The notes beneath the pieces are model-generated. The model saw only the letters and a program-made list of their open reading frames with translations, had not been told where the DNA came from and made no database searches. Below, piece by piece: positions 1 through 64,000 of a stretch of DNA of 64,000 bases; the stretch's first letter is position 1; every line of letters starts with the position of its first letter. The position numbers and the translations under genes are program-made. The stretch covers positions 248,001 through 312,000 of the forward strand of contig JAJFFH010000027.1 of NCBI GenBank assembly GCA_021776735.1, given 5' to 3'. Source of the DNA: Planctomycetota bacterium. GTDB taxonomy: Bacteria > Planctomycetota > PLA2.

Positions 1-403
1 CCAGATCCTGCACCTCCGCGGAGGCAGCGTCGCCGCGTCGCTCAAGCAGCGTCGCCATGCGCCGCAGGGCGAGTTCCAGGCCCACCAACTGCTCGTGGGT
101 CGTGCCGGTCCCGGTCGCAACGCTGCCGACGCCGATGCGTTGATCGGTGACCATCCGAACCGCTTCGTCGAGGAGGTTCGCCTTGTCGAGCTCGCCCCGC
201 TCGCGCAGGTCCCGGCCGAGCGCACGCATCTGATCAAGTCGGGTGCGCAATTCGTCCGCGGAGCGCTGCTGGCGCTGCGTCAGAGTCGCGAGCAGGCGCG
301 TGCGGGACGTCGATTCGTCCTGGGCGTGAACGACGCCCGGCAAGATGGCGCCCACGAGCGCAGCAGCCAGGGCCCACGGGAGAGAGCGAGATAGGGTGCT
401 CAT
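1..403 (-). CDS. Secreted helical protein, N-terminal part (runs off window start)
   Basis: An open frame starts with ATG at 403 and runs to the window edge without a stop, so only the first 134 codons are visible. The start is preceded by AGAGGA at 8 bases. The N-terminus MSTLSRSLPWALAAALVGAI is a classical signal peptide with a probable cleavage after VHA (about residue 27). The rest is charged and helical, rich in Arg, Glu and Leu, probably coiled coil. It lies 61 bp downstream of the DUF4175-like gene on the same strand, so it is likely the last visible member of the sigma/anti-sigma operon. No family recognised; function unknown. Confidence 0.7.
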   Translation of the reverse strand, partial: MSTLSRSLPWALAAALVGAILPGVVHAQDESTSRTRLLATLTQRQQRSADELRTRLDQMRALGRDLRERGELDKANLLDEAVRMVTDQRIGVGSVATGTGTTHEQLVGLELALRRMATLLERRGDAASAEVQDL

Positions 404-464
404 GATCGATTCCTCTTGCGTTGTTGATACGGTCGATTTGTTCATCGCCAAGTCCGTCTGCGGT

Positions 465-2726
465 TCATCGCTTGTCCGGTGCAAGGTCCTCGACGATCTG
501 CTGCTGGCGTCGCTGCAGATCCCTGAAGAACCGGATCACCCCTTCGTAGTTCTGCCACTCCTGCGTGAGCCGTCGGAGGCGCTTCAGGCCATCCGCGACC
601 TTGCGTTGTGCCGTGGCCACTTTGCGCTTGGCATTGCCGTACGTCGCCTCATCCGCGGCGCGGGCCATTTCGCCGAGACCGCGGTAGCCCTGTGGTCCGT
701 GTTCCGCGGCAAGTCGGTCGGCGAGACCGGCCATCTCGACAAGTTTGATATGCGCGTCACCAACCCGGATCGCCTTTTCGTTGTACGCGGCCCAGATGTC
801 ACCGTAGAGCTCGCCGCCAAATGCTCGCCCCGACCCCTCGCGCTGCAGAAGGTGGCGCTCATAGAACGGCAGCATCTGGTCTGCGCTGGAACGGTCGCCG
901 AGACGATTGAACACATAGGTATCGAGGATCGACTGGACGCGGCGCGCGATGGCTTCGATATCTTCGATCACTCGCGCCTGGGCGGCCTGCGAGCTGTTGC
1001 AGAGCCGGCGAAATTCCGCTCGGTCACCGCGTGCGCCGTCGATGTCGTCGAGGCGCCGCTCGACATCGAGGGCTTTTTCGAGGGTTCGCTCGAGCGATCC
1101 GCGAAGATCGCCCTTGCGGGCCACGAGCGCACCATCGAGGTCGCCCTCGCCGACCACTTGTACGCGGTACTCGGCGCGCGTCTCGCGCTTTTGGCCCTTC
1201 GAGTCCTCGACGATGAGCCGGAACGTGATCTGATCGCCCTTGCTCAACGCTTCGCCCTTCAGGTTGCGAAAACGCGCGAGGTCGAGCGAGAACACGCCCA
1301 CAAGGCGACCACCGGCCCGCTCCGAACCGCGCTGGCTGCTCACCGCGTCGCCACCGGCGTCGCCGAACACGGCTTCGCGCGGCTTGTCTTCGCCCACGGC
1401 GTAGCGCAGCACGGTCCGGTCGATGCGGTGGTCGTCCCGTGCGTTGAATCCGACGAGCACAACGCCGCCGGGGAGCCGCTCGGGGCGTGTCCCCGGGGTC
1501 GCGACGCGTACGGTCGGGGGCTGGTCGCGGGCGACGCGCAGGATGTATGTGTCGGATCCCGCGTCGTTCTCCTCGCCGCTCTTGCCGACGAGGCGCAGGG
1601 AGTAGCGCAGGTCTTTGTGCGGAGCAAGGGTGGCCTCGAACTGGTTGCCGTCGATACGCTTCATCGCCGCGGGCACGGCGGCGCCCTTGGCCAGGAACGC
1701 ATCGCGCAGGTTCATGTTGGCGCGGATGCGCAATGTGATCCTGGTGCCCTGGGGAACCCGTTGATCGCCGCCTGCGAGTGTTTCGTCGGCGCGTTGGAGG
1801 TATGTAGGGTACTCGCACTCCATCTCGATCGCCAAGACGGCGGGCGGGGTCAGCGCGTCGATGTGATAGACCTGTTCGCGGTCGTCGTCTCCACCGGCGA
1901 CGGTGAACCGGATCGACTCGTAGATCGGCATCGTGATCGCGAAGAGCGCGGCGTCCTCGGACGAGGGGGTCAGCTCGACGATTTCTGCGCTACTGCGACG
2001 GTCCGAACTCTCCCAGTACGAGAACCGGACGCGGTCGGGGATCGACCCCTCCGCACGGATCTCTACGGTCGTCTCGCGACCGCGCGTGATGAGGCGCGCG
2101 CGGCCCGGCTCCATGTCCGCGATGACAAGTGTTGTTCGGCGCGGCCAAGCGACGTCCCGCAGCAACAGCGAACGGCGGGCGAAGGTCCGGACCAGATCCG
2201 CGCGCGAGACCGACGCCATGACGACGACAGCGAGCAGGGCGGCGGCAACGCCCGCCCAGCGCGCCGCAGGGCTGCTCCGGGCGAGGTACGGGAAACGCGC
2301 CGGTTCCGCGATCCGCACGGCTTCTTCGCAGACCGCGCGCATCAGCTCGGGCGAATCTTCGCTGTCGGGTTGCGGCTTTTTCTCGTCACGCGCGAACGCG
2401 AGACTGGAGAGGAGCCGGTCTTCGAGATCGGGAAAGGCGCGCTCGATGCGCCGGGCCAGGACGTTGTCGTCCAGGCGGCGGGCGAGCGGCGCAAGCAGAC
2501 GACGCAACGTGACGACTGCGGTACCGGCGAGCAGCAGGAGCAGTGTCACGGTCCGCACCCACAGCGGCAGACGCAGCAGGTAGTCGGCGAAGAAAAACGC
2601 AACAAGCGCCACAAGCACGAAGACGGCCACGCGGCCGGTGCCGGCGACGAGGAGGATCGCTCGCATGCGCCGACGCAGGGCAAAGAGGCCGCGGCGAAGC
2701 GGAGAGGTCGTTTCGTGGAGGTTCAC
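465..2726 (-). CDS. DUF4175-like membrane protein with C-terminal coiled coil
   Basis: 753-residue protein starting with GTG. It has two hydrophobic segments near residues 25-50 and 55-75 and a third near 155-175, followed by a long extracytoplasmic region of beta-type sequence. The C-terminal 200 residues are highly charged and helical (about 530-750). This order resembles DUF4175-type membrane proteins of unknown role that occur near MoxR/VWA clusters; the assignment is by general resemblance only. It is 28 bp downstream of the FecR-type gene on the same strand, which suggests it belongs to the same transcription unit and may be an envelope protein controlled by that regulator pair (inference). 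Confidence 0.65.
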   Translation of the reverse strand: MNLHETTSPLRRGLFALRRRMRAILLVAGTGRVAVFVLVALVAFFFADYLLRLPLWVRTVTLLLLLAGTAVVTLRRLLAPLARRLDDNVLARRIERAFPDLEDRLLSSLAFARDEKKPQPDSEDSPELMRAVCEEAVRIAEPARFPYLARSSPAARWAGVAAALLAVVVMASVSRADLVRTFARRSLLLRDVAWPRRTTLVIADMEPGRARLITRGRETTVEIRAEGSIPDRVRFSYWESSDRRSSAEIVELTPSSEDAALFAITMPIYESIRFTVAGGDDDREQVYHIDALTPPAVLAIEMECEYPTYLQRADETLAGGDQRVPQGTRITLRIRANMNLRDAFLAKGAAVPAAMKRIDGNQFEATLAPHKDLRYSLRLVGKSGEENDAGSDTYILRVARDQPPTVRVATPGTRPERLPGGVVLVGFNARDDHRIDRTVLRYAVGEDKPREAVFGDAGGDAVSSQRGSERAGGRLVGVFSLDLARFRNLKGEALSKGDQITFRLIVEDSKGQKRETRAEYRVQVVGEGDLDGALVARKGDLRGSLERTLEKALDVERRLDDIDGARGDRAEFRRLCNSSQAAQARVIEDIEAIARRVQSILDTYVFNRLGDRSSADQMLPFYERHLLQREGSGRAFGGELYGDIWAAYNEKAIRVGDAHIKLVEMAGLADRLAAEHGPQGYRGLGEMARAADEATYGNAKRKVATAQRKVADGLKRLRRLTQEWQNYEGVIRFFRDLQRRQQQIVEDLAPDKR

Positions 2727-2754
2727 CGGTGTCGGTTTTCGTTACGTCGTTTCG

Positions 2755-3990
2755 TTACTTGTCCCGGGCGCGATCCGCGCGCACGCGCACTCCACGCCCC
2801 GGGTATGAAATGAACAACGCCTCCCGCTCCGGAAGAGGATGCGGAAGGCGTAGCAAAAAGACCCGTTCGCTACCCGGCTGGAGTTGAATCGGACCATCGA
2901 GGATCGATACACCGGCCGAGTTCGTCGATACCGGATCCAACGGTACCTGACGATTCGCGTAGCTCGCGTAAAAAAGCGGCTCGCCGTCCGCCGGCGCCGC
3001 GAGCACGAGCGCGTCGGGCGTACGGTTTTGAACAACCACCTCGACCGAGGTTTCATCGACGACCCGCGCCCGCAACGCCGGGGTCGTGAACCACGCCGTG
3101 GCGCGTCCGGGTTTAGCGCTTGTACACGTGCGGGCGGGCCAGGAAAACAGCTCGCCAGCCACGACATCGCGCTGGCCGCCGTCCCATTCGCAGCGCACGG
3201 AGCCCCGTACGACACAGACCGCGATGGCGCCGTTCCGCCGTTCGACAAGATAGGCCGTACCGGTCGTGATCACGCGGACCGGTCCGGCGTCAACCGTGAA
3301 GGCGGGCCCGCCCCCATGCTCCACGCCGCTAGTGCGGTCCGCGCGCTCCCCGGACGGAGAGCTCTTCGAGATATCCAAATAAACACGGCCCGCACCAAGT
3401 GCGAGCCGTTTAGATTCGGGGAGGGAAAAGCGCGTATTCGCGTCAATCGTGACCGTAGCCACGGCTGCCGGAACTACGTCTGCCAGCGTGCTCTCGCCGT
3501 CGCCGTTCGCAAGATCACCCGATCGAGGGCCGCCAGCCCCCGTTCGAGGGCCGCCCGCCACCGAGATGCGGGCGACCGCGCTGGTGGTGAACGTCTTGCC
3601 GTCCGACGACGCGAGTTCGCCGAACAACGTCGTCATTGCCGGATCGCCTTCGGACTTCGGTACGACGAACGCCAACGCGATCAGGGCGGCGGCGGCCACC
3701 GGCATCCAGGCGCGTTCGAAAAACGACCGCGGTGCGGTGCGATCGATCTCGCCACGGATGCGGTTCCAGAGTTCCGGCGGCGGCGCGAGCTCATCGAGTT
3801 CGTCGTGCAGCGCGAAGTGCGCGCTGATTTCGGCGAATTCGGCCGCGGCGGCGGGGTCGTCGGCAAGCACGCCCCGAATCCGTCTGGCTTGGTCCCCGTC
3901 CAACTCGCCCAAAGCGAGCGCCACGAGCTGCTCGTGAAGATCCTCGGGGACTCGGTTCGCTTCGCTCATTGATCGGTTTCCCTCGCTCAT
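2755..3990 (-). CDS. FecR-type anti-sigma factor / membrane regulator
   Basis: 411 residues. The N-terminal 70 residues are an acidic helical segment of the type that binds ECF sigma factors (DLHEQLVALALGELDGDQ), followed by a single membrane helix (VAAAALIALAFVV, about 95-110) and an extracytoplasmic FecR-like beta domain containing VYLDIS and a GTAYLVERRNG stretch. Its first codon overlaps the stop of the sigma gene as ATGA, the usual arrangement for a cognate sigma/anti-sigma pair. Two possible starts exist because the sequence GATCAATGAGCGA is duplicated 21 bp apart; the downstream ATG at 3969 is an alternative. It probably holds the sigma factor at the membrane until an envelope signal releases it. 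Confidence 0.85.
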   Translation of the reverse strand: MSEGNRSMSEANRVPEDLHEQLVALALGELDGDQARRIRGVLADDPAAAAEFAEISAHFALHDELDELAPPPELWNRIRGEIDRTAPRSFFERAWMPVAAAALIALAFVVPKSEGDPAMTTLFGELASSDGKTFTTSAVARISVAGGPRTGAGGPRSGDLANGDGESTLADVVPAAVATVTIDANTRFSLPESKRLALGAGRVYLDISKSSPSGERADRTSGVEHGGGPAFTVDAGPVRVITTGTAYLVERRNGAIAVCVVRGSVRCEWDGGQRDVVAGELFSWPARTCTSAKPGRATAWFTTPALRARVVDETSVEVVVQNRTPDALVLAAPADGEPLFYASYANRQVPLDPVSTNSAGVSILDGPIQLQPGSERVFLLRLPHPLPEREALFISYPGRGVRVRADRARDK

Positions 3991-4640
3991 TGATCGTCTC
4001 CCCCGGATCCCGAGTTTCCAGACTTCGAATCTCCAGACTCCGAGCTTCTGGACTCCGGCTCCAGGAAGTCCTGCAAATGCGCGCGCAGGTTCTTTTCCGC
4101 CAGCGAGACGCGACTCTTGACGGTTCCGACGGGAATCGAAAGCGCCGCGGCGATCTCGGCGTACGGCAGGCGCTGGTAGCGCGCCATGATGAACACGACG
4201 CGCAGCTTGTCGCTCAGGGAATCGACGGCCTTGCGAATCGCGGCTGCGGTCTCCGCGGCGCGGGCTCCCGAGTCGGGCGCCACCTCGGTCGACTTTTCCT
4301 TGACGTTTTGGAGCTGCGCCTGGGCCTGGTCACCACCCGCGACGGAATGAAACGGGCGCCGCTTCATCTTCTCGCGCTCGTTGAACCAGTAGTTCTTCCC
4401 GATCTGGAAGAGCCAGGTCGACACCTTGCCGATCGGTCGGTACGTCTCGCGCGCCCGCCAAACCCGAAGAAACGTCTCCTGGACGTAGTCTTCGGCGGCG
4501 ATCCGGTCGAAACACATTTGATAAAAAAAGTTCAGCAGTGCCTTCGCGTACCGGCCATAGAGCTGTTCGTATGCAGCCACGTCGCCATCCCGTACGCGCA
4601 CCATGAGGCGCTGGTCGTCGCGGTCTCGATCAGTGCGCAC
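3987..4640 (-). CDS. ECF-family RNA polymerase sigma factor
   Basis: 217 residues from a GTG start at 4640, chosen because GGAGG lies 5 bases upstream; an ATG at 4703 has no such site. Region 2 is clear (AAYEQLYGRYAKALLNFFYQ, DYVQETFLRVWRARETY, VSTWLFQIGKNYW), as is region 4 (LSDKLRVVFIMARYQRLPYA and IPVGTVKSRVSLAEKNLRAH). There is no region 1 or 3, as expected for ECF factors. The C-terminus is an unusual Ser/Gly/Asp-rich tail encoded by short imperfect DNA repeats (about 4000-4060). It overlaps the FecR-type gene by 4 bp. It directs RNA polymerase to a small stress or envelope regulon, probably including this operon. Confidence 0.93.
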   Translation of the reverse strand: MRTDRDRDDQRLMVRVRDGDVAAYEQLYGRYAKALLNFFYQMCFDRIAAEDYVQETFLRVWRARETYRPIGKVSTWLFQIGKNYWFNEREKMKRRPFHSVAGGDQAQAQLQNVKEKSTEVAPDSGARAAETAAAIRKAVDSLSDKLRVVFIMARYQRLPYAEIAAALSIPVGTVKSRVSLAEKNLRAHLQDFLEPESRSSESGDSKSGNSGSGGDDQ

Positions 4641-4856
4641 TGGATCCTCCGGACTCGGCTTCTCCCGATGCGAGCGGTGCCGGCCAGCCGATCGACGACG
4701 CATGTCAGGTTTCCCACTGGCCGTTACAACCGGTCTGGGCGCGCGGGGTTCAATGGGTTTGGGCCAAGACCCTAACTATAGGCGGAGCCCGGAGTTATGG
4801 CTGCGAGAATTCGCTGAGCGGATTCTCGATAGTCGGGAGGAGAGGCAACTGAGGAA

Positions 4857-4874
4857 GCGTACGGACGGCGATGT
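4857..4874 (+). repeat. Dispersed 18-bp motif, copy 1
   Basis: GCGTACGGACGGCGATGT, full consensus of the dispersed motif described in the findings. It lies in the 272-bp gap between the ECF sigma gene and the secreted repeat protein, 39 bp beyond the stop of the latter. Confidence 0.9.
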
Positions 4875-4912
4875 CTGCGCGCTGGCGCCGGAACATCGGC
4901 AGCCCCTGCGCG

Positions 4913-6103
4913 TTAGCGCTGGAAGATCGGCAGGTAGTTCGTCGGAACCTGCAGGATGATCGCCGAGACCGCGGTCGAGAACGCGTTGCCGACGTGGCTG
5001 GAGACCCAGTACGTGTGGCGGCGTCCGTCGCGGCGCGTGCGCGACCGGGCGATCGACAGGAGGTCGTCGCGGACCATCGTGTACCAGTTTTCCCACGTCC
5101 GTCCGCCGCGCGTGTACATCGCCTGCGCGGCGTAGTAGTTGCCGTAGAAGTAGAAGTAGTGGTCGTGGTACTCGATCCAGATGCCCTCGTACTGGCGCTG
5201 GATGTAGCGGAGGCAATCGCTGATGCGCGGCGGCCGCGGAATGCTGTGCTTACGGCAGAAGCGGGCGACCGCGGTGTTCGAGTACAGCCCGGCCTGGTAG
5301 ATGGTCGTCAGTCCGGCGGCGGTCAGGGCGAAGCTGTTTCGGTTGAACGGAACCTTTTGATGCTGGTAGAGGAACGCGCCCCGGTCGTGGCCGGTCGTGA
5401 CCGCGGACTCCATGACGTAGCGCAGCGCCTTGTCGATGGACTCCTTGGGCACCTTGATGCCGATGTTTCTCGCCTCACGCAGTGCGACCACCTGGCAGAC
5501 GGTGATCGACATGTCGGAGTCCTGGGCGGCGGGTGCATAGCGCCATCCACCGCGCGTGTTCTGGGACTTCCAGGTGAACGCGACCGCCTGGTCCAGTTTC
5601 CCGCGCAGCGCCGGGTTGCCCGTCATGCCGTAGATTTCGGCGAGGAACAGGACGCTGAACGCATGGCTGTACATGCGCGTTCCGTGTTCGGTGATAAACC
5701 CGTCCGGCTTCACGGAGCGCAGGACAAAGCGCAGCGCTTTGTCCATGACCTTGCCGTACGGGCCCTGGCCGGGCAGATGGCCTCCGCTGAGGAAGGCCAT
5801 GCCGGCGAGTGCGGTGACGCCCAAGTGGGGCCGGCCCTCGCGCGGCTGCGTCTCGGGCTGGGGCCGGTAGCCGTCGTTGATCTTGAAACCGACGCGCGAG
5901 GTCCACGATCCGTCCTTGTTTTGATGGTCGGCGAGCCAGCGCAACGCCCCGTCGACGGCCTTCTTGGCGCGGTCGTTCAAGAGCGGCTTCTTGCGCCGTG
6001 TGGCGCGCAGGTCTTCCTGGGCCAGCACGGGGGCGGGGGCAGCGGCACCAAGTCCTAGAACCAAGCCGGCTGCGAGAAGAACGGTTGCGAAGCGACGGTG
6101 CAT
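4913..6103 (-). CDS. Secreted prenyltransferase/squalene-oxidase-repeat protein
   Basis: 396 residues. I chose the ATG at 6103 because it begins a signal peptide (MHRRFATVLLAAGLVLGLGA, cleavage near VLAQ). The mature part has alpha/alpha-toroid repeats typical of the prenyltransferase and squalene-oxidase repeat family: ALRWLADHQNKDGSW, LRFVLRSVKPDGFI, AVAFTWKSQNTRGGWRYAP, CLRYIQRQYEGIW. The DxDD catalytic motif of true cyclases is absent, and export argues against sterol or hopanoid synthesis. Such secreted repeat proteins are common in planctomycetes and their role is unknown. A related protein is encoded at 19853-21049. It is flanked by gaps on both sides, so probably monocistronic. Confidence 0.8.
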   Translation of the reverse strand: MHRRFATVLLAAGLVLGLGAAAPAPVLAQEDLRATRRKKPLLNDRAKKAVDGALRWLADHQNKDGSWTSRVGFKINDGYRPQPETQPREGRPHLGVTALAGMAFLSGGHLPGQGPYGKVMDKALRFVLRSVKPDGFITEHGTRMYSHAFSVLFLAEIYGMTGNPALRGKLDQAVAFTWKSQNTRGGWRYAPAAQDSDMSITVCQVVALREARNIGIKVPKESIDKALRYVMESAVTTGHDRGAFLYQHQKVPFNRNSFALTAAGLTTIYQAGLYSNTAVARFCRKHSIPRPPRISDCLRYIQRQYEGIWIEYHDHYFYFYGNYYAAQAMYTRGGRTWENWYTMVRDDLLSIARSRTRRDGRRHTYWVSSHVGNAFSTAVSAIILQVPTNYLPIFQR

Positions 6104-6245
6104 TCGGTCTCCGTCAAGTATACGTCGGAAGCGGGACCTCGAAGACACGAGGCTCGAATTTTGAGGTCGCCCTCGCCATCCGTGATCATCGGCGGGGTAG
6201 GGCCGGACCGTGAGCCTGCCCTCCCGACCGATGACCCAAACGGGG

Positions 6246-9200
6246 CTACTTGGGTCCGTACACATGGACCCGGCCGTCCGACGCCACCACGACCAGAAGG
6301 CCGTTTTGCACCCGGGCGTGCACGTAGTCGACGTTGCCCGCCTGCAGCTTGATCGGAATCTTCTGGAGCACCGCGCCATCGAGAGGATCGACCAGGTGGA
6401 GCCGGGGCGCGAGAACCGTCCTGCGGTCCTCGTGCAGTTCGAACGCCAGGGTGCCTCGAGACGGAACAAGCCGGGCGCGCTCCCGCGGGCGCCGGGTGAG
6501 TTCCTGGGTGTATCGCTGCGTGAGCTCCGGCACCTTGAACGCGCTCAGGCGCGCGGCGCGGCGCGGGTTGCCGCTGGTCAGCACGAGCAGCAGGGTGTCG
6601 TGCTCGGGTTGGGGAGGGAGGCCCGGTCCGAAACGGCCCTGGTTCACGGGACCGGCCCGCAGGCCCGCGGCGTACTTGACCAGCTTGCCGGACTCGATCT
6701 CAAAGACCGCGGCTCCCTGGGCCTGGTCCAGGACCACCGCGTAGCGACCGATGCGCTCCAGCTTCACCGGATCCCGGTTGTTCGTGTGCGTGGGGGCGCG
6801 TTGGCGCCACAACACCATCCCGGGCCCGGGGCTCGAGGGGTCGATCAACAACAGGGAATAGGTGTGCAGCATCGAATACTCGCGACGTCCGGGCCGCTGC
6901 TCGCGGATGCACAAGAGGATGCGGCCGTCCTCCAGGACCACAGGCGGGAAGGGCGGAAGTCGGTGAGCGGCCCCCGCGGCGAGAACCCGATCGTTCCCGT
7001 GTTCGATGGCGCCGCTTGTCGAATCCAGAACCGTCAGGGAGAGCGGATTGGTCGAGAACACCAGAAGTCGGCCGTCCCGCGGAACGATCTGGAATCGTGA
7101 GTGCACGCGGTCGGCGCCGCCGCCTGCGAGGCTCCGGGTCCAAAGTACCGAGCCGTCCTCGGCGTGAAGCGCAGAGATTCCGAGGCGGCCTCGCCGCGGC
7201 CGGTCCCGAAAAACGAGGAATAGCTGGCCCTTGTGTTCGACGAGGTGTTCCGCGGTATGTCCTTCCGGGAGACGCCGCGATTGGAGCGCGCGGCCGGTTG
7301 TCGCGTCGAACACCCGTGTCGTGTCGCTCGTCGTCATGTGGATGCGGTTGCCGGCGAAGACGAGTGGCTCCTTCGGTTCGCGGTCGCATTCCAACGCATA
7401 GAGTTTTTCGCCCGTGCGGCCGTTGTAGACATGGACGCGGGTGCGCGCGCGGATGAATACGGCGGGCGGCAGGCTCTTCGGAATCTGTCCGGCCACGTCG
7501 ACAAGATCCAGGTAGTCGTCGCCGACTTTCTTGGTGAACCGATGCTCGACTTCGGGACCGAGTTCCGTAGACCGCGCGCTGCGTGCAAAGCTCGGGTACG
7601 GCTTGCGCCGCCGCCACTCGTCCGCGAGCGCGCGGGCCGTCACCCGCGCCCCGTCGTCGCGGACCACGATCTGCTCGCCGTGGCGGGCTCGGAGACGCTG
7701 GATGGCGGCGTATGCATGGCCGTAGGCCTTCATGCCGTGAAGCGCGCGAATCATCAGCACGCGGGCCTGCGCCAACTCGGGAGCGTGCTCTGAGCCGGTC
7801 TGTTCGACCAGGAATCGGCGCAGAACCCGTGCGGCGGCGGCCGGTTCGTCGGTTTCGACGCGCCGTTGGGCCAGCTCGATCGTGGCCGGAATCGCGGCGC
7901 GGGCGTTGCCGTAGAGGCGCAGTCCCCGTTCGAGCGCGCCGAGGTCGCGGCTCTTTCGCGCCGCGGCGAAGAGGCGCTCCGCCCGGAGTTCGTACGGTTC
8001 GTAATGGGAGCGCCCGTAGTTCTTGAGCAGTTCCCCGATCCGTCGCACCGCCTCCCGCGCCGCACCGGTTTCCGGCTCCGCTTCGATAAGCGCATGAAGG
8101 ACCTTCAGGCCCTTCGCGATCTGGTCGCGTTCGAGCTGAATCTTCGCGATTTCGAGAAGCGCCCAGGCGCGGACGGAGCGCCGTTGATCGTCGCGTTGCG
8201 CGTCACCGTGCTCCCTGGCCAAGGCGCGCAGGTTGCGGACGCGCCATTTCACCGCCGTCACCGGCGAGATTCGCGGCCAGGGCCAGCTGGCCTCCCAGCG
8301 GATGCGTGTGCGCAGGCGAGCCGCGGTGTTCGGCGCAGCCCGGACCGCGGCGTCGAACTCTTCGCCGGCCCGATCGGAGCCCTCTTCCAGAGCCCCGTAG
8401 GCGCGGCGCAGCAGCGCGCGATGAAGGCCGAGCTGCGCGCGTGAAGCTGCTGCCAGCGCACCGATCTGTCCCGCCTTGGTGCTGGCCCGGCGGTAGTGTT
8501 CGATCGCGTCTTTCACACGACCGACGGCGAGGAACACGTCCGCGGCGGTGAGCAGCACTCCCGGGCGATTCGGGGCGCGGCGGACCCGATCTTTCGCGGC
8601 GGCGATGACCTGTTCGCGGTCGAAACGAGCGGTGACGCCATCGCGACTGGCGGTGACGAGCACGCCGTCGCCCGTGACGAGGTTGACCATCCTGTCGTTG
8701 TCCGGGTGGGTCTCGCGTGAAAGCGGAGGGCCGCGTCGTTTTCCGGTCGCGGGGTCAAAGCGATAGATGGCACTGTGCGTCGGGACCAGGAGCGACTGCC
8801 GGGTTACGAGGCCGCGCCCCGCGCCGATGTGGATGCTATCGAAGCGGGCCCGCCAATCGATCGCGCCGATTGCCAGGCCCCGCTCGCGATCCTCGACGGC
8901 GCGGATCGCGATTACCTCGTTCTTGCCGCTGATGAAGATGCGTTCCCCATCCGTTCCGTGGATGGCACGAGGCGGGGGGGGCTCGCCCCGCGCGCGTTCC
9001 GAACGTCCGTGGACGCGCACGGTCTTGAAGACATGCCCGGAGTAGCGGTCCAGGAACAGGAGCGCGCGTCCGTCGGACGGCGCGATGACGATGTGGTCCG
9101 CCGTAATCAGCGGCGGGGCGTTTTCGAACAGTGGCCAGCGCCGGGGTGCCTCGAACCAGTAGTAGGTCGACGGCAGGGGCACGATCGGATACTCCGTCAA

Positions 9201-10694
9201 CCAAAGCGGGGTGCCGAGCAGGGCATCGACCGCGACGAACATGCCCAGGTTGGTGCCGTAGTAGAGAACCCCGTCGGCTTCCGCGACGGGTGTGGGCGCG
9301 CTTTCCTGGAGCTGTCTTCCGAACAGGTTGAGTTCCGACTGGCCGTTGCTGACCCGAAGCATGAACTCGACGCGTCCCGTGCGCCGGTCCAGTGCCAGGA
9401 GATAGGTGTGGAACGTGCCGAGGCTCTTGGTTCCCGCGACGTACACGCGGTTGCCGCGAACGAGCGGGGAGCCGGTCACGGTCAAGCCGGCAAGCAACGC
9501 CTTGTCCCGCGGATTCGCCGCGAGCCAGGCATCGTTGTGCTGCCAGAGGGGATCACCCGAGTCGAGATCAAGGGCGGCCAAGCGGCGCTCGGGGAGGTAG
9601 TAGGTGATCGGTACGCCCTGCAGTTTTTGTGGCTGGTAGGGGTGGCGCTGTTCAAGAGCAACGTAGACCGTTCCGTCCGCGACGACCGGCGAAAACAGCG
9701 ACGACAGATTCGTACGCCCGTCGGACTCGACCTGGCCGGCGAAATGAAACGACCACAGGGGATCGCCGCCGTACAGGTTCGTCGCATGGACCTTGATGCC
9801 GTCGGAGTGCAGAAGAATACCGCCGGCGATGACCGGGTGAACCGGCCCGTACCCGGCCCACTTTTCGTCCCAATTGACCCTTCGGTTTTGTCGCGGATAG
9901 CGGCGGCCGCCGGGGAACGCGGGACGATCCCACCGTCGCTCCTCGATATCGACGTCCAGCTCGTACTGAACGGGCGGCATGCCGTCCGCAGGGAAGCGGG
10001 GAGACGGGGCGAGCGCGGTCCGGGTCGGCGAGCCGCCTATCATGGGCCACGGTTCACGCGGGAGCGGTTCCAGCGAACGTGCGCCCGCGTCTTTTTCGAA
10101 CGCGGTGAACGGCGGGCCGCCCTCCGCCCGGTCGCGGGCCGCCGCGCGCCCGACCCGGGCCCGGACGGCGGGATCCTCGAGCGCTTTTCGATACAGCGTC
10201 GAGAGGCGTCCGAGCAGGAGCCGCGCCTCCGCGGGACGTCCGTGGAGCAGGGCGCGGTCGGCGAGCGCGACAATCGCGCGCAGCCCGGCCCGGGTGCCCT
10301 CGAAGCGGCGCACGACATCAATCAGGCCGGTCCGATCGTCGTCCGCCAGGGTTCGCCGCAGAGCCTGCTCGGCATCGGCGCCACACAAGTCCTCAAAGGC
10401 CTGGCGACCTTCCGGCGGCAGCCGCTGCAGCAAGCGGAGCGCCCGGTGCCGCGCCCCGATGTAGCGATGGCGCACCCGCGCGGTCCAATCCTGGGCGTGG
10501 TCCTGCATCACGCGCCGCACGCCCTCGGCAACCGCGCGCCAGGCGTTGCGGCCCAGCGCCTGTTCGGCCCGCTGCAGGGCGGTTTCGGCCCCGCCCGCCG
10601 GCGTGACCCAATGCGGCTTCCCGACATCTTCGCCCTGGGCCAACGCCGAGACGGCGCTCGCCCATACGACGACAAAGACAACGGCGATTCTCAC
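6246..10694 (-). CDS. Giant secreted PQQ-type beta-propeller / TPR protein
   Basis: 1482 residues, GTG start, signal peptide MRIAVVFVVVWASAVSALAQ. About residues 210-700 form a beta-propeller of the PQQ-like repeat type: blades contain GDPLWSFHFAG, AALDLDSGDPLWQHNDAW and ALLGTPLWLTEYP. A helical TPR-like region follows (about 700-1050), then a second propeller (about 1090-1480, with DGSVLWTRSLAGG and VLWRQRAP). No residues for PQQ or metal binding can be assigned, so an enzymatic function is not claimed; these proteins often serve as scaffolds or assembly factors in the cell envelope. A smaller protein with the same logic is at 17619-19637. Confidence 0.82.
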   Translation of the reverse strand: MRIAVVFVVVWASAVSALAQGEDVGKPHWVTPAGGAETALQRAEQALGRNAWRAVAEGVRRVMQDHAQDWTARVRHRYIGARHRALRLLQRLPPEGRQAFEDLCGADAEQALRRTLADDDRTGLIDVVRRFEGTRAGLRAIVALADRALLHGRPAEARLLLGRLSTLYRKALEDPAVRARVGRAAARDRAEGGPPFTAFEKDAGARSLEPLPREPWPMIGGSPTRTALAPSPRFPADGMPPVQYELDVDIEERRWDRPAFPGGRRYPRQNRRVNWDEKWAGYGPVHPVIAGGILLHSDGIKVHATNLYGGDPLWSFHFAGQVESDGRTNLSSLFSPVVADGTVYVALEQRHPYQPQKLQGVPITYYLPERRLAALDLDSGDPLWQHNDAWLAANPRDKALLAGLTVTGSPLVRGNRVYVAGTKSLGTFHTYLLALDRRTGRVEFMLRVSNGQSELNLFGRQLQESAPTPVAEADGVLYYGTNLGMFVAVDALLGTPLWLTEYPIVPLPSTYYWFEAPRRWPLFENAPPLITADHIVIAPSDGRALLFLDRYSGHVFKTVRVHGRSERARGEPPPPRAIHGTDGERIFISGKNEVIAIRAVEDRERGLAIGAIDWRARFDSIHIGAGRGLVTRQSLLVPTHSAIYRFDPATGKRRGPPLSRETHPDNDRMVNLVTGDGVLVTASRDGVTARFDREQVIAAAKDRVRRAPNRPGVLLTAADVFLAVGRVKDAIEHYRRASTKAGQIGALAAASRAQLGLHRALLRRAYGALEEGSDRAGEEFDAAVRAAPNTAARLRTRIRWEASWPWPRISPVTAVKWRVRNLRALAREHGDAQRDDQRRSVRAWALLEIAKIQLERDQIAKGLKVLHALIEAEPETGAAREAVRRIGELLKNYGRSHYEPYELRAERLFAAARKSRDLGALERGLRLYGNARAAIPATIELAQRRVETDEPAAAARVLRRFLVEQTGSEHAPELAQARVLMIRALHGMKAYGHAYAAIQRLRARHGEQIVVRDDGARVTARALADEWRRRKPYPSFARSARSTELGPEVEHRFTKKVGDDYLDLVDVAGQIPKSLPPAVFIRARTRVHVYNGRTGEKLYALECDREPKEPLVFAGNRIHMTTSDTTRVFDATTGRALQSRRLPEGHTAEHLVEHKGQLFLVFRDRPRRGRLGISALHAEDGSVLWTRSLAGGGADRVHSRFQIVPRDGRLLVFSTNPLSLTVLDSTSGAIEHGNDRVLAAGAAHRLPPFPPVVLEDGRILLCIREQRPGRREYSMLHTYSLLLIDPSSPGPGMVLWRQRAPTHTNNRDPVKLERIGRYAVVLDQAQGAAVFEIESGKLVKYAAGLRAGPVNQGRFGPGLPPQPEHDTLLLVLTSGNPRRAARLSAFKVPELTQRYTQELTRRPRERARLVPSRGTLAFELHEDRRTVLAPRLHLVDPLDGAVLQKIPIKLQAGNVDYVHARVQNGLLVVVASDGRVHVYGPK

Positions 10695-10700
10695 GTCCCT

Positions 10701-10706
10701 ATTCTA
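10701..10706 (-). promoter_or_regulatory. Possible -10 element for the giant beta-propeller gene
   Basis: On the minus strand TAGAAT lies 6 bases before the GTG start of the gene at 10694. Transcription from it would begin about at the start codon, giving a leaderless mRNA. No convincing -35 hexamer at normal spacing was seen. Confidence 0.4.
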
Positions 10707-10768
10707 CGCGCGCCGGGTCACCGAGAGTGCCCTCAACTCCGGGGGTGTCCCGACAACCAAAAAAGCGT

Positions 10769-10798
10769 ACGGACGGCGATGTAGACATCGCCGTCCGT
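10769..10798 (-). terminator. Terminator built from a head-to-head pair of the dispersed motif
   Basis: Two copies of the motif meet as a perfect 14-bp inverted repeat (10769-10782 and 10785-10798) separated by 2 bases. On the minus strand the hairpin is followed after ACGC by six T residues (complement of 10759-10764). It lies 50 bp beyond the stop codon of the VWA gene at 10849, so it reads as a Rho-independent terminator of the MoxR-BatA-VWA operon. Confidence 0.85.
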
Positions 10799-10848
10799 GA
10801 GTTTCCTTCCGACTTGCTCCGACGAAGAGAATCGCTCCTGGCGATTAT

Positions 10849-13350
10849 TCAAAGCAGAAGATGCAGACGCCGCAGGATCCACTCGGCAGCGAGCAGGCCG
10901 ACGAACAGCCACAGGATCCACGCCCGGTCCCACAGGTCGGTTCGCTGCGGCTCGCCCGAGCGCACGACGCCGGTCGAGCGGACGACCTTGTCGGAGAGCA
11001 GCCGGTCGAGCTCCCACGGCATGAGCAGCGTGCCGCGGCTCCGGTCGGCGATGCCGCGCAGGGTCTTGATGTCCATGAGCGGTTCCTGGCTCTCGATCGT
11101 CGTGTCCTCGATCGTAAACGTCGCCTCCGCGGGCTCCTCGTCGTCGACCTCGGCGATCAGGCGATAGGTGCCCGGTTGAATCGCCGGGAGAACGGTCTTG
11201 AACAGGCCCTTCGGTGGGTCGTTGATCACGGCGTGGACGGGGACTTCGTCTTCCTTGCCGTCCGGGTGGCGCAGCTTGAGCGTGCGGGTCATCGTCGACG
11301 AATCGGCCTCGTCGGGCGCGACCGGCTCGAAGTCGCGATCGAGGAACTTCACTTCGACACCGATCGACTCGCCGACCTGGTAGCGCGCATTCGCGCGATC
11401 GACCCAGATTTTCACGCGGCGGTTTCCACTCAGCAGCCGGTAGGTGGCGAGGTGACGGATCGCGTTTGCCCAAAACCTCCAGTACAGCTTGTTCTCCACC
11501 CCCATGCGCATGCGCCACAGCTCGTCGGTCGCGAGCCACAGCACCTTGCCCGCGCCGTAGTCCTGCAGGGCGATGATCGGGTCCGCGCGCTTGGTTGTAC
11601 CGCTGGGACCCTGGCGCTCCGCCAGAACCTGCGCCGTTGACTTGGCGCGCTGCACGGGTGCAAACAGGCAGTAGGTGAAGCGCTCGTCCTCTTCCCACAT
11701 CTCGCGTGTCTGTTCGACGTCGGTCGTGATGCGAAGGATGGCGTGCGTCGCGCCCGCCGCGGTCAGGTGGTAGCGCTTCTTGTGGCCCGGATCGACGATG
11801 CTCAGGCGCGGCTCGTGGCGCAGGGCCCGGTACGGCACGACCGGCAGCAGCGCCATCATGGGGGTGCCCGTGTACGCATCGTGATCGGGGACGTTGGCGT
11901 CGCGCCCGGCGTGCAGCACGAGGCCACCGCCCGATTTCACCCACTCCTCGATGAGTCCGAGGATCTTCACGCGGCGGCTGGCATCTTCCGCAAACATCTT
12001 CCGCGTCGGGTTGACGTCGTGGAGGATGATGACGTCGTACTCGGCCAGCTCGCGCTTGGTGGCGGGAAACGTGCGCAGCCGCTCGCGACCCTTGGTCGAG
12101 GGCTGGGGCCAGTCCGGCACTGCGCTGAGCAGCAGCATCTGCGCGTCGATAATGCCCTCGGCGCGTTGCAGCGCCACGTTCAGCCAGCGGTACGTGTACG
12201 AAGGTCCGTTCGCGACGAACAGGACGCGCATGCGCAGCTTGACGATGCGCAGCCGATGCGTTCGGTAGTTGTCGGAGTGGACCGCTTCGTCCTCCTCGGG
12301 CGGCACGCCGATCTGGAGGTGGTACCGTCCCGGTTCTTCGAAGCGGCGCCGGAAGGTGACCTCGACCGGCTCTTCCTCGTCCCCGGGAAGGGAGAAGGAC
12401 TCGGCGTCGATCGACAGCTCTTCTGTCCGCGTTCCTTTCGAGTCGATGAGCCAGGCCTCGAGCGCCGCGAGGCGACCCTTGAGCCCGCTGGCGCGCACGG
12501 TCACCGTGAACGCGACCTCGTCGCCGGCCAGAGCAACCTCGGGCGCATCAATGCGCTGGACGGCGATGTTGATGGCCGCCGACGGGTCGCCGATCGCCAC
12601 GGGAAAGATCGGAATACCCTCCGCGGTCTGTTCGGCCGCGTACTGGGCCTCCTGGAGCGGGTGGGGCGCGCCACCGGTGTGGCGACCGTCCGAGAACAGC
12701 ACGATGCCGGCGACCGGCTCGTTCTTGCGCTCGAAACGCGTCACGAGATGGCGCAGCGACAGACCGATTCGCGTGACAGGGCCCTTTGCCTTGAGGCCGG
12801 AGAACGCGGTGTTGAGTCGCTCGGCCGCCGTTTCCGGATTCTCGTCGGGCAGGGGATCGAAACGTCCGACCGGGCCGCGGTCGAACGAGTACAGGTGCAG
12901 CCGGAACTTCTCGGCGAGGTTCGCGAGCAGGTCGGGCTTGGCCGCGACCAGACGCTTTACGATCTCAAGGCGGCGCGCCTGGGACAGATTGGCCTGCGGA
13001 AACTTGCATGCCTTGGCCACCCGCGCGGCGAGCCTTGCATCGGGGTACCGGTCCCGGTTCCCCATGGACTGGGACGTATCGACCAGCAGGATGAGATGGC
13101 GCTTGTAGTACTCGCCTTGAACCGTTTCGGTGTACGGTCCGAACAGCGCGCCGATCGCAAGCAGGATCGCAAGGATGCGCAACACGCCCATGGCCATGCG
13201 CGGCACGCGCCCGACGGCGCCGGCCTCGCGGCGATACAGGAATCGGACGGTCAGGGCGACGGCCGGAATCAGCACGAGAACGACAACCCACGCGGGCGGC
13301 ATCGCGTGCCAGCGGAGCGAGGTCGAGGCGGCGGCGGTGATGGGCATCAC
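10849..13350 (-). CDS. VWA-domain membrane protein with glutamine-amidotransferase-like domain
   Basis: 833 residues. Two hydrophobic helices near the N-terminus (about 20-38 and 53-72) are followed by a von Willebrand A domain whose MIDAS motif DTSQS begins at residue 91, with the second metal site around FSDGR. A central segment (DVIILHDVNP, GGGLVLHAGR) resembles class I amidotransferase-like folds without an obvious catalytic triad. A last membrane helix lies near the C-terminus (WILWLFVGLLAAEWIL). It starts with GTG (13350) or the adjacent ATG (13347), overlapping the upstream stop as GTGA. It is the fourth gene of the MoxR cluster and probably part of a periplasm-facing assembly complex. 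Confidence 0.85.
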   Translation of the reverse strand: MMPITAAASTSLRWHAMPPAWVVVLVLIPAVALTVRFLYRREAGAVGRVPRMAMGVLRILAILLAIGALFGPYTETVQGEYYKRHLILLVDTSQSMGNRDRYPDARLAARVAKACKFPQANLSQARRLEIVKRLVAAKPDLLANLAEKFRLHLYSFDRGPVGRFDPLPDENPETAAERLNTAFSGLKAKGPVTRIGLSLRHLVTRFERKNEPVAGIVLFSDGRHTGGAPHPLQEAQYAAEQTAEGIPIFPVAIGDPSAAINIAVQRIDAPEVALAGDEVAFTVTVRASGLKGRLAALEAWLIDSKGTRTEELSIDAESFSLPGDEEEPVEVTFRRRFEEPGRYHLQIGVPPEEDEAVHSDNYRTHRLRIVKLRMRVLFVANGPSYTYRWLNVALQRAEGIIDAQMLLLSAVPDWPQPSTKGRERLRTFPATKRELAEYDVIILHDVNPTRKMFAEDASRRVKILGLIEEWVKSGGGLVLHAGRDANVPDHDAYTGTPMMALLPVVPYRALRHEPRLSIVDPGHKKRYHLTAAGATHAILRITTDVEQTREMWEEDERFTYCLFAPVQRAKSTAQVLAERQGPSGTTKRADPIIALQDYGAGKVLWLATDELWRMRMGVENKLYWRFWANAIRHLATYRLLSGNRRVKIWVDRANARYQVGESIGVEVKFLDRDFEPVAPDEADSSTMTRTLKLRHPDGKEDEVPVHAVINDPPKGLFKTVLPAIQPGTYRLIAEVDDEEPAEATFTIEDTTIESQEPLMDIKTLRGIADRSRGTLLMPWELDRLLSDKVVRSTGVVRSGEPQRTDLWDRAWILWLFVGLLAAEWILRRLHLLL

Positions 13351-15668
13351 GCGGATCTCCGGCGCGACCCGAACCGGCCGGCCAGCACCAGCTCGGCCAG
13401 GAGGAGCAGTGCCACCAGTCCGAGAAGGATCCGGCTCATGGAATCGCGGTCGTCCAGTTCGCCGCGGGGGGCGACGGAGTCGATGTCTTCCGTGAAATGA
13501 AGGTTCTTGCCCTGGTAGCCCCGCTTCAATTCTTCGGCGTCGATGCGTCGCAAGTCGCCCTCGTCCGCATCGACGTTGCGGGCCGCAAGGAATTCGTCGT
13601 TGCGAGCCAGCCCCGCGCCGTCGCCGGCCGAACCACGAATACGAATGCGGTAAAAACCCGGGTAACCGGTGTTGTGGACCACGAACGGCTTGGTCTCGTC
13701 CTCGACCGGCTCCTGGATACGGCCGCCAGCGGCCTCGGGCGGCTCCACGATCACTTCCCGCGCGCCGGGCGGCAGCGGAACCCGGATGGGGGTTCCGACG
13801 ACGCCGTTGCGGTGCTTGGGATCGTCGGCGGAAAGGAAGTGCGCGGCGTTGAAGAACATCACGGCGGGCAGGATGCTTCCCCGCATCCTGATCGCCCGTT
13901 CGTCCGGCGTCGTCGTGATGATCACGACGCGGCCGCGTCCGAGCCGGTGCTCGATAACCGCGGCGTCCTGCGCCTCGGTGTCGTAGGTGGCGACGACATG
14001 GCGCTGGCGGAACTTCGGATCAACAAGAAACTCGTCCGCCACGCGCCGGAACCCGAGGATGTGCGGCGAGAAGAACACGACGCTTTCGTACGTCTCGCGA
14101 AACAACGGATGGTCCCGTTCGCGTGAGGGGACGAAACGAATCTCGCTCTCGTCGTCGATGCGCATCGGCTCGGTCGCCAGCATCATGGGAAACAGCCCCT
14201 GGCTCTTCTCCTTGTAGAAGAGCTCGTTGACCTTGTCAGGTTCCGCGAACGTGCCGAGATACGCGAGGAGTCCGCCGCCCGCGCGAACGAAACGCTCGAG
14301 CTTTTGGATCGCGGCCGGCTCGAGCAGCTCGAGCGCCGGGTCGGCCAGCAGAACGACATCGTAACGCTCCAGCTTCGCATCGCCGAACTCGGCGGGATAA
14401 ATCGGTTCTCCGAGGTCGATCGGCGAGACGACCGCGTCGCGCAGCTCGCGGAGCGCCCCCTCGTGGCTGCGTACGGGCAGGAAACGGACCGGCGGCCGCA
14501 CGCGAATCGACAAGAGCCGTGTGCTGTCACTCGCGAGGCGGTCGCCCGCGCCGCGCAGCGGTTGAAAGACGGCCCTGATCCTCGCCGCGCCCACCGGAAT
14601 GTCGCGCAGGCTGACGCCCACGCGAGCGAGGGTCGGGACCGCGAGCCCTTCGCCCGGCGTCGGCTCCAGTTGAACCGCGACGGGATCGAGCTTGGTCCAA
14701 CCTTCCTCGCCCTCGCGTCCGATGAACGGAACCACATGGCCCTCGACCTCGGTGGGGCCGAAGTTGAAGAGCTTGACCCCGAGGTGCAGGCGTTCGCCGG
14801 CGAATGCCTGGCGTCCCTGGCGGGGCAGGAGCGATGCGATGGCCACGTTGCCCGTACCCGCGGCGCCGACATCGAGCACGACGACGGGAGCGGGAGGGCC
14901 GTTGCCGCCGCGGCCGAGCGCGCGCAGGGAGGCGTAAACGTCTTCGCGCCAGCCGCTGCGCTGGGCATCGTCCATGCGCCAGTCGCGGCGCTGCAGGTCC
15001 GTGAGCAGGACGGCCATCGGCTTGCCGGAGAGCTCGCGCAGTTTCCGGCCCGCGAGGCGCAGCACCTCGGCGAGCGAGTTCGGCCCGTGACTCGTGCGCA
15101 GCGCGGTGAGCCGGGCGCGCGCCTCGTCGGGGGACGCGTTTTCGATCAGGGCGCGCGGTGCGCCCCCGGCCGAGTCGTCCCGGCTCACGAGAATCGTGAC
15201 GCGGCTCTCGGAGGGCAGATCGCCGAGCAGCGTCTTGGCGCGTTCGCTGGCTCGGTCGAGTGCCGTGCGACCCGTGCGCCGGGCGGCCATCGAGGCCGAC
15301 GTGTCGATGATGAGGACCGTCGCCCGCGCACCGCCAAACGGACTGAGCGCGAGCGCCTGGGTGGACGGGCGCGCGAGCGCCAGCGCGAGCAGCGCAATCA
15401 ACGCACAGCGGATCAACAAGAGAATCAGGTTCTCGACCTGCATGCGCCGTTTCTGCTTGCGCAGAGCCGCCAGCAGAAAGTCCATCGCGGCCCAGCGCAC
15501 CACGCGATGGCGGCGGCGAAAGAACAGATGGATCAGGATCGGGACGGCGACCAGAGCGGCACCGGCGGCCAACAGGCCGGGATGAGCGAGGGCCAAAAGA
15601 AAGGGGGGGGCGGGGGCGTCGCCCAAGAGCATCGCCGTGCCGACCTGTAACGTTCCTGTTGCGCTCAC
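13347..15668 (-). CDS. BatA-like VWA membrane protein
   Basis: 773 residues from a GTG at 15668 that overlaps the DUF58 stop as GTGA, with GAGG 9 bases upstream; an ATG at 15632 is an alternative. The N-terminus is the aerotolerance BatA-type double membrane helix (LLAAGAALVAVPILIHLFFR, then LILLLIRCALIALLALALAR). A VWA domain follows with MIDAS motif DTSAS near residue 122. Further on, ALLADPALELLEPAAI-like and GGGLLAYLG segments resemble the amidotransferase-like fold of the next gene. A final helix precedes a basic C-terminal tail. Family members act with MoxR ATPases as membrane-anchored adaptors; the substrate is unknown. Confidence 0.87.
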   Translation of the reverse strand: MSATGTLQVGTAMLLGDAPAPPFLLALAHPGLLAAGAALVAVPILIHLFFRRRHRVVRWAAMDFLLAALRKQKRRMQVENLILLLIRCALIALLALALARPSTQALALSPFGGARATVLIIDTSASMAARRTGRTALDRASERAKTLLGDLPSESRVTILVSRDDSAGGAPRALIENASPDEARARLTALRTSHGPNSLAEVLRLAGRKLRELSGKPMAVLLTDLQRRDWRMDDAQRSGWREDVYASLRALGRGGNGPPAPVVVLDVGAAGTGNVAIASLLPRQGRQAFAGERLHLGVKLFNFGPTEVEGHVVPFIGREGEEGWTKLDPVAVQLEPTPGEGLAVPTLARVGVSLRDIPVGAARIRAVFQPLRGAGDRLASDSTRLLSIRVRPPVRFLPVRSHEGALRELRDAVVSPIDLGEPIYPAEFGDAKLERYDVVLLADPALELLEPAAIQKLERFVRAGGGLLAYLGTFAEPDKVNELFYKEKSQGLFPMMLATEPMRIDDESEIRFVPSRERDHPLFRETYESVVFFSPHILGFRRVADEFLVDPKFRQRHVVATYDTEAQDAAVIEHRLGRGRVVIITTTPDERAIRMRGSILPAVMFFNAAHFLSADDPKHRNGVVGTPIRVPLPPGAREVIVEPPEAAGGRIQEPVEDETKPFVVHNTGYPGFYRIRIRGSAGDGAGLARNDEFLAARNVDADEGDLRRIDAEELKRGYQGKNLHFTEDIDSVAPRGELDDRDSMSRILLGLVALLLLAELVLAGRFGSRRRSA

Positions 15669-16561
15669 CGCCGCCTGCCTCGTGACGCCAGGTACGACGT
15701 CAACACGACGTCGAGCGGTGTCTTCGTATCGATTGCCACGAAGTCGGCGCCCGTTCCCAGGCAGCCCTTCTTGAGCCTGCGGGTGAAGCCGTCCAGCTCC
15801 TTCAGGTATTGCGTGCGCAATGCCGCGGGATCGACCATGACGTTGGGCATGGACTCGAGTCCCTCGAAGCGCGTTGTGCGCTCGAAGGGAAACGTCCGCT
15901 CCTCGTGGTCGAGGATGTGGAGCAGCACGACCTCGTGGCGGTTGTGGCGCAGGCGCCGGACCGCGTCGAGGATTTGGTCCGCCGTCGCGAGGAGATCGGA
16001 CAGGATGATCACCACGCCGCGGCGTCCGAACTGTTCGGCGGCGTGGTTGACCGAGTCCGCGACGCTCGTCTGGCCACCGGTGCGGGACTCTGCAAGCATC
16101 TTGACGAGCCGGCGCAGGTGGCCGGTGCTCGACGCCGGCGGCAGGATGTCGCGCAGGTCCTCGTCGAACAGGCACAGCCCGACCGCGTCCTGCTGTTTCG
16201 TGATCAGGTAGGCGAGGGCGGCAGCCGCGTGCCGGGCGTACTCGATTTTCGACAACGCGCCGGAGCCGTACTCCATCGATTCGGAGGTATCGATCATGAG
16301 CCAGGCGCGCAGGTTGGTCTCTTCCTCGTACTGCTTGATGTAGTAGCGGTCGCTCTTGCCGAACACCTTCCAGTCAACGAAGCGTATGTCGTCGCCCGGC
16401 ACGTACTCACGGTGCTCCGCAAACTCCACGGAGAACCCGTGAAACGGCGAGCGATGCATGCCCGAGACGAATCCCTCGACGATCAGCCGCGCCTTTAGCT
16501 CAAGGCCGGCGATCGTGTTGAGGACTTCAGGATCCAAGTAGTTCGGCGTGTTCTCCGCCAT
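15665..16561 (-). CDS. DUF58-domain protein of the MoxR cluster
   Basis: 298 residues from ATG at 16561 ([14 protein letters not shown]). It has the DUF58 hallmark [20 protein letters not shown] followed by a degenerate VWA fold with IDTSESM (MIDAS-like) and VVIILSDLL. It overlaps the end of the MoxR gene by 35 bp and the BatA-like gene by 4 bp, indicating co-translation. DUF58 proteins are usual partners of MoxR ATPases and BatA-type proteins. Confidence 0.92.
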
Positions 16562-17561
16562 CTGCGCTTTCCGGCGAAACGGCTTCGAGCAGGCGCTCGA
16601 CGACCTTGTCGGACGTGATGCCTTCCGCCTCTGCACTGTAGTTCGTGATCAGGCGGTGGCGGAGAACGGGCTTGGCGACCGCGCGGATGTCCTCGGTGGA
16701 CACATGGAAGCGCCCCTTGAGTAGCGCGCGCGCCTTTCCGCCGAGGATCAGGTTCTGGGTTGCGCGCGGGCCCGCGCCCCAAGCCAACGACTCCTTGATG
16801 AACGCCGGGGCCTCGTCGGTGTCGAAGCGGGTCGCGCGCACCAGTCGAACGGCGTACTGGAGGATGGGATCGGCGACGGGCACCTTGCGGACGGTGTCCT
16901 GCAGTTCAAGGATCGCTTGTTGGCTCAAGACAGCGCCGAGCTGCGGCGTTTCCGTCGAGGTCGTCAGCTTCATGATGTCGATCTCCTCGTCCTTGGACGG
17001 GTATTCGACGCGGACGTTGAACATGAATCGGTCGAGCTGCGCCTCCGGCAGCGGATAGGTGCCTTCCTGCTCGATCGGGTTTTCCGTGGCGAGCACGAAA
17101 AACGGCTCGTCGAGCGAGTGCTTCTTGCCGCCGGCGGTGACCTGCCGTTCCTGCATGGCCTCGAGCAGCGCGGCCTGCGTCTTGGGAGGCGTGCGGTTGA
17201 TCTCGTCGGCCAGGATCACGTTGGCGAAGATCGGTCCCCTCAGGAACTTGAACGTCCGTTCGCCGCTCGCCTTGTCCTCCTGGATCACCTCGGTGCCGGT
17301 GATGTCGGCCGGCATCAGGTCCGGGGTGAACTGGATGCGGGCAAACGAGAGGGACAGTGTCCGGGCGAGCGAGGAGATGAGCAGCGTCTTCGCCAGCCCG
17401 GGCACGCCGACCAGGAGGCAATGGCCCCGGCTGAAGATACAGATCATGAGCTCTTCGATCACCCGGTCCATTCCGATGATCTGCTTGGACAGCTCGGTGC
17501 GAATCGACTCGTACGCCTCGGTCAGGCGCCGGGCCGCGGTTACGTCGGTGGTTTCGGTCAT
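16527..17561 (-). CDS. moxR: MoxR-family AAA+ ATPase
   Basis: 344 residues. Walker A is GVPGLAKT (about 52-59), Walker B VILADE (115-120), followed by [18 protein letters not shown], sensor 1 ATENP and QLDRF, all typical of the MoxR subfamily. The C-terminal lid contains LRHRLITNY, a family signature. As a chaperone-like ATPase it probably inserts cofactors or matures complexes together with the DUF58, BatA-like and VWA proteins encoded just downstream. It is the first gene of that operon; TATACT lies 12 bases upstream of its ATG. Confidence 0.95.
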
Positions 17562-17573
17562 GGGAAGCCGCTG

Positions 17574-17579
17574 AGTATA
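17574..17579 (-). promoter_or_regulatory. Possible -10 element of the moxR operon
   Basis: TATACT on the minus strand, 12 bases before the moxR start codon. It is a good match to the housekeeping -10 hexamer, but no clear -35 element was found at 16-18 bp. Confidence 0.45.
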
Positions 17580-17618
17580 AGGCCGTTTCCCGACGCGCGC
17601 GGGAAGTGGAATGAAAGG

Positions 17619-19637
17619 CTAACGGGGCGCGGGACCGTAGCAGTGGATGGATTTTCGGGTGACGGCGTAGAGAAGGCCCTCGACGGCGATCAGGGTGCCG
17701 AAAGGGGCATCCTCCTCCGCTTCTACGTTCGCGGACCGAATTGGCGCCAACGGTTTTAGCTCGGCCTGCTCGCCGGACAGGTCGAAGCGGAAGACGGCGT
17801 TCCTTGTAGGAATCAGGAGGACCCGCCCCGCGATCAAGGGGCGCCCGAAGAGATCGGGCGGAACCCGGATCGGGTCATTGAGCGCCCGATTTTCGGCCGG
17901 AAGGAGCCCGAAGCGCTGCGGCTCGCCGGGCGCAAACACTGCCTGATACGAGGCGACGGACTGGTTTTTCCCCCGGCGTCCAACAAAGTACGGACGTCCT
18001 TTCCGAATTCCGGCGACATACTCGTAGAGCGCGTGCCACTCGCGCGCGTAGCCATCCTGGTCCACGTGATAGCCCTGGGCGCTCAAATGCCCGCGCAGCC
18101 AGCAGAGCGTCGCTTCGGCGGCGTCGGGGGCCGTGATGAGCACGCTGTCGCCGAAAATGCGCGGCGGTTCGCGCTTCCATGCGGGGCGTTCTTGCACCGT
18201 CGTTTCGTTCTCGGCTTCGTTGATCAGGCGCAGACGTTCCTTCTCGCGGGGCCGGCTGTACCGCAGCAGCCACAAAACCTCGCCGTCCTCGGCGTCCAGC
18301 GCCGCCGCGACGCCGAGACCGGTCGAGACAATGACGACACCCGCGGCGACCGCCGGCGCGAGGCCGCTCTGCGGAGGCAGTTGCGGCGCGGCGTGCGTGC
18401 GGCCGTAGCCGAGGAAGCGGCGCCAGATTTCGTCGCCGGTGTGGGCGTCGAAACAAAAGAGAAAGGCCTCCTCTTTCGATGTCGGGTTGTCCTCGACCCA
18501 CTCGCGCACCGCGCCGTAGACATAGAGCCGATCCCCGCGGAGCGCCGGCGTGCCCCGGAGGAACGCGCGACCCTGCTTTGTGCCCGGCGCCGCTCTCCAG
18601 CGGGGCTGACCGGATTCCTTGTCGAAGGCGTAGAGCGCCGAGCTGCGGAACTTGTCGTCGTGAAGCGTCAGCAGGTTGGCGTAGAGAAGGCCGTGACCAA
18701 GCGTGGCTCCGCGCACACCCGGAAGCCGTGTCGCCAGACGGACTTGCCCCGCGTCCGATTCCTTGAGCCCTTTCGGCCACGTGTCCAGCACCTTGCCGCC
18801 CGCGCGATCGATCACCTGGATGAATTGACCGCAGTTGACGTAGAGCCGCTGGTCGTCACAGACCGGATAAAACGGCAGCGTCTCGCTCCAGTCGGGCTCC
18901 TGGGGCCGGTCGAGAAGCTCGGCAGGATGTTCTGTCAGCGGTGCCGACCAGAGCAGCGCGAGCTTGTCGGGAAGCGCCGAACCGTTCCGGGCGCGCGTTG
19001 CATCCCCGCCGATCGTGGGCCAACCCGCGGCGTGCCGAGTCGCCAGCGACTTCAGGTGGACACGGCGAGTCCGGTATGCCTCCCCCTTCACCCACGCGTC
19101 GCGCTCGGCCAGCGGCACATGGTCGAGCAGGCGCAGGAGATGGCCGAATGCCGCGTCGGGATCGCCATGCAAGAGCGCGTGATCGGCCAAGGCCAGGCAT
19201 CCGAACGGCGCGCTCGTCGCCAGCGGAAAACGGCGCAGCAAGCGGCGAATCTCAAGCAGGTCCGCCGCAAGAATGGCCCCGCGAAGGGCAGCGTCGCCCT
19301 GCCCGCCATAGAGCTGCCGCCACGCCTTCAAGACCTCCGCGCCAAACGGCGCCGCGCCCGCCAGGAGCTGAATCTGCGCCCAGCGCCCCGGCGAAACATA
19401 GATTTCACGCGGACGCAGGGCGACCACGCTCGACCGCGGCGTCGAGAGCAAGTCCTGCAGCCGCTCGGCCGCCAGCCGCGGCTGACCCGATTCCGCGGCC
19501 TTGCGCGCGGCCAGGACGAGTGCATTCGTCCGCTGGTCGTCGTCGGGCACATACGAAGAGTTGTGCCGCGGCCGATCGCCGGGCCCAGCCGAAACGGCAG
19601 CGCACAAGAGAACCGCGAACAAGCAGACAGCACGCAC
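17619..19637 (-). CDS. Secreted PQQ-type beta-propeller protein
   Basis: About 672 residues if translation begins at the GTG at 19637, which starts the hydrophobic signal VRAVCLFAVLLCAAVSAGPG; no ATG is available and the frame stays open upstream to 19763, so the start is uncertain. The N-terminal third is helical (AAESGQPRLAAERLQDLL). The rest has PQQ-like blades such as ALYAFDKESGQPRWRAAPG, LFCFDAHTGDEIWRRF and AALDAEDGEVLWLLRYS. It resembles the larger protein at 6246-10694 in architecture. It is divergent from the repeat-protein gene at 19853 and lies 57 bp downstream of moxR's start region, transcribed away from it on the same strand. Confidence 0.78.
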   Translation of the reverse strand: MRAVCLFAVLLCAAVSAGPGDRPRHNSSYVPDDDQRTNALVLAARKAAESGQPRLAAERLQDLLSTPRSSVVALRPREIYVSPGRWAQIQLLAGAAPFGAEVLKAWRQLYGGQGDAALRGAILAADLLEIRRLLRRFPLATSAPFGCLALADHALLHGDPDAAFGHLLRLLDHVPLAERDAWVKGEAYRTRRVHLKSLATRHAAGWPTIGGDATRARNGSALPDKLALLWSAPLTEHPAELLDRPQEPDWSETLPFYPVCDDQRLYVNCGQFIQVIDRAGGKVLDTWPKGLKESDAGQVRLATRLPGVRGATLGHGLLYANLLTLHDDKFRSSALYAFDKESGQPRWRAAPGTKQGRAFLRGTPALRGDRLYVYGAVREWVEDNPTSKEEAFLFCFDAHTGDEIWRRFLGYGRTHAAPQLPPQSGLAPAVAAGVVIVSTGLGVAAALDAEDGEVLWLLRYSRPREKERLRLINEAENETTVQERPAWKREPPRIFGDSVLITAPDAAEATLCWLRGHLSAQGYHVDQDGYAREWHALYEYVAGIRKGRPYFVGRRGKNQSVASYQAVFAPGEPQRFGLLPAENRALNDPIRVPPDLFGRPLIAGRVLLIPTRNAVFRFDLSGEQAELKPLAPIRSANVEAEEDAPFGTLIAVEGLLYAVTRKSIHCYGPAPR

Positions 19638-19840
19638 AAAGCCAAGGATAAGCCGCCCGGCGGACTTCGTTCCGGAAGTTTTTTGGCGGGCGTGGCTTGG
19701 GGAACACACAATCCAGGTCGATTCGCTGGCGGCCGCCCCCCATGCGTGCGGCTCTGATTCCACCGCGCGCTGTCGATCAGGATCCGGCGCATGGCGTCGG
19801 TCGAGCCCAAGCCTCTTGGCCCTCGCGAACGGAAGTTTCC

Positions 19841-19846
19841 TACACT
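19841..19846 (+). promoter_or_regulatory. Possible -10 element for the gene at 19853
   Basis: TACACT lies 6 bases before the ATG at 19853; TTGGCC 19 bp upstream could be a weak -35. The spacing implies a leaderless transcript. Confidence 0.35.
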
Positions 19847-19852
19847 ATCCGC

Positions 19853-21049
19853 ATGGCCCGATGGCTCTTGCTTGCGTCGCTTGCGGCGGCGGTCCGCGCG
19901 GAGGAACCGCTGCGGGCGCGGGTCAACGTGGCGATCGACCGCGGCGTCGCCTGGCTGAGGGCGCACCAGGACGAGAAAGGCCGCTTCGGCCGGATTGGCG
20001 GCGTTCCCTACGGCAAGAAGAGCGGCAAGGCCTACGACTACCCGGCGGGCCCCACCGCGCTGTCGCTGCTTACGCTGCTGAAGTGCGGCGTTCCACCGGA
20101 TGATCCGGGCATCCGCAAGGGCTTCGACTACCTCAAGTCCAGCCACCGGATCCCGACCAGCACGTACGAGGTTTGCACGCTGATCCTCGCGATCGAGGCG
20201 CGCGCGAACCCACACAAGCGCGAGCGGCAGCGCGAGATCGACCTGCGCCGGTCGAAGGCCAAGAGCAAGCGGGTCAAGCTCTCCAGGAGCGACAAGAAGT
20301 GGATGAAGGCGCTGGTGAAAGAGCTCCTGCGCAAATGGAACGCGGGCGGCTGGCGCTACGGCGGTCCGTCGAACCCGTTCGGCATCGACCGCGACATGAG
20401 CCACACGCAGTTCGCAATGATGTCGCTGTTCGTCGCGTGGCGCGCCGGCCTGAAGATCCCGAAGGCGGCTGTGCGCGACACGATCGCGTGGGTGTTGACC
20501 CAGCAGGAGCAGACCGGCCCCAAGCACGCACGCTTCCAGCCGCCCAGCAAGGGCAAGACCGCGGCCGCCGTATTCGACGAGGCGCGCGGCTGGGCGTACG
20601 TGCGAAAGAGCACGCACCGGGGTGATGGCAATGTCAGCGGATCCATGACGAGCGGCGGCATCGTCATCCTGCTCGTCGGCCGCGCGATGCTGGCCGACCT
20701 CGACCCAAGAACGCTCAAGCGGCAGGATCCGTCGATCGAGAAATCGATCCGCGACGGACTCGCCTGGCTCGACCTGAACTGGACCGTTGAGGAGAACCCC
20801 GGCAACCGGCACTACTACCACACGTTCTATCTCTACGGCCTGGAGCGGGTGGGTGATCTCCGCCAGGTCCACCTGATCGGCGGCCACGACTGGTACGCCG
20901 AGGGCGCGGCCTGGCTGGTGGACGACCAGAAGGACAACGGCTGCTGGGAGCACCACACGACACACCCACCGAAGCATGTCCTCGACACCTGCTTCGCCCT
21001 GCTCTTCCTCGACAGGGCAACGCTGTCGGTCGTCACGCAGCGGCGCTAG
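19853..21049 (+). CDS. Secreted prenyltransferase/squalene-oxidase-repeat protein
   Basis: 398 residues from ATG at 19853, which begins the signal peptide MARWLLLASLAAAVRA. The body has toroid repeats: AIDRGVAWLRAHQDEKGRFG, GLAWLDLNWTVEENPG and AAWLVDDQKDNGCWEHH. Between repeats is a basic stretch (HKRERQREIDLRRSKAKSK). It is related to the protein at 4913-6103. No cyclase DxDD motif is seen, so a scaffolding or binding role in the envelope is as likely as enzymatic activity. Confidence 0.8.
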   Translation: MARWLLLASLAAAVRAEEPLRARVNVAIDRGVAWLRAHQDEKGRFGRIGGVPYGKKSGKAYDYPAGPTALSLLTLLKCGVPPDDPGIRKGFDYLKSSHRIPTSTYEVCTLILAIEARANPHKRERQREIDLRRSKAKSKRVKLSRSDKKWMKALVKELLRKWNAGGWRYGGPSNPFGIDRDMSHTQFAMMSLFVAWRAGLKIPKAAVRDTIAWVLTQQEQTGPKHARFQPPSKGKTAAAVFDEARGWAYVRKSTHRGDGNVSGSMTSGGIVILLVGRAMLADLDPRTLKRQDPSIEKSIRDGLAWLDLNWTVEENPGNRHYYHTFYLYGLERVGDLRQVHLIGGHDWYAEGAAWLVDDQKDNGCWEHHTTHPPKHVLDTCFALLFLDRATLSVVTQRR

Positions 21050-21125
21050 CCCGTTGCCGCTTCGGGGGATGGCGCGACGGCTCCCGACCATCGTGCGTGC
21101 AGCCGCAGCCAGAGATGATTCATTC

Positions 21126-21152
21126 ACAGCCTCTGAGGGGAACAGGGGCTGT
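21126..21152. terminator. Hairpin between convergent genes
   Basis: Arms 21126-21135 and 21143-21152 pair over 10 bp with one G-U wobble and a 7-base loop. It sits between the ends of the convergent genes at 21049 and 21254. No T tract follows on either strand, so termination is only possible. Confidence 0.4.
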
Positions 21153-21219
21153 CATTCGGACCCGCCGTGCGTAGCCGACGGGACCGCCCGCCCCGGCGCC
21201 CAGGGCGACTCTCGCGCAT

Positions 21220-21237
21220 ACATCGCCGTCCGTACGC
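21220..21237 (-). repeat. Dispersed 18-bp motif, copy in convergent gap
   Basis: Full consensus (GCGTACGGACGGCGATGT on the minus strand), 17 bp beyond the stop codon of the FtsB-like gene and in the 204-bp gap between convergent genes. Confidence 0.9.
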
Positions 21238-21253
21238 TTCCGTCGTTTTCGTT

Positions 21254-23568
<2,315 letters not shown>

Positions 23569-23575
23569 CCCCAGC

Positions 23576-24352
23576 ATGAAAAAGATCGCGGTCCTTCCCA
23601 CGCTGATTACCGTCGCGAACGGGTATTGCGGGGTCCTGGCGATTTTCAAGACCGCCGACGGGCACTGTTACGACGCGGCATTCCTGATCCTTTTGGCGAT
23701 GCTCTTCGACGTGCTCGACGGTAAGGTCGCCCGGCTCACCGGGATGTCGAGCCGCTTCGGCGCGCAACTCGACTCGCTGTGCGACGCGATCAGCTTCGGG
23801 GTCGCGCCCGCGTTCCTGGTCAAGACCGTGATTGACCACGGCGCCCTGGCGCAGGGGTTTTACAGCCCGAAAATGCTGACGCTGTTCACGATCGCATACT
23901 CCATCGGCGCGCTGGTTCGACTGGCCCGCTACAACGTCGAACACGCCGCCAGCGAGGGGAGCGACAGCGACGGCAAGGGTGTCGCGGTCTTTTCGGGCAT
24001 TCCCACGCCGGGTGCTGCCGGGGTCCTCGCCGGGGCCGTTTATCTGGGTCTCGATCCCAACGGCGCGGCTTGGTACCCGTCGGTGCTGCCCGCCTTGCCG
24101 ATCGTCGCCTTCGCGCTCGGCGCGCTGATGGTCAGCGAGGTGCCCTACGTCCATTTCGGGAGCAAGATCCTGCAGGGGCGGGGCGGGTTTCCCTACGTGT
24201 TCGGGATCTTGTTGTTCTTCGCCCTGTTGACGAAGTACCCGCAGGAAGTGCTCGCCCTCGGATTCGCCGTCTACGCCTTGTCCGGTCCGGTGCTCATGCC
24301 GTTTCAGCGCAAGCGCGCCAAGGAAGAGGTCACCATTCCGGACGGCCTGTAG
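23576..24352 (+). CDS. pssA: CDP-diacylglycerol-serine O-phosphatidyltransferase
   Basis: 258 residues with several membrane helices. The CDP-alcohol phosphatidyltransferase motif D-G-x2-A-R-x8-G-x3-D-x3-D is complete (D48, G49, A52, R53, G62, D66, D70). It condenses CDP-diacylglycerol with serine to give phosphatidylserine, the substrate of the psd product encoded immediately upstream. The start ATG at 23576 follows the psd stop by 7 bp. Confidence 0.96.
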   Translation: MKKIAVLPTLITVANGYCGVLAIFKTADGHCYDAAFLILLAMLFDVLDGKVARLTGMSSRFGAQLDSLCDAISFGVAPAFLVKTVIDHGALAQGFYSPKMLTLFTIAYSIGALVRLARYNVEHAASEGSDSDGKGVAVFSGIPTPGAAGVLAGAVYLGLDPNGAAWYPSVLPALPIVAFALGALMVSEVPYVHFGSKILQGRGGFPYVFGILLFFALLTKYPQEVLALGFAVYALSGPVLMPFQRKRAKEEVTIPDGL

Positions 24353-24367
24353 CCGTCCGCCCGCGCC

Positions 24368-24835
24368 ATGGAGCGTGTCGCTTTTGGTCTTGGCAGCAAC
24401 CTCGGCGATCGGGCGCGGTTTCTCCGCGATGGCGTGGCCGGTCTCTCCGGAGTGCTCGAAGACATCGCCGTCTCGGGCTTTTGGGATACGGCACCCATCG
24501 GCCCCCCGCAGCCGCGCTATCTGAACGCCGCCGTGACCGGGCGGACCGAGCTGGAGCCGGAGGAGCTGCTGGCGATCGCACAAAAGATCGAACAGCGTGC
24601 CCGCCGAGTACGAACGCAGCGCTGGGGGCCGCGCACGCTCGATGTCGATCTGCTGCTCGTGGGCGACCGGACCATCGCCACGCCGGCCCTGACCGTGCCG
24701 CACCCGCGGCTCGCCGAGCGCGCGTTCGTGCTGCGCCCGCTGGCCGAAGTCGCCGGGGACTGGGTCGTGCCCGGAGCCGGTGTCCCCGATGTCACGGTGG
24801 AGGAGTTGCTTGCGCGTCTGCCGCTCGGTTGCTGA
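24368..24835 (+). CDS. folK: 6-hydroxymethyl-7,8-dihydropterin pyrophosphokinase
   Basis: 155 residues, typical length. Family motifs: FGLGSNLGDR at the N-terminus, PQPRYLNAAV, RWGPRTLDVDLLLVGD (the HPPK signature with metal-binding aspartates) and VPHPRLAERAFVLRPLAEV. It transfers pyrophosphate from ATP to 6-hydroxymethyl-dihydropterin in folate synthesis. Its last 26 bp overlap the start of panC, so folate and pantothenate genes are coupled. Confidence 0.96.
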   Translation: MERVAFGLGSNLGDRARFLRDGVAGLSGVLEDIAVSGFWDTAPIGPPQPRYLNAAVTGRTELEPEELLAIAQKIEQRARRVRTQRWGPRTLDVDLLLVGDRTIATPALTVPHPRLAERAFVLRPLAEVAGDWVVPGAGVPDVTVEELLARLPLGC

Positions 24836-25655
24836 GGCGCGACTCGCGTTGCGCGACGTGCCGCGTCCGGTCGGTTTCGTGCCGACGATGGGGGCGCTGC
24901 ACGAAGGGCACGCGACTTTGTTCCGGCGATGCACCGCGGAATGCGCGACGGCGGTCGCCAGCATCTTCGTGAACCCGCTGCAGTTCGACGACGCGGCCGA
25001 TCTCGACCAGTACCCGCGGACGTGGGAGCACGACCTCGCCCTGCTTGAGTCGCTCGGCGTCGCGATCGTGTTCGCGCCCGGGCCGGACGAGATGTACCCC
25101 GACGGCTTCTCCACCACCATCGACGTCGGGCCGCTCGCCACGCTCTACGAGGGGTCGTGCCGCCCGGGGCACTTCGCCGGTGTGGCGACCGTGGTGCTCA
25201 AGCTGCTGCTCGCCATCGCCCCGGACCGGGCCTATTTCGGCCAAAAAGACGCCCAGCAGGTCGCCGTGATCGCCAAGCTGATCCATGATCTCGATCTGGG
25301 CGTCACGCTCGTGCCGGTGCCGACGGTGCGCGACCCGGACGGCCTGGCGCTGTCGAGCCGCAATGCCCGGCTTGGCGCCGACGAGCGCAAGCAGTCGCTG
25401 GGCCTGTCGCAGGGCCTGTTCGCGGGCCGCGACGCCTGGGCAGCCGGCGAGCGCGACTCCGAGCGGATCATTGCGGCGGCGCGCGATCCCGGGCTGGACT
25501 ACGAGTACCTCGCCGTCGTGGATTCGCAGGACTTCGGTCCGCCCCAAAAAAGTCGCGCCGCACTCCTCGTCGCGGCGGTGCTCTTCGAAGAAACCCGCCT
25601 GATTGACAACGTTCCTCTGAACATTCCTCTGAGTGTCTCCCCGGAAGAGTCTTGA
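24810..25655 (+). CDS. panC: Pantothenate synthetase
   Basis: 281 residues from a TTG at 24810, selected because GGAGGAG lies 4-6 bases upstream inside folK and the N-terminus then matches the family length; an upstream ATG at 24780 has no site. Motifs: [17 protein letters not shown] (HxGH of the nucleotidyltransferase fold), [42 protein letters not shown] (KMSKS equivalent region). It ligates pantoate and beta-alanine with ATP; beta-alanine is supplied by panD just downstream. Confidence 0.95.
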
Positions 25656-25659
25656 AACA

Positions 25660-25675
25660 GCGTACGGACGGCGAT
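25660..25675 (+). repeat. Dispersed motif between panC and panD
   Basis: GCGTACGGACGGCGAT begins 5 bases after the panC stop codon, in the 65-bp gap before panD. The 3' GT of the consensus is replaced by TC. Confidence 0.9.
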
Positions 25676-25707
25676 TCTTGTTTCGAAAAAACGTTTGCGC
25701 GGCGCAA

Positions 25708-25713
25708 TACAAT
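25708..25713 (+). promoter_or_regulatory. Possible -10 element for panD
   Basis: TACAAT lies 7 bases before the panD ATG at 25721, so a transcript from it would be leaderless or nearly so. A -35 hexamer at standard spacing is not evident. Confidence 0.4.
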
Positions 25714-25720
25714 GGGGGCA

Positions 25721-26080
25721 ATGATTCGTACGCTGATGTATGCCAAGCTGCATGGCGGTCGTGTCACGGACCACGACCTTTCGTACGAGGGCAGCATCAC
25801 CCTCGACCGCGACCTGATGGACGCCGTGGGCATCCTGGCGCACGAGCGGGTGCAGATCGTGAACAAGGCCAATGGCGCCCGCTTCGAAACGTATGTCATC
25901 GAGGCGCCGCGGGGTAGCGGGCACATCTGTGTGAACGGGGCGGCCGCCCGACTCGTGGCCCGCGGTGACGAGGTGCTGATTATTGCGTACGGGCAGTTTT
26001 CGCCCTCCGAAGTCGAGGCCCACCGGCCGAAAGTTGCGTTCCTGAGCCCGGAGAACCGTGTCGTCGAAGTCGCGGGTTGA
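25721..26080 (+). CDS. panD: Aspartate 1-decarboxylase proenzyme
   Basis: 119 residues from ATG at 25721. The self-processing site is Gly24-Ser25 in [11 protein letters not shown], at exactly the canonical position, giving a pyruvoyl serine. Other family features: [21 protein letters not shown]-like [33 protein letters not shown]. It makes beta-alanine for the pantothenate synthetase encoded upstream. The ispE start lies within its last 23 bp. Confidence 0.97.
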
Positions 26081-26876
26081 GCTGCTCGCGCCGGCGAAAC
26101 TGAACCTGTTTCTCGAGATCCTCGGCCGCCGTCCAGACGGGTATCACGAGCTCGACTCTGTGTTTGCGGCCATCGATCTTTGCGACACCGTCGTTGTCGA
26201 ACCGGCCAGCAGGATCTCGCTGACCGTCGAGGGAAACGCCCCGGAGGATGCGACCAATCTGGCTTGGCGCGCGGCTGCCGCCCTTGGTTTGGGGGCGAAA
26301 ATCCGGCTGATCAAGCGGATTCCGGCCGGCGCGGGACTCGGCGGCGGGTCCAGCGACGCCGCCGCGGTCCTGCTGGCTCTGACCCGGATTCACGGTCTGG
26401 ACAGGGATCTCGCGCCCGTGGCGGCCGGCCTCGGCGCCGACGTGCCCTTTTTCCTGACCGGCAAAACGGCCCGGTGCCGGGGAATCGGCGATCTCGTGAC
26501 TCCGGTGCCGGCCCGACCCGGGCGGGTGTTTGCCGTTGCTTGCCCGCGGCTTTCGTTGGAGACCCGCCGGGTCTACAGGGCCCATAAACTGGGGTTGACC
26601 GGGGATTTGAAAGCCGCTACCGTCTTTTTGCGGAACTACCTAGACGAGAACGATCCGGCCGGACCGGGCTACTTCAACCGCCTCGAAACGGCTGCGCTCC
26701 TCGTTGAGCCTTGCCTTGAGGCCGTGCGGAAGGCAGCCGGGGCGCGTTTTGGCGTGCCCTTCACGATGTCCGGCTCTGGATCGGCATTCTTCGCCGAGGT
26801 GGATCCGGGTCCGGCGCCCCCTGCGTTCGAGGTCGAGGGGGTTCGGATCGACGTTTTCAGGGTACGGACGAAGTAA
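26058..26876 (+). CDS. ispE: 4-diphosphocytidyl-2-C-methyl-D-erythritol kinase
   Basis: 272 residues from a GTG at 26058 with GGAG 6-7 bases upstream inside panD. GHMP-kinase features: [20 protein letters not shown], the ATP loop [15 protein letters not shown] and the C-terminal [11 protein letters not shown]. It phosphorylates CDP-methylerythritol in the MEP isoprenoid pathway. It is followed 6 bp later by spoVG, the same order seen near ispE in Bacillus. Confidence 0.97.
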
Positions 26877-26882
26877 CACGGC

Positions 26883-27341
26883 GTGGACATCACCGAAGTA
26901 CGCATCAAGCTGCTGCCCAAGCGGGAATCCTACGAGGACCGCTTGCGGGCGTTTTGCACCGTGACGCTCGAGGACTGCTTCGTCGTCCGGGACCTGAAGA
27001 TCATTGAGGGCCAGCAGGGCTACTTCGTCGCCATGCCGAGCCGCAAGCTGACGACGCGCTGCACGCGCTGCGGCGCCAAGAACCATCTCCGATCGCGCTA
27101 TTGCAACGAGTGCGGTTCGCACATGAAACCGCGGCCCGTGACCGACGACAACCGGCTGCGTTTTCACGCCGACATTGCGCATCCGATCAACGCGGACACG
27201 AGAAGCCGGTTGGAGCGACATGTCCTCGAGGCGTACCGGAGCGAACTCGAGCGCTCCACGCAGCCGGGCTATACGCCGCAGTCGTTCCCGGGACTGGACT
27301 ACGACGATGACGAGCCGGCCTCGGATGCGGCTTACACGTAA
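26883..27341 (+). CDS. spoVG: SpoVG-family protein with inserted zinc ribbon
   Basis: 152 residues, GTG start. The N-terminal 55 residues match SpoVG (MDITEVRIKLLP, RAFCTVTLEDCFVVRDLKII, GYFVAMPSRK), as does DIAHPINADTRSRLERHVLEAY further on. Between these halves, at about residues 59-80, lies a CxxC-(13)-CxxC zinc ribbon (CTRCGAKNHLRSRYCNECG) where classic SpoVG has only a short loop. SpoVG proteins bind DNA or RNA and regulate cell-envelope and division genes in Gram-positives; a zinc ribbon would strengthen nucleic-acid binding. An acidic C-terminal tail overlaps the next start by 17 bp. Confidence 0.9.
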   Translation: MDITEVRIKLLPKRESYEDRLRAFCTVTLEDCFVVRDLKIIEGQQGYFVAMPSRKLTTRCTRCGAKNHLRSRYCNECGSHMKPRPVTDDNRLRFHADIAHPINADTRSRLERHVLEAYRSELERSTQPGYTPQSFPGLDYDDDEPASDAAYT

Positions 27342-28572
27342 CGTCATCCAGACGCTGGTTCAGCCCGGCGACCGGATCGATCGGCGCGTCGATCGCGTCG
27401 AGCTGCGCCTCGACCTGTACCCCGACCTCGACGCCGCGGCGTTCATCAAGCGCTGCAGGAAACCCGTCGTCGCCTGCGTGCGTCGTGTGCGCGATGGCGG
27501 GTCGTTTTCGGGTGCCGAATCCGAGCGCGTTGCGTTGCTCGAGCGCGCGGCAGGCGCGGCGTATCTGGATCTGGAGGTGGACGCGGACTTCGAGCCGGAC
27601 GACGACTTTCAGCGGTTGGTGAGTTTTCACGACTGCGCCGCGATGCCGCACGACCTGGACGGGATCTTTGAGCGCTGTCTCGGTCGCGGCGCGGACGTGG
27701 TCAAGATCGTCGCGACGCCGCGCGATTCCACCGAGGCTTTTCGCCTGCTCGACCTGCCGGTGCCGGGCCTGGGACTTGGCGACGCCGGAGCGTTCACCCG
27801 TTTCCTGGCCCCGCTGACGTATTGCGCCCGCGAGCCCATCGCGCCCGGAATACCGACGCCCGAGGAGCTGTTCGACGAGGTCGGCCTGCGCCGGCTCGGC
27901 GACAAGCCCGCGCTGTACGGCGTGGCAGGTCGCCCGATCGCCCACTCGCAAAGCCCCAAGCTCCACAACGCCGCGTTCGCCGCGGCGGGTCGGGATGCCG
28001 CGTACCTGCGCTTTGACACCGACGACCTGCCGTCGTTTTGGCGCGCCTTTTTGGCCCACAACGGCCACGGGCTGTCCATCACCTCGCCGCTCAAGGAACA
28101 GGCAGCCGCACTGGCCACGGCGCCGGACGACGTGGTCAAGGCTTGTGGCGCGGCCAACACGCTGCTTGCGGACGGGCGCGCCTTCAACACCGACTACCAC
28201 GCGTTTCTCGAACTGGTGCCGCCCGCGAAGGGTGAGTCGCAAGCGTTGGTCATGGGGGCCGGGGGGGCTGCGCGCGCGGCAATCCTGGCGCTCAAGGAGT
28301 TGGGTTACGCGGTGTCGATCTGGAACCGGACGCCGGCACGGGTTGCGGCCCTGCGACGCACCCCCGCGTTGCAAGACATCGCCGTCCGTACGCTCTTGCA
28401 GCCGGGTTCTCCCGATCCCGCCGCCGTGGTGATCAACACGACGCCGCGCGAGCCGCCCGCGGCGCGGTTCGTCCTGGATTTGCGCTATGGGCCCGGCCAC
28501 GACGCGGGGCTTGCGTTCCTGGATGCGCAGGCGCGTCGGCAGATCGAGCTGTTTGCCGTCGATGTCGAGTGA
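27325..28572 (+). CDS. Bifunctional 3-dehydroquinate dehydratase / shikimate dehydrogenase
   Basis: 415 residues from ATG at 27325, overlapping spoVG by 17 bp. Residues 1 to about 190 are a type I dehydroquinase: VDRVELRLDLYP, catalytic His in SFHD, Schiff-base Lys in GADVVKIVATP and the PIAPGIPTPEEL end. Residues from about 195 are an AroE domain: YGVAGRPIAHSQSPKLHNAAF, catalytic Lys in SPLKEQ, Asp in FNTDYHAF and the NADP loop GAGGAARAA. The two reactions are successive steps of the shikimate pathway, as in plant DHQ-SDH fusions. The dispersed motif interrupts the AroE domain as DIAVRTL. Shikimate kinase follows. Confidence 0.95.
   Translation: MRLTRNVIQTLVQPGDRIDRRVDRVELRLDLYPDLDAAAFIKRCRKPVVACVRRVRDGGSFSGAESERVALLERAAGAAYLDLEVDADFEPDDDFQRLVSFHDCAAMPHDLDGIFERCLGRGADVVKIVATPRDSTEAFRLLDLPVPGLGLGDAGAFTRFLAPLTYCAREPIAPGIPTPEELFDEVGLRRLGDKPALYGVAGRPIAHSQSPKLHNAAFAAAGRDAAYLRFDTDDLPSFWRAFLAHNGHGLSITSPLKEQAAALATAPDDVVKACGAANTLLADGRAFNTDYHAFLELVPPAKGESQALVMGAGGAARAAILALKELGYAVSIWNRTPARVAALRRTPALQDIAVRTLLQPGSPDPAAVVINTTPREPPAARFVLDLRYGPGHDAGLAFLDAQARRQIELFAVDVE
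28376..28393 (-). repeat. Dispersed 18-bp motif inside the aroE domain
   Basis: Full consensus on the minus strand, read in the gene as part of QDIAVRTLLQ. It falls in a surface-type loop region between conserved blocks of the shikimate dehydrogenase domain. Confidence 0.9.
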
Positions 28573-29137
28573 TCGGCCGGATCGGCGCGTGGTTCTGATT
28601 GGGCTGCGCGGGGCCGGGAAAAGTTCGGTCGGGCCCGAGCTCGCGCGACTTCTTGGCGTGCCGTTTGTCGATGCCGACGACGAGGTAGAGCGCGCGTCCG
28701 GGCGGACGGTCGCGGCGCTGCTTTCGGCGGGTGAGCTGCGCCCGGCCGAGGCGATGGTGCTGGCGCGCTTGCTTGCGGGCGAGTCGTGCGTGCTTGCGAC
28801 CGGTGGGGGGGCCGTGCTGTGGGATGCGTTTGGTGACGCGACGCGGCGCGGGGACTGGACGGTTATCTGGCTCGACGCCGGTTCCGACGAGCTGGCGCGG
28901 CGGCTGGCCGGGGATGGTGCGGAGCGACCGTCGTTGACGGGCCGACCGGCGTCCCCGCCTGGGTGCGCGAATGAGATGGATGAGATCGGTGAGATCGCCG
29001 CGGTGCGTGCCGAGCGCGACGCGCTGTATCGAGCGGCGGCGGCGTACCGGATCGACACCGCGGGAAAGACGCCGGGCGAAGTGTCTCGTTTCGTGGCGCG
29101 GCTTTTGTGCGACGACGAAAGGCCGACTGCCGATTAG
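28562..29137 (+). CDS. aroK: Shikimate kinase
   Basis: 191 residues from ATG at 28562, overlapping the upstream gene by 11 bp. Walker A GLRGAGKS (14-21), the shikimate-binding DADDEVER, the ATGGGAVL loop and a lid region RPSLTGRP are present. It phosphorylates shikimate, the step after the bifunctional enzyme encoded just upstream. The lid is longer than in E. coli (GRPASPPGCANEMDEIGEI). Confidence 0.94.
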   Translation: MSSDRPDRRVVLIGLRGAGKSSVGPELARLLGVPFVDADDEVERASGRTVAALLSAGELRPAEAMVLARLLAGESCVLATGGGAVLWDAFGDATRRGDWTVIWLDAGSDELARRLAGDGAERPSLTGRPASPPGCANEMDEIGEIAAVRAERDALYRAAAAYRIDTAGKTPGEVSRFVARLLCDDERPTAD

Positions 29138-29155
29138 GATAGGACCTGTACGCCC

Positions 29156-31408
29156 ATGCGCACGCTGTCGGTTGTCCTTCTCCTCACCCTTTGTCTGTCC
29201 GCGCGCGACGGCGATCCGCGCGTGGAGCGTGCTCTCAAGGTCGAAACGGGCCCGAAGGAACGGGTCGAGCTGCTCGACCGGATCGCGGCGACTGACCGCG
29301 GTGCCAAGGCACTCGCCACTCAGGGACTCCAGCCCGATCTCGACCCCGAGGTCGTCCATGCGGTTGTGGGTGCGCTTGTCCGCTCCGGTCGCCACACCTC
29401 GCATCTCGAGGCGATCGTGCGGCTGGTCGGCGTGAAGAAGCATCGCCGTCGTGTCCTGTACCGGCTGCAGGAAGCAGTCGATGGGCCGAAGGGCAAGGAA
29501 CTCGTCGGCGACCTCGACGAAATGGCGCGGGGCATCACGGCGGCGGCGGGCAAGGAGGAGGCGCTGCGGATCGCGGCGGTGCGCGTGCTCGGGCGGATGC
29601 CTCGCCGTCGGGCCCTGGAGACCATTGTCGGTGTCTGGGGCCGTGTGGGCGAGACGCCCGCGGTGCGCGCGGAGTGCCGGCAGGTGCTGCGCGGCGTCTT
29701 GGACGCGGCGACGGCGGAGGAGGCGGTGGCGTATCTGCGACGCAGTCCTTTCCACAGCTACTTCGACATCCTGCGCGAGCGCATGCTGGGGCTCCAGGAC
29801 CAGGTCAATCGATTGCGGCCGTTTCAGCGCAAGTGGCTGCTCAAGGCGCCGCCGGATGAGGCGCTCGCCGCCCTCGGCAAGGGCGACGCCCAAACGCGAA
29901 CGATCGCCGCGAAGCGGATTGCGGAGTTGGCGGCCGCCGGACAGACCGCACCGCTCAAGCCCGGCGCGTTCGCGGAGCAGGTACTTGCGGCCACCTTCGT
30001 CGAGCGGGACCGGCGGCCTCCGTCCCCGGTTGCCCTGGCGACGATGCTCGATGCGCTGCGCAGCCTGTGGGGCGCGGACAAGGGTGGGCCGCTGCGGTCC
30101 CATCCGCCCGACGCCGGCGCGCGGATCCTGCGTCTTGTCGAACCGCTGGCCGCAGGTGGTCACGGGCGTGACGGCGTCGGCGATGCGTGCCTCGGATTGC
30201 TCTACGCCATGAAGGCCCACGGGACGGCGGGGCTGGCGGATTTCGCGCGGCGCTCGAGTGCCACCGATATCCGGCGCAAGGCCGTGCAAAACCTCGGACT
30301 CCTCGCCGGTGCGGTCGATGACGCGGGCAAGGCGTACATCCGCGACCAACTGATCGATCTGCTCGTGGGCGGAGACAAGACCGCGCCGGTGCGTGCGCAA
30401 CTCTTGTTCAGTCTCGCCGAGAGTTTCGATCGCGTCCCGCAGGCGCGCGACGGCGTGCTCGGGCTGCTCAAGGATGTCGAGGGCGACAACGGGCTGCCGA
30501 CCGCGGAGATTCGCTCGTGCATCAAGATCCTGCGCAAGACCGGCGAGGACGCCGCCTTCGACGATCTCATCGAGCTGTCCCGCTCGCACAAGAGCGCGGA
30601 TGTCCGCCGCGTGACGATCGAAGAGGGCCTCTTGCCCTGGGCCGCCCGCAACGGCAAGGGGCCGCGGGTCTTCGCCCATCTCCGCGCCTTGGCGCTGGCC
30701 GAGGACGCCGCACCGGCGACGCAGTCCATGATCATCAAGGCGCTGGGCGGCAGTGCGGACCCCGCCGCGCATCCGATGCTCGTGGAGCTGGCCGCGTCCG
30801 ACGCAGTGGACGCCGCCCGCAAGGCCGAAGCAAAGACAGCGAAGTTCGCGCTGGGCCGCGCGCTGGTTCGCCCCGGACGCGGGCGCGTCACAGCGGCGGA
30901 TGTCGCAACCGCACTCCAAATCCTGGAGGAGGAACGCGACGCCGACCCGAGTCTCGCCCAAGCGCTCGCGCAACAGATCGTGACCGCCGCCGCGACGGCG
31001 AAGGTCAAGCCGCTCCAGGCCCGCTACCGCATCGCGACGGCCCACATGGCCGTCAAGCCGGGCGACGAGGAGCGCATCGTGCAACTCCTGACCGCCGCCG
31101 CCGAAAACGCGGAACCGGACGCCCTGCCGGCGCCGCTGGAAACCGAACTGCTCAAGGAACTCGTGACGCGCCTGGAAAAGAGCCAGAGCTTCCTCGTCGC
31201 GTCCCGCCGCCTCAAACGCCTCGCCGAACTGTCGAAGGCTGTGCCCCGCGACGAAGCGAGTTGGCTGCTCCGCGCCGCTGAAGACGCGCTCAAGGCCAAG
31301 GACAAGGACGCCGCAAAGGAGTGCCTCAAACGCGCGGAAGCGCTGAAGGCGCTGGACGAAGCGGGGAAGGCCAAGCTCGTGGCGCTTCGGAAAGAAGCGG
31401 ACGGGTAG
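29156..31408 (+). CDS. Secreted HEAT-repeat protein
   Basis: 750 residues with a signal peptide (MRTLSVVLLLTLCLSARDGD). The mature protein is almost wholly helical with HEAT-like units such as SSATDIRRKAVQNLGLLAGA, KSADVRRVTIEEGLLPWAAR and AAPATQSMIIKALGG. The last 150 residues look like a TPR or coiled-coil region rich in Ala and Lys. No enzymatic motif. It starts 18 bp after aroK, and its TAG stop is directly joined to a copy of the dispersed motif. Probably a periplasmic scaffold. Confidence 0.75.
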   Translation: MRTLSVVLLLTLCLSARDGDPRVERALKVETGPKERVELLDRIAATDRGAKALATQGLQPDLDPEVVHAVVGALVRSGRHTSHLEAIVRLVGVKKHRRRVLYRLQEAVDGPKGKELVGDLDEMARGITAAAGKEEALRIAAVRVLGRMPRRRALETIVGVWGRVGETPAVRAECRQVLRGVLDAATAEEAVAYLRRSPFHSYFDILRERMLGLQDQVNRLRPFQRKWLLKAPPDEALAALGKGDAQTRTIAAKRIAELAAAGQTAPLKPGAFAEQVLAATFVERDRRPPSPVALATMLDALRSLWGADKGGPLRSHPPDAGARILRLVEPLAAGGHGRDGVGDACLGLLYAMKAHGTAGLADFARRSSATDIRRKAVQNLGLLAGAVDDAGKAYIRDQLIDLLVGGDKTAPVRAQLLFSLAESFDRVPQARDGVLGLLKDVEGDNGLPTAEIRSCIKILRKTGEDAAFDDLIELSRSHKSADVRRVTIEEGLLPWAARNGKGPRVFAHLRALALAEDAAPATQSMIIKALGGSADPAAHPMLVELAASDAVDAARKAEAKTAKFALGRALVRPGRGRVTAADVATALQILEEERDADPSLAQALAQQIVTAAATAKVKPLQARYRIATAHMAVKPGDEERIVQLLTAAAENAEPDALPAPLETELLKELVTRLEKSQSFLVASRRLKRLAELSKAVPRDEASWLLRAAEDALKAKDKDAAKECLKRAEALKALDEAGKAKLVALRKEADG

Positions 31409-31424
31409 CGTACGGACGGCGATA
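31408..31424 (+). repeat. Dispersed motif fused to a stop codon
   Basis: GCGTACGGACGGCGATA; its first G is the last base of the TAG stop of the HEAT-repeat gene. The TAGCGTACGG arrangement recurs at 35513 and 63916. Confidence 0.9.
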
Positions 31425-31587
31425 CTCTCGAAACCGGCTACGCCGAGAATCGCCTGCGGCGCTTTTCGTTAGCCGGGCGGGCGCGGCTTGGTGGGGGCGG
31501 GCGGTTGCGGGCCGGAACTGTGGCGGCCCCCTGTGTCTGCGGACAGGCGGCTGATTCGGACGTAGGCGTTCCGCGACCGAGGTTCAC

Positions 31588-31605
31588 GTTCACGTAGTGC
31601 TTGCC
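31588..31605 (-). repeat. Partial copy of the 42-bp intergenic repeat
   Basis: GTTCACGTAGTGCTTGCC matches the inverse of 31732-31749 at 17 of 18 bases, so the two could fold into a long-range hairpin spanning about 160 bases. Confidence 0.7.
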
Positions 31606-31731
31606 CGCCTGTGTGCGGGGGCGGATAGAGCGGGTTCGGGTTCCACCGTCGCCCTGCGGGCTATGGCGGACGAGTCGGGTTCGGGACGCGGTCACGCGGC
31701 CGGTCGTCGCTTGGCCCGCTCCCTCGGCAAT

Positions 31732-31773
31732 GGCAAGCGCTACGTGAACGTCGTTCGTGAACGCGAACGGATC
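31732..31773 (+). repeat. 42-bp repeat, copy A
   Basis: Identical over 42 bases to the inverse of 48457-48498. Both copies lie in non-coding DNA. The unit contains internal GTTCACGAAC-like dyads. Confidence 0.85.
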
Positions 31774-31812
31774 CGGCGGATCGGGGACGAGTCGGTTGAC
31801 CGCCGCGGTCCC

Positions 31813-31840
31813 TTGACACCCGCGCCACCCGAATTACCGT
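31813..31840 (+). promoter_or_regulatory. Sigma-70 type promoter of tRNA-Met
   Basis: TTGACA (31813-31818), 16-bp spacer, TACCGT (31835-31840). The tRNA begins 12 bases after the -10 element, a normal distance for a stable RNA promoter. Confidence 0.75.
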
Positions 31841-31852
31841 TGGGGGTTCGCT

Positions 31853-31926
31853 GGTGGGGTAGCTCAGTTGGTGAGAGCACAGGATTCATAACCCTGAGGT
31901 CGGCGGTTCAAATCCGCCCTCCACTA
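31853..31926 (+). tRNA. tRNA-Met (CAT anticodon)
   Basis: 74-base cloverleaf: acceptor stem GGTGGGG paired with CTCCACT (two G-U wobbles, one at the terminal pair), D arm GCTC...GAGC, anticodon loop TTCATAA, T arm GGCGG-TTCAAAT-CCGCC, discriminator A. The 3' CCA is not encoded. The anticodon-stem pair next to the loop is A-C. Lacking the three consecutive G-C pairs of initiators, it is most likely the elongator tRNA; a tRNA-Ile with lysidine at C34 cannot be excluded from sequence alone. Confidence 0.93.
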
Positions 31927-31928
31927 CA

Positions 31929-31959
31929 AGAAATCGCGCGGCTCTGCCGCGCGATTTCT
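31929..31959 (+). terminator. Terminator hairpin after tRNA-Met
   Basis: Perfect 14-bp stem (31929-31942 with 31946-31959) and a TCT loop, starting 2 bases after the tRNA. The following ATTAG is only weakly T-rich. The 3' side of the hairpin may also guide tRNA 3' processing. Confidence 0.85.
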
Positions 31960-32079
31960 ATTAGCTCTATGAGCGTTTCCGAGGTTGGACAGGCCCGGGA
32001 GCCAGCGAACGTCGGCGGGCTTGATTTGCGGTACGGCAGCCCGGCCTTCCCGCGGCCTGATGTTCTTCGAGCTAGGCGT

Positions 32080-32631
32080 TCAATCCTGGTCGGTCGAGCT
32101 CCAGGTGCGCTTGCTTCCGCTGTAGGTGTGGAGTCCAAGGAACCCGGCTTCTCGCTTGGCCTGGTATTCGGGCAAGCAGTCGTCTTCGGGGAAGTAGTCG
32201 CCGATCACCACTTCGTCGCCGTCCATGTTGTCCATGAGGATCCCCGTGCGGCGTCCGGATCGAATCATGACCCTCGGATAGCCGATATGATCGCCCATGC
32301 TCAGAGACGATCCATCTTTGTTGCACCCGATCTCAAGTCCAGCGCCTTTTGCCGCTAGCATGGTCCATCCGGTTCCCTGCTCGCCGGCTGCGAAAATCGT
32401 TCGCAGGTTGCCCTTTGGGTCGTTCAGCAGAATCACGGAGCTGTCTTCGTAGGCCTGAAACTCAACCTGGATCACGCCTGACGGACCCTTCAGGGCGAGC
32501 GAGGTGCCGCGTTCGTTGGATTCGAACACAACGCCATCCGGTAGTGTCTTCTTTGGAACCCGTGCTTCGTGCAACGCGAAGAGAGACACGGAGAGAGCGG
32601 CGAAACCAAGAAGCGTGGGTACTCTCTTCAT
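32080..32631 (-). CDS. Small secreted protein of unknown function
   Basis: 183 residues, ATG start, signal peptide MKRVPTLLGFAALSVSLFAL. The rest is beta-rich with repeated patterns (GTSLALKGPSGVIQVEFQAY, SVILLNDPKGNLRTIFAAGE, GLEIGCNKDGSSLSMGD) that suggest a repetitive beta-helix-like fold. No catalytic motif. It lies downstream of the FGE-like lipoprotein gene on the same strand with a 212-bp gap. Function unknown. Confidence 0.65.
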   Translation of the reverse strand: MKRVPTLLGFAALSVSLFALHEARVPKKTLPDGVVFESNERGTSLALKGPSGVIQVEFQAYEDSSVILLNDPKGNLRTIFAAGEQGTGWTMLAAKGAGLEIGCNKDGSSLSMGDHIGYPRVMIRSGRRTGILMDNMDGDEVVIGDYFPEDDCLPEYQAKREAGFLGLHTYSGSKRTWSSTDQD

Positions 32632-32843
32632 CGCCTCACCGCCCGGTGACGGCGAAGTCGTCTTCGAGAGCCTGATTCATCTGCCAAGGCGACATCCATT
32701 CGGACACGCTATCACGTCGATCGCTGCGCGCACATGGGACGTCAGCTTGCGGCCGTGCTTGCTCCGGATCCGGGTTTGTGTTGGACCCGTGCGCGGCGCG
32801 GTGCCGACCTTCACTCGGTAGATGCTTCCGCGTGGATAACCGT

Positions 32844-33644
32844 CTACGGATCTCGGGCAAGCCGGAATCCGTATGGCTGGACCGTGAATACCGGGGTCAA
32901 GCCTGGCGGCATGTTCCACCTTACCGTTGCTCGCAGTTCCTCCGACGGCGAACTGAAGCAGCCTCCGCGGACGACGTAGTCTTTCCCCTCCGCTGGGCCG
33001 GTCGGATCGATGTCAACGGCTTTCGGCCTCAGTTTTGGATAGGGGCCGTACCGATCCGAGCACCATTCCCAAACCCCACCGAGCATGTCGCGGATCCCCA
33101 GCGCGTTGGGCGGGCCGGGCCGTTTCGGTACGCCCGGCGGTTGTCGCTTTTTGACGCAAGCGAGAACTTTCGCACGGTACTCCGATGTCGGCGAACCGAG
33201 CTTGCAGGCATACTCCCACTCGGCCTCGGTCGGTAGCCTAAAGCCGGTCGCGTTCAGGAACTTCCGTGCGTTGGCCAAGGGCACGTGTTGAGTGGGTTCG
33301 GATTCATACCCTGGCGGACAGCGGCTTCCGAGAATCGCGCAATACAGTCCGTACAGAACCTCGAGCCGTGCCAGATAAAACGGACGGGTGATGCGGACCC
33401 TTCTGGAGGGACGTTCGTTGTCGCTGGCCAGGTGATCATCCCGATCGGCCCCCATAACAAACTCGCCAGCGGGCACGAGGACGAACTCCAGGCCATAGCG
33501 CCGATCCCGCACCTCGCGTGGCAAGCCCGTCTTCTCGTCGATAGACGTGTTCGGCAGGGCCTCGTACCAGCCAGACGCAGGCTCGGTGGAACGGGTAGAT
33601 TCGCTACAGCCCGACGCCACGAACGCCATGAGAGCAACGATCAT
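32844..33644 (-). CDS. Lipoprotein with formylglycine-generating-enzyme-like fold
   Basis: 266 residues from ATG at 33644 with AGGA 5 bases upstream. The N-terminus MIVALMAFVASGCSES is a lipoprotein signal with the lipidated Cys in ASGC. The rest is the FGE-sulfatase/SUMF1-type domain: FVLVPAGEFVMG, RRVRITRPFYLARLEVL, GFRLPTEAEWEYACK, GGVWEWCSD, YVVRGGCFS and the terminal YGFRLARDP. The paired active-site cysteines of true formylglycine-generating enzymes are not evident near the RGG motif, so a non-catalytic binding role is more likely, as for many planctomycete members. Confidence 0.85.
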   Translation of the reverse strand: MIVALMAFVASGCSESTRSTEPASGWYEALPNTSIDEKTGLPREVRDRRYGLEFVLVPAGEFVMGADRDDHLASDNERPSRRVRITRPFYLARLEVLYGLYCAILGSRCPPGYESEPTQHVPLANARKFLNATGFRLPTEAEWEYACKLGSPTSEYRAKVLACVKKRQPPGVPKRPGPPNALGIRDMLGGVWEWCSDRYGPYPKLRPKAVDIDPTGPAEGKDYVVRGGCFSSPSEELRATVRWNMPPGLTPVFTVQPYGFRLARDP

Positions 33645-33801
33645 CAAGTCCTGCGTCACCGTCCTCCTCGCGATCCAGAATGGTCTCGGTAGTGCCATCG
33701 GGGACGACGACTCCAGCGATCTTGAGCATATCGCCATCGTACGGCAGATCACGGAGTCCGGTGTGGTGCACGTGCGTGGTGGACACATTGCCGAACCAAA
33801 A

Positions 33802-33818
33802 GCATCGCCGTCCGTTCC
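33802..33818 (-). repeat. Dispersed motif, GGAAC variant, upstream of the archaemetzincin
   Basis: On the minus strand GGAACGGACGGCGATGC. It lies in the 181-bp divergent gap, 7 bases before the GTG start at 33826. Confidence 0.88.
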
Positions 33819-33825
33819 TGTACTC

Positions 33826-34684
33826 GTGCGCTGGGTCGGACTGGCTCTGCTTCTTGCCGCGTGTGGCCGTGAGCCCGCGTCGCTGCCGGCGACGCACTCG
33901 GAGTCCGTGCTCAAGCCCGGCGCGTTTCACGTCAAGGGGCCTGTCCGGCGCGGCGACTGGCTGGATCGGTTCAAGGAGCGGGGCCGCAGCGTTGCGGCGT
34001 ACAAGCGCAGCCAACCTGTTCGCGCACGGCCGGGGAACGTACTCGCGTTTTTTGCCCGTCGGACCGTTCAACGCGCGCGAGCGCGCGGTTTTTCAACAAA
34101 CGAGCCGATTCGCGGCGCGTTGGTTCAACCTGAAAGTGCGCAGGCTCAGGCCCGCCCGCCTGCCGAAAAAGGGCTGGTCCCGCAAGCGCGCGTTCGGGCG
34201 TCAGTACCGCACCGCCTGGTTTCTCGACCACCTGCTGCCCGACCGGTGTCCGCGCGACGCGGTGTGTTGTTTCGCCGTCACGATGTCGGATCTGTATCCC
34301 GAGCCGAGCTGGAACTTCGTCTTTGGCCAGGCGTCCCTGCGCGGTCGCGTCGGCGTGTGGTCGTTTCGGCGTTTTTTAGGCGACGGCGACAAGATCATGC
34401 TCCGCCGCGCATGCCAGCTCGTGGTTCACGAGGCCGGCCACGCCTTCGGACTCGAACACTGCGTGAAGTACGAGTGCACGATGAACGGCTCGAATTCCCT
34501 GGACGAGTCCGATCGCCAACCGTTGCACCTGTGCCCGCTGTGCCTCGAAAAGCTCAAATGGAACCGCGGCTTCGACGTGCGCCGGCGCTACAAGCGCCTG
34601 CACGCGTTCTGCCACGAGGCGGGCCTGCGAACCGAGGCGGCGTGGTTCGCGGCACGACTGAACAGACTCGGCGAAAGCGAGTGA
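33826..34684 (+). pseudogene. Archaemetzincin-type metalloprotease lipoprotein, frameshifted
   Basis: A GTG at 33826 opens a lipoprotein signal (VRWVGLALLLAACGRE, lipobox LAAC) and reads to RARPGN near 34036. The catalytic half continues one base later: TYSRFLPVGPFNARERAVF, then HEAGHAFGLEHCVKYECTM and CPLC, the complete archaemetzincin signature HExxHxxGxxHCx4CxM plus CxxC. Removing one G from the GGGG run at 34032-34035 joins the halves as RPGTYSRFLPVGPFN. The family is zinc aminopeptidase-like. The break is either a sequencing error, a recent inactivation or a slippery site; all zinc ligands are intact. Confidence 0.75.
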
Positions 34685-34734
34685 ACGGGGTCACAGGCAA
34701 TAGGGGGGCGGGGGCAGAGCGCGCCCGCGCGCGG

Positions 34735-35499
34735 TCAATCGGGAAGTGGCGTCTTGTCCCGCATCTCCGGGAGCGGCGGAGCCAGGTCGCGAAAGCGGAT
34801 GTCTTTGACGTTCGACTGGATCAAACGGCTGACGACCGCGATGACATGCTTGTAGGCGACGTCGGGCGCCGCGTCGATCTCGATTTGCTGTCCTTGTAGC
34901 CCGCGGGAGAGGTGTTCGAGGCGCACTCGTTTTCCGTCTACGGCACAGACCAGACCGTTGTCTGTGGCCCACAGGCGAATCCGTGTTGGAGTGCCCTCGG
35001 GCACCGACGTGGGCAAAAACACCGTCAGCTTGTTTCCCCAGTGGCCACTGGGCTCCCGCCGCCGGACACCGAACAGGAGTTTGTAGTACCCCTGCTCGTG
35101 GAACACTCCGAGAATCCAGCGGACGTGGCGCCAAGGAGTGTTCTCGTCCGCGTCGAGCCGAACGAAGAGTTTGCTCCACCTCCTGTTGTTCCGGGTCACC
35201 CAGCCCGCGCCTGTCTTCTTGGAATTGTAGTTCTCGGCATAGCGCGATATGCGTGCCGCGAGTCCGGCCAAGGTGACGACCTTCCCTGCGTGAATCCGAC
35301 CGCTCCTGTCGAGGTCCACGCCGACCCGGTCGTGGGGCTCGTCGCCCTTGTCGGGCTCTGCGGCGGCAGCGACAGGCAGGGTAAAGCCTGTCGGATCCGA
35401 CGCGCCCGGATCGGGTTCGTTGGACTCGCAGCCGACGAGGCTGCCGACAATGCTCCCCAGCAGCGCCGCGCATCGAACAAGACGACGTGCGGCAGACAT
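34735..35499 (-). CDS. Lipoprotein with ExbD/TolR-like periplasmic domain
   Basis: 254 residues from ATG at 35499, which begins a lipoprotein signal (MSAARRLVRCAALLGSIVGS, Cys in SLVGC). The C-terminal 90 residues resemble the periplasmic domain of ExbD/TolR: KLTVFLPTS, GLVCAVDGKRV, IEIDAAPDVAYKHVIAVVSR and VKDIRFRDL. The usual membrane helix with its essential Asp is missing. The middle part (about 75-150) resembles no known domain. The start codon lies inside a copy of the dispersed motif, which fills the whole gap to the upstream stop. It may associate with a TonB/Tol-type motor, but no such genes are in view. Confidence 0.65.
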   Translation of the reverse strand: MSAARRLVRCAALLGSIVGSLVGCESNEPDPGASDPTGFTLPVAAAAEPDKGDEPHDRVGVDLDRSGRIHAGKVVTLAGLAARISRYAENYNSKKTGAGWVTRNNRRWSKLFVRLDADENTPWRHVRWILGVFHEQGYYKLLFGVRRREPSGHWGNKLTVFLPTSVPEGTPTRIRLWATDNGLVCAVDGKRVRLEHLSRGLQGQQIEIDAAPDVAYKHVIAVVSRLIQSNVKDIRFRDLAPPLPEMRDKTPLPD

Positions 35500-35513
35500 C
35501 GCCGTCCGTACGC
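35496..35513 (-). repeat. Dispersed 18-bp motif that supplies a start codon
   Basis: Read on the minus strand: stop TAG of the aminopeptidase gene, then CGTACGGACGGCG, then ATG of the lipoprotein gene. The motif is the entire intergenic spacer. Confidence 0.92.
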
Positions 35514-36646
35514 TACGGTTGCGGAAAACTCGGATCCACAAACCTTCCGTTCTTGGTCAGGACTTCGCCGTCGATGCGGACGATGCCGCCTGGTCTCAGG
35601 TCGCCGACCATGTCCCAGTGCAGGCCGCTCTTGTTCTTGCCGCCGCTTTCGGGGTAGGCGGCGCCCAGGGCGGCGTGGAACGTGCCGCCGATCTTTTCGT
35701 CGAACAGCGTGTTGCGCGTGTACTCCGTGATGGAGTAGTTCGTGCCGAGGGCAAGTTCGCCGAGACAGCGGCCGCCTTCGTCCTGGTCGAGCATCTGCAG
35801 CAGGAATTCCTCGTTGCCGGATGCCGAGGCCTCGACGACGCGGCCCTGTTTGAATTGCAGCCGGATGCCGGCGACCTCGCGGCCGCCGTAGACCGCGGGG
35901 AAGGTGTAGTGCACGCAGCCTTCGGTCGCGTCCTCGATGGGGCCAGTGAAGACTTCGCCGTCCGGGAAGTTTTCCTTGCCATCGCAATTGATCCACTGGC
36001 GGCCCTCGATGCCGAAGCGGATGTCGGTGCCTTCGGGGGTCTCGATGTGCATTTCCTTGGCCTGCTCGAGGCGGTCGGCCAGGCGTCTTTGGGATTCGCC
36101 GAGGGCCTGCCACGCGGCGACCGGGTCCGGCTCGTCGAGTTTGCCGGCGTGATAGACGAAGTCCGCATAGTCGGCGAGCGACATCTGCGCGTCCTGGGCC
36201 GAGGCGTGGTTCGGAACCACGGTTCCCGTCCAGCGGAGCCGGTCCGGATCGTCCGCGGGCAGCGACGCGCGCTTCATGAACAGGTCCATCAGGGGGGCGC
36301 GCGCCTGGCTCGCGAGCGCCTGTCTCTTGGGGTCGACGCGGCTCAGGCGTTTCGTGTTGCGCTCGACCCAGGAGGTGATGCGCACGTTGGCGCACGTGAT
36401 GACCTCGCGGTCGAGTTGGCTCACGTATTGGAGTTGCTCGTCGCTGCCCAGCTTGAAGAGCAATTCGTCGCACGCTTCGGGGCCGAGGCGCACCCAGGGG
36501 TGCCCGCCCGCGCGCACGACCTCCGCAAAAAGAGCGGTGACGAACTCTTCGGAGGCCGTGGTTCCCTGCAAGACGACGAGGTCGCCGGGTCGCACGGCCG
36601 TGGAGTAGTTGATCAGGACGGAAGCGAGCTTTTCGAGGCGTGACAC
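35513..36646 (-). CDS. Aminopeptidase, M29 family
   Basis: 377 residues from GTG at 36646 (VSRLEKLASVLINYSTAVRPG), the start that matches the family; the frame stays open upstream. Family features: NYSTAVRPGDLVVLQG, metal ligands in GNEEFLLQ/CLGELALGTN, the FDEKIGGTFHAALGAAYPE block and HWDMVGDLR. These enzymes are two-metal (Zn/Co) leucyl-type aminopeptidases of the cytoplasm. No Shine-Dalgarno is visible, but TTATCT lies 7 bases upstream. It shares a strand and short spacing with the lipoprotein gene downstream. Confidence 0.9.
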   Translation of the reverse strand: MSRLEKLASVLINYSTAVRPGDLVVLQGTTASEEFVTALFAEVVRAGGHPWVRLGPEACDELLFKLGSDEQLQYVSQLDREVITCANVRITSWVERNTKRLSRVDPKRQALASQARAPLMDLFMKRASLPADDPDRLRWTGTVVPNHASAQDAQMSLADYADFVYHAGKLDEPDPVAAWQALGESQRRLADRLEQAKEMHIETPEGTDIRFGIEGRQWINCDGKENFPDGEVFTGPIEDATEGCVHYTFPAVYGGREVAGIRLQFKQGRVVEASASGNEEFLLQMLDQDEGGRCLGELALGTNYSITEYTRNTLFDEKIGGTFHAALGAAYPESGGKNKSGLHWDMVGDLRPGGIVRIDGEVLTKNGRFVDPSFPQP

Positions 36647-36698
36647 GTCGAGAAGATAACCCGATGCGTCGCGCAGCAACAGGGCGGTGCAGGGTTGC

Positions 36699-38030
36699 TC
36701 AGTCCTGCAGTAGCGAAGCGTCCAGGAGGTCGGTACGCAGGATCGCCGCAGCCAGGCCCGCATAGCCGGGGTCGCTGTGCAGCAGCGACGGGCCGACGAA
36801 TGTCAGATCCGCGTCTCCGGGGGTTCTTGCTTCGAGGCGCAGGCGGTAGACGAAGTTCGTCTTCGCCAGTTCTTGCCAGCGCTGCGGCTCGAAGCGGGCA
36901 AGCGCGCGAAAACACGACGAGGAAATCAGGCCGCTGTCGTCGAGGGTGCCGTCGTCGAGGAACTCATACACCGATTTTGCTTCTTCCTTTTTCGCCGCGT
37001 CCTCACGGATGGCGAGGTAGTGCAAGACCAGGCTGCGGTAAAAATACTCGCGTACCTGCGCGGGCAGGACGTTGAACCCGGTCTTGCCGGGACGCAGCCC
37101 GTCAGTGTCGCGGACGGGAAAGTCGCGGAGTCCCGCCGGCATCCGAGCGACGCGAAGCAGAGCGGCCACCTCCGGGTACCGCAGCCGGTTTTCCCACATG
37201 GTCTCGATGATGCGCCGCTCTTCCTTGTAGCCGCGCTGGGCCAGCAGAGCGATCCCGAAGACGCAGACTTCGGCGCGTCCCTTCTCGATCAGGTCCAGGC
37301 CGGGTTTCAGGTTTGCCTTGAATTCGCGAAACGCCGCGCGGATGTCGCGTAGCGAACGGTCCAGCAGCTCCTTGCCGACACCGTAGAGCGCGTTGTATTC
37401 GAGCAGCGCAACGCCGGCCTCCACGCGGCCCGCCAGGTCGTCTCCGGTCAGATAGTGCTCCACCACCGGACCGACGCAGCGCCAGTGGGGGCGCTCGGCA
37501 ACGGCGTAGGAGAAGAACTCGCGGTAAAAGGGCCCCTTTTTAAAAAACACCTTGAGCCGGTCGTGCCCCTCTTTCGCGCCGCGCGCCGCCAGCCAGAGCG
37601 CCGTGCCCGCCTTGATGTGGAACTGCTCGCTCTTCATCCGCAGCCGTTGCCACTCCCGCACAGTGTCACGCAGCCGCCTGCCATCCGGATCGACGTGCGG
37701 CCGGATGCGCGGATAGTCCACCGTCAAAAACGCCCTCAGAACGCCCGGCAGGCCCGTCTCGGTATAGCCGGTTCCGCTGATCAGGATCCCCGTCCGAATG
37801 CCCTTCCAGATCGCCTCGTAATCGTCGTTGTCCGCCATCGCCATCTGCTCGTAGGCCGACAGCGCCGCACCGAGCGAACGGTTCTGTTCCCCCCACACGG
37901 CGCGCTCGTTCGGGTTGTCGTGCAAGAAAACCGAGAGACTCAACGCGGTCGGGCGAGCCTCGAAGTAGTAGTGCGCGCCGATCGCGGACGCGATGAGGCA
38001 TGCAAGGGCGAGAATCAGGGCAACGCGCAT
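36699..38030 (-). CDS. Membrane-anchored protein of unknown function
   Basis: 443 residues from ATG at 38030 (a GTG two codons upstream is possible). An N-terminal membrane helix or signal anchor (VALILALACLIASAIGAHYY) is followed by a helical soluble part with HEAT/TPR-like character (AAFREFKANLKPGLDLIEKG, VREYFYRSLVLHYLAIRED). No catalytic motif recognised. It lies 52 bp upstream of the aminopeptidase gene on the same strand, so co-expression is possible. Confidence 0.65.
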   Translation of the reverse strand: MRVALILALACLIASAIGAHYYFEARPTALSLSVFLHDNPNERAVWGEQNRSLGAALSAYEQMAMADNDDYEAIWKGIRTGILISGTGYTETGLPGVLRAFLTVDYPRIRPHVDPDGRRLRDTVREWQRLRMKSEQFHIKAGTALWLAARGAKEGHDRLKVFFKKGPFYREFFSYAVAERPHWRCVGPVVEHYLTGDDLAGRVEAGVALLEYNALYGVGKELLDRSLRDIRAAFREFKANLKPGLDLIEKGRAEVCVFGIALLAQRGYKEERRIIETMWENRLRYPEVAALLRVARMPAGLRDFPVRDTDGLRPGKTGFNVLPAQVREYFYRSLVLHYLAIREDAAKKEEAKSVYEFLDDGTLDDSGLISSSCFRALARFEPQRWQELAKTNFVYRLRLEARTPGDADLTFVGPSLLHSDPGYAGLAAAILRTDLLDASLLQD

Positions 38031-38140
38031 CCACACAGGCTACCACCCCATGTCGGAACCGTAAGTCGTTTGTCAAAAACAAGTTACGGAGTCCGTCTCG
38101 GCCGCGGGGCATCACAATGGGCCGACATCGGACGGCAGCA

Positions 38141-38155
38141 AACGGACGGCGATGT
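38141..38155 (+). repeat. Dispersed motif in a divergent promoter region
   Basis: AACGGACGGCGATGT, in the 200-bp gap between divergent genes starting at 38030 and 38231. One of few copies upstream of both neighbours. Confidence 0.85.
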
Positions 38156-38230
38156 CTTGTCCCGGGAAGTGTGCGGCCGCCGGCGCTACAGCGCTTCGGC
38201 GACCGCGACCGATGGAGGAGCAGGTACCCC

Positions 38231-38572
38231 ATGAAGCGCGCAATCTGGATTCTCCCCGTGCTGGCCCTCGTGCTGGCCGTGCCCGCCCTTTCCCAGGACG
38301 GCGGCGACGCCGACAACGCCGACCTCGCTGGCGAGGTCGCCAAGCTCAAGAAGCTGGTGGCCGAGCAGCAAAAGGTGCTCAAGGAAACACAGTCCTACCT
38401 CCTCACGATGAAGGGCGAGGCGTCGCTTCTGGCGAAGGCGCTCAAGAAGGCGGACAAGGGCGGCTTCACGATGCCCGCGCCGAACAACGACGCCAAGTCG
38501 GCCCTGCTCAAGGGGCTCCAACGCTACGCCACGGTCGGTGCCACCGGCAAGGCCCCGACGTCCGGCAACTGA
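38231..38572 (+). CDS. Small secreted coiled-coil protein
   Basis: 113 residues, ATG start. Signal peptide MKRAIWILPVLALVLAVPAL, cleavage near LSQD. The mature part is a coiled coil (EVAKLKKLVAEQQKVLKETQ) with a Gly/Pro/Asn tail. No family recognised. It lies 41 bp upstream of the LysRS gene on the same strand. The frequency of Lys-Ala residues is typical of small periplasmic helical proteins. Confidence 0.7.
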   Translation: MKRAIWILPVLALVLAVPALSQDGGDADNADLAGEVAKLKKLVAEQQKVLKETQSYLLTMKGEASLLAKALKKADKGGFTMPAPNNDAKSALLKGLQRYATVGATGKAPTSGN

Positions 38573-38613
38573 TCCTTCCGAAGCGCGGGGTTTGCGGTTA
38601 CACCGCATGTCCC

Positions 38614-40758
38614 GTGTCCGAACATCGAAGCGAAACGGAAGTCCGACGGACCAAGCGCGAACAGCTTCGCGCCGCCGGCGTTCCCCTTCACCCCGAACGA
38701 TTCGAGCGCTCCCACACTCTGGCCGAGGCCGGCCGGCTGTCGGAGGGGACGGAAGTACGCGTCGCCGGACGTCTGGCCGCGGTGCGCACCTTCGGCAAGC
38801 TGACGTTTGCCCATCTGCAGGATGTCCACGGACGGCTGCAGGTCGCGCTCAGGAAGGGCGAGCTCGACGACGAGACCTGGCAACGCTTTCACGACTACTT
38901 CGACCGCGGCGATTTCGCGGGCGTGGCCGGAGCCCTGTTTGTCACCAAGCGGGGCGAGCTGACGGTCAACGCGCGCGAGATCACGTTCCTGGGCAAGGCG
39001 CTGGCCCCCTTGCCCGAGAAGTGGAAGGGGCTCGCCGACCCCGAGATTCGGCAGCGGCAGCGCTACGTCGATCTCGTGATGAGCGACGAGACACGCGCGC
39101 GGTTCAAGCTGCGCACGAGCGTGGTCCGGACCCTACGGCGCTTTCTCGACGACCATGGTTTTGACGAAGTCGAAACGCCCGTGCTCCAGACGGTGCCTTC
39201 CGGGGCGAGCGCGCGTCCGTTCCTGACACACCATAACGCGCTTGACCTCGACGTCTATCTGCGGATCGCGCCGGAGACCTGGCTCAAGCGGCTGGTCGCG
39301 GGCGGCTACGACCGCGTCTACGAGATGGCCCGCTGCTTTCGCAATGAAGGCATGGATCCGAGCCATCTGCAGGACTTCACCATGCTCGAGTACTACTGCG
39401 CGTACTGGAGCTGGGAAGACAACATGCGCTTTACCGAGAAGATGTTTCGGCACCTTCTCGACGAAGTGCTCGGGTCGCAACAAATCGAGTGGCGCGGCCG
39501 CACGATCGATTTTTCGGGCGAGTGGCCGCGCGTCGACATGGGCGACCTCGTGCGCGAAAAGACCGGCATCGATGTCGCGTCGCTCGACGCCGACGGGCTG
39601 CGCGCGGCGATCCGCGAGCACGGTCTCTTCGAGGAAGGCATGGAGCGCCTCGGCCGCGGCGCACTGATCGACATCGTTTACAAGCGCACCGTGCGCGGCG
39701 ACCTCGTGCAGCCGTGCTTCTTGACCGGCATCCCGGCGGACGCGCTCCCGTTGGCGCGCCGCAACGAGAACAATCCCGCGATCGCGGACTGTTTCCAGCT
39801 CCTCGTCAACGGCTGGGAAATCGTCAAGGCGTACAGCGAACTCGTGGATCCATACGAGCAGCGCCGCCTGTTTCAGGAGCAGGAGCGCCTGCGCACGGGC
39901 GGGGACGACGAAGCCATGCACATCGACGAGGACTACCTGCGCGCGATGGAGTTCGGCCTGCCGCCGATCAGCGGCTGGGGCATGGGCATCGACCGGCTCT
40001 GCGCGCTCTTGACCGGGGCGGATTCGCTGCGCGACGTGGTGCTCTTCCCGCTGCTCCGCCCCGAGGCACGTCCCGAAACGCCCGACTCCGCTCCCGCCCC
40101 CGACACGGCCGCTTCCGATCCGTCCAAGCCGGCCCCCGCCCCCCCCAAGCCGACCGCCGCGGGCGCCCCCGACACTTCGGGCGACGTCGGCGAGTTCGGA
40201 CTCACGCGCGCGGAGGCGATGGAACTTTTCAAGGCCCATGTGCACACGGACTACCTCACCAAGCACTGCCTCGCGTCGGCCATCGTGATGGAGGGCGTCG
40301 CGGCGCGTTTTGACAAGAACCGCGACACGTATTGGTGCATGGGCCTGCTGCACGACCTCGACTTCGAGACCGTGAAGGAGCCCGATCGGCACACGCGCGA
40401 GACGGTGCGCCTGATGCGCGGAGCCGGGGTCACCGACGAGACGATTATCAAGGCGGTCCTGGCCCACAATGCGGAAGGGCTCGGCGACATCGAACGGGAC
40501 TGCTGGCTCGACTACGCGCTCTCATGCGCGGAGACGATCACCGGTCTCGTCATGGCGGCGGCGAAAGTCCTGCCGGACAAAAAGCTCGCGTCGCTCAAGC
40601 CGTCGTCGGTCAAGAAGCGCATGAAGAAAAAGGACTTCGCCAAGCAGGTCAGCCGCGAAGCGATCCTGCAGTGCGAAAAAATCGGACTCACACTCGAGGA
40701 GTTCTGCGCACTCGCGGTCGAGTCGATGCGCACCATCTCCGACGACCTGGGGCTCTAG
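38614..40758 (+). CDS. lysS: Lysyl-tRNA synthetase (class II) fused to a C-terminal HD domain
   Basis: 714 residues from a GTG at 38614 (VSEHRSETEVRRTKREQ). Residues 1 to about 480 are a complete class II LysRS: OB-fold anticodon domain, motif 1 near DPEIRQRQRYVDLVM, motif 2 FRNEGMDPSHLQDFTMLEYY, motif 3 GWGMGIDRL. A Pro/Ala-rich linker (about 483-528) leads to an HD phosphohydrolase-type domain (about 535-714) with H in HCLAS, LLHDLD and KAVLAHNAEG. LysRS charges tRNA-Lys; the HD domain could hydrolyse a nucleotide such as AppppA or a signalling nucleotide, but this is inference. The active-site residues of both parts are present. Confidence 0.95.
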   Translation: MSEHRSETEVRRTKREQLRAAGVPLHPERFERSHTLAEAGRLSEGTEVRVAGRLAAVRTFGKLTFAHLQDVHGRLQVALRKGELDDETWQRFHDYFDRGDFAGVAGALFVTKRGELTVNAREITFLGKALAPLPEKWKGLADPEIRQRQRYVDLVMSDETRARFKLRTSVVRTLRRFLDDHGFDEVETPVLQTVPSGASARPFLTHHNALDLDVYLRIAPETWLKRLVAGGYDRVYEMARCFRNEGMDPSHLQDFTMLEYYCAYWSWEDNMRFTEKMFRHLLDEVLGSQQIEWRGRTIDFSGEWPRVDMGDLVREKTGIDVASLDADGLRAAIREHGLFEEGMERLGRGALIDIVYKRTVRGDLVQPCFLTGIPADALPLARRNENNPAIADCFQLLVNGWEIVKAYSELVDPYEQRRLFQEQERLRTGGDDEAMHIDEDYLRAMEFGLPPISGWGMGIDRLCALLTGADSLRDVVLFPLLRPEARPETPDSAPAPDTAASDPSKPAPAPPKPTAAGAPDTSGDVGEFGLTRAEAMELFKAHVHTDYLTKHCLASAIVMEGVAARFDKNRDTYWCMGLLHDLDFETVKEPDRHTRETVRLMRGAGVTDETIIKAVLAHNAEGLGDIERDCWLDYALSCAETITGLVMAAAKVLPDKKLASLKPSSVKKRMKKKDFAKQVSREAILQCEKIGLTLEEFCALAVESMRTISDDLGL

Positions 40759-40775
40759 CTCCAGCCCTGGGCTAG

Positions 40776-40832
40776 ATATCGCCGTCCGTTCCTGCCGGCC
40801 GAACATCGACGTAAACGAACGGACGGCGATGT
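40776..40832. terminator. Bidirectional hairpin from an inverted motif pair
   Basis: Two GGAAC/GAAC-type copies of the dispersed motif face each other: 14-bp perfect arms at 40778-40791 and 40817-40830 with a 25-base loop. It lies between the ends of convergent genes (lysS at 40758 and the CAP-like gene at 40948). No T tract, but the symmetrical position fits a shared terminator. Confidence 0.65.
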
Positions 40833-40900
40833 CGCCCAGGCTCTGTTTGAGAAGAGGCACCCTTCATCCAGGAGCCGCGGCGAGCCGCAAGCGAGCGAGT

Positions 40901-40928
40901 GGGCGCAGCCGCAGCCGTCCGAAGCCGG
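40901..40928 (+). repeat. 28-bp intergenic repeat, copy A
   Basis: Matches 55980-56007 at 27 of 28 bases. Both copies sit just beyond the 3' end of a gene, and both are followed by a further shared GCCGG-rich context. Confidence 0.8.
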
Positions 40929-40947
40929 CCGAGTCTTCAATCAGAGC

Positions 40948-42381
40948 CTACGGCTTGAGGGCGGCGCCGATCTTGGCCTGGGCCTTGAGGCCCTTGCAGC
41001 GCATGTAGAGGTGGCGCAGTTTTTTGGCGCGGCCCTCTTCCGGGCCCGTGAGGATCGTGCCGAGTTCGCGAAGCGCGGTGCGTTCGAGGTCGCGTCGGGT
41101 GCGCAGCGCGCGATGACGAGCCTCGGTGTCGTAGAGCGAGTACACGTACGGAGCGTGCAGGGCGGCGACGGTGCCGTATTGGCCGCGCTGCAGGGCTGCT
41201 TGCGCCTTGCGGACCATCGCCTTCGCGCTGTTGATGGCCTGTCTCTTGTCGAGGAGCATCATCCCGTCGTGCGCCGCGCCCGCGATTTCCGGTTTCTCGT
41301 GGCCGAGATGGCGGCCGAGAATGCGGATGCCCTTGGGGCGGGACCAATTGCCGAGTGCGCGCATGAGTGCCGGGGTCGGCGTCTTGGTGGCTCGCTTGCG
41401 GAGGTCTACGTAGAACTCGTCCTGGGCTTCGGTCAGCGTGATGTCGTTGACCTGCACGAACACGACGCAGATGTAGATCGACTGGGACTTCGCGCGCGTA
41501 TGCGTGCGCCTCTTGCCCTTCTTCGACTGCTTGAGCGGGCGGCGGGCAACGCCGACGGCGAACTCGGTGCAGTTGGGGTCCACCGCCTTGAGCCGGAATC
41601 CCGGCAGGCGCAAGTAGTGCTCCTGAAACTTCTGGAACGGATCCGTGCAGCCGAACACATCGACGACAACGTAGTTGGTCGTGTCCCTGCTCGGCAGGGC
41701 CGGCCTGGGCCGCGGGAACGGTCTGTTTTTGGACAACCGCGTCCACGGCGTTGCGGGTCCGGACAGGCCGCTCGAACCGGCTCCGTTTTTGCCCAACAGT
41801 TCGCGCGGGCCGATGCCGCCGAACGTGTGAATCTTGCGATTCTTTTCCGCCATCAGCGCGGCGTGTTCCCGGGCGCGGGCGGCCACGGCTTCGTTCCAGT
41901 TCGCGGGCTTCACGCGAACCTTGCGGCGGAGCTGCTGAAGCCACCGCGCGAACTGCTTTTCGATCCGTCGTTCGTGCAGCGTCCTCGGCGGCGGGTGCTC
42001 CTCGATGGGGGGCTCGTACTTCCCGTCTTTCGGCTTGTTTTTTCCGTACCAGACGGTGAAGCGTGCCACGCTGCGGTCCGTGCTCGGCCGGTGGCCGATG
42101 ATTTCCATCTTGTACGCGCCGATCCCGTGGTCGAAGTGCACCGTAAAGGTGAACTCGCTGTCGGTGGTGTCGTTGTCGGCGTTGAGATAGGCCCGCCCGT
42201 CCGGCGCGATCAACACGAGTTCCGGGTTCTTGTAGCCCCGCACGAGAGTGCCGTCGATGATCAGGTTCTTGCCCCGGCGGACCTCGCGCGGAAAGTCATC
42301 GACAAGGCCGACTTTTGGAAAAAACTCCTCTTCAGCCGCAAGAATCGGGGCGAGGAGGAGAACGACGAGTCCGAGGCGCAT
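40948..42381 (-). CDS. Secreted protein with CAP/SCP-like segment
   Basis: 477 residues from ATG at 42381 with a signal peptide (MRLGLVVLLLAPILAAEEEF). An N-terminal beta domain (about 20-130) is followed by a helical segment resembling the CAP/SCP superfamily (KQFARWLQQLRRKVRVKPANWNEAVAARAREHAALMAEKN), but the usual metal-site histidines are only partly recognisable (IHTFGG). The C-terminal 180 residues are helical and basic. Function unknown; the CAP assignment is tentative. Confidence 0.6.
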   Translation of the reverse strand: MRLGLVVLLLAPILAAEEEFFPKVGLVDDFPREVRRGKNLIIDGTLVRGYKNPELVLIAPDGRAYLNADNDTTDSEFTFTVHFDHGIGAYKMEIIGHRPSTDRSVARFTVWYGKNKPKDGKYEPPIEEHPPPRTLHERRIEKQFARWLQQLRRKVRVKPANWNEAVAARAREHAALMAEKNRKIHTFGGIGPRELLGKNGAGSSGLSGPATPWTRLSKNRPFPRPRPALPSRDTTNYVVVDVFGCTDPFQKFQEHYLRLPGFRLKAVDPNCTEFAVGVARRPLKQSKKGKRRTHTRAKSQSIYICVVFVQVNDITLTEAQDEFYVDLRKRATKTPTPALMRALGNWSRPKGIRILGRHLGHEKPEIAGAAHDGMMLLDKRQAINSAKAMVRKAQAALQRGQYGTVAALHAPYVYSLYDTEARHRALRTRRDLERTALRELGTILTGPEEGRAKKLRHLYMRCKGLKAQAKIGAALKP

Positions 42382-42459
42382 CAAAAAAAGTGTAGGCGAA
42401 GCACGACCGAGGCGGGACATGGCTTGGTTTTTGGGGGGGCAGGGGCCGATCATGGAGGT

Positions 42460-42762
42460 ATGGGCGCGGAGAAACGCTCGCACCCCCGGACCGCGGTCGA
42501 TTACGCCGCGCGGGTCACGACCGCCTCGGGGAGCACCCTGCGCTGCCAGATCGAGAACCTCGGCCGGTTGGGGGCGCTTGTCTCGACCCCCGAGTTCGAG
42601 GGCGCCCTCGCCGTCGGCGATCGGGTCACGGTCGTGATCGAGCGCGGCGACGACGAGACGATCGAGGTCGAGGGCGAAGTCCTGCGCATCGACCAGGAAT
42701 TCGTCGCTGGCGACATCCGCCGCGTAATGGCCGTCCGGTTCACGACGGAAATCACGCTGTAG
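42460..42762 (+). CDS. PilZ-domain protein
   Basis: 100 residues from ATG at 42460; GGAGG is only one base upstream of it, so initiation may be weak. It starts with KRSHPRTAVDY, in which RxxxR is the c-di-GMP-binding arginine pair, and continues through beta strands to NLGRLGALVST, VGDRVTVVIE and RVMAVRFT. The second c-di-GMP motif, normally (D/N)xSxxG, reads NLGRLG with Ser replaced by Gly, so nucleotide binding may be reduced. The gene stands alone between divergent and convergent neighbours. Confidence 0.8.
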   Translation: MGAEKRSHPRTAVDYAARVTTASGSTLRCQIENLGRLGALVSTPEFEGALAVGDRVTVVIERGDDETIEVEGEVLRIDQEFVAGDIRRVMAVRFTTEITL

Positions 42763-42910
42763 CGAGCGGCGGGGACGGGCGTTCGGCCCCTGCGAAAGCC
42801 GCCCCCGGCGCCTTTCGTCAAACCAGTCGGGGGCTGCTGCGCAGCCGAGCCGGCCCAGATGAGTCATGAGCTTGAGTCATGAGCTTGTCGGGTGGAGCGA
42901 TGCCGGGGAA

Positions 42911-42926
42911 GCGTACGGACGGCGAT
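42911..42926 (+). repeat. Dispersed motif abutting the recJ stop codon
   Basis: GCGTACGGACGGCGAT is immediately adjacent to the TTA (stop TAA) of recJ at 42927-42929. Confidence 0.9.
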
Positions 42927-44687
42927 TTACTGTGCGCGGTGGCTCGGCGCAATCTCGCGGACGTGGAGTTCTACTTTTTCTCGGCCCATTCGGGGGCGGC
43001 GTAGGACGAAGGCGATATCGAAAGGTTCCTGCAAGAGTTCTTCGTGGTCGGCCTGGTTGTAGGCGATGGCGCGGACCGAGGCGCGGCGGGAGGCGGCGAA
43101 AAACGAGAGGTGGCGGCTCTGGTTGCCGGTGCGGCGCGTGCGGCCGGCGGCGCGGACGCCGTAGGCGCAAAACAGCGGCTCGGGGTTCGCTGAGCCGAAA
43201 GGGCGTAGCGACTCGATCTCGGCGGCAAGCGGAGCAGAGATGGCGTCGATCGGTAGTTCCGCGTCGACTTCACGCGGTCCTTGTTCGTTCGCGCCCTGGG
43301 CGCGGACGGCATCCTGAAACGCCGTCCGAAATGCATCGACGCGGTCGGCCTGCATCGTGAAGCCCGCCGCCTTTGCGTGGCCGCCGTGCGACGTGAGCAG
43401 GTCCGAGCATTCCGCAAGCGCTTCGTGCAGGCGGACCCGCCCGAAGCAGCGCGCGGAGCCGCGGGCCTCTCCGCCCTCGACCGACAAGATGGCAGCCGGG
43501 CGGCGGTACGTTTCGGTGATCCGCGCCGCGACGATGCCGATGATGCCGGCGTGCCAGCCTTCGCCGCCGAGCACATAGGCGGCAACATCGCCGTCCGTCT
43601 GCTTTTCTTGCTCTTGGATCCTGTCCGCCTGCTCGAACGCCGTTTCGGTCAGCGCGCGCTCGAGTTCCTGCCGCTTCAGGTTGCCCTCCTCCAGTTGTTG
43701 GGCGAGCTTCTCGGCGCGCTGGGGATCGTCGCAGAGCAAGAGATCGAGGGCCAGGTCCGCGGAGCCGAGGCGACCGGCCGCGTTGAGGCGCGGTCCGAGC
43801 CGGTAACCGATGTCGTGGGCGCGCACCGGGCGGCCGTCGCACCGGGCAGTTTTTTTCAGCGCGAGCAGACCCGCGTGGCGCGTGGCGGACAAGGCGCCCA
43901 GGCCGAGGGCGACCAGGCTGCGGTTTTCGTCCACGAGCGGCATGACGTCGGCGACGGTGCCGATGGCCACGAGAGCGAGCAGGTCCGGCAGCAGCGCGCG
44001 AAAGGCCGCGTCGTTCTCTTTGTGCAACCGCTCGACGAGGGCACAGCCGGTTTTGAAGGCGACCCCACAGCCGGCGAGGCCCGTGAACGGGTAGGTGCGG
44101 TCGGCGCGCTTGGGGTTGACGACCGGGCACGGCGGCAGCGTCTCGCCCGGCTCGTGGTGGTCGGTGACCACGAACTGCAGGCCCGCTTCCTGGGCGCGGG
44201 CGATTTCGTCGGCGCGGCTGGTGCCGTTATCGACCGTGACGACCAGGCCGCAGCCCTCTTCGCGCAGCCGGTCGAGTGCCGAGCGGCTCAGTCCGAAGCC
44301 GTCATCGAGGCGATGCGGGATGAAGGGTCGCACGTCGGCGTTGAGGAGCCGCAGAATGCGGGTCATGATTGTCGTGGAGCTGACGCCGTCCACGTCGTAA
44401 TCGCCGTAAACCGCGATCCGCGTGCCGGCGCGGACGGCTTCCAGAAGGGCATCCACGGCACGGTCCATGTCGCGAAACAGGCGCGGATCGTGGAGGTGAT
44501 CGGGGCCCGGCTGCAGGAAGCGGCGGCCGGCGGGCGCATCCGTCACGCCGCGGGCGACGAGGATCTGCGCGGTGACCGGGTGAATCCCGAGATCCCGCGA
44601 CAGGCGGGCGGCGTCGTCCGGATCGATGTCGCGCGGGCGAAAGGCGTCGTGCAAGGCGGAACTCCCACAGGCCCCAAAACCGACCAT
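42927..44687 (-). CDS. recJ: Single-stranded-DNA-specific exonuclease RecJ
   Basis: 586 residues from ATG at 44687. DHH-phosphoesterase motifs in order: AVYGDYDVDGVSSTTIM (motif I), VVTVDNGTS (II), VVTDHHEPG (III, DHH), NPKRADRTYPF, AIGTVADVMPL (IV), GPRLNAAGRL, and the DHHA1 part GWHAGIIGIVAARI and GGHAKAAGFTM. It degrades single-stranded DNA 5' to 3' in recombination and repair. A copy of the dispersed motif is inserted in frame between the two lobes, encoding KQTDGDVAAY. Directly upstream of its start is a perfect tandem repeat of 16 bp. Confidence 0.96.
   Translation of the reverse strand: MVGFGACGSSALHDAFRPRDIDPDDAARLSRDLGIHPVTAQILVARGVTDAPAGRRFLQPGPDHLHDPRLFRDMDRAVDALLEAVRAGTRIAVYGDYDVDGVSSTTIMTRILRLLNADVRPFIPHRLDDGFGLSRSALDRLREEGCGLVVTVDNGTSRADEIARAQEAGLQFVVTDHHEPGETLPPCPVVNPKRADRTYPFTGLAGCGVAFKTGCALVERLHKENDAAFRALLPDLLALVAIGTVADVMPLVDENRSLVALGLGALSATRHAGLLALKKTARCDGRPVRAHDIGYRLGPRLNAAGRLGSADLALDLLLCDDPQRAEKLAQQLEEGNLKRQELERALTETAFEQADRIQEQEKQTDGDVAAYVLGGEGWHAGIIGIVAARITETYRRPAAILSVEGGEARGSARCFGRVRLHEALAECSDLLTSHGGHAKAAGFTMQADRVDAFRTAFQDAVRAQGANEQGPREVDAELPIDAISAPLAAEIESLRPFGSANPEPLFCAYGVRAAGRTRRTGNQSRHLSFFAASRRASVRAIAYNQADHEELLQEPFDIAFVLRRPRMGREKVELHVREIAPSHRAQ
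43585..43602 (-). repeat. Dispersed motif inside recJ
   Basis: GCAGACGGACGGCGATGT on the minus strand, read in frame by recJ as KQTDGDV between its two lobes. Confidence 0.88.
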
Positions 44688-44719
44688 GGCCACAAACCGA
44701 AGGGGCCACAAACCGAAGG
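44688..44719 (-). repeat. Perfect tandem 16-bp repeat at the recJ start
   Basis: 44688-44703 and 44704-44719 are identical. On the minus strand the unit CCTTCGGTTTGTGGCC is directly followed by the recJ ATG, so the duplication includes the ribosome-binding region. A diverged third copy may lie within the first codons. Confidence 0.85.
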
Positions 44720-44862
44720 CCGAAGTCCAACGCCTCGGCGATTCCAAGAAGGCAAAGCGTAGCAGGTGGCGCGGACCGCGCTGCGGCGGTCCGAGCGCGA
44801 CGAAAACCGGACCTTGGCGGTTCGCGGTTGACACCCTCGCCCTGGCCTGCGAAGTTCCGCAG

Positions 44863-46314
44863 GTGACCGACTCCGGCAACGTTTCCAAGAGAATCGCGGC
44901 GGTCCGTGAACGCGCCGCCGCCGGGCAACCGCTGCACGGGCTGGACCTGCGCGGCCTCTCACTGACCGCCAAGGATCTTGCCTCCGACGTCGCGCTCGAC
45001 TTTGAGGGTGCCGATCTGCGCGGTTGTACCTTCCTGAACGCCGATCTCACGAAGGCGAGCTTTTTCGAGGCCGACCTCAGCGGCGCGGCGTTCCATCAGG
45101 TCACTCTGGCGGGTGCTGACCTTCGCCACGTCGTGGCCCGCGGCGCGATGTTTACCGACGTGAACCTGGCCTACGCGCGTTTCACCGAGTCCGACCTGCG
45201 CGGCACGCTGTTTTTCGACGCCAACATGGCGGACATCTCCTTCAAGGGAGCGAAGCTGGACGGCTCGGAGGTGGACGCGGTGCGGCTCAGCCTGAACGGT
45301 TGCACGCACGTGCTCGGCCTGAAAGAAGCGCTGCGAAGCCTGGCGGAAGTGTCGTCGTATCCGTACATCGCGGGCGTCTCCGCCGACGCGTTTTGGTTGT
45401 CGTACTTCACGAAGACACGCGACATCAACTGGGGCAGCTTCGCCAAGGACGCGTTACGACGCGGGCTGGAGAACTTCGGCTATCCGTGCTGGTTCGCCGA
45501 CGAGGTCGAAGAGGACGACGCATGGGATGCGCTTACGTCGGCACTCGCGGACGGGGCGACGGTCATCACGCCGCTGCATGTCTCGGCGTCCACCGTGCTC
45601 GGCACCGGCTTCGGCGGCGCGGAGTGGGTGTTTGTCACGGGCATCGATCGCGGCGAGGTGCTCGTCAACTGCATGCTCGGCGACGGCCTGCGATTCTCGC
45701 GCGACCGGTTCCGTGCGGGCTGGTGCCAACACCACCCGCTCGAAGAGGCCGCCGACGATCTGCCCGTGATCTACGCCATGTGCGTGATCGGCACGCGCGA
45801 GCAGACACCGTCGCGTGCCGAGAGCACGCGAGCCGGCCTCCGCGGTGCGCTTGAGGTGATGTCCCTGCCGGGGACCGAACGCGTCATCTTCGGCTTCGAC
45901 GCGTACCAGCAGATGGTGCAGGACTTGAGCCAGCCGCGCTCGCCACGCGACCTGCCGCCCGACGAGGCGCGCCGGTTCCTGCCGTGGCTCGGCCTCGGCA
46001 TCAAGCACCACCACGGCTCACGCTGGGCCGTGCGCGATTTCCTCGACGAGGTCCTGGACCAGGGCGACTTCAACGGCCCGGACCGAGATGCCCTCGCCGA
46101 GGCGCGCGACCTCTACCACGGTGCCTGCCTCGATCTCCTGCGCTTTTTGGAAATCATGCCGTGGACCTTCGACCTCGAAAACGAGGCGGAGAAGACCGCC
46201 GCGTTCGGGCGGTACGAAAAGTACCGCGGCCAGGGCGGGGATCTACTCCGGGCGGCAGCGGCCAAGGAGCGAGACGCCCTGGAGCGCTTCCGCGCCGTTG
46301 TGACGCCGGGCTGA
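44863..46314 (+). CDS. Pentapeptide-repeat protein with a BtrH/C39-like C-terminal domain
   Basis: About 483 residues from a GTG at 44863; the frame is open upstream, so the start is uncertain. TTGACA at 44828 is a possible -35. Residues about 22-135 are A(D/N)Lxx pentapeptide repeats (FEGADLRGCTFLNADLTKAS, FFEADLSGAAF, YARFTESDLRGTLFFDANMA), forming a right-handed quadrilateral beta helix. The remainder (PYIAGVSADAFWLSYF, GYPCWFADEV, GTGFGGAEWVFVTGID) resembles the BtrH N-terminal domain / C39-like papain fold in layout, with a candidate Cys-His pair. Role unknown; a cysteine-peptidase-like or acyltransferase-like activity is possible. Confidence 0.7.
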   Translation: MTDSGNVSKRIAAVRERAAAGQPLHGLDLRGLSLTAKDLASDVALDFEGADLRGCTFLNADLTKASFFEADLSGAAFHQVTLAGADLRHVVARGAMFTDVNLAYARFTESDLRGTLFFDANMADISFKGAKLDGSEVDAVRLSLNGCTHVLGLKEALRSLAEVSSYPYIAGVSADAFWLSYFTKTRDINWGSFAKDALRRGLENFGYPCWFADEVEEDDAWDALTSALADGATVITPLHVSASTVLGTGFGGAEWVFVTGIDRGEVLVNCMLGDGLRFSRDRFRAGWCQHHPLEEAADDLPVIYAMCVIGTREQTPSRAESTRAGLRGALEVMSLPGTERVIFGFDAYQQMVQDLSQPRSPRDLPPDEARRFLPWLGLGIKHHHGSRWAVRDFLDEVLDQGDFNGPDRDALAEARDLYHGACLDLLRFLEIMPWTFDLENEAEKTAAFGRYEKYRGQGGDLLRAAAAKERDALERFRAVVTPG

Positions 46315-46327
46315 GCTTCGCGTGTAG

Positions 46328-46344
46328 CAGACGGACGGCGATGC
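46328..46344 (+). repeat. Dispersed motif after the pentapeptide gene
   Basis: GCAGACGGACGGCGATG, 14 bp after the stop codon at 46314; GTAG precedes it, as at other gene ends. Confidence 0.88.
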
Positions 46345-46433
46345 GCCTGCGAAAAATCGCCCAGAGCGGTTTTCGTTAGCTTGAGACGGGTGTTTTTTCA
46401 AGTTCGGGCGGTTCTTGGGCCGATGGGGGCGAT

Positions 46434-47819
46434 ATGCGCCTTCTCTGCGTCCTGTGCGCCCTCGGCCTGTTTTCCGGTCTTGCCGTAGCCGGTGACCTGA
46501 TCCACTTGCGTAACGGGCGGATCCTGAAGGGCCGCGTCGTGGAGGAAGGCGAGTCCTCGATCGTTGTCGATTTCGGCGGCGGAAAGATGACCGTGCCGCG
46601 TTCGCGGATCCGGCTGATCGAGCGCGTAGCGACGGCGGCGCCCAAGAAACTCACGACGATGCGCGACGAGTGGTTCCTCGTGCTGCATCGCGAGCGTGTC
46701 GCCGGATGGCGGCGCGTCGTGCACACCGAGCGGCCCGGCCGCGTGACCGTCGAAGAGCGCACCGTGTTTTTTCGCGCGGGCGGCGGCGTCGACATCGACA
46801 CGCGACGCGTCGAGGCGGCCGACGGCGAGGGCCGTCCCGTCGAGTTCCTGCTCATGGAGACCTACGGCAAGACGACCGAGATCACCTCGGGCAAGAAAAT
46901 CCGTGGCCAATGGACGGTTCAGATAACGCGGGACGGCAAGACGGACCCGCGCGACCTGAGCTCGATGGAAGTCTTTGGCGATGATTGGGTCCTGCCGCTC
47001 CCGGCGTGGTCGCGCTTTTTATCCTCGGCGCGCCCCGACGAAAGCAAGACCTTGCGGGCGCTCGATGTCCGGCGCTTGAAGTTGGTCTCGCTCGTCCTGC
47101 ACCGCGACCGCGACACGACAGCCCCGGATCGGGACGCCGGCGGTTGCCGCGCGCTGCGACTCGACGGCAAGATCCAGCGCACACGCGCGCTGTACCGTCC
47201 CGGCCGAGGCTCGCTCTCGGTCGAGCTGAACGGCCCCACGCTGGTTGCTCGCCGGACAACCCGCGCCCGCGTCGAGCTGGCCCGCAAGGCGCACGCAGCG
47301 CCGAAACCGCTGAGCGTGAAGCAGGCGGTGCGGCACCCGCTCCAACGAAACCTCCGTTCCAGGGCGAAGCCGAAGCGCATGGTTCACTCTCGCGCCGGGA
47401 TCGCCCTGACCCTCGCCGACGATGGGTGGAAGTCGAAGATGTTGGCCACGGAAACCGGGCGCGTGCTGGCCCTCGAGAAGCTCGGGATCTTCGGAACGTA
47501 CGAGGTGTTTTCGTACCCGCTGGCAAAACGGGGATCGTCCCCGGATGCCTGCTTTCAGCGCGCGCTTGCCAAGCTGCGGCTGACCGCCCGAGAAGTTACG
47601 GTGAAGCGCCAAGCGACATCCTGCAGGATCGCCGGAAGCGAGGGACGGACGGCGATATTTTCAGCGCGCCACCGTGGCGAGGACTTGCGCGGCCGCCTGA
47701 CCATCGCCCGCATGCCGAACCGCTACGTCGTGGTCGTCGCCGCCTGCCCGAACCGCTGGTGGAAGTGGGCCAACCGCGATTTCAAGAAGATCAGCGCCTC
47801 CCTGGAACTGACGCGGTAG
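46434..47819 (+). CDS. Secreted protein of unknown function
   Basis: 461 residues with signal peptide MRLLCVLCALGLFSGLAVAG. The N-terminus has an SH3-like beta segment (LIHLRNGRILKGRVVEEGES) often found in planctomycete secreted proteins. The middle is beta-rich with a transglutaminase- or lipoprotein-carrier-like appearance that I cannot assign. One copy of the dispersed motif lies near the C-terminus (GRTAIFSARHRG). No catalytic motif recognised. Confidence 0.65.
   Translation: MRLLCVLCALGLFSGLAVAGDLIHLRNGRILKGRVVEEGESSIVVDFGGGKMTVPRSRIRLIERVATAAPKKLTTMRDEWFLVLHRERVAGWRRVVHTERPGRVTVEERTVFFRAGGGVDIDTRRVEAADGEGRPVEFLLMETYGKTTEITSGKKIRGQWTVQITRDGKTDPRDLSSMEVFGDDWVLPLPAWSRFLSSARPDESKTLRALDVRRLKLVSLVLHRDRDTTAPDRDAGGCRALRLDGKIQRTRALYRPGRGSLSVELNGPTLVARRTTRARVELARKAHAAPKPLSVKQAVRHPLQRNLRSRAKPKRMVHSRAGIALTLADDGWKSKMLATETGRVLALEKLGIFGTYEVFSYPLAKRGSSPDACFQRALAKLRLTAREVTVKRQATSCRIAGSEGRTAIFSARHRGEDLRGRLTIARMPNRYVVVVAACPNRWWKWANRDFKKISASLELTR
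47643..47659 (+). repeat. Dispersed motif inside the secreted-protein gene
   Basis: GGACGGACGGCGATATT, read in frame as GRTAIF near the C-terminus of the 46434-47819 product. Confidence 0.8.
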
Positions 47820-47858
47820 GCGAAGGCGCGCACGCCGGCCCGACCCCGTTCGCGGACG

Positions 47859-48218
47859 ATGACCCAGAACAACCTCGCCAACGCGCTCAAGGATCAGGCG
47901 AAGGGGTCGGAGGGCGTGACGCGGGCGCGTCTCTTGGGAGAAGCGTTCGCGGCCTGCCGGCTGGCGCTCGAGGTGTACACGCGCGAGGCGCTTCCACAAG
48001 GCTGGGCCGGAACCCAGAACTACCTTGCCCTCGCGCTGACAGCTCAAGCTACCGAGGCCGTCGGGGAGCAGCGCCTGCTTCTGCTGCAAGAAGCGGTTGT
48101 TGCCATGCGGAGCGCGTTGCAGGTGTGGACGGCGCAGGCATCGCCGGGTCGCCATGCCTCGAAGGTCAAGTGGATCAAGTCTGTGGAACGAAAGATCCGC
48201 AAGCTCAAGTCTCGCTGA
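47859..48218 (+). CDS. Fragment of a large TPR protein
   Basis: 119 residues from ATG at 47859. The sequence MTQNNLANALKDQA, RLALEVYTREALPQGWAGTQ and NYLALALTAQA is the characteristic repeat of big tetratricopeptide proteins (TQNNLG...AL units of about 48 residues). It begins in the middle of a unit and has only about two, so it is probably the remnant 3' end of a longer gene that has been lost. No ribosome-binding site is obvious. It may not be expressed. Confidence 0.55.
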   Translation: MTQNNLANALKDQAKGSEGVTRARLLGEAFAACRLALEVYTREALPQGWAGTQNYLALALTAQATEAVGEQRLLLLQEAVVAMRSALQVWTAQASPGRHASKVKWIKSVERKIRKLKSR

Positions 48219-48335
48219 GACTTGCGTCGGAGCGCTCGGATCGTTCGCGTGCATGAAGGACGATCGCGGCTCACTTGCTGGTAGTGCGCGCAGGCGCGTT
48301 CGGCCGCGGCGTGGTTTGCGGATCTGAAGCGAAAC

Positions 48336-48362
48336 ACGAAGATTACGAAGATCACGAAGGTA
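48336..48362 (+). repeat. Tandem 9-mer repeat (ACGAAGATT-type)
   Basis: Three consecutive near-identical 9-mers, ACGAAGATT, ACGAAGATC, ACGAAGGTA. In either reading direction they give repetitive peptides, which often lead to spurious gene calls in such genomes. Confidence 0.75.
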
Positions 48363-48456
48363 GGAGAAGAGAGCATGAGTTGACCGACGGTGGGTGCACG
48401 CGCGCGAGTTCATACCCGACCCCGACCCCCGAACCCGCGACCCGTGACCCGAACCC

Positions 48457-48498
48457 GATCCGTTCGCGTTCACGAACGACGTTCACGTAGCGCTTGCC
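48457..48498 (-). repeat. 42-bp repeat, copy B
   Basis: Exact inverse of 31732-31773 over 42 bases, more than 16 kb away and again in non-coding DNA. Confidence 0.85.
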
Positions 48499-48622
48499 AA
48501 ACACGCGGAAGTCGACCATTCGAACAGCCTACGACGCAGTTGCGACCCGATCACGAACCCGCCACGCGTGTCCGAAGGTATGACAGCTCCGACTTGCGTG
48601 CCGGGGTTGGCCGCGAGCGGTG

Positions 48623-49849
48623 CTACCGGCGTCGTCGGCGGCGGCTGGAGGGGCGGCGGGGGCCCTGTCTCTTGCCGCGGGCGCGGTCCAGCTTGCTGCG
48701 GGTGGGTGTGGGGGCTTCGCCCTTGGTGGACTTGGGGTCGGCCGGCTTTGTGGTCGGCTTCTTTTTTCCCGGGGTCGGGTCGGCCGACTCGGCGATTTCC
48801 TCGATCGGCTTGGCCGTGGGGATCGGGGCGAACCCGATTGATGCCAGGTAGGCATCGGCGTCATCGACGATCCCCTGCGGGTGCTGGTAACGGATGTCGG
48901 GATCCTTGGCCATCATCTTCTCGATGATGTAGTGCAGGTTCGGCGAGAGGTTGAGCGACTTGATCCGGTCGGATCCGAGGCGCTGCATGATCTGCTTGCT
49001 CATCACCTCGAAGTCGTCGTCGCCCGTGAACGGCACTTCACCAACCACCATGTGGTAGAGCGACACGCCCAGCGAATAGATGTCGCTGCGGACGTCCACT
49101 TCCTTGCCCTTGGCCTGTTCCGGCGAGATGTACCCGACGGTGCCGACGGTCGTGCCCTCGCCCTCCTGGGACGCCTGCGAAGTGAGGTGGCAGAGTCCCA
49201 GGTCGATCAGCTTGGCGGTGACCGCGCCGTCCACCAGCACGTTGCCGGGCTTGATGTCGCGGTGTACGATGCCCTTGTCGTGCAGGTAGGCCAGCGCACT
49301 GGCGATCTGGCGCGTGATGTGAAGCGCGGTCGGCCCGTCGAGCTGGCCGCGCCGGTCGATCTCGTCGAGGACGGTGCAGCCGTCGAACCACTCCATGCAC
49401 AAAAAGCGCCAGCCGTTGACCTTGCGCACCTCGTAGCCGCGCACGATGTTGTCGTGCCGTAGCTTGCACAGGAGGTGGGCCTCGCGCATGAAGCGCTTCA
49501 TCGTCTTGCGCTGGAGTTCCTGCTCGGGATGCAGGATCTTGACGGCGCACGCGAGATCGCGCGACTTGTACGTCGCCCGGTAGACCCGCGCGGAGGCGCC
49601 GTCGCCGACGAAGTCGTGCAGGTCGTAGTCCGGCAGCGGCTGGATGCGCTCCAGCGGATCCTCGGTGAACGTCGGGCCGGCGTCGGCAGGGATCAGCTCC
49701 CGCTCGACCAGGATGTCCACGAGCGACAAGATGGTGCCTTCGGTGAGCAGCGTGCCCTGGTATCCGAGCGCACTCTGGATCTCCTCCTGGTTCAGGATCC
49801 CCGATCGAAAGAGCAGGGAGGCGATCTCAATGTCACGTTGGGAGGCCAT
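48623..49849 (-). CDS. Hanks-type serine/threonine protein kinase
   Basis: 408 residues from ATG at 49849. An N-terminal helical region (about 1-75, MASQRDIEIASLLFRSGILN) precedes the kinase domain: Gly-loop VGDGASARVYRA, ATP lysine in CAVKIL, catalytic loop HRDIKPGNVL, metal motif DLG in place of DFG, activation segment VGTVGYISPEQ and DVRSDIYSLGVSLYHMV. There is no membrane helix. The last 70 residues are Pro/Lys-rich and end in a poly-Arg tail (SSRRRRRR), likely nucleic-acid or membrane binding. Divergent from the TPR gene at 49989. Confidence 0.94.
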   Translation of the reverse strand: MASQRDIEIASLLFRSGILNQEEIQSALGYQGTLLTEGTILSLVDILVERELIPADAGPTFTEDPLERIQPLPDYDLHDFVGDGASARVYRATYKSRDLACAVKILHPEQELQRKTMKRFMREAHLLCKLRHDNIVRGYEVRKVNGWRFLCMEWFDGCTVLDEIDRRGQLDGPTALHITRQIASALAYLHDKGIVHRDIKPGNVLVDGAVTAKLIDLGLCHLTSQASQEGEGTTVGTVGYISPEQAKGKEVDVRSDIYSLGVSLYHMVVGEVPFTGDDDFEVMSKQIMQRLGSDRIKSLNLSPNLHYIIEKMMAKDPDIRYQHPQGIVDDADAYLASIGFAPIPTAKPIEEIAESADPTPGKKKPTTKPADPKSTKGEAPTPTRSKLDRARGKRQGPRRPSSRRRRRR

Positions 49850-49988
49850 GCAGCGCCGGGTACTGTAGCAATTGACCGTCCCCGGAACCGGAACCGGCGA
49901 GAGGAACGGGACCATCGGCTAGAATACGGCGGCGTTGGGCAGGCCGGACTCCGCAAGGCTCCATAGAGATTCCCCGAAGACTCCACGA

Positions 49989-51584
49989 ATGCGAAAAAGC
50001 ATCGCCGTCCTTGGCTTTCTCACGCTGCTGGCGACCGTGGGTGGGGCCGACAACGACAAGAAATACAGCCGGCTCATGGCGCAGGCGCGGGCGCTTGAGC
50101 TGGATCGGACCCTGCCAACGATCGAAGTTCGCCTGAACCGGGCGCGCGACAAGTTCATCGAGGCGGCCCGGCAGTGCCCCGCGCGTTGGGAAGCGTTCTT
50201 TGAGCTGGGCGTGAACCGGTGCAAACGCGCATTCTGGATGCATGGCGAGGCCCAGGACCACATTACGCTTTCGCGGGCGCGCGGTCTCGCACCCGCGCGG
50301 CTCACGGCCATGGAGGTCGGCGCGAAGGCGCAGATAGAAACTGAACTCGCGGAGACCTATCGCTGGTTCAAGAACGGGTTCGAGCGGCAGGAGCGGCTGT
50401 ATGGCGAACGAGACCAGCAGCTAGTCCGCGTCGCGAACGCGTTTACGAAATTTGCGGCGCGTGAGTACCTCCGCGCGAAGCAGGGCCGGCCCGGTGCGAT
50501 CGCGGACTTCCAGGCGCTCTTGCGCTCGCAGTACAACGAAACCCTGTGCCGCAACCACATCGCGATGTGTTACCTCGACCTCGGAGTCGAGGCTTACGGG
50601 GAGCAGGACTACAAGAAGGCGCAGGACTGGTGGGACAAGGCGCTGCGCTGGGCCAAAGCGTCCTGGCTGCGCCGGATGATCTACTCGAACAAGGCGGGGG
50701 CGTACGAGCTCGACAGCGAGTTCGCGCTCGCGGAAAAGCTGCTCCAAAAGCAGATCGCCGAGGAGCCGGGCAGTCCGGTGCATCACAAGAACCTGGGGCT
50801 CGTTGCGGGGTTCCAGAACCGGCTGCCGGAGGCCGCGTACTACTATCGAAAAGCCCGCGAGCTGTGCGCGCGCGATCCAAACCGGCGGTTGGCATTTTTT
50901 CACGGCAACGCGTGGCTGCGGGCGGCGGAGATCCACGGCCACCTGCTGGAGCGTAACGGCGATGTCCTCCTTGCCTGGCGGCTGTTCATGGAGTACCGCG
51001 CGCGGCACGGCGACAACTACAACTTCGCGATCGCGTTCGGCCGGTTTGCGTCGATCAACCGCCGCTACAGCCTCGCGTGGCGCTTCTTTCAGCATGCCGC
51101 CAAGCTGCAGCCGCATTGCACGGTGCCGTTTCTCGAACTGATCCGGATCGCGCCGCGTGTCGGCAAGACCCGCGAGGAGGCCGACCAGCTCAGCGCCGAC
51201 ACGAAAGAACGCCTCGAGAAGGTGCAGGCGCGCTACGCAGGAACGGACGAGCCGCACGATGTCGCGCGCGTCTGCGCAGGCCTGCGCGATGATCCGCGCC
51301 TCCGCTCGAGCCCGAAAAACCTGGCCATGGAAGGCGACGATCCGTTCGCGGAACTGTCGGCGGACAAGCCGCCGGCGTGGGTCCAAAAGATCACGGAGGA
51401 GCGCGAGCCTTACGAGCCGTGGACGCCCGGGAAAGCACGGACGGGCACAAAACAGACCACAGGAACGGACGGCGATGTCGCTACGGAGACCGATCGTTCG
51501 AGGCTCTGGTTGCTTGCGGGCGTGTTAGGTGCCGCGGTCATTCTCGTGGGCATCCTGTTTGCGAACAGAGCAGCGGCAGCGTGA
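49989..51584 (+). CDS. TPR protein with C-terminal membrane anchor
   Basis: 531 residues from ATG at 49989. An N-terminal signal-like helix (SIAVLGFLTLLATVGGA) is followed by TPR-like helices (CYLDLGVEAYGEQDYKKAQD, HHKNLGLVAGFQNRLPEAAY) and a C-terminal membrane helix (LWLLAGVLGAAVILVGILF). Two copies of the dispersed motif are inside the gene, one in the signal peptide (SIAVLGF) and one just before the membrane helix (GTDGDVATE). Its stop overlaps the next gene as GTGA. Confidence 0.75.
   Translation: MRKSIAVLGFLTLLATVGGADNDKKYSRLMAQARALELDRTLPTIEVRLNRARDKFIEAARQCPARWEAFFELGVNRCKRAFWMHGEAQDHITLSRARGLAPARLTAMEVGAKAQIETELAETYRWFKNGFERQERLYGERDQQLVRVANAFTKFAAREYLRAKQGRPGAIADFQALLRSQYNETLCRNHIAMCYLDLGVEAYGEQDYKKAQDWWDKALRWAKASWLRRMIYSNKAGAYELDSEFALAEKLLQKQIAEEPGSPVHHKNLGLVAGFQNRLPEAAYYYRKARELCARDPNRRLAFFHGNAWLRAAEIHGHLLERNGDVLLAWRLFMEYRARHGDNYNFAIAFGRFASINRRYSLAWRFFQHAAKLQPHCTVPFLELIRIAPRVGKTREEADQLSADTKERLEKVQARYAGTDEPHDVARVCAGLRDDPRLRSSPKNLAMEGDDPFAELSADKPPAWVQKITEEREPYEPWTPGKARTGTKQTTGTDGDVATETDRSRLWLLAGVLGAAVILVGILFANRAAAA
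50000..50012 (-). repeat. Dispersed motif core in a signal-peptide region
   Basis: Exact 10-base core (50001-50010) on the minus strand with a diverged 5' flank; codes for IAVL in the TPR protein. Confidence 0.7.
51462..51478 (+). repeat. Dispersed motif inside the TPR gene
   Basis: GGAACGGACGGCGATGT, in frame as GTDGDV, in the low-complexity linker before the C-terminal membrane helix. Confidence 0.88.
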
Positions 51585-52030
51585 GCGCCTACGCCGACGG
51601 GCTGCGTTTCGAATGCACGCAGTGCGGCAACTGCTGCACGGGCGCGCCCGGGTACGTTTGGGTCTCGCCGCCGGATACCCACGCCATCGCCGACCACCTC
51701 GGCTTGTCAATCGTCGAATTCCTGAGTCGCTACACGCGGCTTGTGAGTACGGTCCTGAGCCTGGTCGAGAAGCCGGGCGGAGACTGTGTCTTTTTGGATG
51801 AGGATCGTCGCTGCACGATTCAGGCGGTCAAGCCGCGCCAATGCCTGTCCTATCCGTTCTGGCCGCGGCTGCTCGCCAGCCGGGAAGCGTGGAACGAAGA
51901 GGCAGTGCACTGCCCGGGCATGAACGAGGGACCGCTGTACCGGCCTGAGGAGATCGACCGCATCGCGAATCGCGAGACGCCGCGGGAGGGCGTATGCCGC
52001 GTGTTTCAAAAAGTGCGCGCGAGGAGCTGA
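51581..52030 (+). CDS. YkgJ-family cysteine-cluster protein
   Basis: 149 residues from a GTG overlapping the upstream stop (GTGA). Cys-rich: FECTQCGNCCTGAPGYVWVS at the N-terminus, DRRCTI and KPRQCLSYPFWP, HCPGMN and EGVCRVF. This is the zinc- or iron-chelating YkgJ family; the cysteines can bind a metal or Fe-S cluster. The following gene encodes a second, diverged member and overlaps this one by 37 bp. Confidence 0.88.
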   Translation: MSAYADGLRFECTQCGNCCTGAPGYVWVSPPDTHAIADHLGLSIVEFLSRYTRLVSTVLSLVEKPGGDCVFLDEDRRCTIQAVKPRQCLSYPFWPRLLASREAWNEEAVHCPGMNEGPLYRPEEIDRIANRETPREGVCRVFQKVRARS

Positions 52031-52410
52031 GGCGCATCTACGAGCACGTGGCGGCTGAGCTGAAGAGCCGGCCCGAGCTGTATTGCGAGATTTCGGGCCG
52101 CTGCTGCCGGTTTCGCGACGCAGGCCACCAGCTCTTTGTGACCCGCATCGAGTTTCGGGAGATGCGCGCCCACGGCGATGATCCCGCGACCTCCGACGCC
52201 CAAGTCGTCTGTCCGTGGCTCAAGGACGGCCTCTGCTCGAACCAGACCGGGCGCGCGCTGGCCTGCCGGACGTATTTTTGCTCGGACGAGGACCAGGCCG
52301 CCGAATTCGGCGAGCGGTTCCACGAGCAGATCCGGCGGCTGCACGACCGACACGGCTTGGCGTACGAATACCTGTCGCTGGGCGATCACTTCGCACGGGA
52401 GAACGAGTGA
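51994..52410 (+). CDS. Second YkgJ-like cysteine-cluster protein
   Basis: 138 residues, ATG start inside the previous gene. Cysteines in YCEISGRCCRFRDAG, VVCPWLKDGLCSN, LACRTYFC parallel those of the YkgJ family in diverged form. Two tandem members that overlap by 37 bp suggest they act together, perhaps as subunits binding one metal cluster. Function unknown. Confidence 0.82.
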   Translation: MPRVSKSAREELRRIYEHVAAELKSRPELYCEISGRCCRFRDAGHQLFVTRIEFREMRAHGDDPATSDAQVVCPWLKDGLCSNQTGRALACRTYFCSDEDQAAEFGERFHEQIRRLHDRHGLAYEYLSLGDHFARENE

Positions 52411-52532
52411 CTTCCGGTTTTGGGGGGGGCGGGGGCCGAGCAGACGGGCCGGTCCGACCGAAAAAACCGTGATACGCTCGAATGTGAACCTCGCGGAAGG
52501 AAGTACGTCTAACCACGTCCAAAGGAAAAGCC

Positions 52533-54797
52533 ATGAGAACACTCGTCGCCGCCCTCTTCCTCACCTCGCTCGCCGCGGATTCCCTGGCTCAGGGTTTTGT
52601 TGCGACGCGCCGCTTTGAACGAAACGATGCCGCACGCGGGGAGGTCGTGCCGCGCCGGGATGATCCGATCGGCCTGCCGCCTCCGACCGGGCAGCGCCGC
52701 GACGGCATGCAGATGAAGTCGCACCGCGTGCGCATCGAGATCGAGAACGGGGCTGCGATCGTTCACGTCACGCAGGTCTTTCACAACCCGCATTCGTTCC
52801 AGCTTGAGGGCATCTACCTGTTCCCGCTGCCCGCGAACGCATCGGTGTCGCGCTTCACCATGAGCATGGCCGGGCGGCAAGTCACCGGCGACATCGTCGA
52901 GTCCGACAAGGCGCGCGAGATTTACACCTCCATCGTCACCCGTCGGCGCGATCCCGGACTGCTGGAGTATGTCGGGCGGCGTACGATCCGCGCGCGGCTC
53001 TTTCCTATTCCGGCGAGGGGCGACACCAAGGTCGAGCTGCGGTACGAGCAGGTGCTCGACACCGTGGGCGGCGTGCGCGAGCTGACCTATCCGCTGCGAA
53101 CGAACCGGTTCGCGCCGGGTCCGGTCCACGCGTCGGTAAGTATCGCTGTCCGTTCCTCCGCCGGAGTCGGGACGTTGTACTCGCCGACACACCAGCTCGA
53201 CGTTCGCAAGAGCGGTGCGCACGACGCCAAGGCGTCCTGGGAGGCGAGCCGCTATCCCGCGGACCGCGACCTGCGCCTCTTCTACGGGGTTGGCAAGAAA
53301 GACTTCGGGCTGTCCCTTGTGACGCACAAGCCGCGGGGCGAGGACGGTTCGTTCCTGATGCTCGTTTCGCCCGGCGCGGCGGACGGCGGCGCTCCGGTGC
53401 TACCGAAGGACACCGTGTTCGTGCTCGATACGTCGGGCTCGATGGGCGAGAACGGCGGGCGCAAGCTGGCGCAGGCCAAGGCCGCGCTGAAGTATGCGAT
53501 CGGCCGCCTTGCGGCGAAGGACCGTTTCAACATCATCGATTTTTCGACCGATGCGCGCGTGTTCCGCAACCGGCCGGTTGCCGCCACGCAGGAAAACATT
53601 GCGGCGGCCCGGAAGTACGTCGAGGGATTATCGGCCCGCGGGGGCACGGCGATTCACGAAGCGCTCTTGATGGCGCTCGCGCTGCCGCGCGAAGCGGGCC
53701 GCGTGCCGATCGTGATCTTTTTGACGGACGGCCAGCCGACGATTGGTCCGGCGGATCCCGGGGCCATCCTGGGGGCGGTTGCGCGCAAGAACAGCGCTCG
53801 GGCGCGCGTCTTCGTATTCGGGGTCGGCAACGACGTCAACACGCGACTGCTCGACGATCTCGCGGACCAGACCCGCGGCCTCGGCCACTACGTGGCGGAG
53901 GAGGAAGACATCGAGCACAAGGTCTCGGTTCTGTGCGAAAAGATCGCGAACCCGGTCATGACCGACTTGACGGTCTCGATTGCGGGCGTGGGCGAATTCG
54001 ATGTGTATCCCAAGCGCCTTGGCGACCTGTTCCGCGGTCAGCAGATCACGCTGGTGGGCCGGTACAAGAACGCCGGCGCGCGGGCGATCACGCTGAAGGG
54101 GCGCATCGGCGACCGGGAGGTCACGCACGTCTTTGAGGCGACGTTCGGCGACGACGGCGGACGCGAGTACCTCGGCCGTCTTTGGGCGGTCCGCAAGGTC
54201 GGACACCTGATGCGCGAAATCCGCAAGAACGGTGAGCACGGCGAGCTGGTCGGCGAGATTCGCCGGCTCGGCATCAAGCACGGCATCGTGACCCCGTACA
54301 CGTCGTTTTTGGCCGTTGAAGCGCAGGAAGCGCTACGGCGCAAGCTGGGCGCGGGCTCGATTCGCGGCCGGCGCATGCCGGACCGTGAGAAGCGTTCGAT
54401 TCTGAGCGCGATCGACGATCTCGAACGCGTGCGCGGGCAGGCCGGCGACGCCGGGGAAGCCATCAAGAAGGACTCGGCGTCGGGCGCTCCCGCGGTCGCG
54501 GGTGCTCGGCTGACAAAAGCGCTGCAGGACGCACCGAACGTTGGAGGACTCACGGGCGTCGGGGTGCGGACCCGCGGCGCAAAGACGTTCCGCTATCGCG
54601 AGGGCGTATGGGTCGGTCAGGCGCTCGAGAGCCTCGGAAAGAAGAAGGTCGCGGAGCTCGATGTCGTGAAGGTGAAGTTCCTGGGCCAGCGCTATCTGGC
54701 GCTGGTGAAGGACTCGAAACTGGCCCGTCTTCTGTCGGTCGGCAGTCTGGTTCGGGTGCTCCACGACGGAACGATCTATGTGATCACCGCGTCGTAG
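52533..54797 (+). CDS. Secreted VIT-VWA domain protein
   Basis: 754 residues, ATG with AAGGAAA 6-7 bases upstream, signal peptide MRTLVAALFLTSLAADSLAQ. Residues about 50-180 are a VIT (vault protein inter-alpha-trypsin) domain: FHNPHSFQLEGIYLFPLPAN, GDIVESDKAREIY. A VWA domain follows (about 285-460) with the MIDAS motif DTSGS, FSTDA and FLTDGQPT. A long C-terminal region has a beta domain (LVGRYKNAGARAITLKG) and helices. The order matches inter-alpha-trypsin-inhibitor heavy-chain-like bacterial proteins, which mediate adhesion or protease control. Confidence 0.9.
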   Translation: MRTLVAALFLTSLAADSLAQGFVATRRFERNDAARGEVVPRRDDPIGLPPPTGQRRDGMQMKSHRVRIEIENGAAIVHVTQVFHNPHSFQLEGIYLFPLPANASVSRFTMSMAGRQVTGDIVESDKAREIYTSIVTRRRDPGLLEYVGRRTIRARLFPIPARGDTKVELRYEQVLDTVGGVRELTYPLRTNRFAPGPVHASVSIAVRSSAGVGTLYSPTHQLDVRKSGAHDAKASWEASRYPADRDLRLFYGVGKKDFGLSLVTHKPRGEDGSFLMLVSPGAADGGAPVLPKDTVFVLDTSGSMGENGGRKLAQAKAALKYAIGRLAAKDRFNIIDFSTDARVFRNRPVAATQENIAAARKYVEGLSARGGTAIHEALLMALALPREAGRVPIVIFLTDGQPTIGPADPGAILGAVARKNSARARVFVFGVGNDVNTRLLDDLADQTRGLGHYVAEEEDIEHKVSVLCEKIANPVMTDLTVSIAGVGEFDVYPKRLGDLFRGQQITLVGRYKNAGARAITLKGRIGDREVTHVFEATFGDDGGREYLGRLWAVRKVGHLMREIRKNGEHGELVGEIRRLGIKHGIVTPYTSFLAVEAQEALRRKLGAGSIRGRRMPDREKRSILSAIDDLERVRGQAGDAGEAIKKDSASGAPAVAGARLTKALQDAPNVGGLTGVGVRTRGAKTFRYREGVWVGQALESLGKKKVAELDVVKVKFLGQRYLALVKDSKLARLLSVGSLVRVLHDGTIYVITAS

Positions 54798-54812
54798 CGC
54801 GCGGACCAGCAA

Positions 54813-54874
54813 CATCGCCGTCGTGCAGCTTCCCTCCGAGGGTGTACCCTTGGGGGATGCTCGCGACGGCGATG
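54813..54874 (+). terminator. Degenerate inverted motif pair with T tract, overlapping the next gene
   Basis: Truncated motif halves at 54813-54823 and 54864-54874 form an 11-bp perfect stem (13 with a wobble), about 40 bases apart. On the plus strand the second arm is followed by C and six T. It follows the VIT-VWA stop codon by 15 bp, but the second arm lies inside the signal peptide codons of the next gene. Confidence 0.5.
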
Positions 54875-55948
54875 CTTTTTTGGCTGTGCTTGGCAGCGCC
54901 TGGAGGCGAGAGAGTCGATTTCGGCAAATCGACGGCGCGTCGGGTTCGACTGCTGCGTCACCAGAATCCGCGCGTGCGCCGGCACGCGGCCCTGCTGCTG
55001 GCGCATGCGGAGCCGGACCGGGCCATCGCGGGGCTGCTCGTTGCGTTGCGTGATCCGCATCCCGGTGTGCGCCGCGTCGTCGCCACCGTGCTGGCGGAGT
55101 ACGGGGACAAGCGCGCCGTGCCGTTTTTGGCGCGACAGGTGCGAGTCGAAAAATCGCCGTCCGTTCTGGCCGCCGCGCTGCTCGCGCTGGCGCGCTGTGG
55201 CAAGGAGTATGTCGCGCGCCACGTGCTGCCGTTCTTGGAGCATCCGGTGCGCGGGGTCCGCGTTGCCGCCGCGGCGGCTCTCGGCAATCTGGGGGATGCC
55301 GGGCAACGGGATGCGCTTTGGGACGCCCTGCGCTACGCGCCGGATGATCCGCAGTTCGAGATGCGCTCCGCCGTGCTCGATGCGTTCGTCCGCCTTTCGT
55401 GGAAAAAGGACGTGGCCCGGGCGATCGACGAGTTGCTGGAGGCGGGGGCGGCGCGGCACTGGCGGTCGCGAGCCATGGTTCTGGCGGCGATCGGGAGCAG
55501 CGGGCTGAACGGTCGCGTGGATTACGTGCGCGCGGAGTTGGCGCGGCGGGAGGATCCGCGGGTGGTCGCGGCCGCTGCCGAGGCGCTGGCCCGGCTTGGT
55601 CACCGGAACGAGGTCTTGGGATTGTTGGAGCACGAGGCGGCGATCGTGCGCCGCTCGGCACTCGTCGCTCTGCAGGAGGCCGGCGATTCACGCGTCATCG
55701 ACAAGGCGGCGGCCATGGTTCTGGCGGATGCTGACCGTCACGTACGTTTCGAGGCGACCCTGGTGCTTCACCGGGCGAAGGACCCGCGCGCGAACGGTTT
55801 CTTGATCGATGCGCTGCGGTCACGCAATCCGCTGTTCTGGATTACCGCGCTCGGCGCCCTCGAACAGCGCCATCGCCGCTCGTTTGGCCGCGACCCCGAC
55901 GCCTGGTCCGCGTATCTCCGGCGTCGCCAGCAGAAGCGTCAGAGTTGA
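54857..55948 (+). CDS. HEAT/PBS-lyase-repeat protein, secreted
   Basis: 363 residues from ATG at 54857 (MLATAMLFWLCLAAPGG, signal peptide) with GGGGG just upstream. HEAT repeats throughout: RLLRHQNPRVRRHAALLLAH, ALRDPHPGVRRVVATVLAEY, FLEHPVRGVRVAAAAALGNL, LEHEAAIVRRSALVALQEAG. One motif copy lies in the third repeat, encoding KSPSVLAA. A binding or scaffold role is likely; no catalytic residues. Confidence 0.82.
   Translation: MLATAMLFWLCLAAPGGERVDFGKSTARRVRLLRHQNPRVRRHAALLLAHAEPDRAIAGLLVALRDPHPGVRRVVATVLAEYGDKRAVPFLARQVRVEKSPSVLAAALLALARCGKEYVARHVLPFLEHPVRGVRVAAAAALGNLGDAGQRDALWDALRYAPDDPQFEMRSAVLDAFVRLSWKKDVARAIDELLEAGAARHWRSRAMVLAAIGSSGLNGRVDYVRAELARREDPRVVAAAAEALARLGHRNEVLGLLEHEAAIVRRSALVALQEAGDSRVIDKAAAMVLADADRHVRFEATLVLHRAKDPRANGFLIDALRSRNPLFWITALGALEQRHRRSFGRDPDAWSAYLRRRQQKRQS
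55151..55167 (-). repeat. Dispersed motif inside the HEAT gene
   Basis: Minus-strand AGAACGGACGGCGATTT; codes for KSPSVL in the HEAT protein, a third reading frame of the motif. Confidence 0.82.
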
Positions 55949-55979
55949 GCGGCCGGTCGCGAACCGAAGGCAAGCGTTG

Positions 55980-56007
55980 GGGCGCAGCCGCAGCCGACCG
56001 AAGCCGG
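55980..56007 (+). repeat. 28-bp intergenic repeat, copy B
   Basis: 27 of 28 bases identical to 40901-40928, starting 32 bp after the HEAT-gene stop. Confidence 0.8.
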
Positions 56008-56076
56008 AGCGGGTTTTTCGCAACCGCCTAGCCGTACAATCTGGCCCAGCGCTTTCCCCGCGAACCGAGGAGATTC

Positions 56077-56679
56077 ATGGCCCGATTGCTTGCGGCGTCG
56101 GTACTGGTGGGTGTTTTTTGCCCGCTGGCGCCGGCCACTACGTTTACTTCCGCCACCACGAAACACCTGGTCGATGCGGCCCAACGGGTCTGCTGCGTTC
56201 GCTGCGAGGCGGCGGAGCCCCGGCGGCACCGCAGCGGGTTCGTGTTTACCCACGTTCGCCTGCGGCTGCTGGAGGACCTGAAGGGCGAGACCGAGGGTCG
56301 CACGATCCATCTCCGGGTCATTGGCGGACGGACGGCGAATGCAGAGACGCGCGTGCCCGGCATGCCGAAGTTCAAGGCCGGCGGCGAATGCGTCGTGATA
56401 CTCGGCCGGTCCAATCGCGAAGGCTACCCCGTGATTGTCGGGGCCCGCCGGGGCGTCATCGGCCTGGAAAAGGTCAAGAAGGGCGCGCGAGAGCATCGCC
56501 GTCTGTCCCGGCGCATTACCGGCTTCAAGAAACTCAAGGGCATGTCGCGGGTTTCGCTCGTGGCCTTTCGCGCTGCCGTGGGCCGCGCCGTTCGTGAACA
56601 GCATGAAGAGCGCGCGCGTAAGCGTGCCGCGAAACGCGACCAAAGAAAAGGCGACCGGAAGAAGCGGGACGCGCGATGA
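56077..56679 (+). CDS. Secreted basic protein preceding the matrixin gene
   Basis: 200 residues with signal peptide (MARLLAASVLVGVFCPLAPA). The core (VDAAQRVCCVRCEAA, LLEDLKGETEGRTIHLRVIG, FKAGGECVVILG) resembles a small beta-rich domain commonly encoded next to matrixin-type proteases. The C-terminus is very basic (KRAAKRDQRKGDRKKRDAR). TACAAT (56035-56040) is a possible -10 and GAGGAG precedes the start. The stop overlaps the next start as ATGA, so the two are co-translated. Confidence 0.7.
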   Translation: MARLLAASVLVGVFCPLAPATTFTSATTKHLVDAAQRVCCVRCEAAEPRRHRSGFVFTHVRLRLLEDLKGETEGRTIHLRVIGGRTANAETRVPGMPKFKAGGECVVILGRSNREGYPVIVGARRGVIGLEKVKKGAREHRRLSRRITGFKKLKGMSRVSLVAFRAAVGRAVREQHEERARKRAAKRDQRKGDRKKRDAR

Positions 56680-58844
56680 ACGTACGCACACGTCTTTTCC
56701 TCGCGACGATCGGTCTGCTCGTGGCCGGCTCGGTCGCGTACGCGTTCTTGGTCTCCAACTCGCGCGTCGGAACGCGGTTCGTGTTCGAGCAGCTTCCGGC
56801 CAACCGGCGGCCGGCGAACGTCCTCGTCGATACGGACGCCGTCCCGGGCGTTGCAAGCCCGCTCGCGGTCGTCCAGGACCTGATGAACCAGTGGAACACG
56901 GTTCCCGAGGCCGAGGCGGTCTTCGGCGACGCGCTGGTCGGTGGCCCCTACAACGGCACGACGGTCGGAAGTACGTTCGGCACGTTTACCAACAGCCAGT
57001 TCGAGGTGGCGTTTGACGAGACCGGCGACGTCCTGTCGTTTTTCGGCATCGGGCAGGGCGTGCTCGGGATCACGCTGAAGAGCGTGACGCCTAGCAACGG
57101 CAACCTGCTGGACTTTTTGGTCGTGATCAACACGCGCCCCGGCGCGCTGACCGCCCCTGGCTCGGGTGCGACCACCGAACAGCTCTTTCGCGCCACGCTG
57201 CTCCACGAATTGGGCCACGCGGCCGGCCTGGGCCACACGCCGACCGGTATCGTCAACCCGTCCACGTTCGGCTTCAGCCAGGCGGGCCCGAGCGTGATGC
57301 CGACCATGTTCGCCTTCCGGCTCCCGATTCGGCCGCAGGAAGGCGGCAGTCTGGAAGCCGACGACGCGGCGGGCCTGACCGAGATCTATCCGGCGGACAC
57401 CTCGGGGCTTGGCGCGATCACGGGCACAGTGCGCGGCGTCGGCGCCGCCGGCGTGAACGAAGTCGTGGTGCGCGCCCTCGGGCCGGACGGCTCCGCAGAA
57501 TTGGGCCACGTCAGCGTCCTCACGAATGCGAACGCCACGGGGCTCGGCGAATACCGCATCCCGCATCTCCCGCCGGGCCGTTACCGCGTCATCCTGGAGA
57601 CGATCAACGGGCGTGGCAGCGTGATGGCTGCCACACTGGCAGGAACGGACGGCGATGCCTTGGGTGGCATGCCCTTTCAGGACGCGCCCGACGAGCACTA
57701 CCAGCCTGGCGATACCTACCCGGCGACTGCCGACAACCCGACTGTTTTTTCGCTCGTGACCGTGCGCGCCGGGCGGGACACGAACGGGATCGACTTCGTG
57801 CTCAACGCCGAGGTTCTGGCCGAAGGCGCAAGCGCGGGCGCCTTGGTCGGGGGCGACACGCGTGTCGGTGACGCTGCCGGCGGATTTCACTTCGCTGACT
57901 TCTACGTCTTTTCCGCCGCGGCCGGAGCCAACCTGGCGATTGCGGCCACCGGTATCGGGCCGACGGCACAGCTCCGGCTTTGGGCACCCGATGTTTCGAT
58001 GATTGCCGAAAACACGCCGGTGTTCAATCCGGCGCAGATCAACGTGACGGCTCCGCAGACCGGAATCTACCGGCTGACGGTGTTTGCCCGCGCGACCACC
58101 GGCAATCCCTCGTCGACGGGCAACTACAACCTCACGCTGGCCGGATCGTCCGGCGCTGTGCCCCCGACGCCCGTGTTGATGCCGGCCATGGCCGCAGCCG
58201 GATCGGGAAATCCCGGGGCGCAGCAGTTCGGTAACCCGCTGGTCCGCCTGCCGGTTCTTCAGGTTGGAGTGAGTGCACCCAGCCACGAGTCGCTTTGGGT
58301 CGATCAGCTCACGGTGAATGTCTCCGGCTCGGCGAACGATGTCACCGACATCACGGCCGTGCGCTTGTTTCACGACCTCGATGACGACGGTGTCGTGGAC
58401 GGCGGGGAACCCCAGTTGGGACTCGAGACGTTCGTTGCCGACAACGGCCGAATCGACTTCGGGTTGTCCCTGGAGGTTGCCGCAGGCGAAACGGCGAACC
58501 TGCTGGTCGCCATCGACGCGACCGTGGTTTCGGTGGCACCGGCGGGTGCGGGCTCCTGGATTCTGCTGCCGCTCCTGGGCTTGCTGTTTTGGGTGGTTCG
58601 CCCGCGCCGGCTGCGGCGGGCGACGGTGTTGCTCCTGCTGGCGACGCTCGTGCTTCCGATGTCGTGCGGTGGCGGGGGCGGCGGCGCCAACGGACCGTTC
58701 GATCCGACGCGGCCCGCGGTGTCGTTTCAATTCAGAACACCAGCGGGCGGTATCGCCGCGGCCACGCCGACCAGTGATCCGGCCGCGCCGCCGGTCCTTC
58801 CGGCGGCCGACGTGGTATCCGGCCAACTAATGGTGTCGAGCTGA
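56676..58844 (+). CDS. Matrixin-like zinc metalloprotease with a C-terminal anchor
   Basis: 722 residues, ATG start overlapping the upstream stop. A signal anchor (RLFLATIGLLVAGSVAYAFL) leads to a matrixin-like domain with the zinc-binding HELGHAAGLGHT (about residue 180) and a Met-turn-like VMPTMF. A carboxypeptidase-regulatory-like Ig domain (GAITGTVRGVGAAGVNEVVV) and a bacterial pre-peptidase-type domain follow. The C-terminus has a membrane helix (GSWILLPLLGLLFWVV) with RPRR, and then a second hydrophobic stretch ending in MSCGGGGGG that looks like a lipoprotein lipobox in an internal position. Likely an envelope-bound protease. Confidence 0.85.
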   Translation: MNVRTRLFLATIGLLVAGSVAYAFLVSNSRVGTRFVFEQLPANRRPANVLVDTDAVPGVASPLAVVQDLMNQWNTVPEAEAVFGDALVGGPYNGTTVGSTFGTFTNSQFEVAFDETGDVLSFFGIGQGVLGITLKSVTPSNGNLLDFLVVINTRPGALTAPGSGATTEQLFRATLLHELGHAAGLGHTPTGIVNPSTFGFSQAGPSVMPTMFAFRLPIRPQEGGSLEADDAAGLTEIYPADTSGLGAITGTVRGVGAAGVNEVVVRALGPDGSAELGHVSVLTNANATGLGEYRIPHLPPGRYRVILETINGRGSVMAATLAGTDGDALGGMPFQDAPDEHYQPGDTYPATADNPTVFSLVTVRAGRDTNGIDFVLNAEVLAEGASAGALVGGDTRVGDAAGGFHFADFYVFSAAAGANLAIAATGIGPTAQLRLWAPDVSMIAENTPVFNPAQINVTAPQTGIYRLTVFARATTGNPSSTGNYNLTLAGSSGAVPPTPVLMPAMAAAGSGNPGAQQFGNPLVRLPVLQVGVSAPSHESLWVDQLTVNVSGSANDVTDITAVRLFHDLDDDGVVDGGEPQLGLETFVADNGRIDFGLSLEVAAGETANLLVAIDATVVSVAPAGAGSWILLPLLGLLFWVVRPRRLRRATVLLLLATLVLPMSCGGGGGGANGPFDPTRPAVSFQFRTPAGGIAAATPTSDPAAPPVLPAADVVSGQLMVSS
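57642..57658 (+). repeat. Dispersed motif inside the matrixin gene
   Basis: GGAACGGACGGCGATGC, in frame as GTDGDA in the Ig-like domain. Confidence 0.86.
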
Positions 58845-59677
58845 CCTTCCCGCGGACCAAAACGGCCATCGAAGCTTTGCTCGCTGCCCACGGCCTGCGC
58901 CCGCGGCGCGGTCGTGGGCAGAACTTCCTCGTTGATGGCAATCTCGTCGATGCGATCGTCAAGGACGCCGGTGTCGGACCCGGCGACTCCGTGCTCGAGG
59001 TCGGCACCGGGACCGGCATCCTTACGGACGTGCTGGCCGATCGGGTCGGGAGCGCCGACCGGATCGGGAGACTCGTGACCTGCGACATCGACGCGCGGCT
59101 TCAGGCGATCGCGCGCGCGCAGCGGACGTGGCCAGACCATGTCACGTTCTTGCCGGAGGACGTTCTGGCCGGCAAGCAGGCGTTGAATCCCGCGGTGCTT
59201 GCGGCCTGGAAGGGCGAACCGAATAGGCGCCGCGTCATCGCCAACCTGCCGTACTCGATCGCGACGCCGTTTCTGGCCAACATCCTGGCCGAGGAGTTTC
59301 AGGACGCGTGGATCCTCGTGCAGCGCGAAGTGGCGGACCGCTTCGTCGCCCGCCCCCAGACCCCCCAATACGGCATTATCTCGGTCCTCGTCTCACTTTC
59401 GGGCGTGGCCCGCATCGTTCGACCGGTGGGACCACAGGTCTTTTGGCCCCAGCCCAGGGTCCAGTCGGCCGTCGTTCATCTTCAGCGCTCCGGGCCGTTG
59501 CCGGACCACCCGGGGCTCGTGCAACTGCTGCGGCGCGGCTTTACATGGCGGCGAAAGACGCTGCGGCATGCGTTCGCACCCGCGCGGCTCGAAGCCGCCG
59601 GAATCGATCCGGGGGCGCGGCCTCAGGAAGTCGCCCCCGACGAGTGGGCGCGACTCTTGACCGTCCCTCCTTCGTGA
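58841..59677 (+). CDS. rsmA: 16S rRNA dimethyladenosine transferase (KsgA)
   Basis: 278 residues if started at a CTG at 58841 that overlaps the matrixin stop as CTGA; the encoded LTFPRTKTAIEALLAAHGLR aligns with the conserved N-terminus of the family. A TTG at 58877 is the next candidate and would truncate it. Motifs: RGQNFLVDGN, SAM-binding VLEVGTGTGILT, catalytic NLPYSIATPF, then REVADRF and the C-terminal VQSAVVHL. It dimethylates two adenines of helix 45 of 16S rRNA. First gene of the rsmA-dnaG-rpoD run. Confidence 0.95.
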   Translation: MTFPRTKTAIEALLAAHGLRPRRGRGQNFLVDGNLVDAIVKDAGVGPGDSVLEVGTGTGILTDVLADRVGSADRIGRLVTCDIDARLQAIARAQRTWPDHVTFLPEDVLAGKQALNPAVLAAWKGEPNRRRVIANLPYSIATPFLANILAEEFQDAWILVQREVADRFVARPQTPQYGIISVLVSLSGVARIVRPVGPQVFWPQPRVQSAVVHLQRSGPLPDHPGLVQLLRRGFTWRRKTLRHAFAPARLEAAGIDPGARPQEVAPDEWARLLTVPPS

Positions 59678-61443
59678 GACAAACTACCCGGTTCACTTTG
59701 GCCCGCATCCCGGAAGAGATCATCAGCCGCATCAACGAGTCGATCGACATCGTTGACGTGATCTCCCGATACGTGACCCTGAAACGTTCGGGCCGTTCAT
59801 TTAAGGGCCTGTGCCCCTTCCACGAGGAAAAGACGGCGTCCTTTCACGTCTTTCCCGAGAGCACCATCGGCCGTGGCGGCCGGTTCAAGTGTTTTGGATG
59901 CGACGCGAGCGGCGATGTCATCGAGTTCCTTATTCGCCGCGACGGTCTGACCTTTCGTGAGGCGGTGGAGGAACTCGCTCCGCAGGCCGGGGTTTCGCTG
60001 CCGACGTTGGCGGGCGATCCGGAGGAGGTGGCGCGGCAACAGCAGCGGCACGCCGCGCTTCACGCCCTGACGTTCGCGGCGCGCTTTTTCGAGGTGGTCT
60101 TGACCCGGCCGACCGGCGCAGGGGCGCGGCGCTACCTCGAGGAGCGGGGCTTTCAGGAGGAGACGATCTCCGCGTTCGGGCTCGGGTTTTCGCCCGACGA
60201 ATTCGACGGCCTGCTCAACGTGGCTCGCAAGCAGGGAATCTCCGACGAGACGCTCTTTCAGGCGGGTCTCGTCAAGCGCAGCGAGCGAGGCCACGTCTAC
60301 GACACCTTCCGCGGGCGCATCATGTTCCCGATCCGCGACCTCGGCAACCGGGTGATCGGCTTCGGTGCCCGCGCCATGGGGGATGCCCAGCCCAAGTACC
60401 TGAACTCGCCCGACGGTTTGCTGTTCCACAAGGGTCGCGAGATCTATGGCCTGGCCCAGGCCCGGGACGCGGCGCGGGAGGCGGGACGTCTGCTGGTGGT
60501 GGAGGGGTACACCGATGTCATGCACTGCCACCAGGCCGGGGTGCCCGAAACGGCGGCGGGCCTCGGGACGGCTCTGACGGCGGATGCGGCGAAGCTCCTC
60601 CGCCGATTGAGCGTGCCCGTGCTGCTCGTCTATGACGGCGATACCGCTGGGCGGCGGGCGGCCGAGCGGGCCGCCGACGCGTTCTTGGCCGAAGGTGTTG
60701 AAGGAGCCGTCGCGCTCCTGCCGAGTGGGCGGGATCCCGCGGATTTGCTCGAGGAAGAGGGACGAGAGGCGTTGGAGCGGGTGCTCGATGGGGCGCAGGA
60801 TCTCTGGCACTACCGCGTTGACTCCGTCTTGGGCCGGAACGCATCGACGCTGGAAGGCCGGCTCAAGGCCGTCGCCGAGCTACGCCCCGCCTTGGAGCGC
60901 CTTCGCGATCCGATCCGGCGCGACTTGGCCTTCAAGTTGCTGGCGGAGCGTACCGGTGTGCCCGAGTCGACTTTGCGCGCCCAGACCCCCGTCGCGGCGG
61001 AGCCGACCGGTGCGGCAACCGATTCCAGGACGCCGTCGCCCGCGGTGGCGTGGGACCGGAGCGAAATCGACTTTGTTCGCGAGTCGCTGCGGGACCCGGT
61101 GCTGTTTCGGCGGATTGAATCCGTTTATCCCGTCGAGCGGTTTCAAAACCCGGCGTTGCGGATCTTGGCGGGTACGATGCGTGACTTGCTCCGGCGAGGT
61201 GAAGTGTTGTCTCGGGAGGCGGTCTACGCGGCCGTGGCCGACAAGGACGAAGGTCTGCGCGCGTTCCAATGGGTGGACGCGGCCGCCGAAGGTGCGGACG
61301 AGACCGAAGGCCAAGGCCGGGCACGCGTGGAACGCGATCTCCTGCGGCTGGTGGAGAAGAGGAACGTGGAAGCGGCGGTCGGTCTCAGCGCGGTCGTGAA
61401 GGCACGGCGAGGCGCGTCCGCCGAGGAACGGATCAACGAGTAA
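59674..61443 (+). CDS. dnaG: DNA primase
   Basis: 589 residues from a GTG overlapping the rsmA stop (GTGA). N-terminal CHC2 zinc finger [13 protein letters not shown]...[11 protein letters not shown], catalytic core ([13 protein letters not shown]), TOPRIM domain with [13 protein letters not shown] and [10 protein letters not shown], and a C-terminal helical DnaB-interaction region. It makes RNA primers at replication forks. With rpoD it forms the classic macromolecular-synthesis arrangement. Confidence 0.98.
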
Positions 61444-61445
61444 CG

Positions 61446-63134
61446 ATGAACCCGGAAAACCTCGATCCCGATGTCAAGCTCCTGATCGAAGAGGGGCGCG
61501 AACGCGGCTACCTGACCTACGAGGAGATCAACCAGGTTCTTCCGGACGACATCGTCTCGCCGGACAAGCTGGACCGAATCCTCATGTATCTCGATGAGTT
61601 GGGCATTCGACTCCTCGACGAGTCCGAAGTCGCTGCTGCGCGGAATGATGACGGCGATGAGCCGGTCAACAAGCGGCGCGGCCTCGAAATCATGGAGGTC
61701 GAAGAAGGTCCGCAGCCCGACGAGACGACGATGACCACCGGGTCGACCGAGAAGATCGACGACCCGGTCCGCATGTACCTCACGCAGATGGGCGAGATTC
61801 CGCTCCTGTCGCGTGACGAGGAAATCATGCTGGCCAAAAAGATCGAGCTCACGCGGCGCCGCTACCGGGTGAAGGTGCTCGAGAGCGCCTTGGCCCAGGA
61901 GCGCGCGGTCCGGATTCTTGAGGAAGTGCAGGCGGGCGAGCTCGCCTTCGACCGAACCCTCAAGATCAACACCTCGGGCCGCACCGACAAGGAAGACATC
62001 GCGTCGCGGCTGCCCGGCAACGTGACGACCATCAAGAGGATCCTCGAGCGCACGCGCGAGGAGTTCGCGGAGATGTTTCATCCGCGCACGGCCGTCAAGC
62101 GCCGGCAGGAGTTGGATCGCTCGATTCGGCGGCGGCGCAAGCGCAACGTCGTCCTGCTCGAGGAGTTGGCCCTGCAGGTCAAGAAGGTCCGTCCGCTCAA
62201 GGACGAGGTCGAAGACATCCTGGAAGAGATGGACGAGCGCGCGGGCCGCATTCGCGAACTCCAGGCCCGCAAGGGCCCGCGGGAGGACCTGCGCGCGCAC
62301 GAGGACCGCTACAAGGAGCTCCAACTCCGGGCCTGCGAGACCCACGAGCGTTTCCAGCAACGCATCCAGATGCTGCGGGACCGCTTCGAGGAATACGAAG
62401 AGGCCAAGCGCAAGCTGAGTTCGGGCAACCTGCGCCTCGTCGTTTCGATCGCGAAGAAGTATCGCAATCGCGGGCTCACATTCCTCGACCTCATCCAGGA
62501 GGGCAACACCGGCCTGATGAAGGCCGTGGAGAAGTACGAGTACCGGCGCGGGTACAAGTTCTCCACCTATGCCACCTGGTGGATTCGGCAGGCCATCACG
62601 CGTTCGATCGCGGACCAGGCGCGGACGATCCGCATCCCGGTCCACATGATCGAGACGATGAGCAAGCTACGCAACGTCACCAAGCGGCTCATCCAGAAGA
62701 AGGGGCGTGAGCCGACCATCGAAGAGATCGCGGCGGCGACCGACATCTCGGTGGAGGAGACCAAGCGGGTGCTCAAGATCAGCAAGCACCCGATCTCGCT
62801 CGATCGTCCGATCGGCGACAGCGACGACAGCTACTTCGGCGACTTCATCGAAGACGAACAGGCCGAGTCGCCCGTGACCGCCGCGTCGCACGAAATGCTC
62901 AAGGACAAGATCGAGGGTGTTTTGCAGACCCTGACGTTCCGCGAGCGCGAGATCATCAAGCTGCGCTACGGCATCGGCGACGGCTACACCTACACGCTCG
63001 AGGAGGTCGGCCGGATCTTCAAGGTGACCCGCGAGCGCGTCCGGCAGATCGAGGCGAAGGCGGTCCGAAAGCTGCAGCACCCGGTGCGGGCCCGCAAGCT
63101 CGAAGGATTCTTGGAAGGCGCGGGAGACCGTTGA
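61446..63134 (+). CDS. rpoD: Primary sigma factor RpoD/SigA
   Basis: 562 residues from ATG at 61446, 2 bp after dnaG. Region 1.1 ([20 protein letters not shown]), region 1.2 ([20 protein letters not shown]), a long helical non-conserved region (about 130-310), region 2 ([34 protein letters not shown]), region 3 ([18 protein letters not shown]) and region 4 ([20 protein letters not shown] and [17 protein letters not shown]). It is the housekeeping sigma factor and would recognise TTGACA/TATAAT promoters such as the one before tRNA-Met. Confidence 0.98.
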
Positions 63135-63136
63135 GC

Positions 63137-63898
63137 ATGGAAACCGGAGCAGGAACAGACATCATCGAGCAGCTTCTCCGGCTCCGCGAGATCGATCACA
63201 AGCGGGGCCGGCTCAAGAAGAAGCTGGATGCCGTCCCGAAGAAACTGCGCCGGTTCACCGACGCCCTGGACGCGTTTGATTGCGCCGTGGAAGAACAAGA
63301 GCAGGTCAAGCTGGCCGCGCAGGCCGAAGCGCGCCGTGCCGAGCTCGAGGTCGCGACCCACGAGGAGCAGCGCGACAAGATCAAGCTCCAGATGAACGCG
63401 CCCAAGCTGTCCAACCGGGACTACGAGGTTCTCCAGACCGGGCTTTCGAGCGTTCTCGCGGACATCAACTCCCTTACGACGGCGGCCGTCAAGTCGATGG
63501 GGCGAGCGGAAGAGGCCGAAAAAAAGGCCAAGGAAGTCCGCGACGAGGCCGACGCGCTCCGCAAGGAGTACGAAGAGGAGCTTGCGCGGCTCAACGGTTC
63601 GCTCTCCGGCGTGCGCGACCAGCTTGGCGAACTCAACGCCCAGCGCGACATTTTCATGAAGGAGGACCAGGTCATCACGATCGAGGCCCTCGACATCTAC
63701 GAGAGAATCCGCGCCAAACTCGGAGACGCCTTGGCCGCCGTCGATGGCACGATCGACCGCGCCGGCAACCGAATCGGCAACGACCTGCACTGCTCGGCGT
63801 GCTACATCACGATCACCCCGAATGACGCGGTCCAGGTCATCGAGGGCCAAAGGCTCATCCAGTGCAAGTCGTGCGTGCGCATCCTGTACGTTCCGTAA
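63137..63898 (+). CDS. C4-type zinc-ribbon protein with coiled coil (CdsZ-like)
   Basis: 253 residues from ATG at 63137; a TTG at 63131 overlapping the rpoD stop is possible. A long antiparallel coiled coil (about 8-195) ends in a zinc ribbon with CSAC and CKSC (about 217-245). This matches the C4 zinc-ribbon family that in actinobacteria and chlamydiae is implicated in ribosome or type III-associated functions. Its position after rpoD is common. A copy of the dispersed motif follows the stop after about 20 bp. Confidence 0.9.
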   Translation: METGAGTDIIEQLLRLREIDHKRGRLKKKLDAVPKKLRRFTDALDAFDCAVEEQEQVKLAAQAEARRAELEVATHEEQRDKIKLQMNAPKLSNRDYEVLQTGLSSVLADINSLTTAAVKSMGRAEEAEKKAKEVRDEADALRKEYEEELARLNGSLSGVRDQLGELNAQRDIFMKEDQVITIEALDIYERIRAKLGDALAAVDGTIDRAGNRIGNDLHCSACYITITPNDAVQVIEGQRLIQCKSCVRILYVP

Positions 63899-63917
63899 CG
63901 GATAAGCGGCAGCAGTA

Positions 63918-63937
63918 GCGTACGGACGGCGATGTAG
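63918..63937 (+). repeat. Dispersed motif, last copy
   Basis: GCGTACGGACGGCGATGTAG, preceded by AGTA, 20 bp after the zinc-ribbon gene. The last 60 bases of the window show nothing further. Confidence 0.9.
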
Positions 63938-64000
63938 GTCCGGCACGTGTTTCCCCGCTAACCGGCATCGCGCGCGTCACCTACCGCACCGCGAATCGAC

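What the first reader, a model, noticed from the sequence alone, without database searches (positions are those of the whole stretch)
4857..63937. Highly iterated oriented motif, a candidate DNA uptake or genome-marking sequence
By hand I count 22 exact copies of GGACGGCGAT on both strands: plus-strand cores begin at 4863, 10771, 12558, 25666, 31414, 38144, 40821, 42917, 46333, 47647, 51467, 57647, 63924; minus-strand cores begin at 10787, 21222, 28378, 33804, 35498, 40778, 43587, 50001, 55153. A specific 10-mer should occur less than once in 64 kb even allowing for high GC (my rough estimate). Nearly all copies share AC before the core and G(T) after it, and two extended classes are seen: GCGTACGGACGGCGATGT and GGAACGGACGGCGATG. 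About 14 of the 22 lie in the small non-coding fraction, chiefly just after stop codons, two as terminator-like inverted pairs; eight lie in frame within genes. Known DNA uptake sequences (Neisseria DUS, Haemophilus USS) show the same density, orientation mix, pairing into terminators and in-frame tolerated copies. Alternatives are HIP1-like methyl marks, a REP-type element or a global regulator site.
Basis: partly seen in the sequence, partly recalled or inferred. Interest (0 to 1): 0.95.

Follow-up and report, generated by a model that had tools for sequence, protein, structure and literature searches.

The report
DNA uptake-like mark in a planctomycete
The genome of a likely planctomycete carries about 2,000 exact copies of one 10-base DNA word on both strands, likely a self-recognition tag used when cells take up DNA, which would be the first such tag outside two families of Proteobacteria.

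Summary
It is not local: the 5.97-Mb genome holds 2,022 copies (1,003/1,019 by strand) against 6 for the reversed letters; ACGGACGGCGATG occurs 1,202 times here and at most 5 times in each of 391 other genomes of the phylum. The phylum, Planctomycetota, is judged from names of homologues.

Copies are strand-neutral, five-fold denser in non-coding DNA, densest between convergent genes, some in inverted hairpin pairs, and keep one consensus inside and outside genes. Of nine in-gene copies compared with relatives, seven align without a gap. Representation falls steeply with one mismatch, as published for Haemophilus and Neisseria uptake sequences. ComEC, DprA, PilT-family, secretin and prepilin genes are present. 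A sister genus carries a different strict word, GGGGCTCCGGGG.

Best explanation: a convergent DNA uptake sequence. Uptake and receptor are unproven. KOPS/Chi, REP/RAYT, HIP1 and promoter-site readings fit worse; a chromosome-organiser site is the main rival.

The parts
4863..4872 (+). core copy, intergenic, upstream class AGCGTAC
10771..10780 (+). core copy, left arm of inverted pair, intergenic
10787..10796 (-). core copy, right arm of inverted pair; RNA hairpin -30.5 kcal/mol, z -7.0
12558..12567 (+). core copy inside a VWA/GATase1-like gene (10849-13347 -), antisense, without AC before it
21222..21231 (-). core copy, intergenic, class AGCGTAC
25666..25675 (+). core copy, 10 bp after a stop codon, class AGCGTAC
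28378..28387 (-). core copy inside an aroD-aroE fusion gene (27325-28572 +), antisense
31414..31423 (+). core copy, 5 bp after a stop codon, class AGCGTAC
33804..33813 (-). core copy, intergenic between divergent genes, class CAGGAAC
35498..35507 (-). core copy between genes (2 bp overlap with one), class AGCGTAC
38144..38153 (+). core copy, intergenic between divergent genes, class AGCAAAC
40778..40787 (-). core copy, arm of a -/+ inverted pair between convergent genes
40821..40830 (+). core copy, other arm of that pair; hairpin -48.2 kcal/mol, z -7.0
42917..42926 (+). core copy, intergenic, touching the stop end of recJ
43587..43596 (-). core copy inside recJ (42927-44654 -), sense, in the DGD frame
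46333..46342 (+). core copy, 18 bp after a stop codon
47647..47656 (+). core copy inside gene 46434-47819 +, sense, in an unusual frame
50001..50010 (-). core copy inside gene 49989-51584 +, antisense, class AAGCCAA
51467..51476 (+). core copy inside gene 49989-51584 +, sense, class CAGGAAC
55153..55162 (-). core copy inside a HEAT-repeat gene (54974-55948 +), antisense
57647..57656 (+). core copy inside gene 56676-58844 +, encoding TDGD; closest homologue has GAGE at the same length
63924..63933 (+). core copy, 25 bp after a stop codon, between convergent genes, class AGCGTAC

Best explanation
The word GGACGGCGAT, inside a looser motif of about 28 bases, stands 2,022 times on both strands of this genome and likely works as a DNA uptake sequence, a mark by which a predicted type IV pilus and ComEC competence machine would prefer DNA of its own kind. 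Shown here: the genome-wide, strand-neutral, sequence-strict repetition; enrichment between genes and after stop codons; inverted hairpin pairs; in-gene copies that, in seven of nine cases compared, align without a gap; and the presence of comEC, dprA, PilT-family, secretin and prepilin genes. Inferred: a surface protein (perhaps a minor pilin) binds the core strictly and its flanks loosely; DNA with the word is taken up and recombined more often; this biased exchange restores mutated copies and fixes new ones, so the word builds up wherever the sequence tolerates it. Inverted pairs were probably secondarily used as transcription terminators. It is a functional analogue of the Neisseria and Haemophilus uptake sequences with an unrelated core, so not a member of either family.
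For: 2,022 copies, 1,003/1,019 by strand, reversed control 3/3. 13-mer 1,202 here, at most 5 in each of 391 other genomes of the phylum. In 1,249,027 bp analysed: 423 sites, 306-396 per Mb on each of four contigs, 37% of sites in the 10.4% non-coding; 1.99 per kb between convergent genes against 0.66 per kb between divergent genes. The same extended consensus (purine-rich before, pyrimidine-rich after) in non-coding, sense and antisense copies. Of 291 Asp-Gly-Asp codings 167 are GACGGCGAT, 33 expected from codon usage, so the word and not the peptide is favoured. Representation, (obs-exp)/exp from the counts, falls 94-fold from 0 to 1 mismatch for ACGGACGGCGAT, 55-fold for the 13-mer and 38-fold for the 10-mer; published falls are 92-fold (H. 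influenzae, 9-mer) and 82-fold (N. gonorrhoeae, 10-mer). 29 of 36 neighbours closer than 300 bp are inverted; the four inverted pairs that I folded beat all 200 shuffles each. Window copy at 57647: homologue P0002 (71% identical) has GAGE at the same length; 6 of 8 full-length in-gene copies align to relatives without a gap. Upstream and downstream flanks are nearly uncorrelated across the core, so the copies are not pieces of one longer element. ComEC, DprA, HHH_3 matches, one in a small ComEA-like frame, PilT family, PilM and four prepilins in a row, secretins. Two genomes of a sister genus share another strict, strand-neutral word, GGGGCTCCGGGG: 50 copies in 355,518 bp, 1.2 expected, reversed 0, the three close pairs all inverted.
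Against: No uptake data exist. Relatives have DprA (14 of 17 genomes, own included), HHH_3 (15 of 17) and PilT family (17 of 17) without this word; ComEC and secretins were searched in the own genome only. The other word in the sister genus has no clear letter likeness to this one, unlike the published dialects, and no such oriented word was seen in the other relatives sampled. No GspH/FimT-type pilin was found in this genome and no receptor is identified. No enrichment in conserved genes: 0.22 copies per kb against 0.24. 2 of 8 aligned in-gene copies fall where the relative has a gap (random footprints 20 of 400), and several of the other six are locally poor alignments. At equal length (10-mer) the fall with one mismatch is shallower than published (38 against 82). 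Upstream flanks come in a few discrete, internally correlated forms, which a simple additive binding site does not predict.
Confidence: 0.6

Rival explanations
1. A binding site for an abundant chromosome-organising or other DNA-binding protein, kept by selection at many places, without any role in uptake.
For: Copies occur on the six contigs examined at length at 306-468 per Mb, are strand-neutral and have a strict core with looser flanks. Relatives with similar pilus genes lack the word. Merged spacing departs from exponential (KS p 0.004); CV 0.92, P 0.064.
Against: Copies tolerate genes in both directions (268 of 423), are fewest between divergent genes and pair up as hairpins. About 2,000 strict sites would need selection at each site separately, while biased uptake gives the same result by drive (inference).
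Confidence: 0.2
2. Remains of a short mobile or REP-like element copied around by a Y1 transposase (RAYT) or similar enzyme.
For: Seven Y1_Tnp matches in this genome, one with oppositely oriented copies on both sides at 417 and 911 bp; a few discrete upstream forms; inverted pairs; 2 of 8 in-gene copies opposite a gap.
Against: The word is not palindromic; the other six Y1 matches have their nearest copy 655 to 8,155 bp away, four of them with one side cut by a contig end; flanks are rarely shared beyond 12 bases upstream and correlate little across the core (mean z 0.11 non-coding, 0.24 coding, a few pairs up to 5.7); 6 of 8 in-gene copies, and the window copy at 57647, align without a gap.
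Confidence: 0.08
3. A strand-oriented recombination or segregation signal of the Chi or KOPS type.
For: Highly repeated, oriented, non-palindromic word.
Against: 60 of 108 copies on the leading strand of the dnaA contig, of which only 3 lie right of dnaA (p 0.24 for the left arm); no correlation with GC skew (rho 0.14, p 0.28, 61 blocks). Longer and stricter than the known signals (recalled).
Confidence: 0.03
4. A transcription terminator or other RNA-level signal downstream of genes.
For: Enriched after stop codons and between convergent genes; pairs fold as hairpins; pyrimidines follow the core.
Against: Most copies are single and the two single copies folded are not unusual (z -1.2 and +1.5); copies sit in both directions inside genes. 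At most a secondary use of pairs.
Confidence: 0.06
5. A HIP1-like or restriction-modification mark read by a methylase.
For: Over-represented strict word in one lineage.
Against: Not palindromic and longer than usual methylase sites (recalled); non-coding enrichment and pairing are unexplained. No methylase was looked for.
Confidence: 0.03

Closest known systems
DNA uptake sequences (DUS) of Neisseriaceae, read by the minor pilin ComP
   Same: 10-12-base strict word in very many copies on both strands, in and between genes, inverted pairs as likely terminators (PMC3630211, PMC12616744, PMC13020248), steep mismatch profile, type IV pilus, ComEC and DprA genes present.
   Different: Unrelated core (no CTG); another phylum; 339 copies per Mb, lower than in Neisseria (recalled); no dialect with similar letters found; no ComP identified; uptake untested.
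Uptake signal sequences (USS) of Pasteurellaceae
   Same: Strict core with looser flanks; steep fall in representation with one mismatch (PMC1939737).
   Different: No GCGG core; GC-rich word; receptor and uptake unknown here.
HIP1 of cyanobacteria (recalled)
   Same: Very frequent strict word of debated role in one lineage.
   Different: HIP1 is palindromic; this word is oriented and pairs into hairpins.
REP/RAYT elements (recalled)
   Same: Intergenic, after stop codons, inverted pairs.
   Different: No palindrome in the single unit, no consistent link to Y1 transposases, most compared in-gene copies align without a gap.

Membership tests
DUS/USS as a functional kind | Hundreds to thousands of copies of a 9-12-base word, far above chance | tested here: met
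   2,022 copies against 6 reversed; 1,202 of the 13-mer against at most 5 in each of 391 others
DUS/USS as a functional kind | Both orientations, no replication-strand bias | tested here: met
   1,003/1,019; 60 of 108 leading on the dnaA contig
DUS/USS as a functional kind | Over-representation falls steeply with mismatches | tested here: met
   94-fold (12-mer), 55-fold (13-mer), 38-fold (10-mer) from 0 to 1 mismatch against published 92 (9-mer) and 82 (10-mer)
DUS/USS as a functional kind | Inverted pairs that can form terminator hairpins | tested here: met
   29 of 36 close neighbours inverted; hairpins in the four pairs folded; termination itself untested
DUS/USS as a functional kind | Copies arise by point mutation, not insertion | tested here: inconclusive
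   window 57647 clean; 6 of 8 ungapped, 2 of 8 gapped, some poor local alignments
DUS/USS as a functional kind | Competence and type IV pilus genes in the genome | tested here: met
   relatives share DprA, HHH_3 and PilT family without the word
DUS/USS as a functional kind | Specific receptor, a minor pilin | tested here: inconclusive
   four prepilins in one cluster; no GspH/FimT match
DUS/USS as a functional kind | Shared across a family as dialects | tested here: inconclusive
   58 relatives at background for this word; two genomes of a sister genus share a different strict word without clear likeness; no second genome of this genus came up
DUS/USS as a functional kind | Enrichment in core genes | tested here: inconclusive
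   0.22 against 0.24 per kb; only 76 of 976 genes counted as conserved
DUS/USS as a functional kind | Preferential uptake of DNA bearing the word | not testable with these tools
   needs an uptake assay
Neisseriaceae DUS | Inner core CTG | tested here: not met
   absent from GGACGGCGAT on either strand; core named in PMC12616744
Pasteurellaceae USS | Inner core GCGG | tested here: not met
   absent from GGACGGCGAT on either strand; core named in PMC12616744
REP/RAYT | Palindromic unit (recalled definition) | tested here: not met
   the single word is not palindromic
REP/RAYT | Copies next to the Y1 transposase gene (recalled definition) | tested here: inconclusive
   1 of 7 flanked on both sides at 417/911 bp; the two on C43 are 4.7 and 8.2 kb away; four at contig ends
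KOPS/Chi | Leading-strand bias | tested here: not met
HIP1 | Palindromic octamer (recalled) | tested here: not met
   the word is not palindromic

The most novel reading that the evidence does not exclude
A third, independent origin of DNA uptake codes, in Planctomycetota: natural transformation with self-recognition outside the Proteobacteria, in a family whose genera each fix their own word (here AGC, a 3-4-base spacer, then GGACGGCGATG; in a sister genus GGGGCTCCGGGG), read by an unknown receptor.
Probability: 0.5. Interest if true: 0.93.

Novelty: new variant of a known kind. Interest (0 to 1): 0.82.

Why it matters
[quoted passage not shown] A third, unrelated case in another phylum would show that such codes evolve repeatedly, give evidence for sex by transformation in planctomycetes, and offer a fresh receptor-word pair for asking how the receptor and thousands of copies change together. 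A sister genus with a different strict word would make that change traceable within one family.

Tried and rejected
Words in relatives: a count in 12 relatives (27-100 kb each, top six words per length shown) found no word like this one. It did show a G-rich word in G001, palindromes in G009 and G025. I first passed over the G001 word and followed it up only when checking this report: GGGGCTCCGGGG, 30 copies in 272,331 bp of G001 and 20 in 83,187 bp of G004, the same genus. A further word there (ACTCGATCGGGT, 8 and 10 copies) was not followed up. The apparent hit in G003 (CATCTGACGAT) proved to be short tandem arrays, strand-skewed, and was dropped as a dialect. One 20-kb stretch of G039 was used only in the alignment and conservation tests.

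Chance, restriction to this region, strand bias and a promoter role were tested and not supported. RAYT coupling was tested and is unlikely but not closed.

The inverted-pair pattern was scanned over the named GTDB genomes: one hit, in Xanthomonas maliensis, with records of this genome possibly left out. A 19-mer scan of viral contigs found nothing. The four-copy gene L002:3650-4849 had no homologue beyond itself among the 7,998 candidates scored; homologues of the HEAT-repeat gene were at most 35% identical over most of its length and were not used for the insertion test.

Core-gene enrichment: no difference. GspH/FimT receptor search: none in this genome. No structure was predicted: no candidate receptor stood out. 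No methylase search was made.

Literature: 'DNA uptake sequence' with Planctomycet* and 'uptake signal sequence' with Planctomycet* gave 0 papers; the 12-mer gave one paper, on a human deubiquitinase, seen as a listing; 'natural transformation' and competence with Planctomycet* gave 10 papers, listing only; 'uptake sequence' with metagenome-assembled and overrepresented gave 0; a general uptake-sequence search gave 22, 15 listed. These cover open-licence PMC papers only. Seen: PMC3630211 (passages and section 4), PMC12616744 (passages), PMC1939737 (passages and section 5), PMC13020248 (passages); all others as listings only.
Full report
OBSERVATION. All 22 listed copies of GGACGGCGAT are present at the stated places and strands; shuffles give 0.55 on average and 4 at most. 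Twenty have AC before the core and 16 have G after it. Eight lie in genes called by my simple caller and 14 between genes. Both close inverted pairs are real and fold as strong hairpins.

GENOME-WIDE. The window is part of contig C20 of a 5.97-Mb, 71-contig genome. The word occurs 1,003 times forward and 1,019 times reverse, its reversed letters 3 and 3 times. In the relatives set of 59 genomes (own included) the other 58 hold background numbers, the densest about 21 per Mb against 339 per Mb here. ACGGACGGCGATG occurs 1,202 times here and at most 5 times in each of 391 other genomes drawn from the phylum. The inverted-pair pattern gave one record among named GTDB genomes, Xanthomonas maliensis. 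Several homologues of a window protein are named Planctomycetota by their sources, hence the phylum.

ANATOMY. I analysed 1,249,027 bp on four contigs: 423 sites, 306-396 per Mb on each; 220 kb of two further contigs gave 468 per Mb. 155 sites are non-coding (37% of sites in 10.4% of the sequence). Density is 1.99 per kb between convergent genes, 1.07-1.39 between co-directional genes and 0.66 between divergent genes; in co-directional spaces 60 of 90 are nearer the upstream stop than the downstream start. The extended consensus is about gRnRAARCRnAC-GGACGGCGAT-GTYTYY, and the flanks look alike in non-coding, sense and antisense copies, which points to DNA, not RNA or protein. In genes the word prefers the frame giving Asp-Gly-Asp (136 of 155 sense copies) or Ile-Ala-Val (88 of 113 antisense copies). 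Of 291 Asp-Gly-Asp codings 167 use GACGGCGAT against 33 expected. Upstream heptamers come in a few discrete forms (AGCAAAC, AGCGTAC, CAGGAAC, AAGCCAA); their positions correlate with one another but little with the downstream side (mean cross-core z 0.11 in non-coding and 0.24 in coding copies, single pairs up to 5.7), and shared flanks rarely go beyond 12 bases upstream. Copies are therefore unlikely to be pieces of one longer element.

STRICTNESS. ACGGACGGCGATG has 234 exact copies against 0.5 expected in this part. Single mismatches at the inner positions (third to eleventh base) number 25 against about 7 expected; the base before GGACGGCGAT (52 copies with A) and the base after it (72 copies with another base) are loose, and T to G at the twelfth base occurs 10 times. 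Counted against base composition, ACGGACGGCGAT stands at 1,042 times expectation exact, 12 times with one mismatch and 2 times with two; 300 permuted 10-mers average 4.5 copies, 30 at most, against 423. As (obs-exp)/exp the fall from 0 to 1 mismatch is 94-fold for the 12-mer, 55-fold for the 13-mer and 38-fold for the 10-mer; a 2007 study reports 92-fold for H. influenzae and 82-fold for N. gonorrhoeae (PMC1939737, section 5). At equal length the fall here is shallower.

STRAND AND SPACING. dnaA and dnaN lie at C34 294.8-297.6 kb, where GC skew changes sign. Left of dnaA the copies split 46/59, right of it 1/2; 60 of 108 are on the leading strand. There is no correlation with GC skew (rho 0.14, p 0.28). 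Of 36 neighbours closer than 300 bp 29 are inverted (p 0.0003).

SUBSTITUTION OR INSERTION. At window 57647 this genome reads LAGTDGDAL and the closest homologue (71% identical) LAGGAGEAL, same length; most more distant homologues are one residue shorter there. Of 8 full-length in-gene copies alignable to relatives at 38% identity or more, 6 show no gap in the relative and 2 do; random footprints in the same alignments show gaps in 20 of 400. Several of the six are locally poor alignments. A looser set of 21 alignments at 27-62% identity is noisy and was not counted. So most in-gene copies that could be compared seem to have replaced existing codons; the sample is small.

MACHINERY. ComEC: one locus at C20:336697-337527, confirmed by Pfam and NCBIfam though under NCBIfam's full-length cut-off. 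DprA: one, with two copies of the word in its frame. HHH_3: two matches, one in a small ComEA-like frame. PilT family: 15 matches. Secretins: 7. C20 380-390 kb encodes a PilM-like protein and four prepilins in a row. Relatives share DprA, HHH_3 and PilT family, so these genes alone do not explain the word; ComEC and secretins were not searched in relatives. No GspH/FimT-type pilin was found here.

REP QUESTION. Seven Y1_Tnp matches: nearest copies at 417, 655, 790, 3,897, 4,149, 4,720 and 8,155 bp. One (C53) has an oppositely oriented copy on each side (417 and 911 bp); four lie at contig ends. This is near what scatter at one copy per 2.9 kb gives, and the word is not palindromic.

A SECOND WORD IN THE FAMILY. 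While checking I followed up a G-rich word in G001. GGGGCTCCGGGG has 30 copies in 272,331 bp of G001 (0.33 expected) and 20 in 83,187 bp of G004 (0.08 expected), two genomes of one genus in the same family as this genome. The shorter GGGGCTCCGG runs 24/16 and 12/9 by strand, reversed 4 and 0, and occurs once in 388 kb of this genome. Among GGGG-N4-GGGG words CTCC makes 30 of 71 and 20 of 33; mismatch counts over both are 50, 57, 310 against 1.2, 32, 363 expected; all three close neighbours are inverted. It looks like the same kind of thing with different letters, but it is G-rich, other G-run words are also raised there, and its gene context was not studied.

READING. A strict, strand-neutral, dispersed word that pairs into hairpins, is densest where sequence is free and shows a mismatch profile like that of known uptake sequences is best explained as a DNA uptake sequence that arose separately. 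Uptake, the receptor and the drive are inferred. Main weaknesses: no uptake data, no receptor, no dialect with similar letters, no core-gene enrichment, discrete upstream forms. The main rival is a chromosome-organising protein site.

NOVELTY. [quoted passage not shown] a 2026 terminator survey mentions uptake words in these two families (PMC13020248, passages). My searches found no planctomycete case (open-licence PMC only, listings).

Noticed in passing
G001 (L022-L026, L139-L149) and G004 (L150-L158): A different strict, strand-neutral, dispersed word, GGGGCTCCGGGG, 50 copies in 355,518 bp against 1.2 expected, with inverted close pairs; also ACTCGATCGGGT, 8 and 10 copies.
   Followed up: partly
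G003 (L032:7087-7190, 17535-17770) and G000 (C34:333756-333838, C45:140278-140372, C48:4-122): Short tandem arrays of AACATCTGACGATG, spaced about 28-36 bp, strand-skewed, 128 core copies in G003 and 37 in this genome; unexplained.
   Followed up: partly
L100, L101 (G025): A palindromic repeat GTCCCTACGGGAC, 12 word counts in 40 kb, REP-like.
   Followed up: no
upstream flank of the copies, in the 1.25 Mb analysed: Discrete upstream forms suggest a bipartite word with AGC at one of two spacings from the core.
   Followed up: partly
L017:14677-15888 +: A prepilin-like protein with a weak laminin-G-like lectin match next to three other prepilins.
   Followed up: no
G000:C43 (L112): An 11.9-kb contig with two Y1 transposase genes and one copy of the word, possibly foreign DNA.
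   Followed up: no
G000:C34:210955-232649: Longest stretch without the word in the 1.25 Mb analysed, 21.7 kb; its genes were listed but not annotated.
   Followed up: partly
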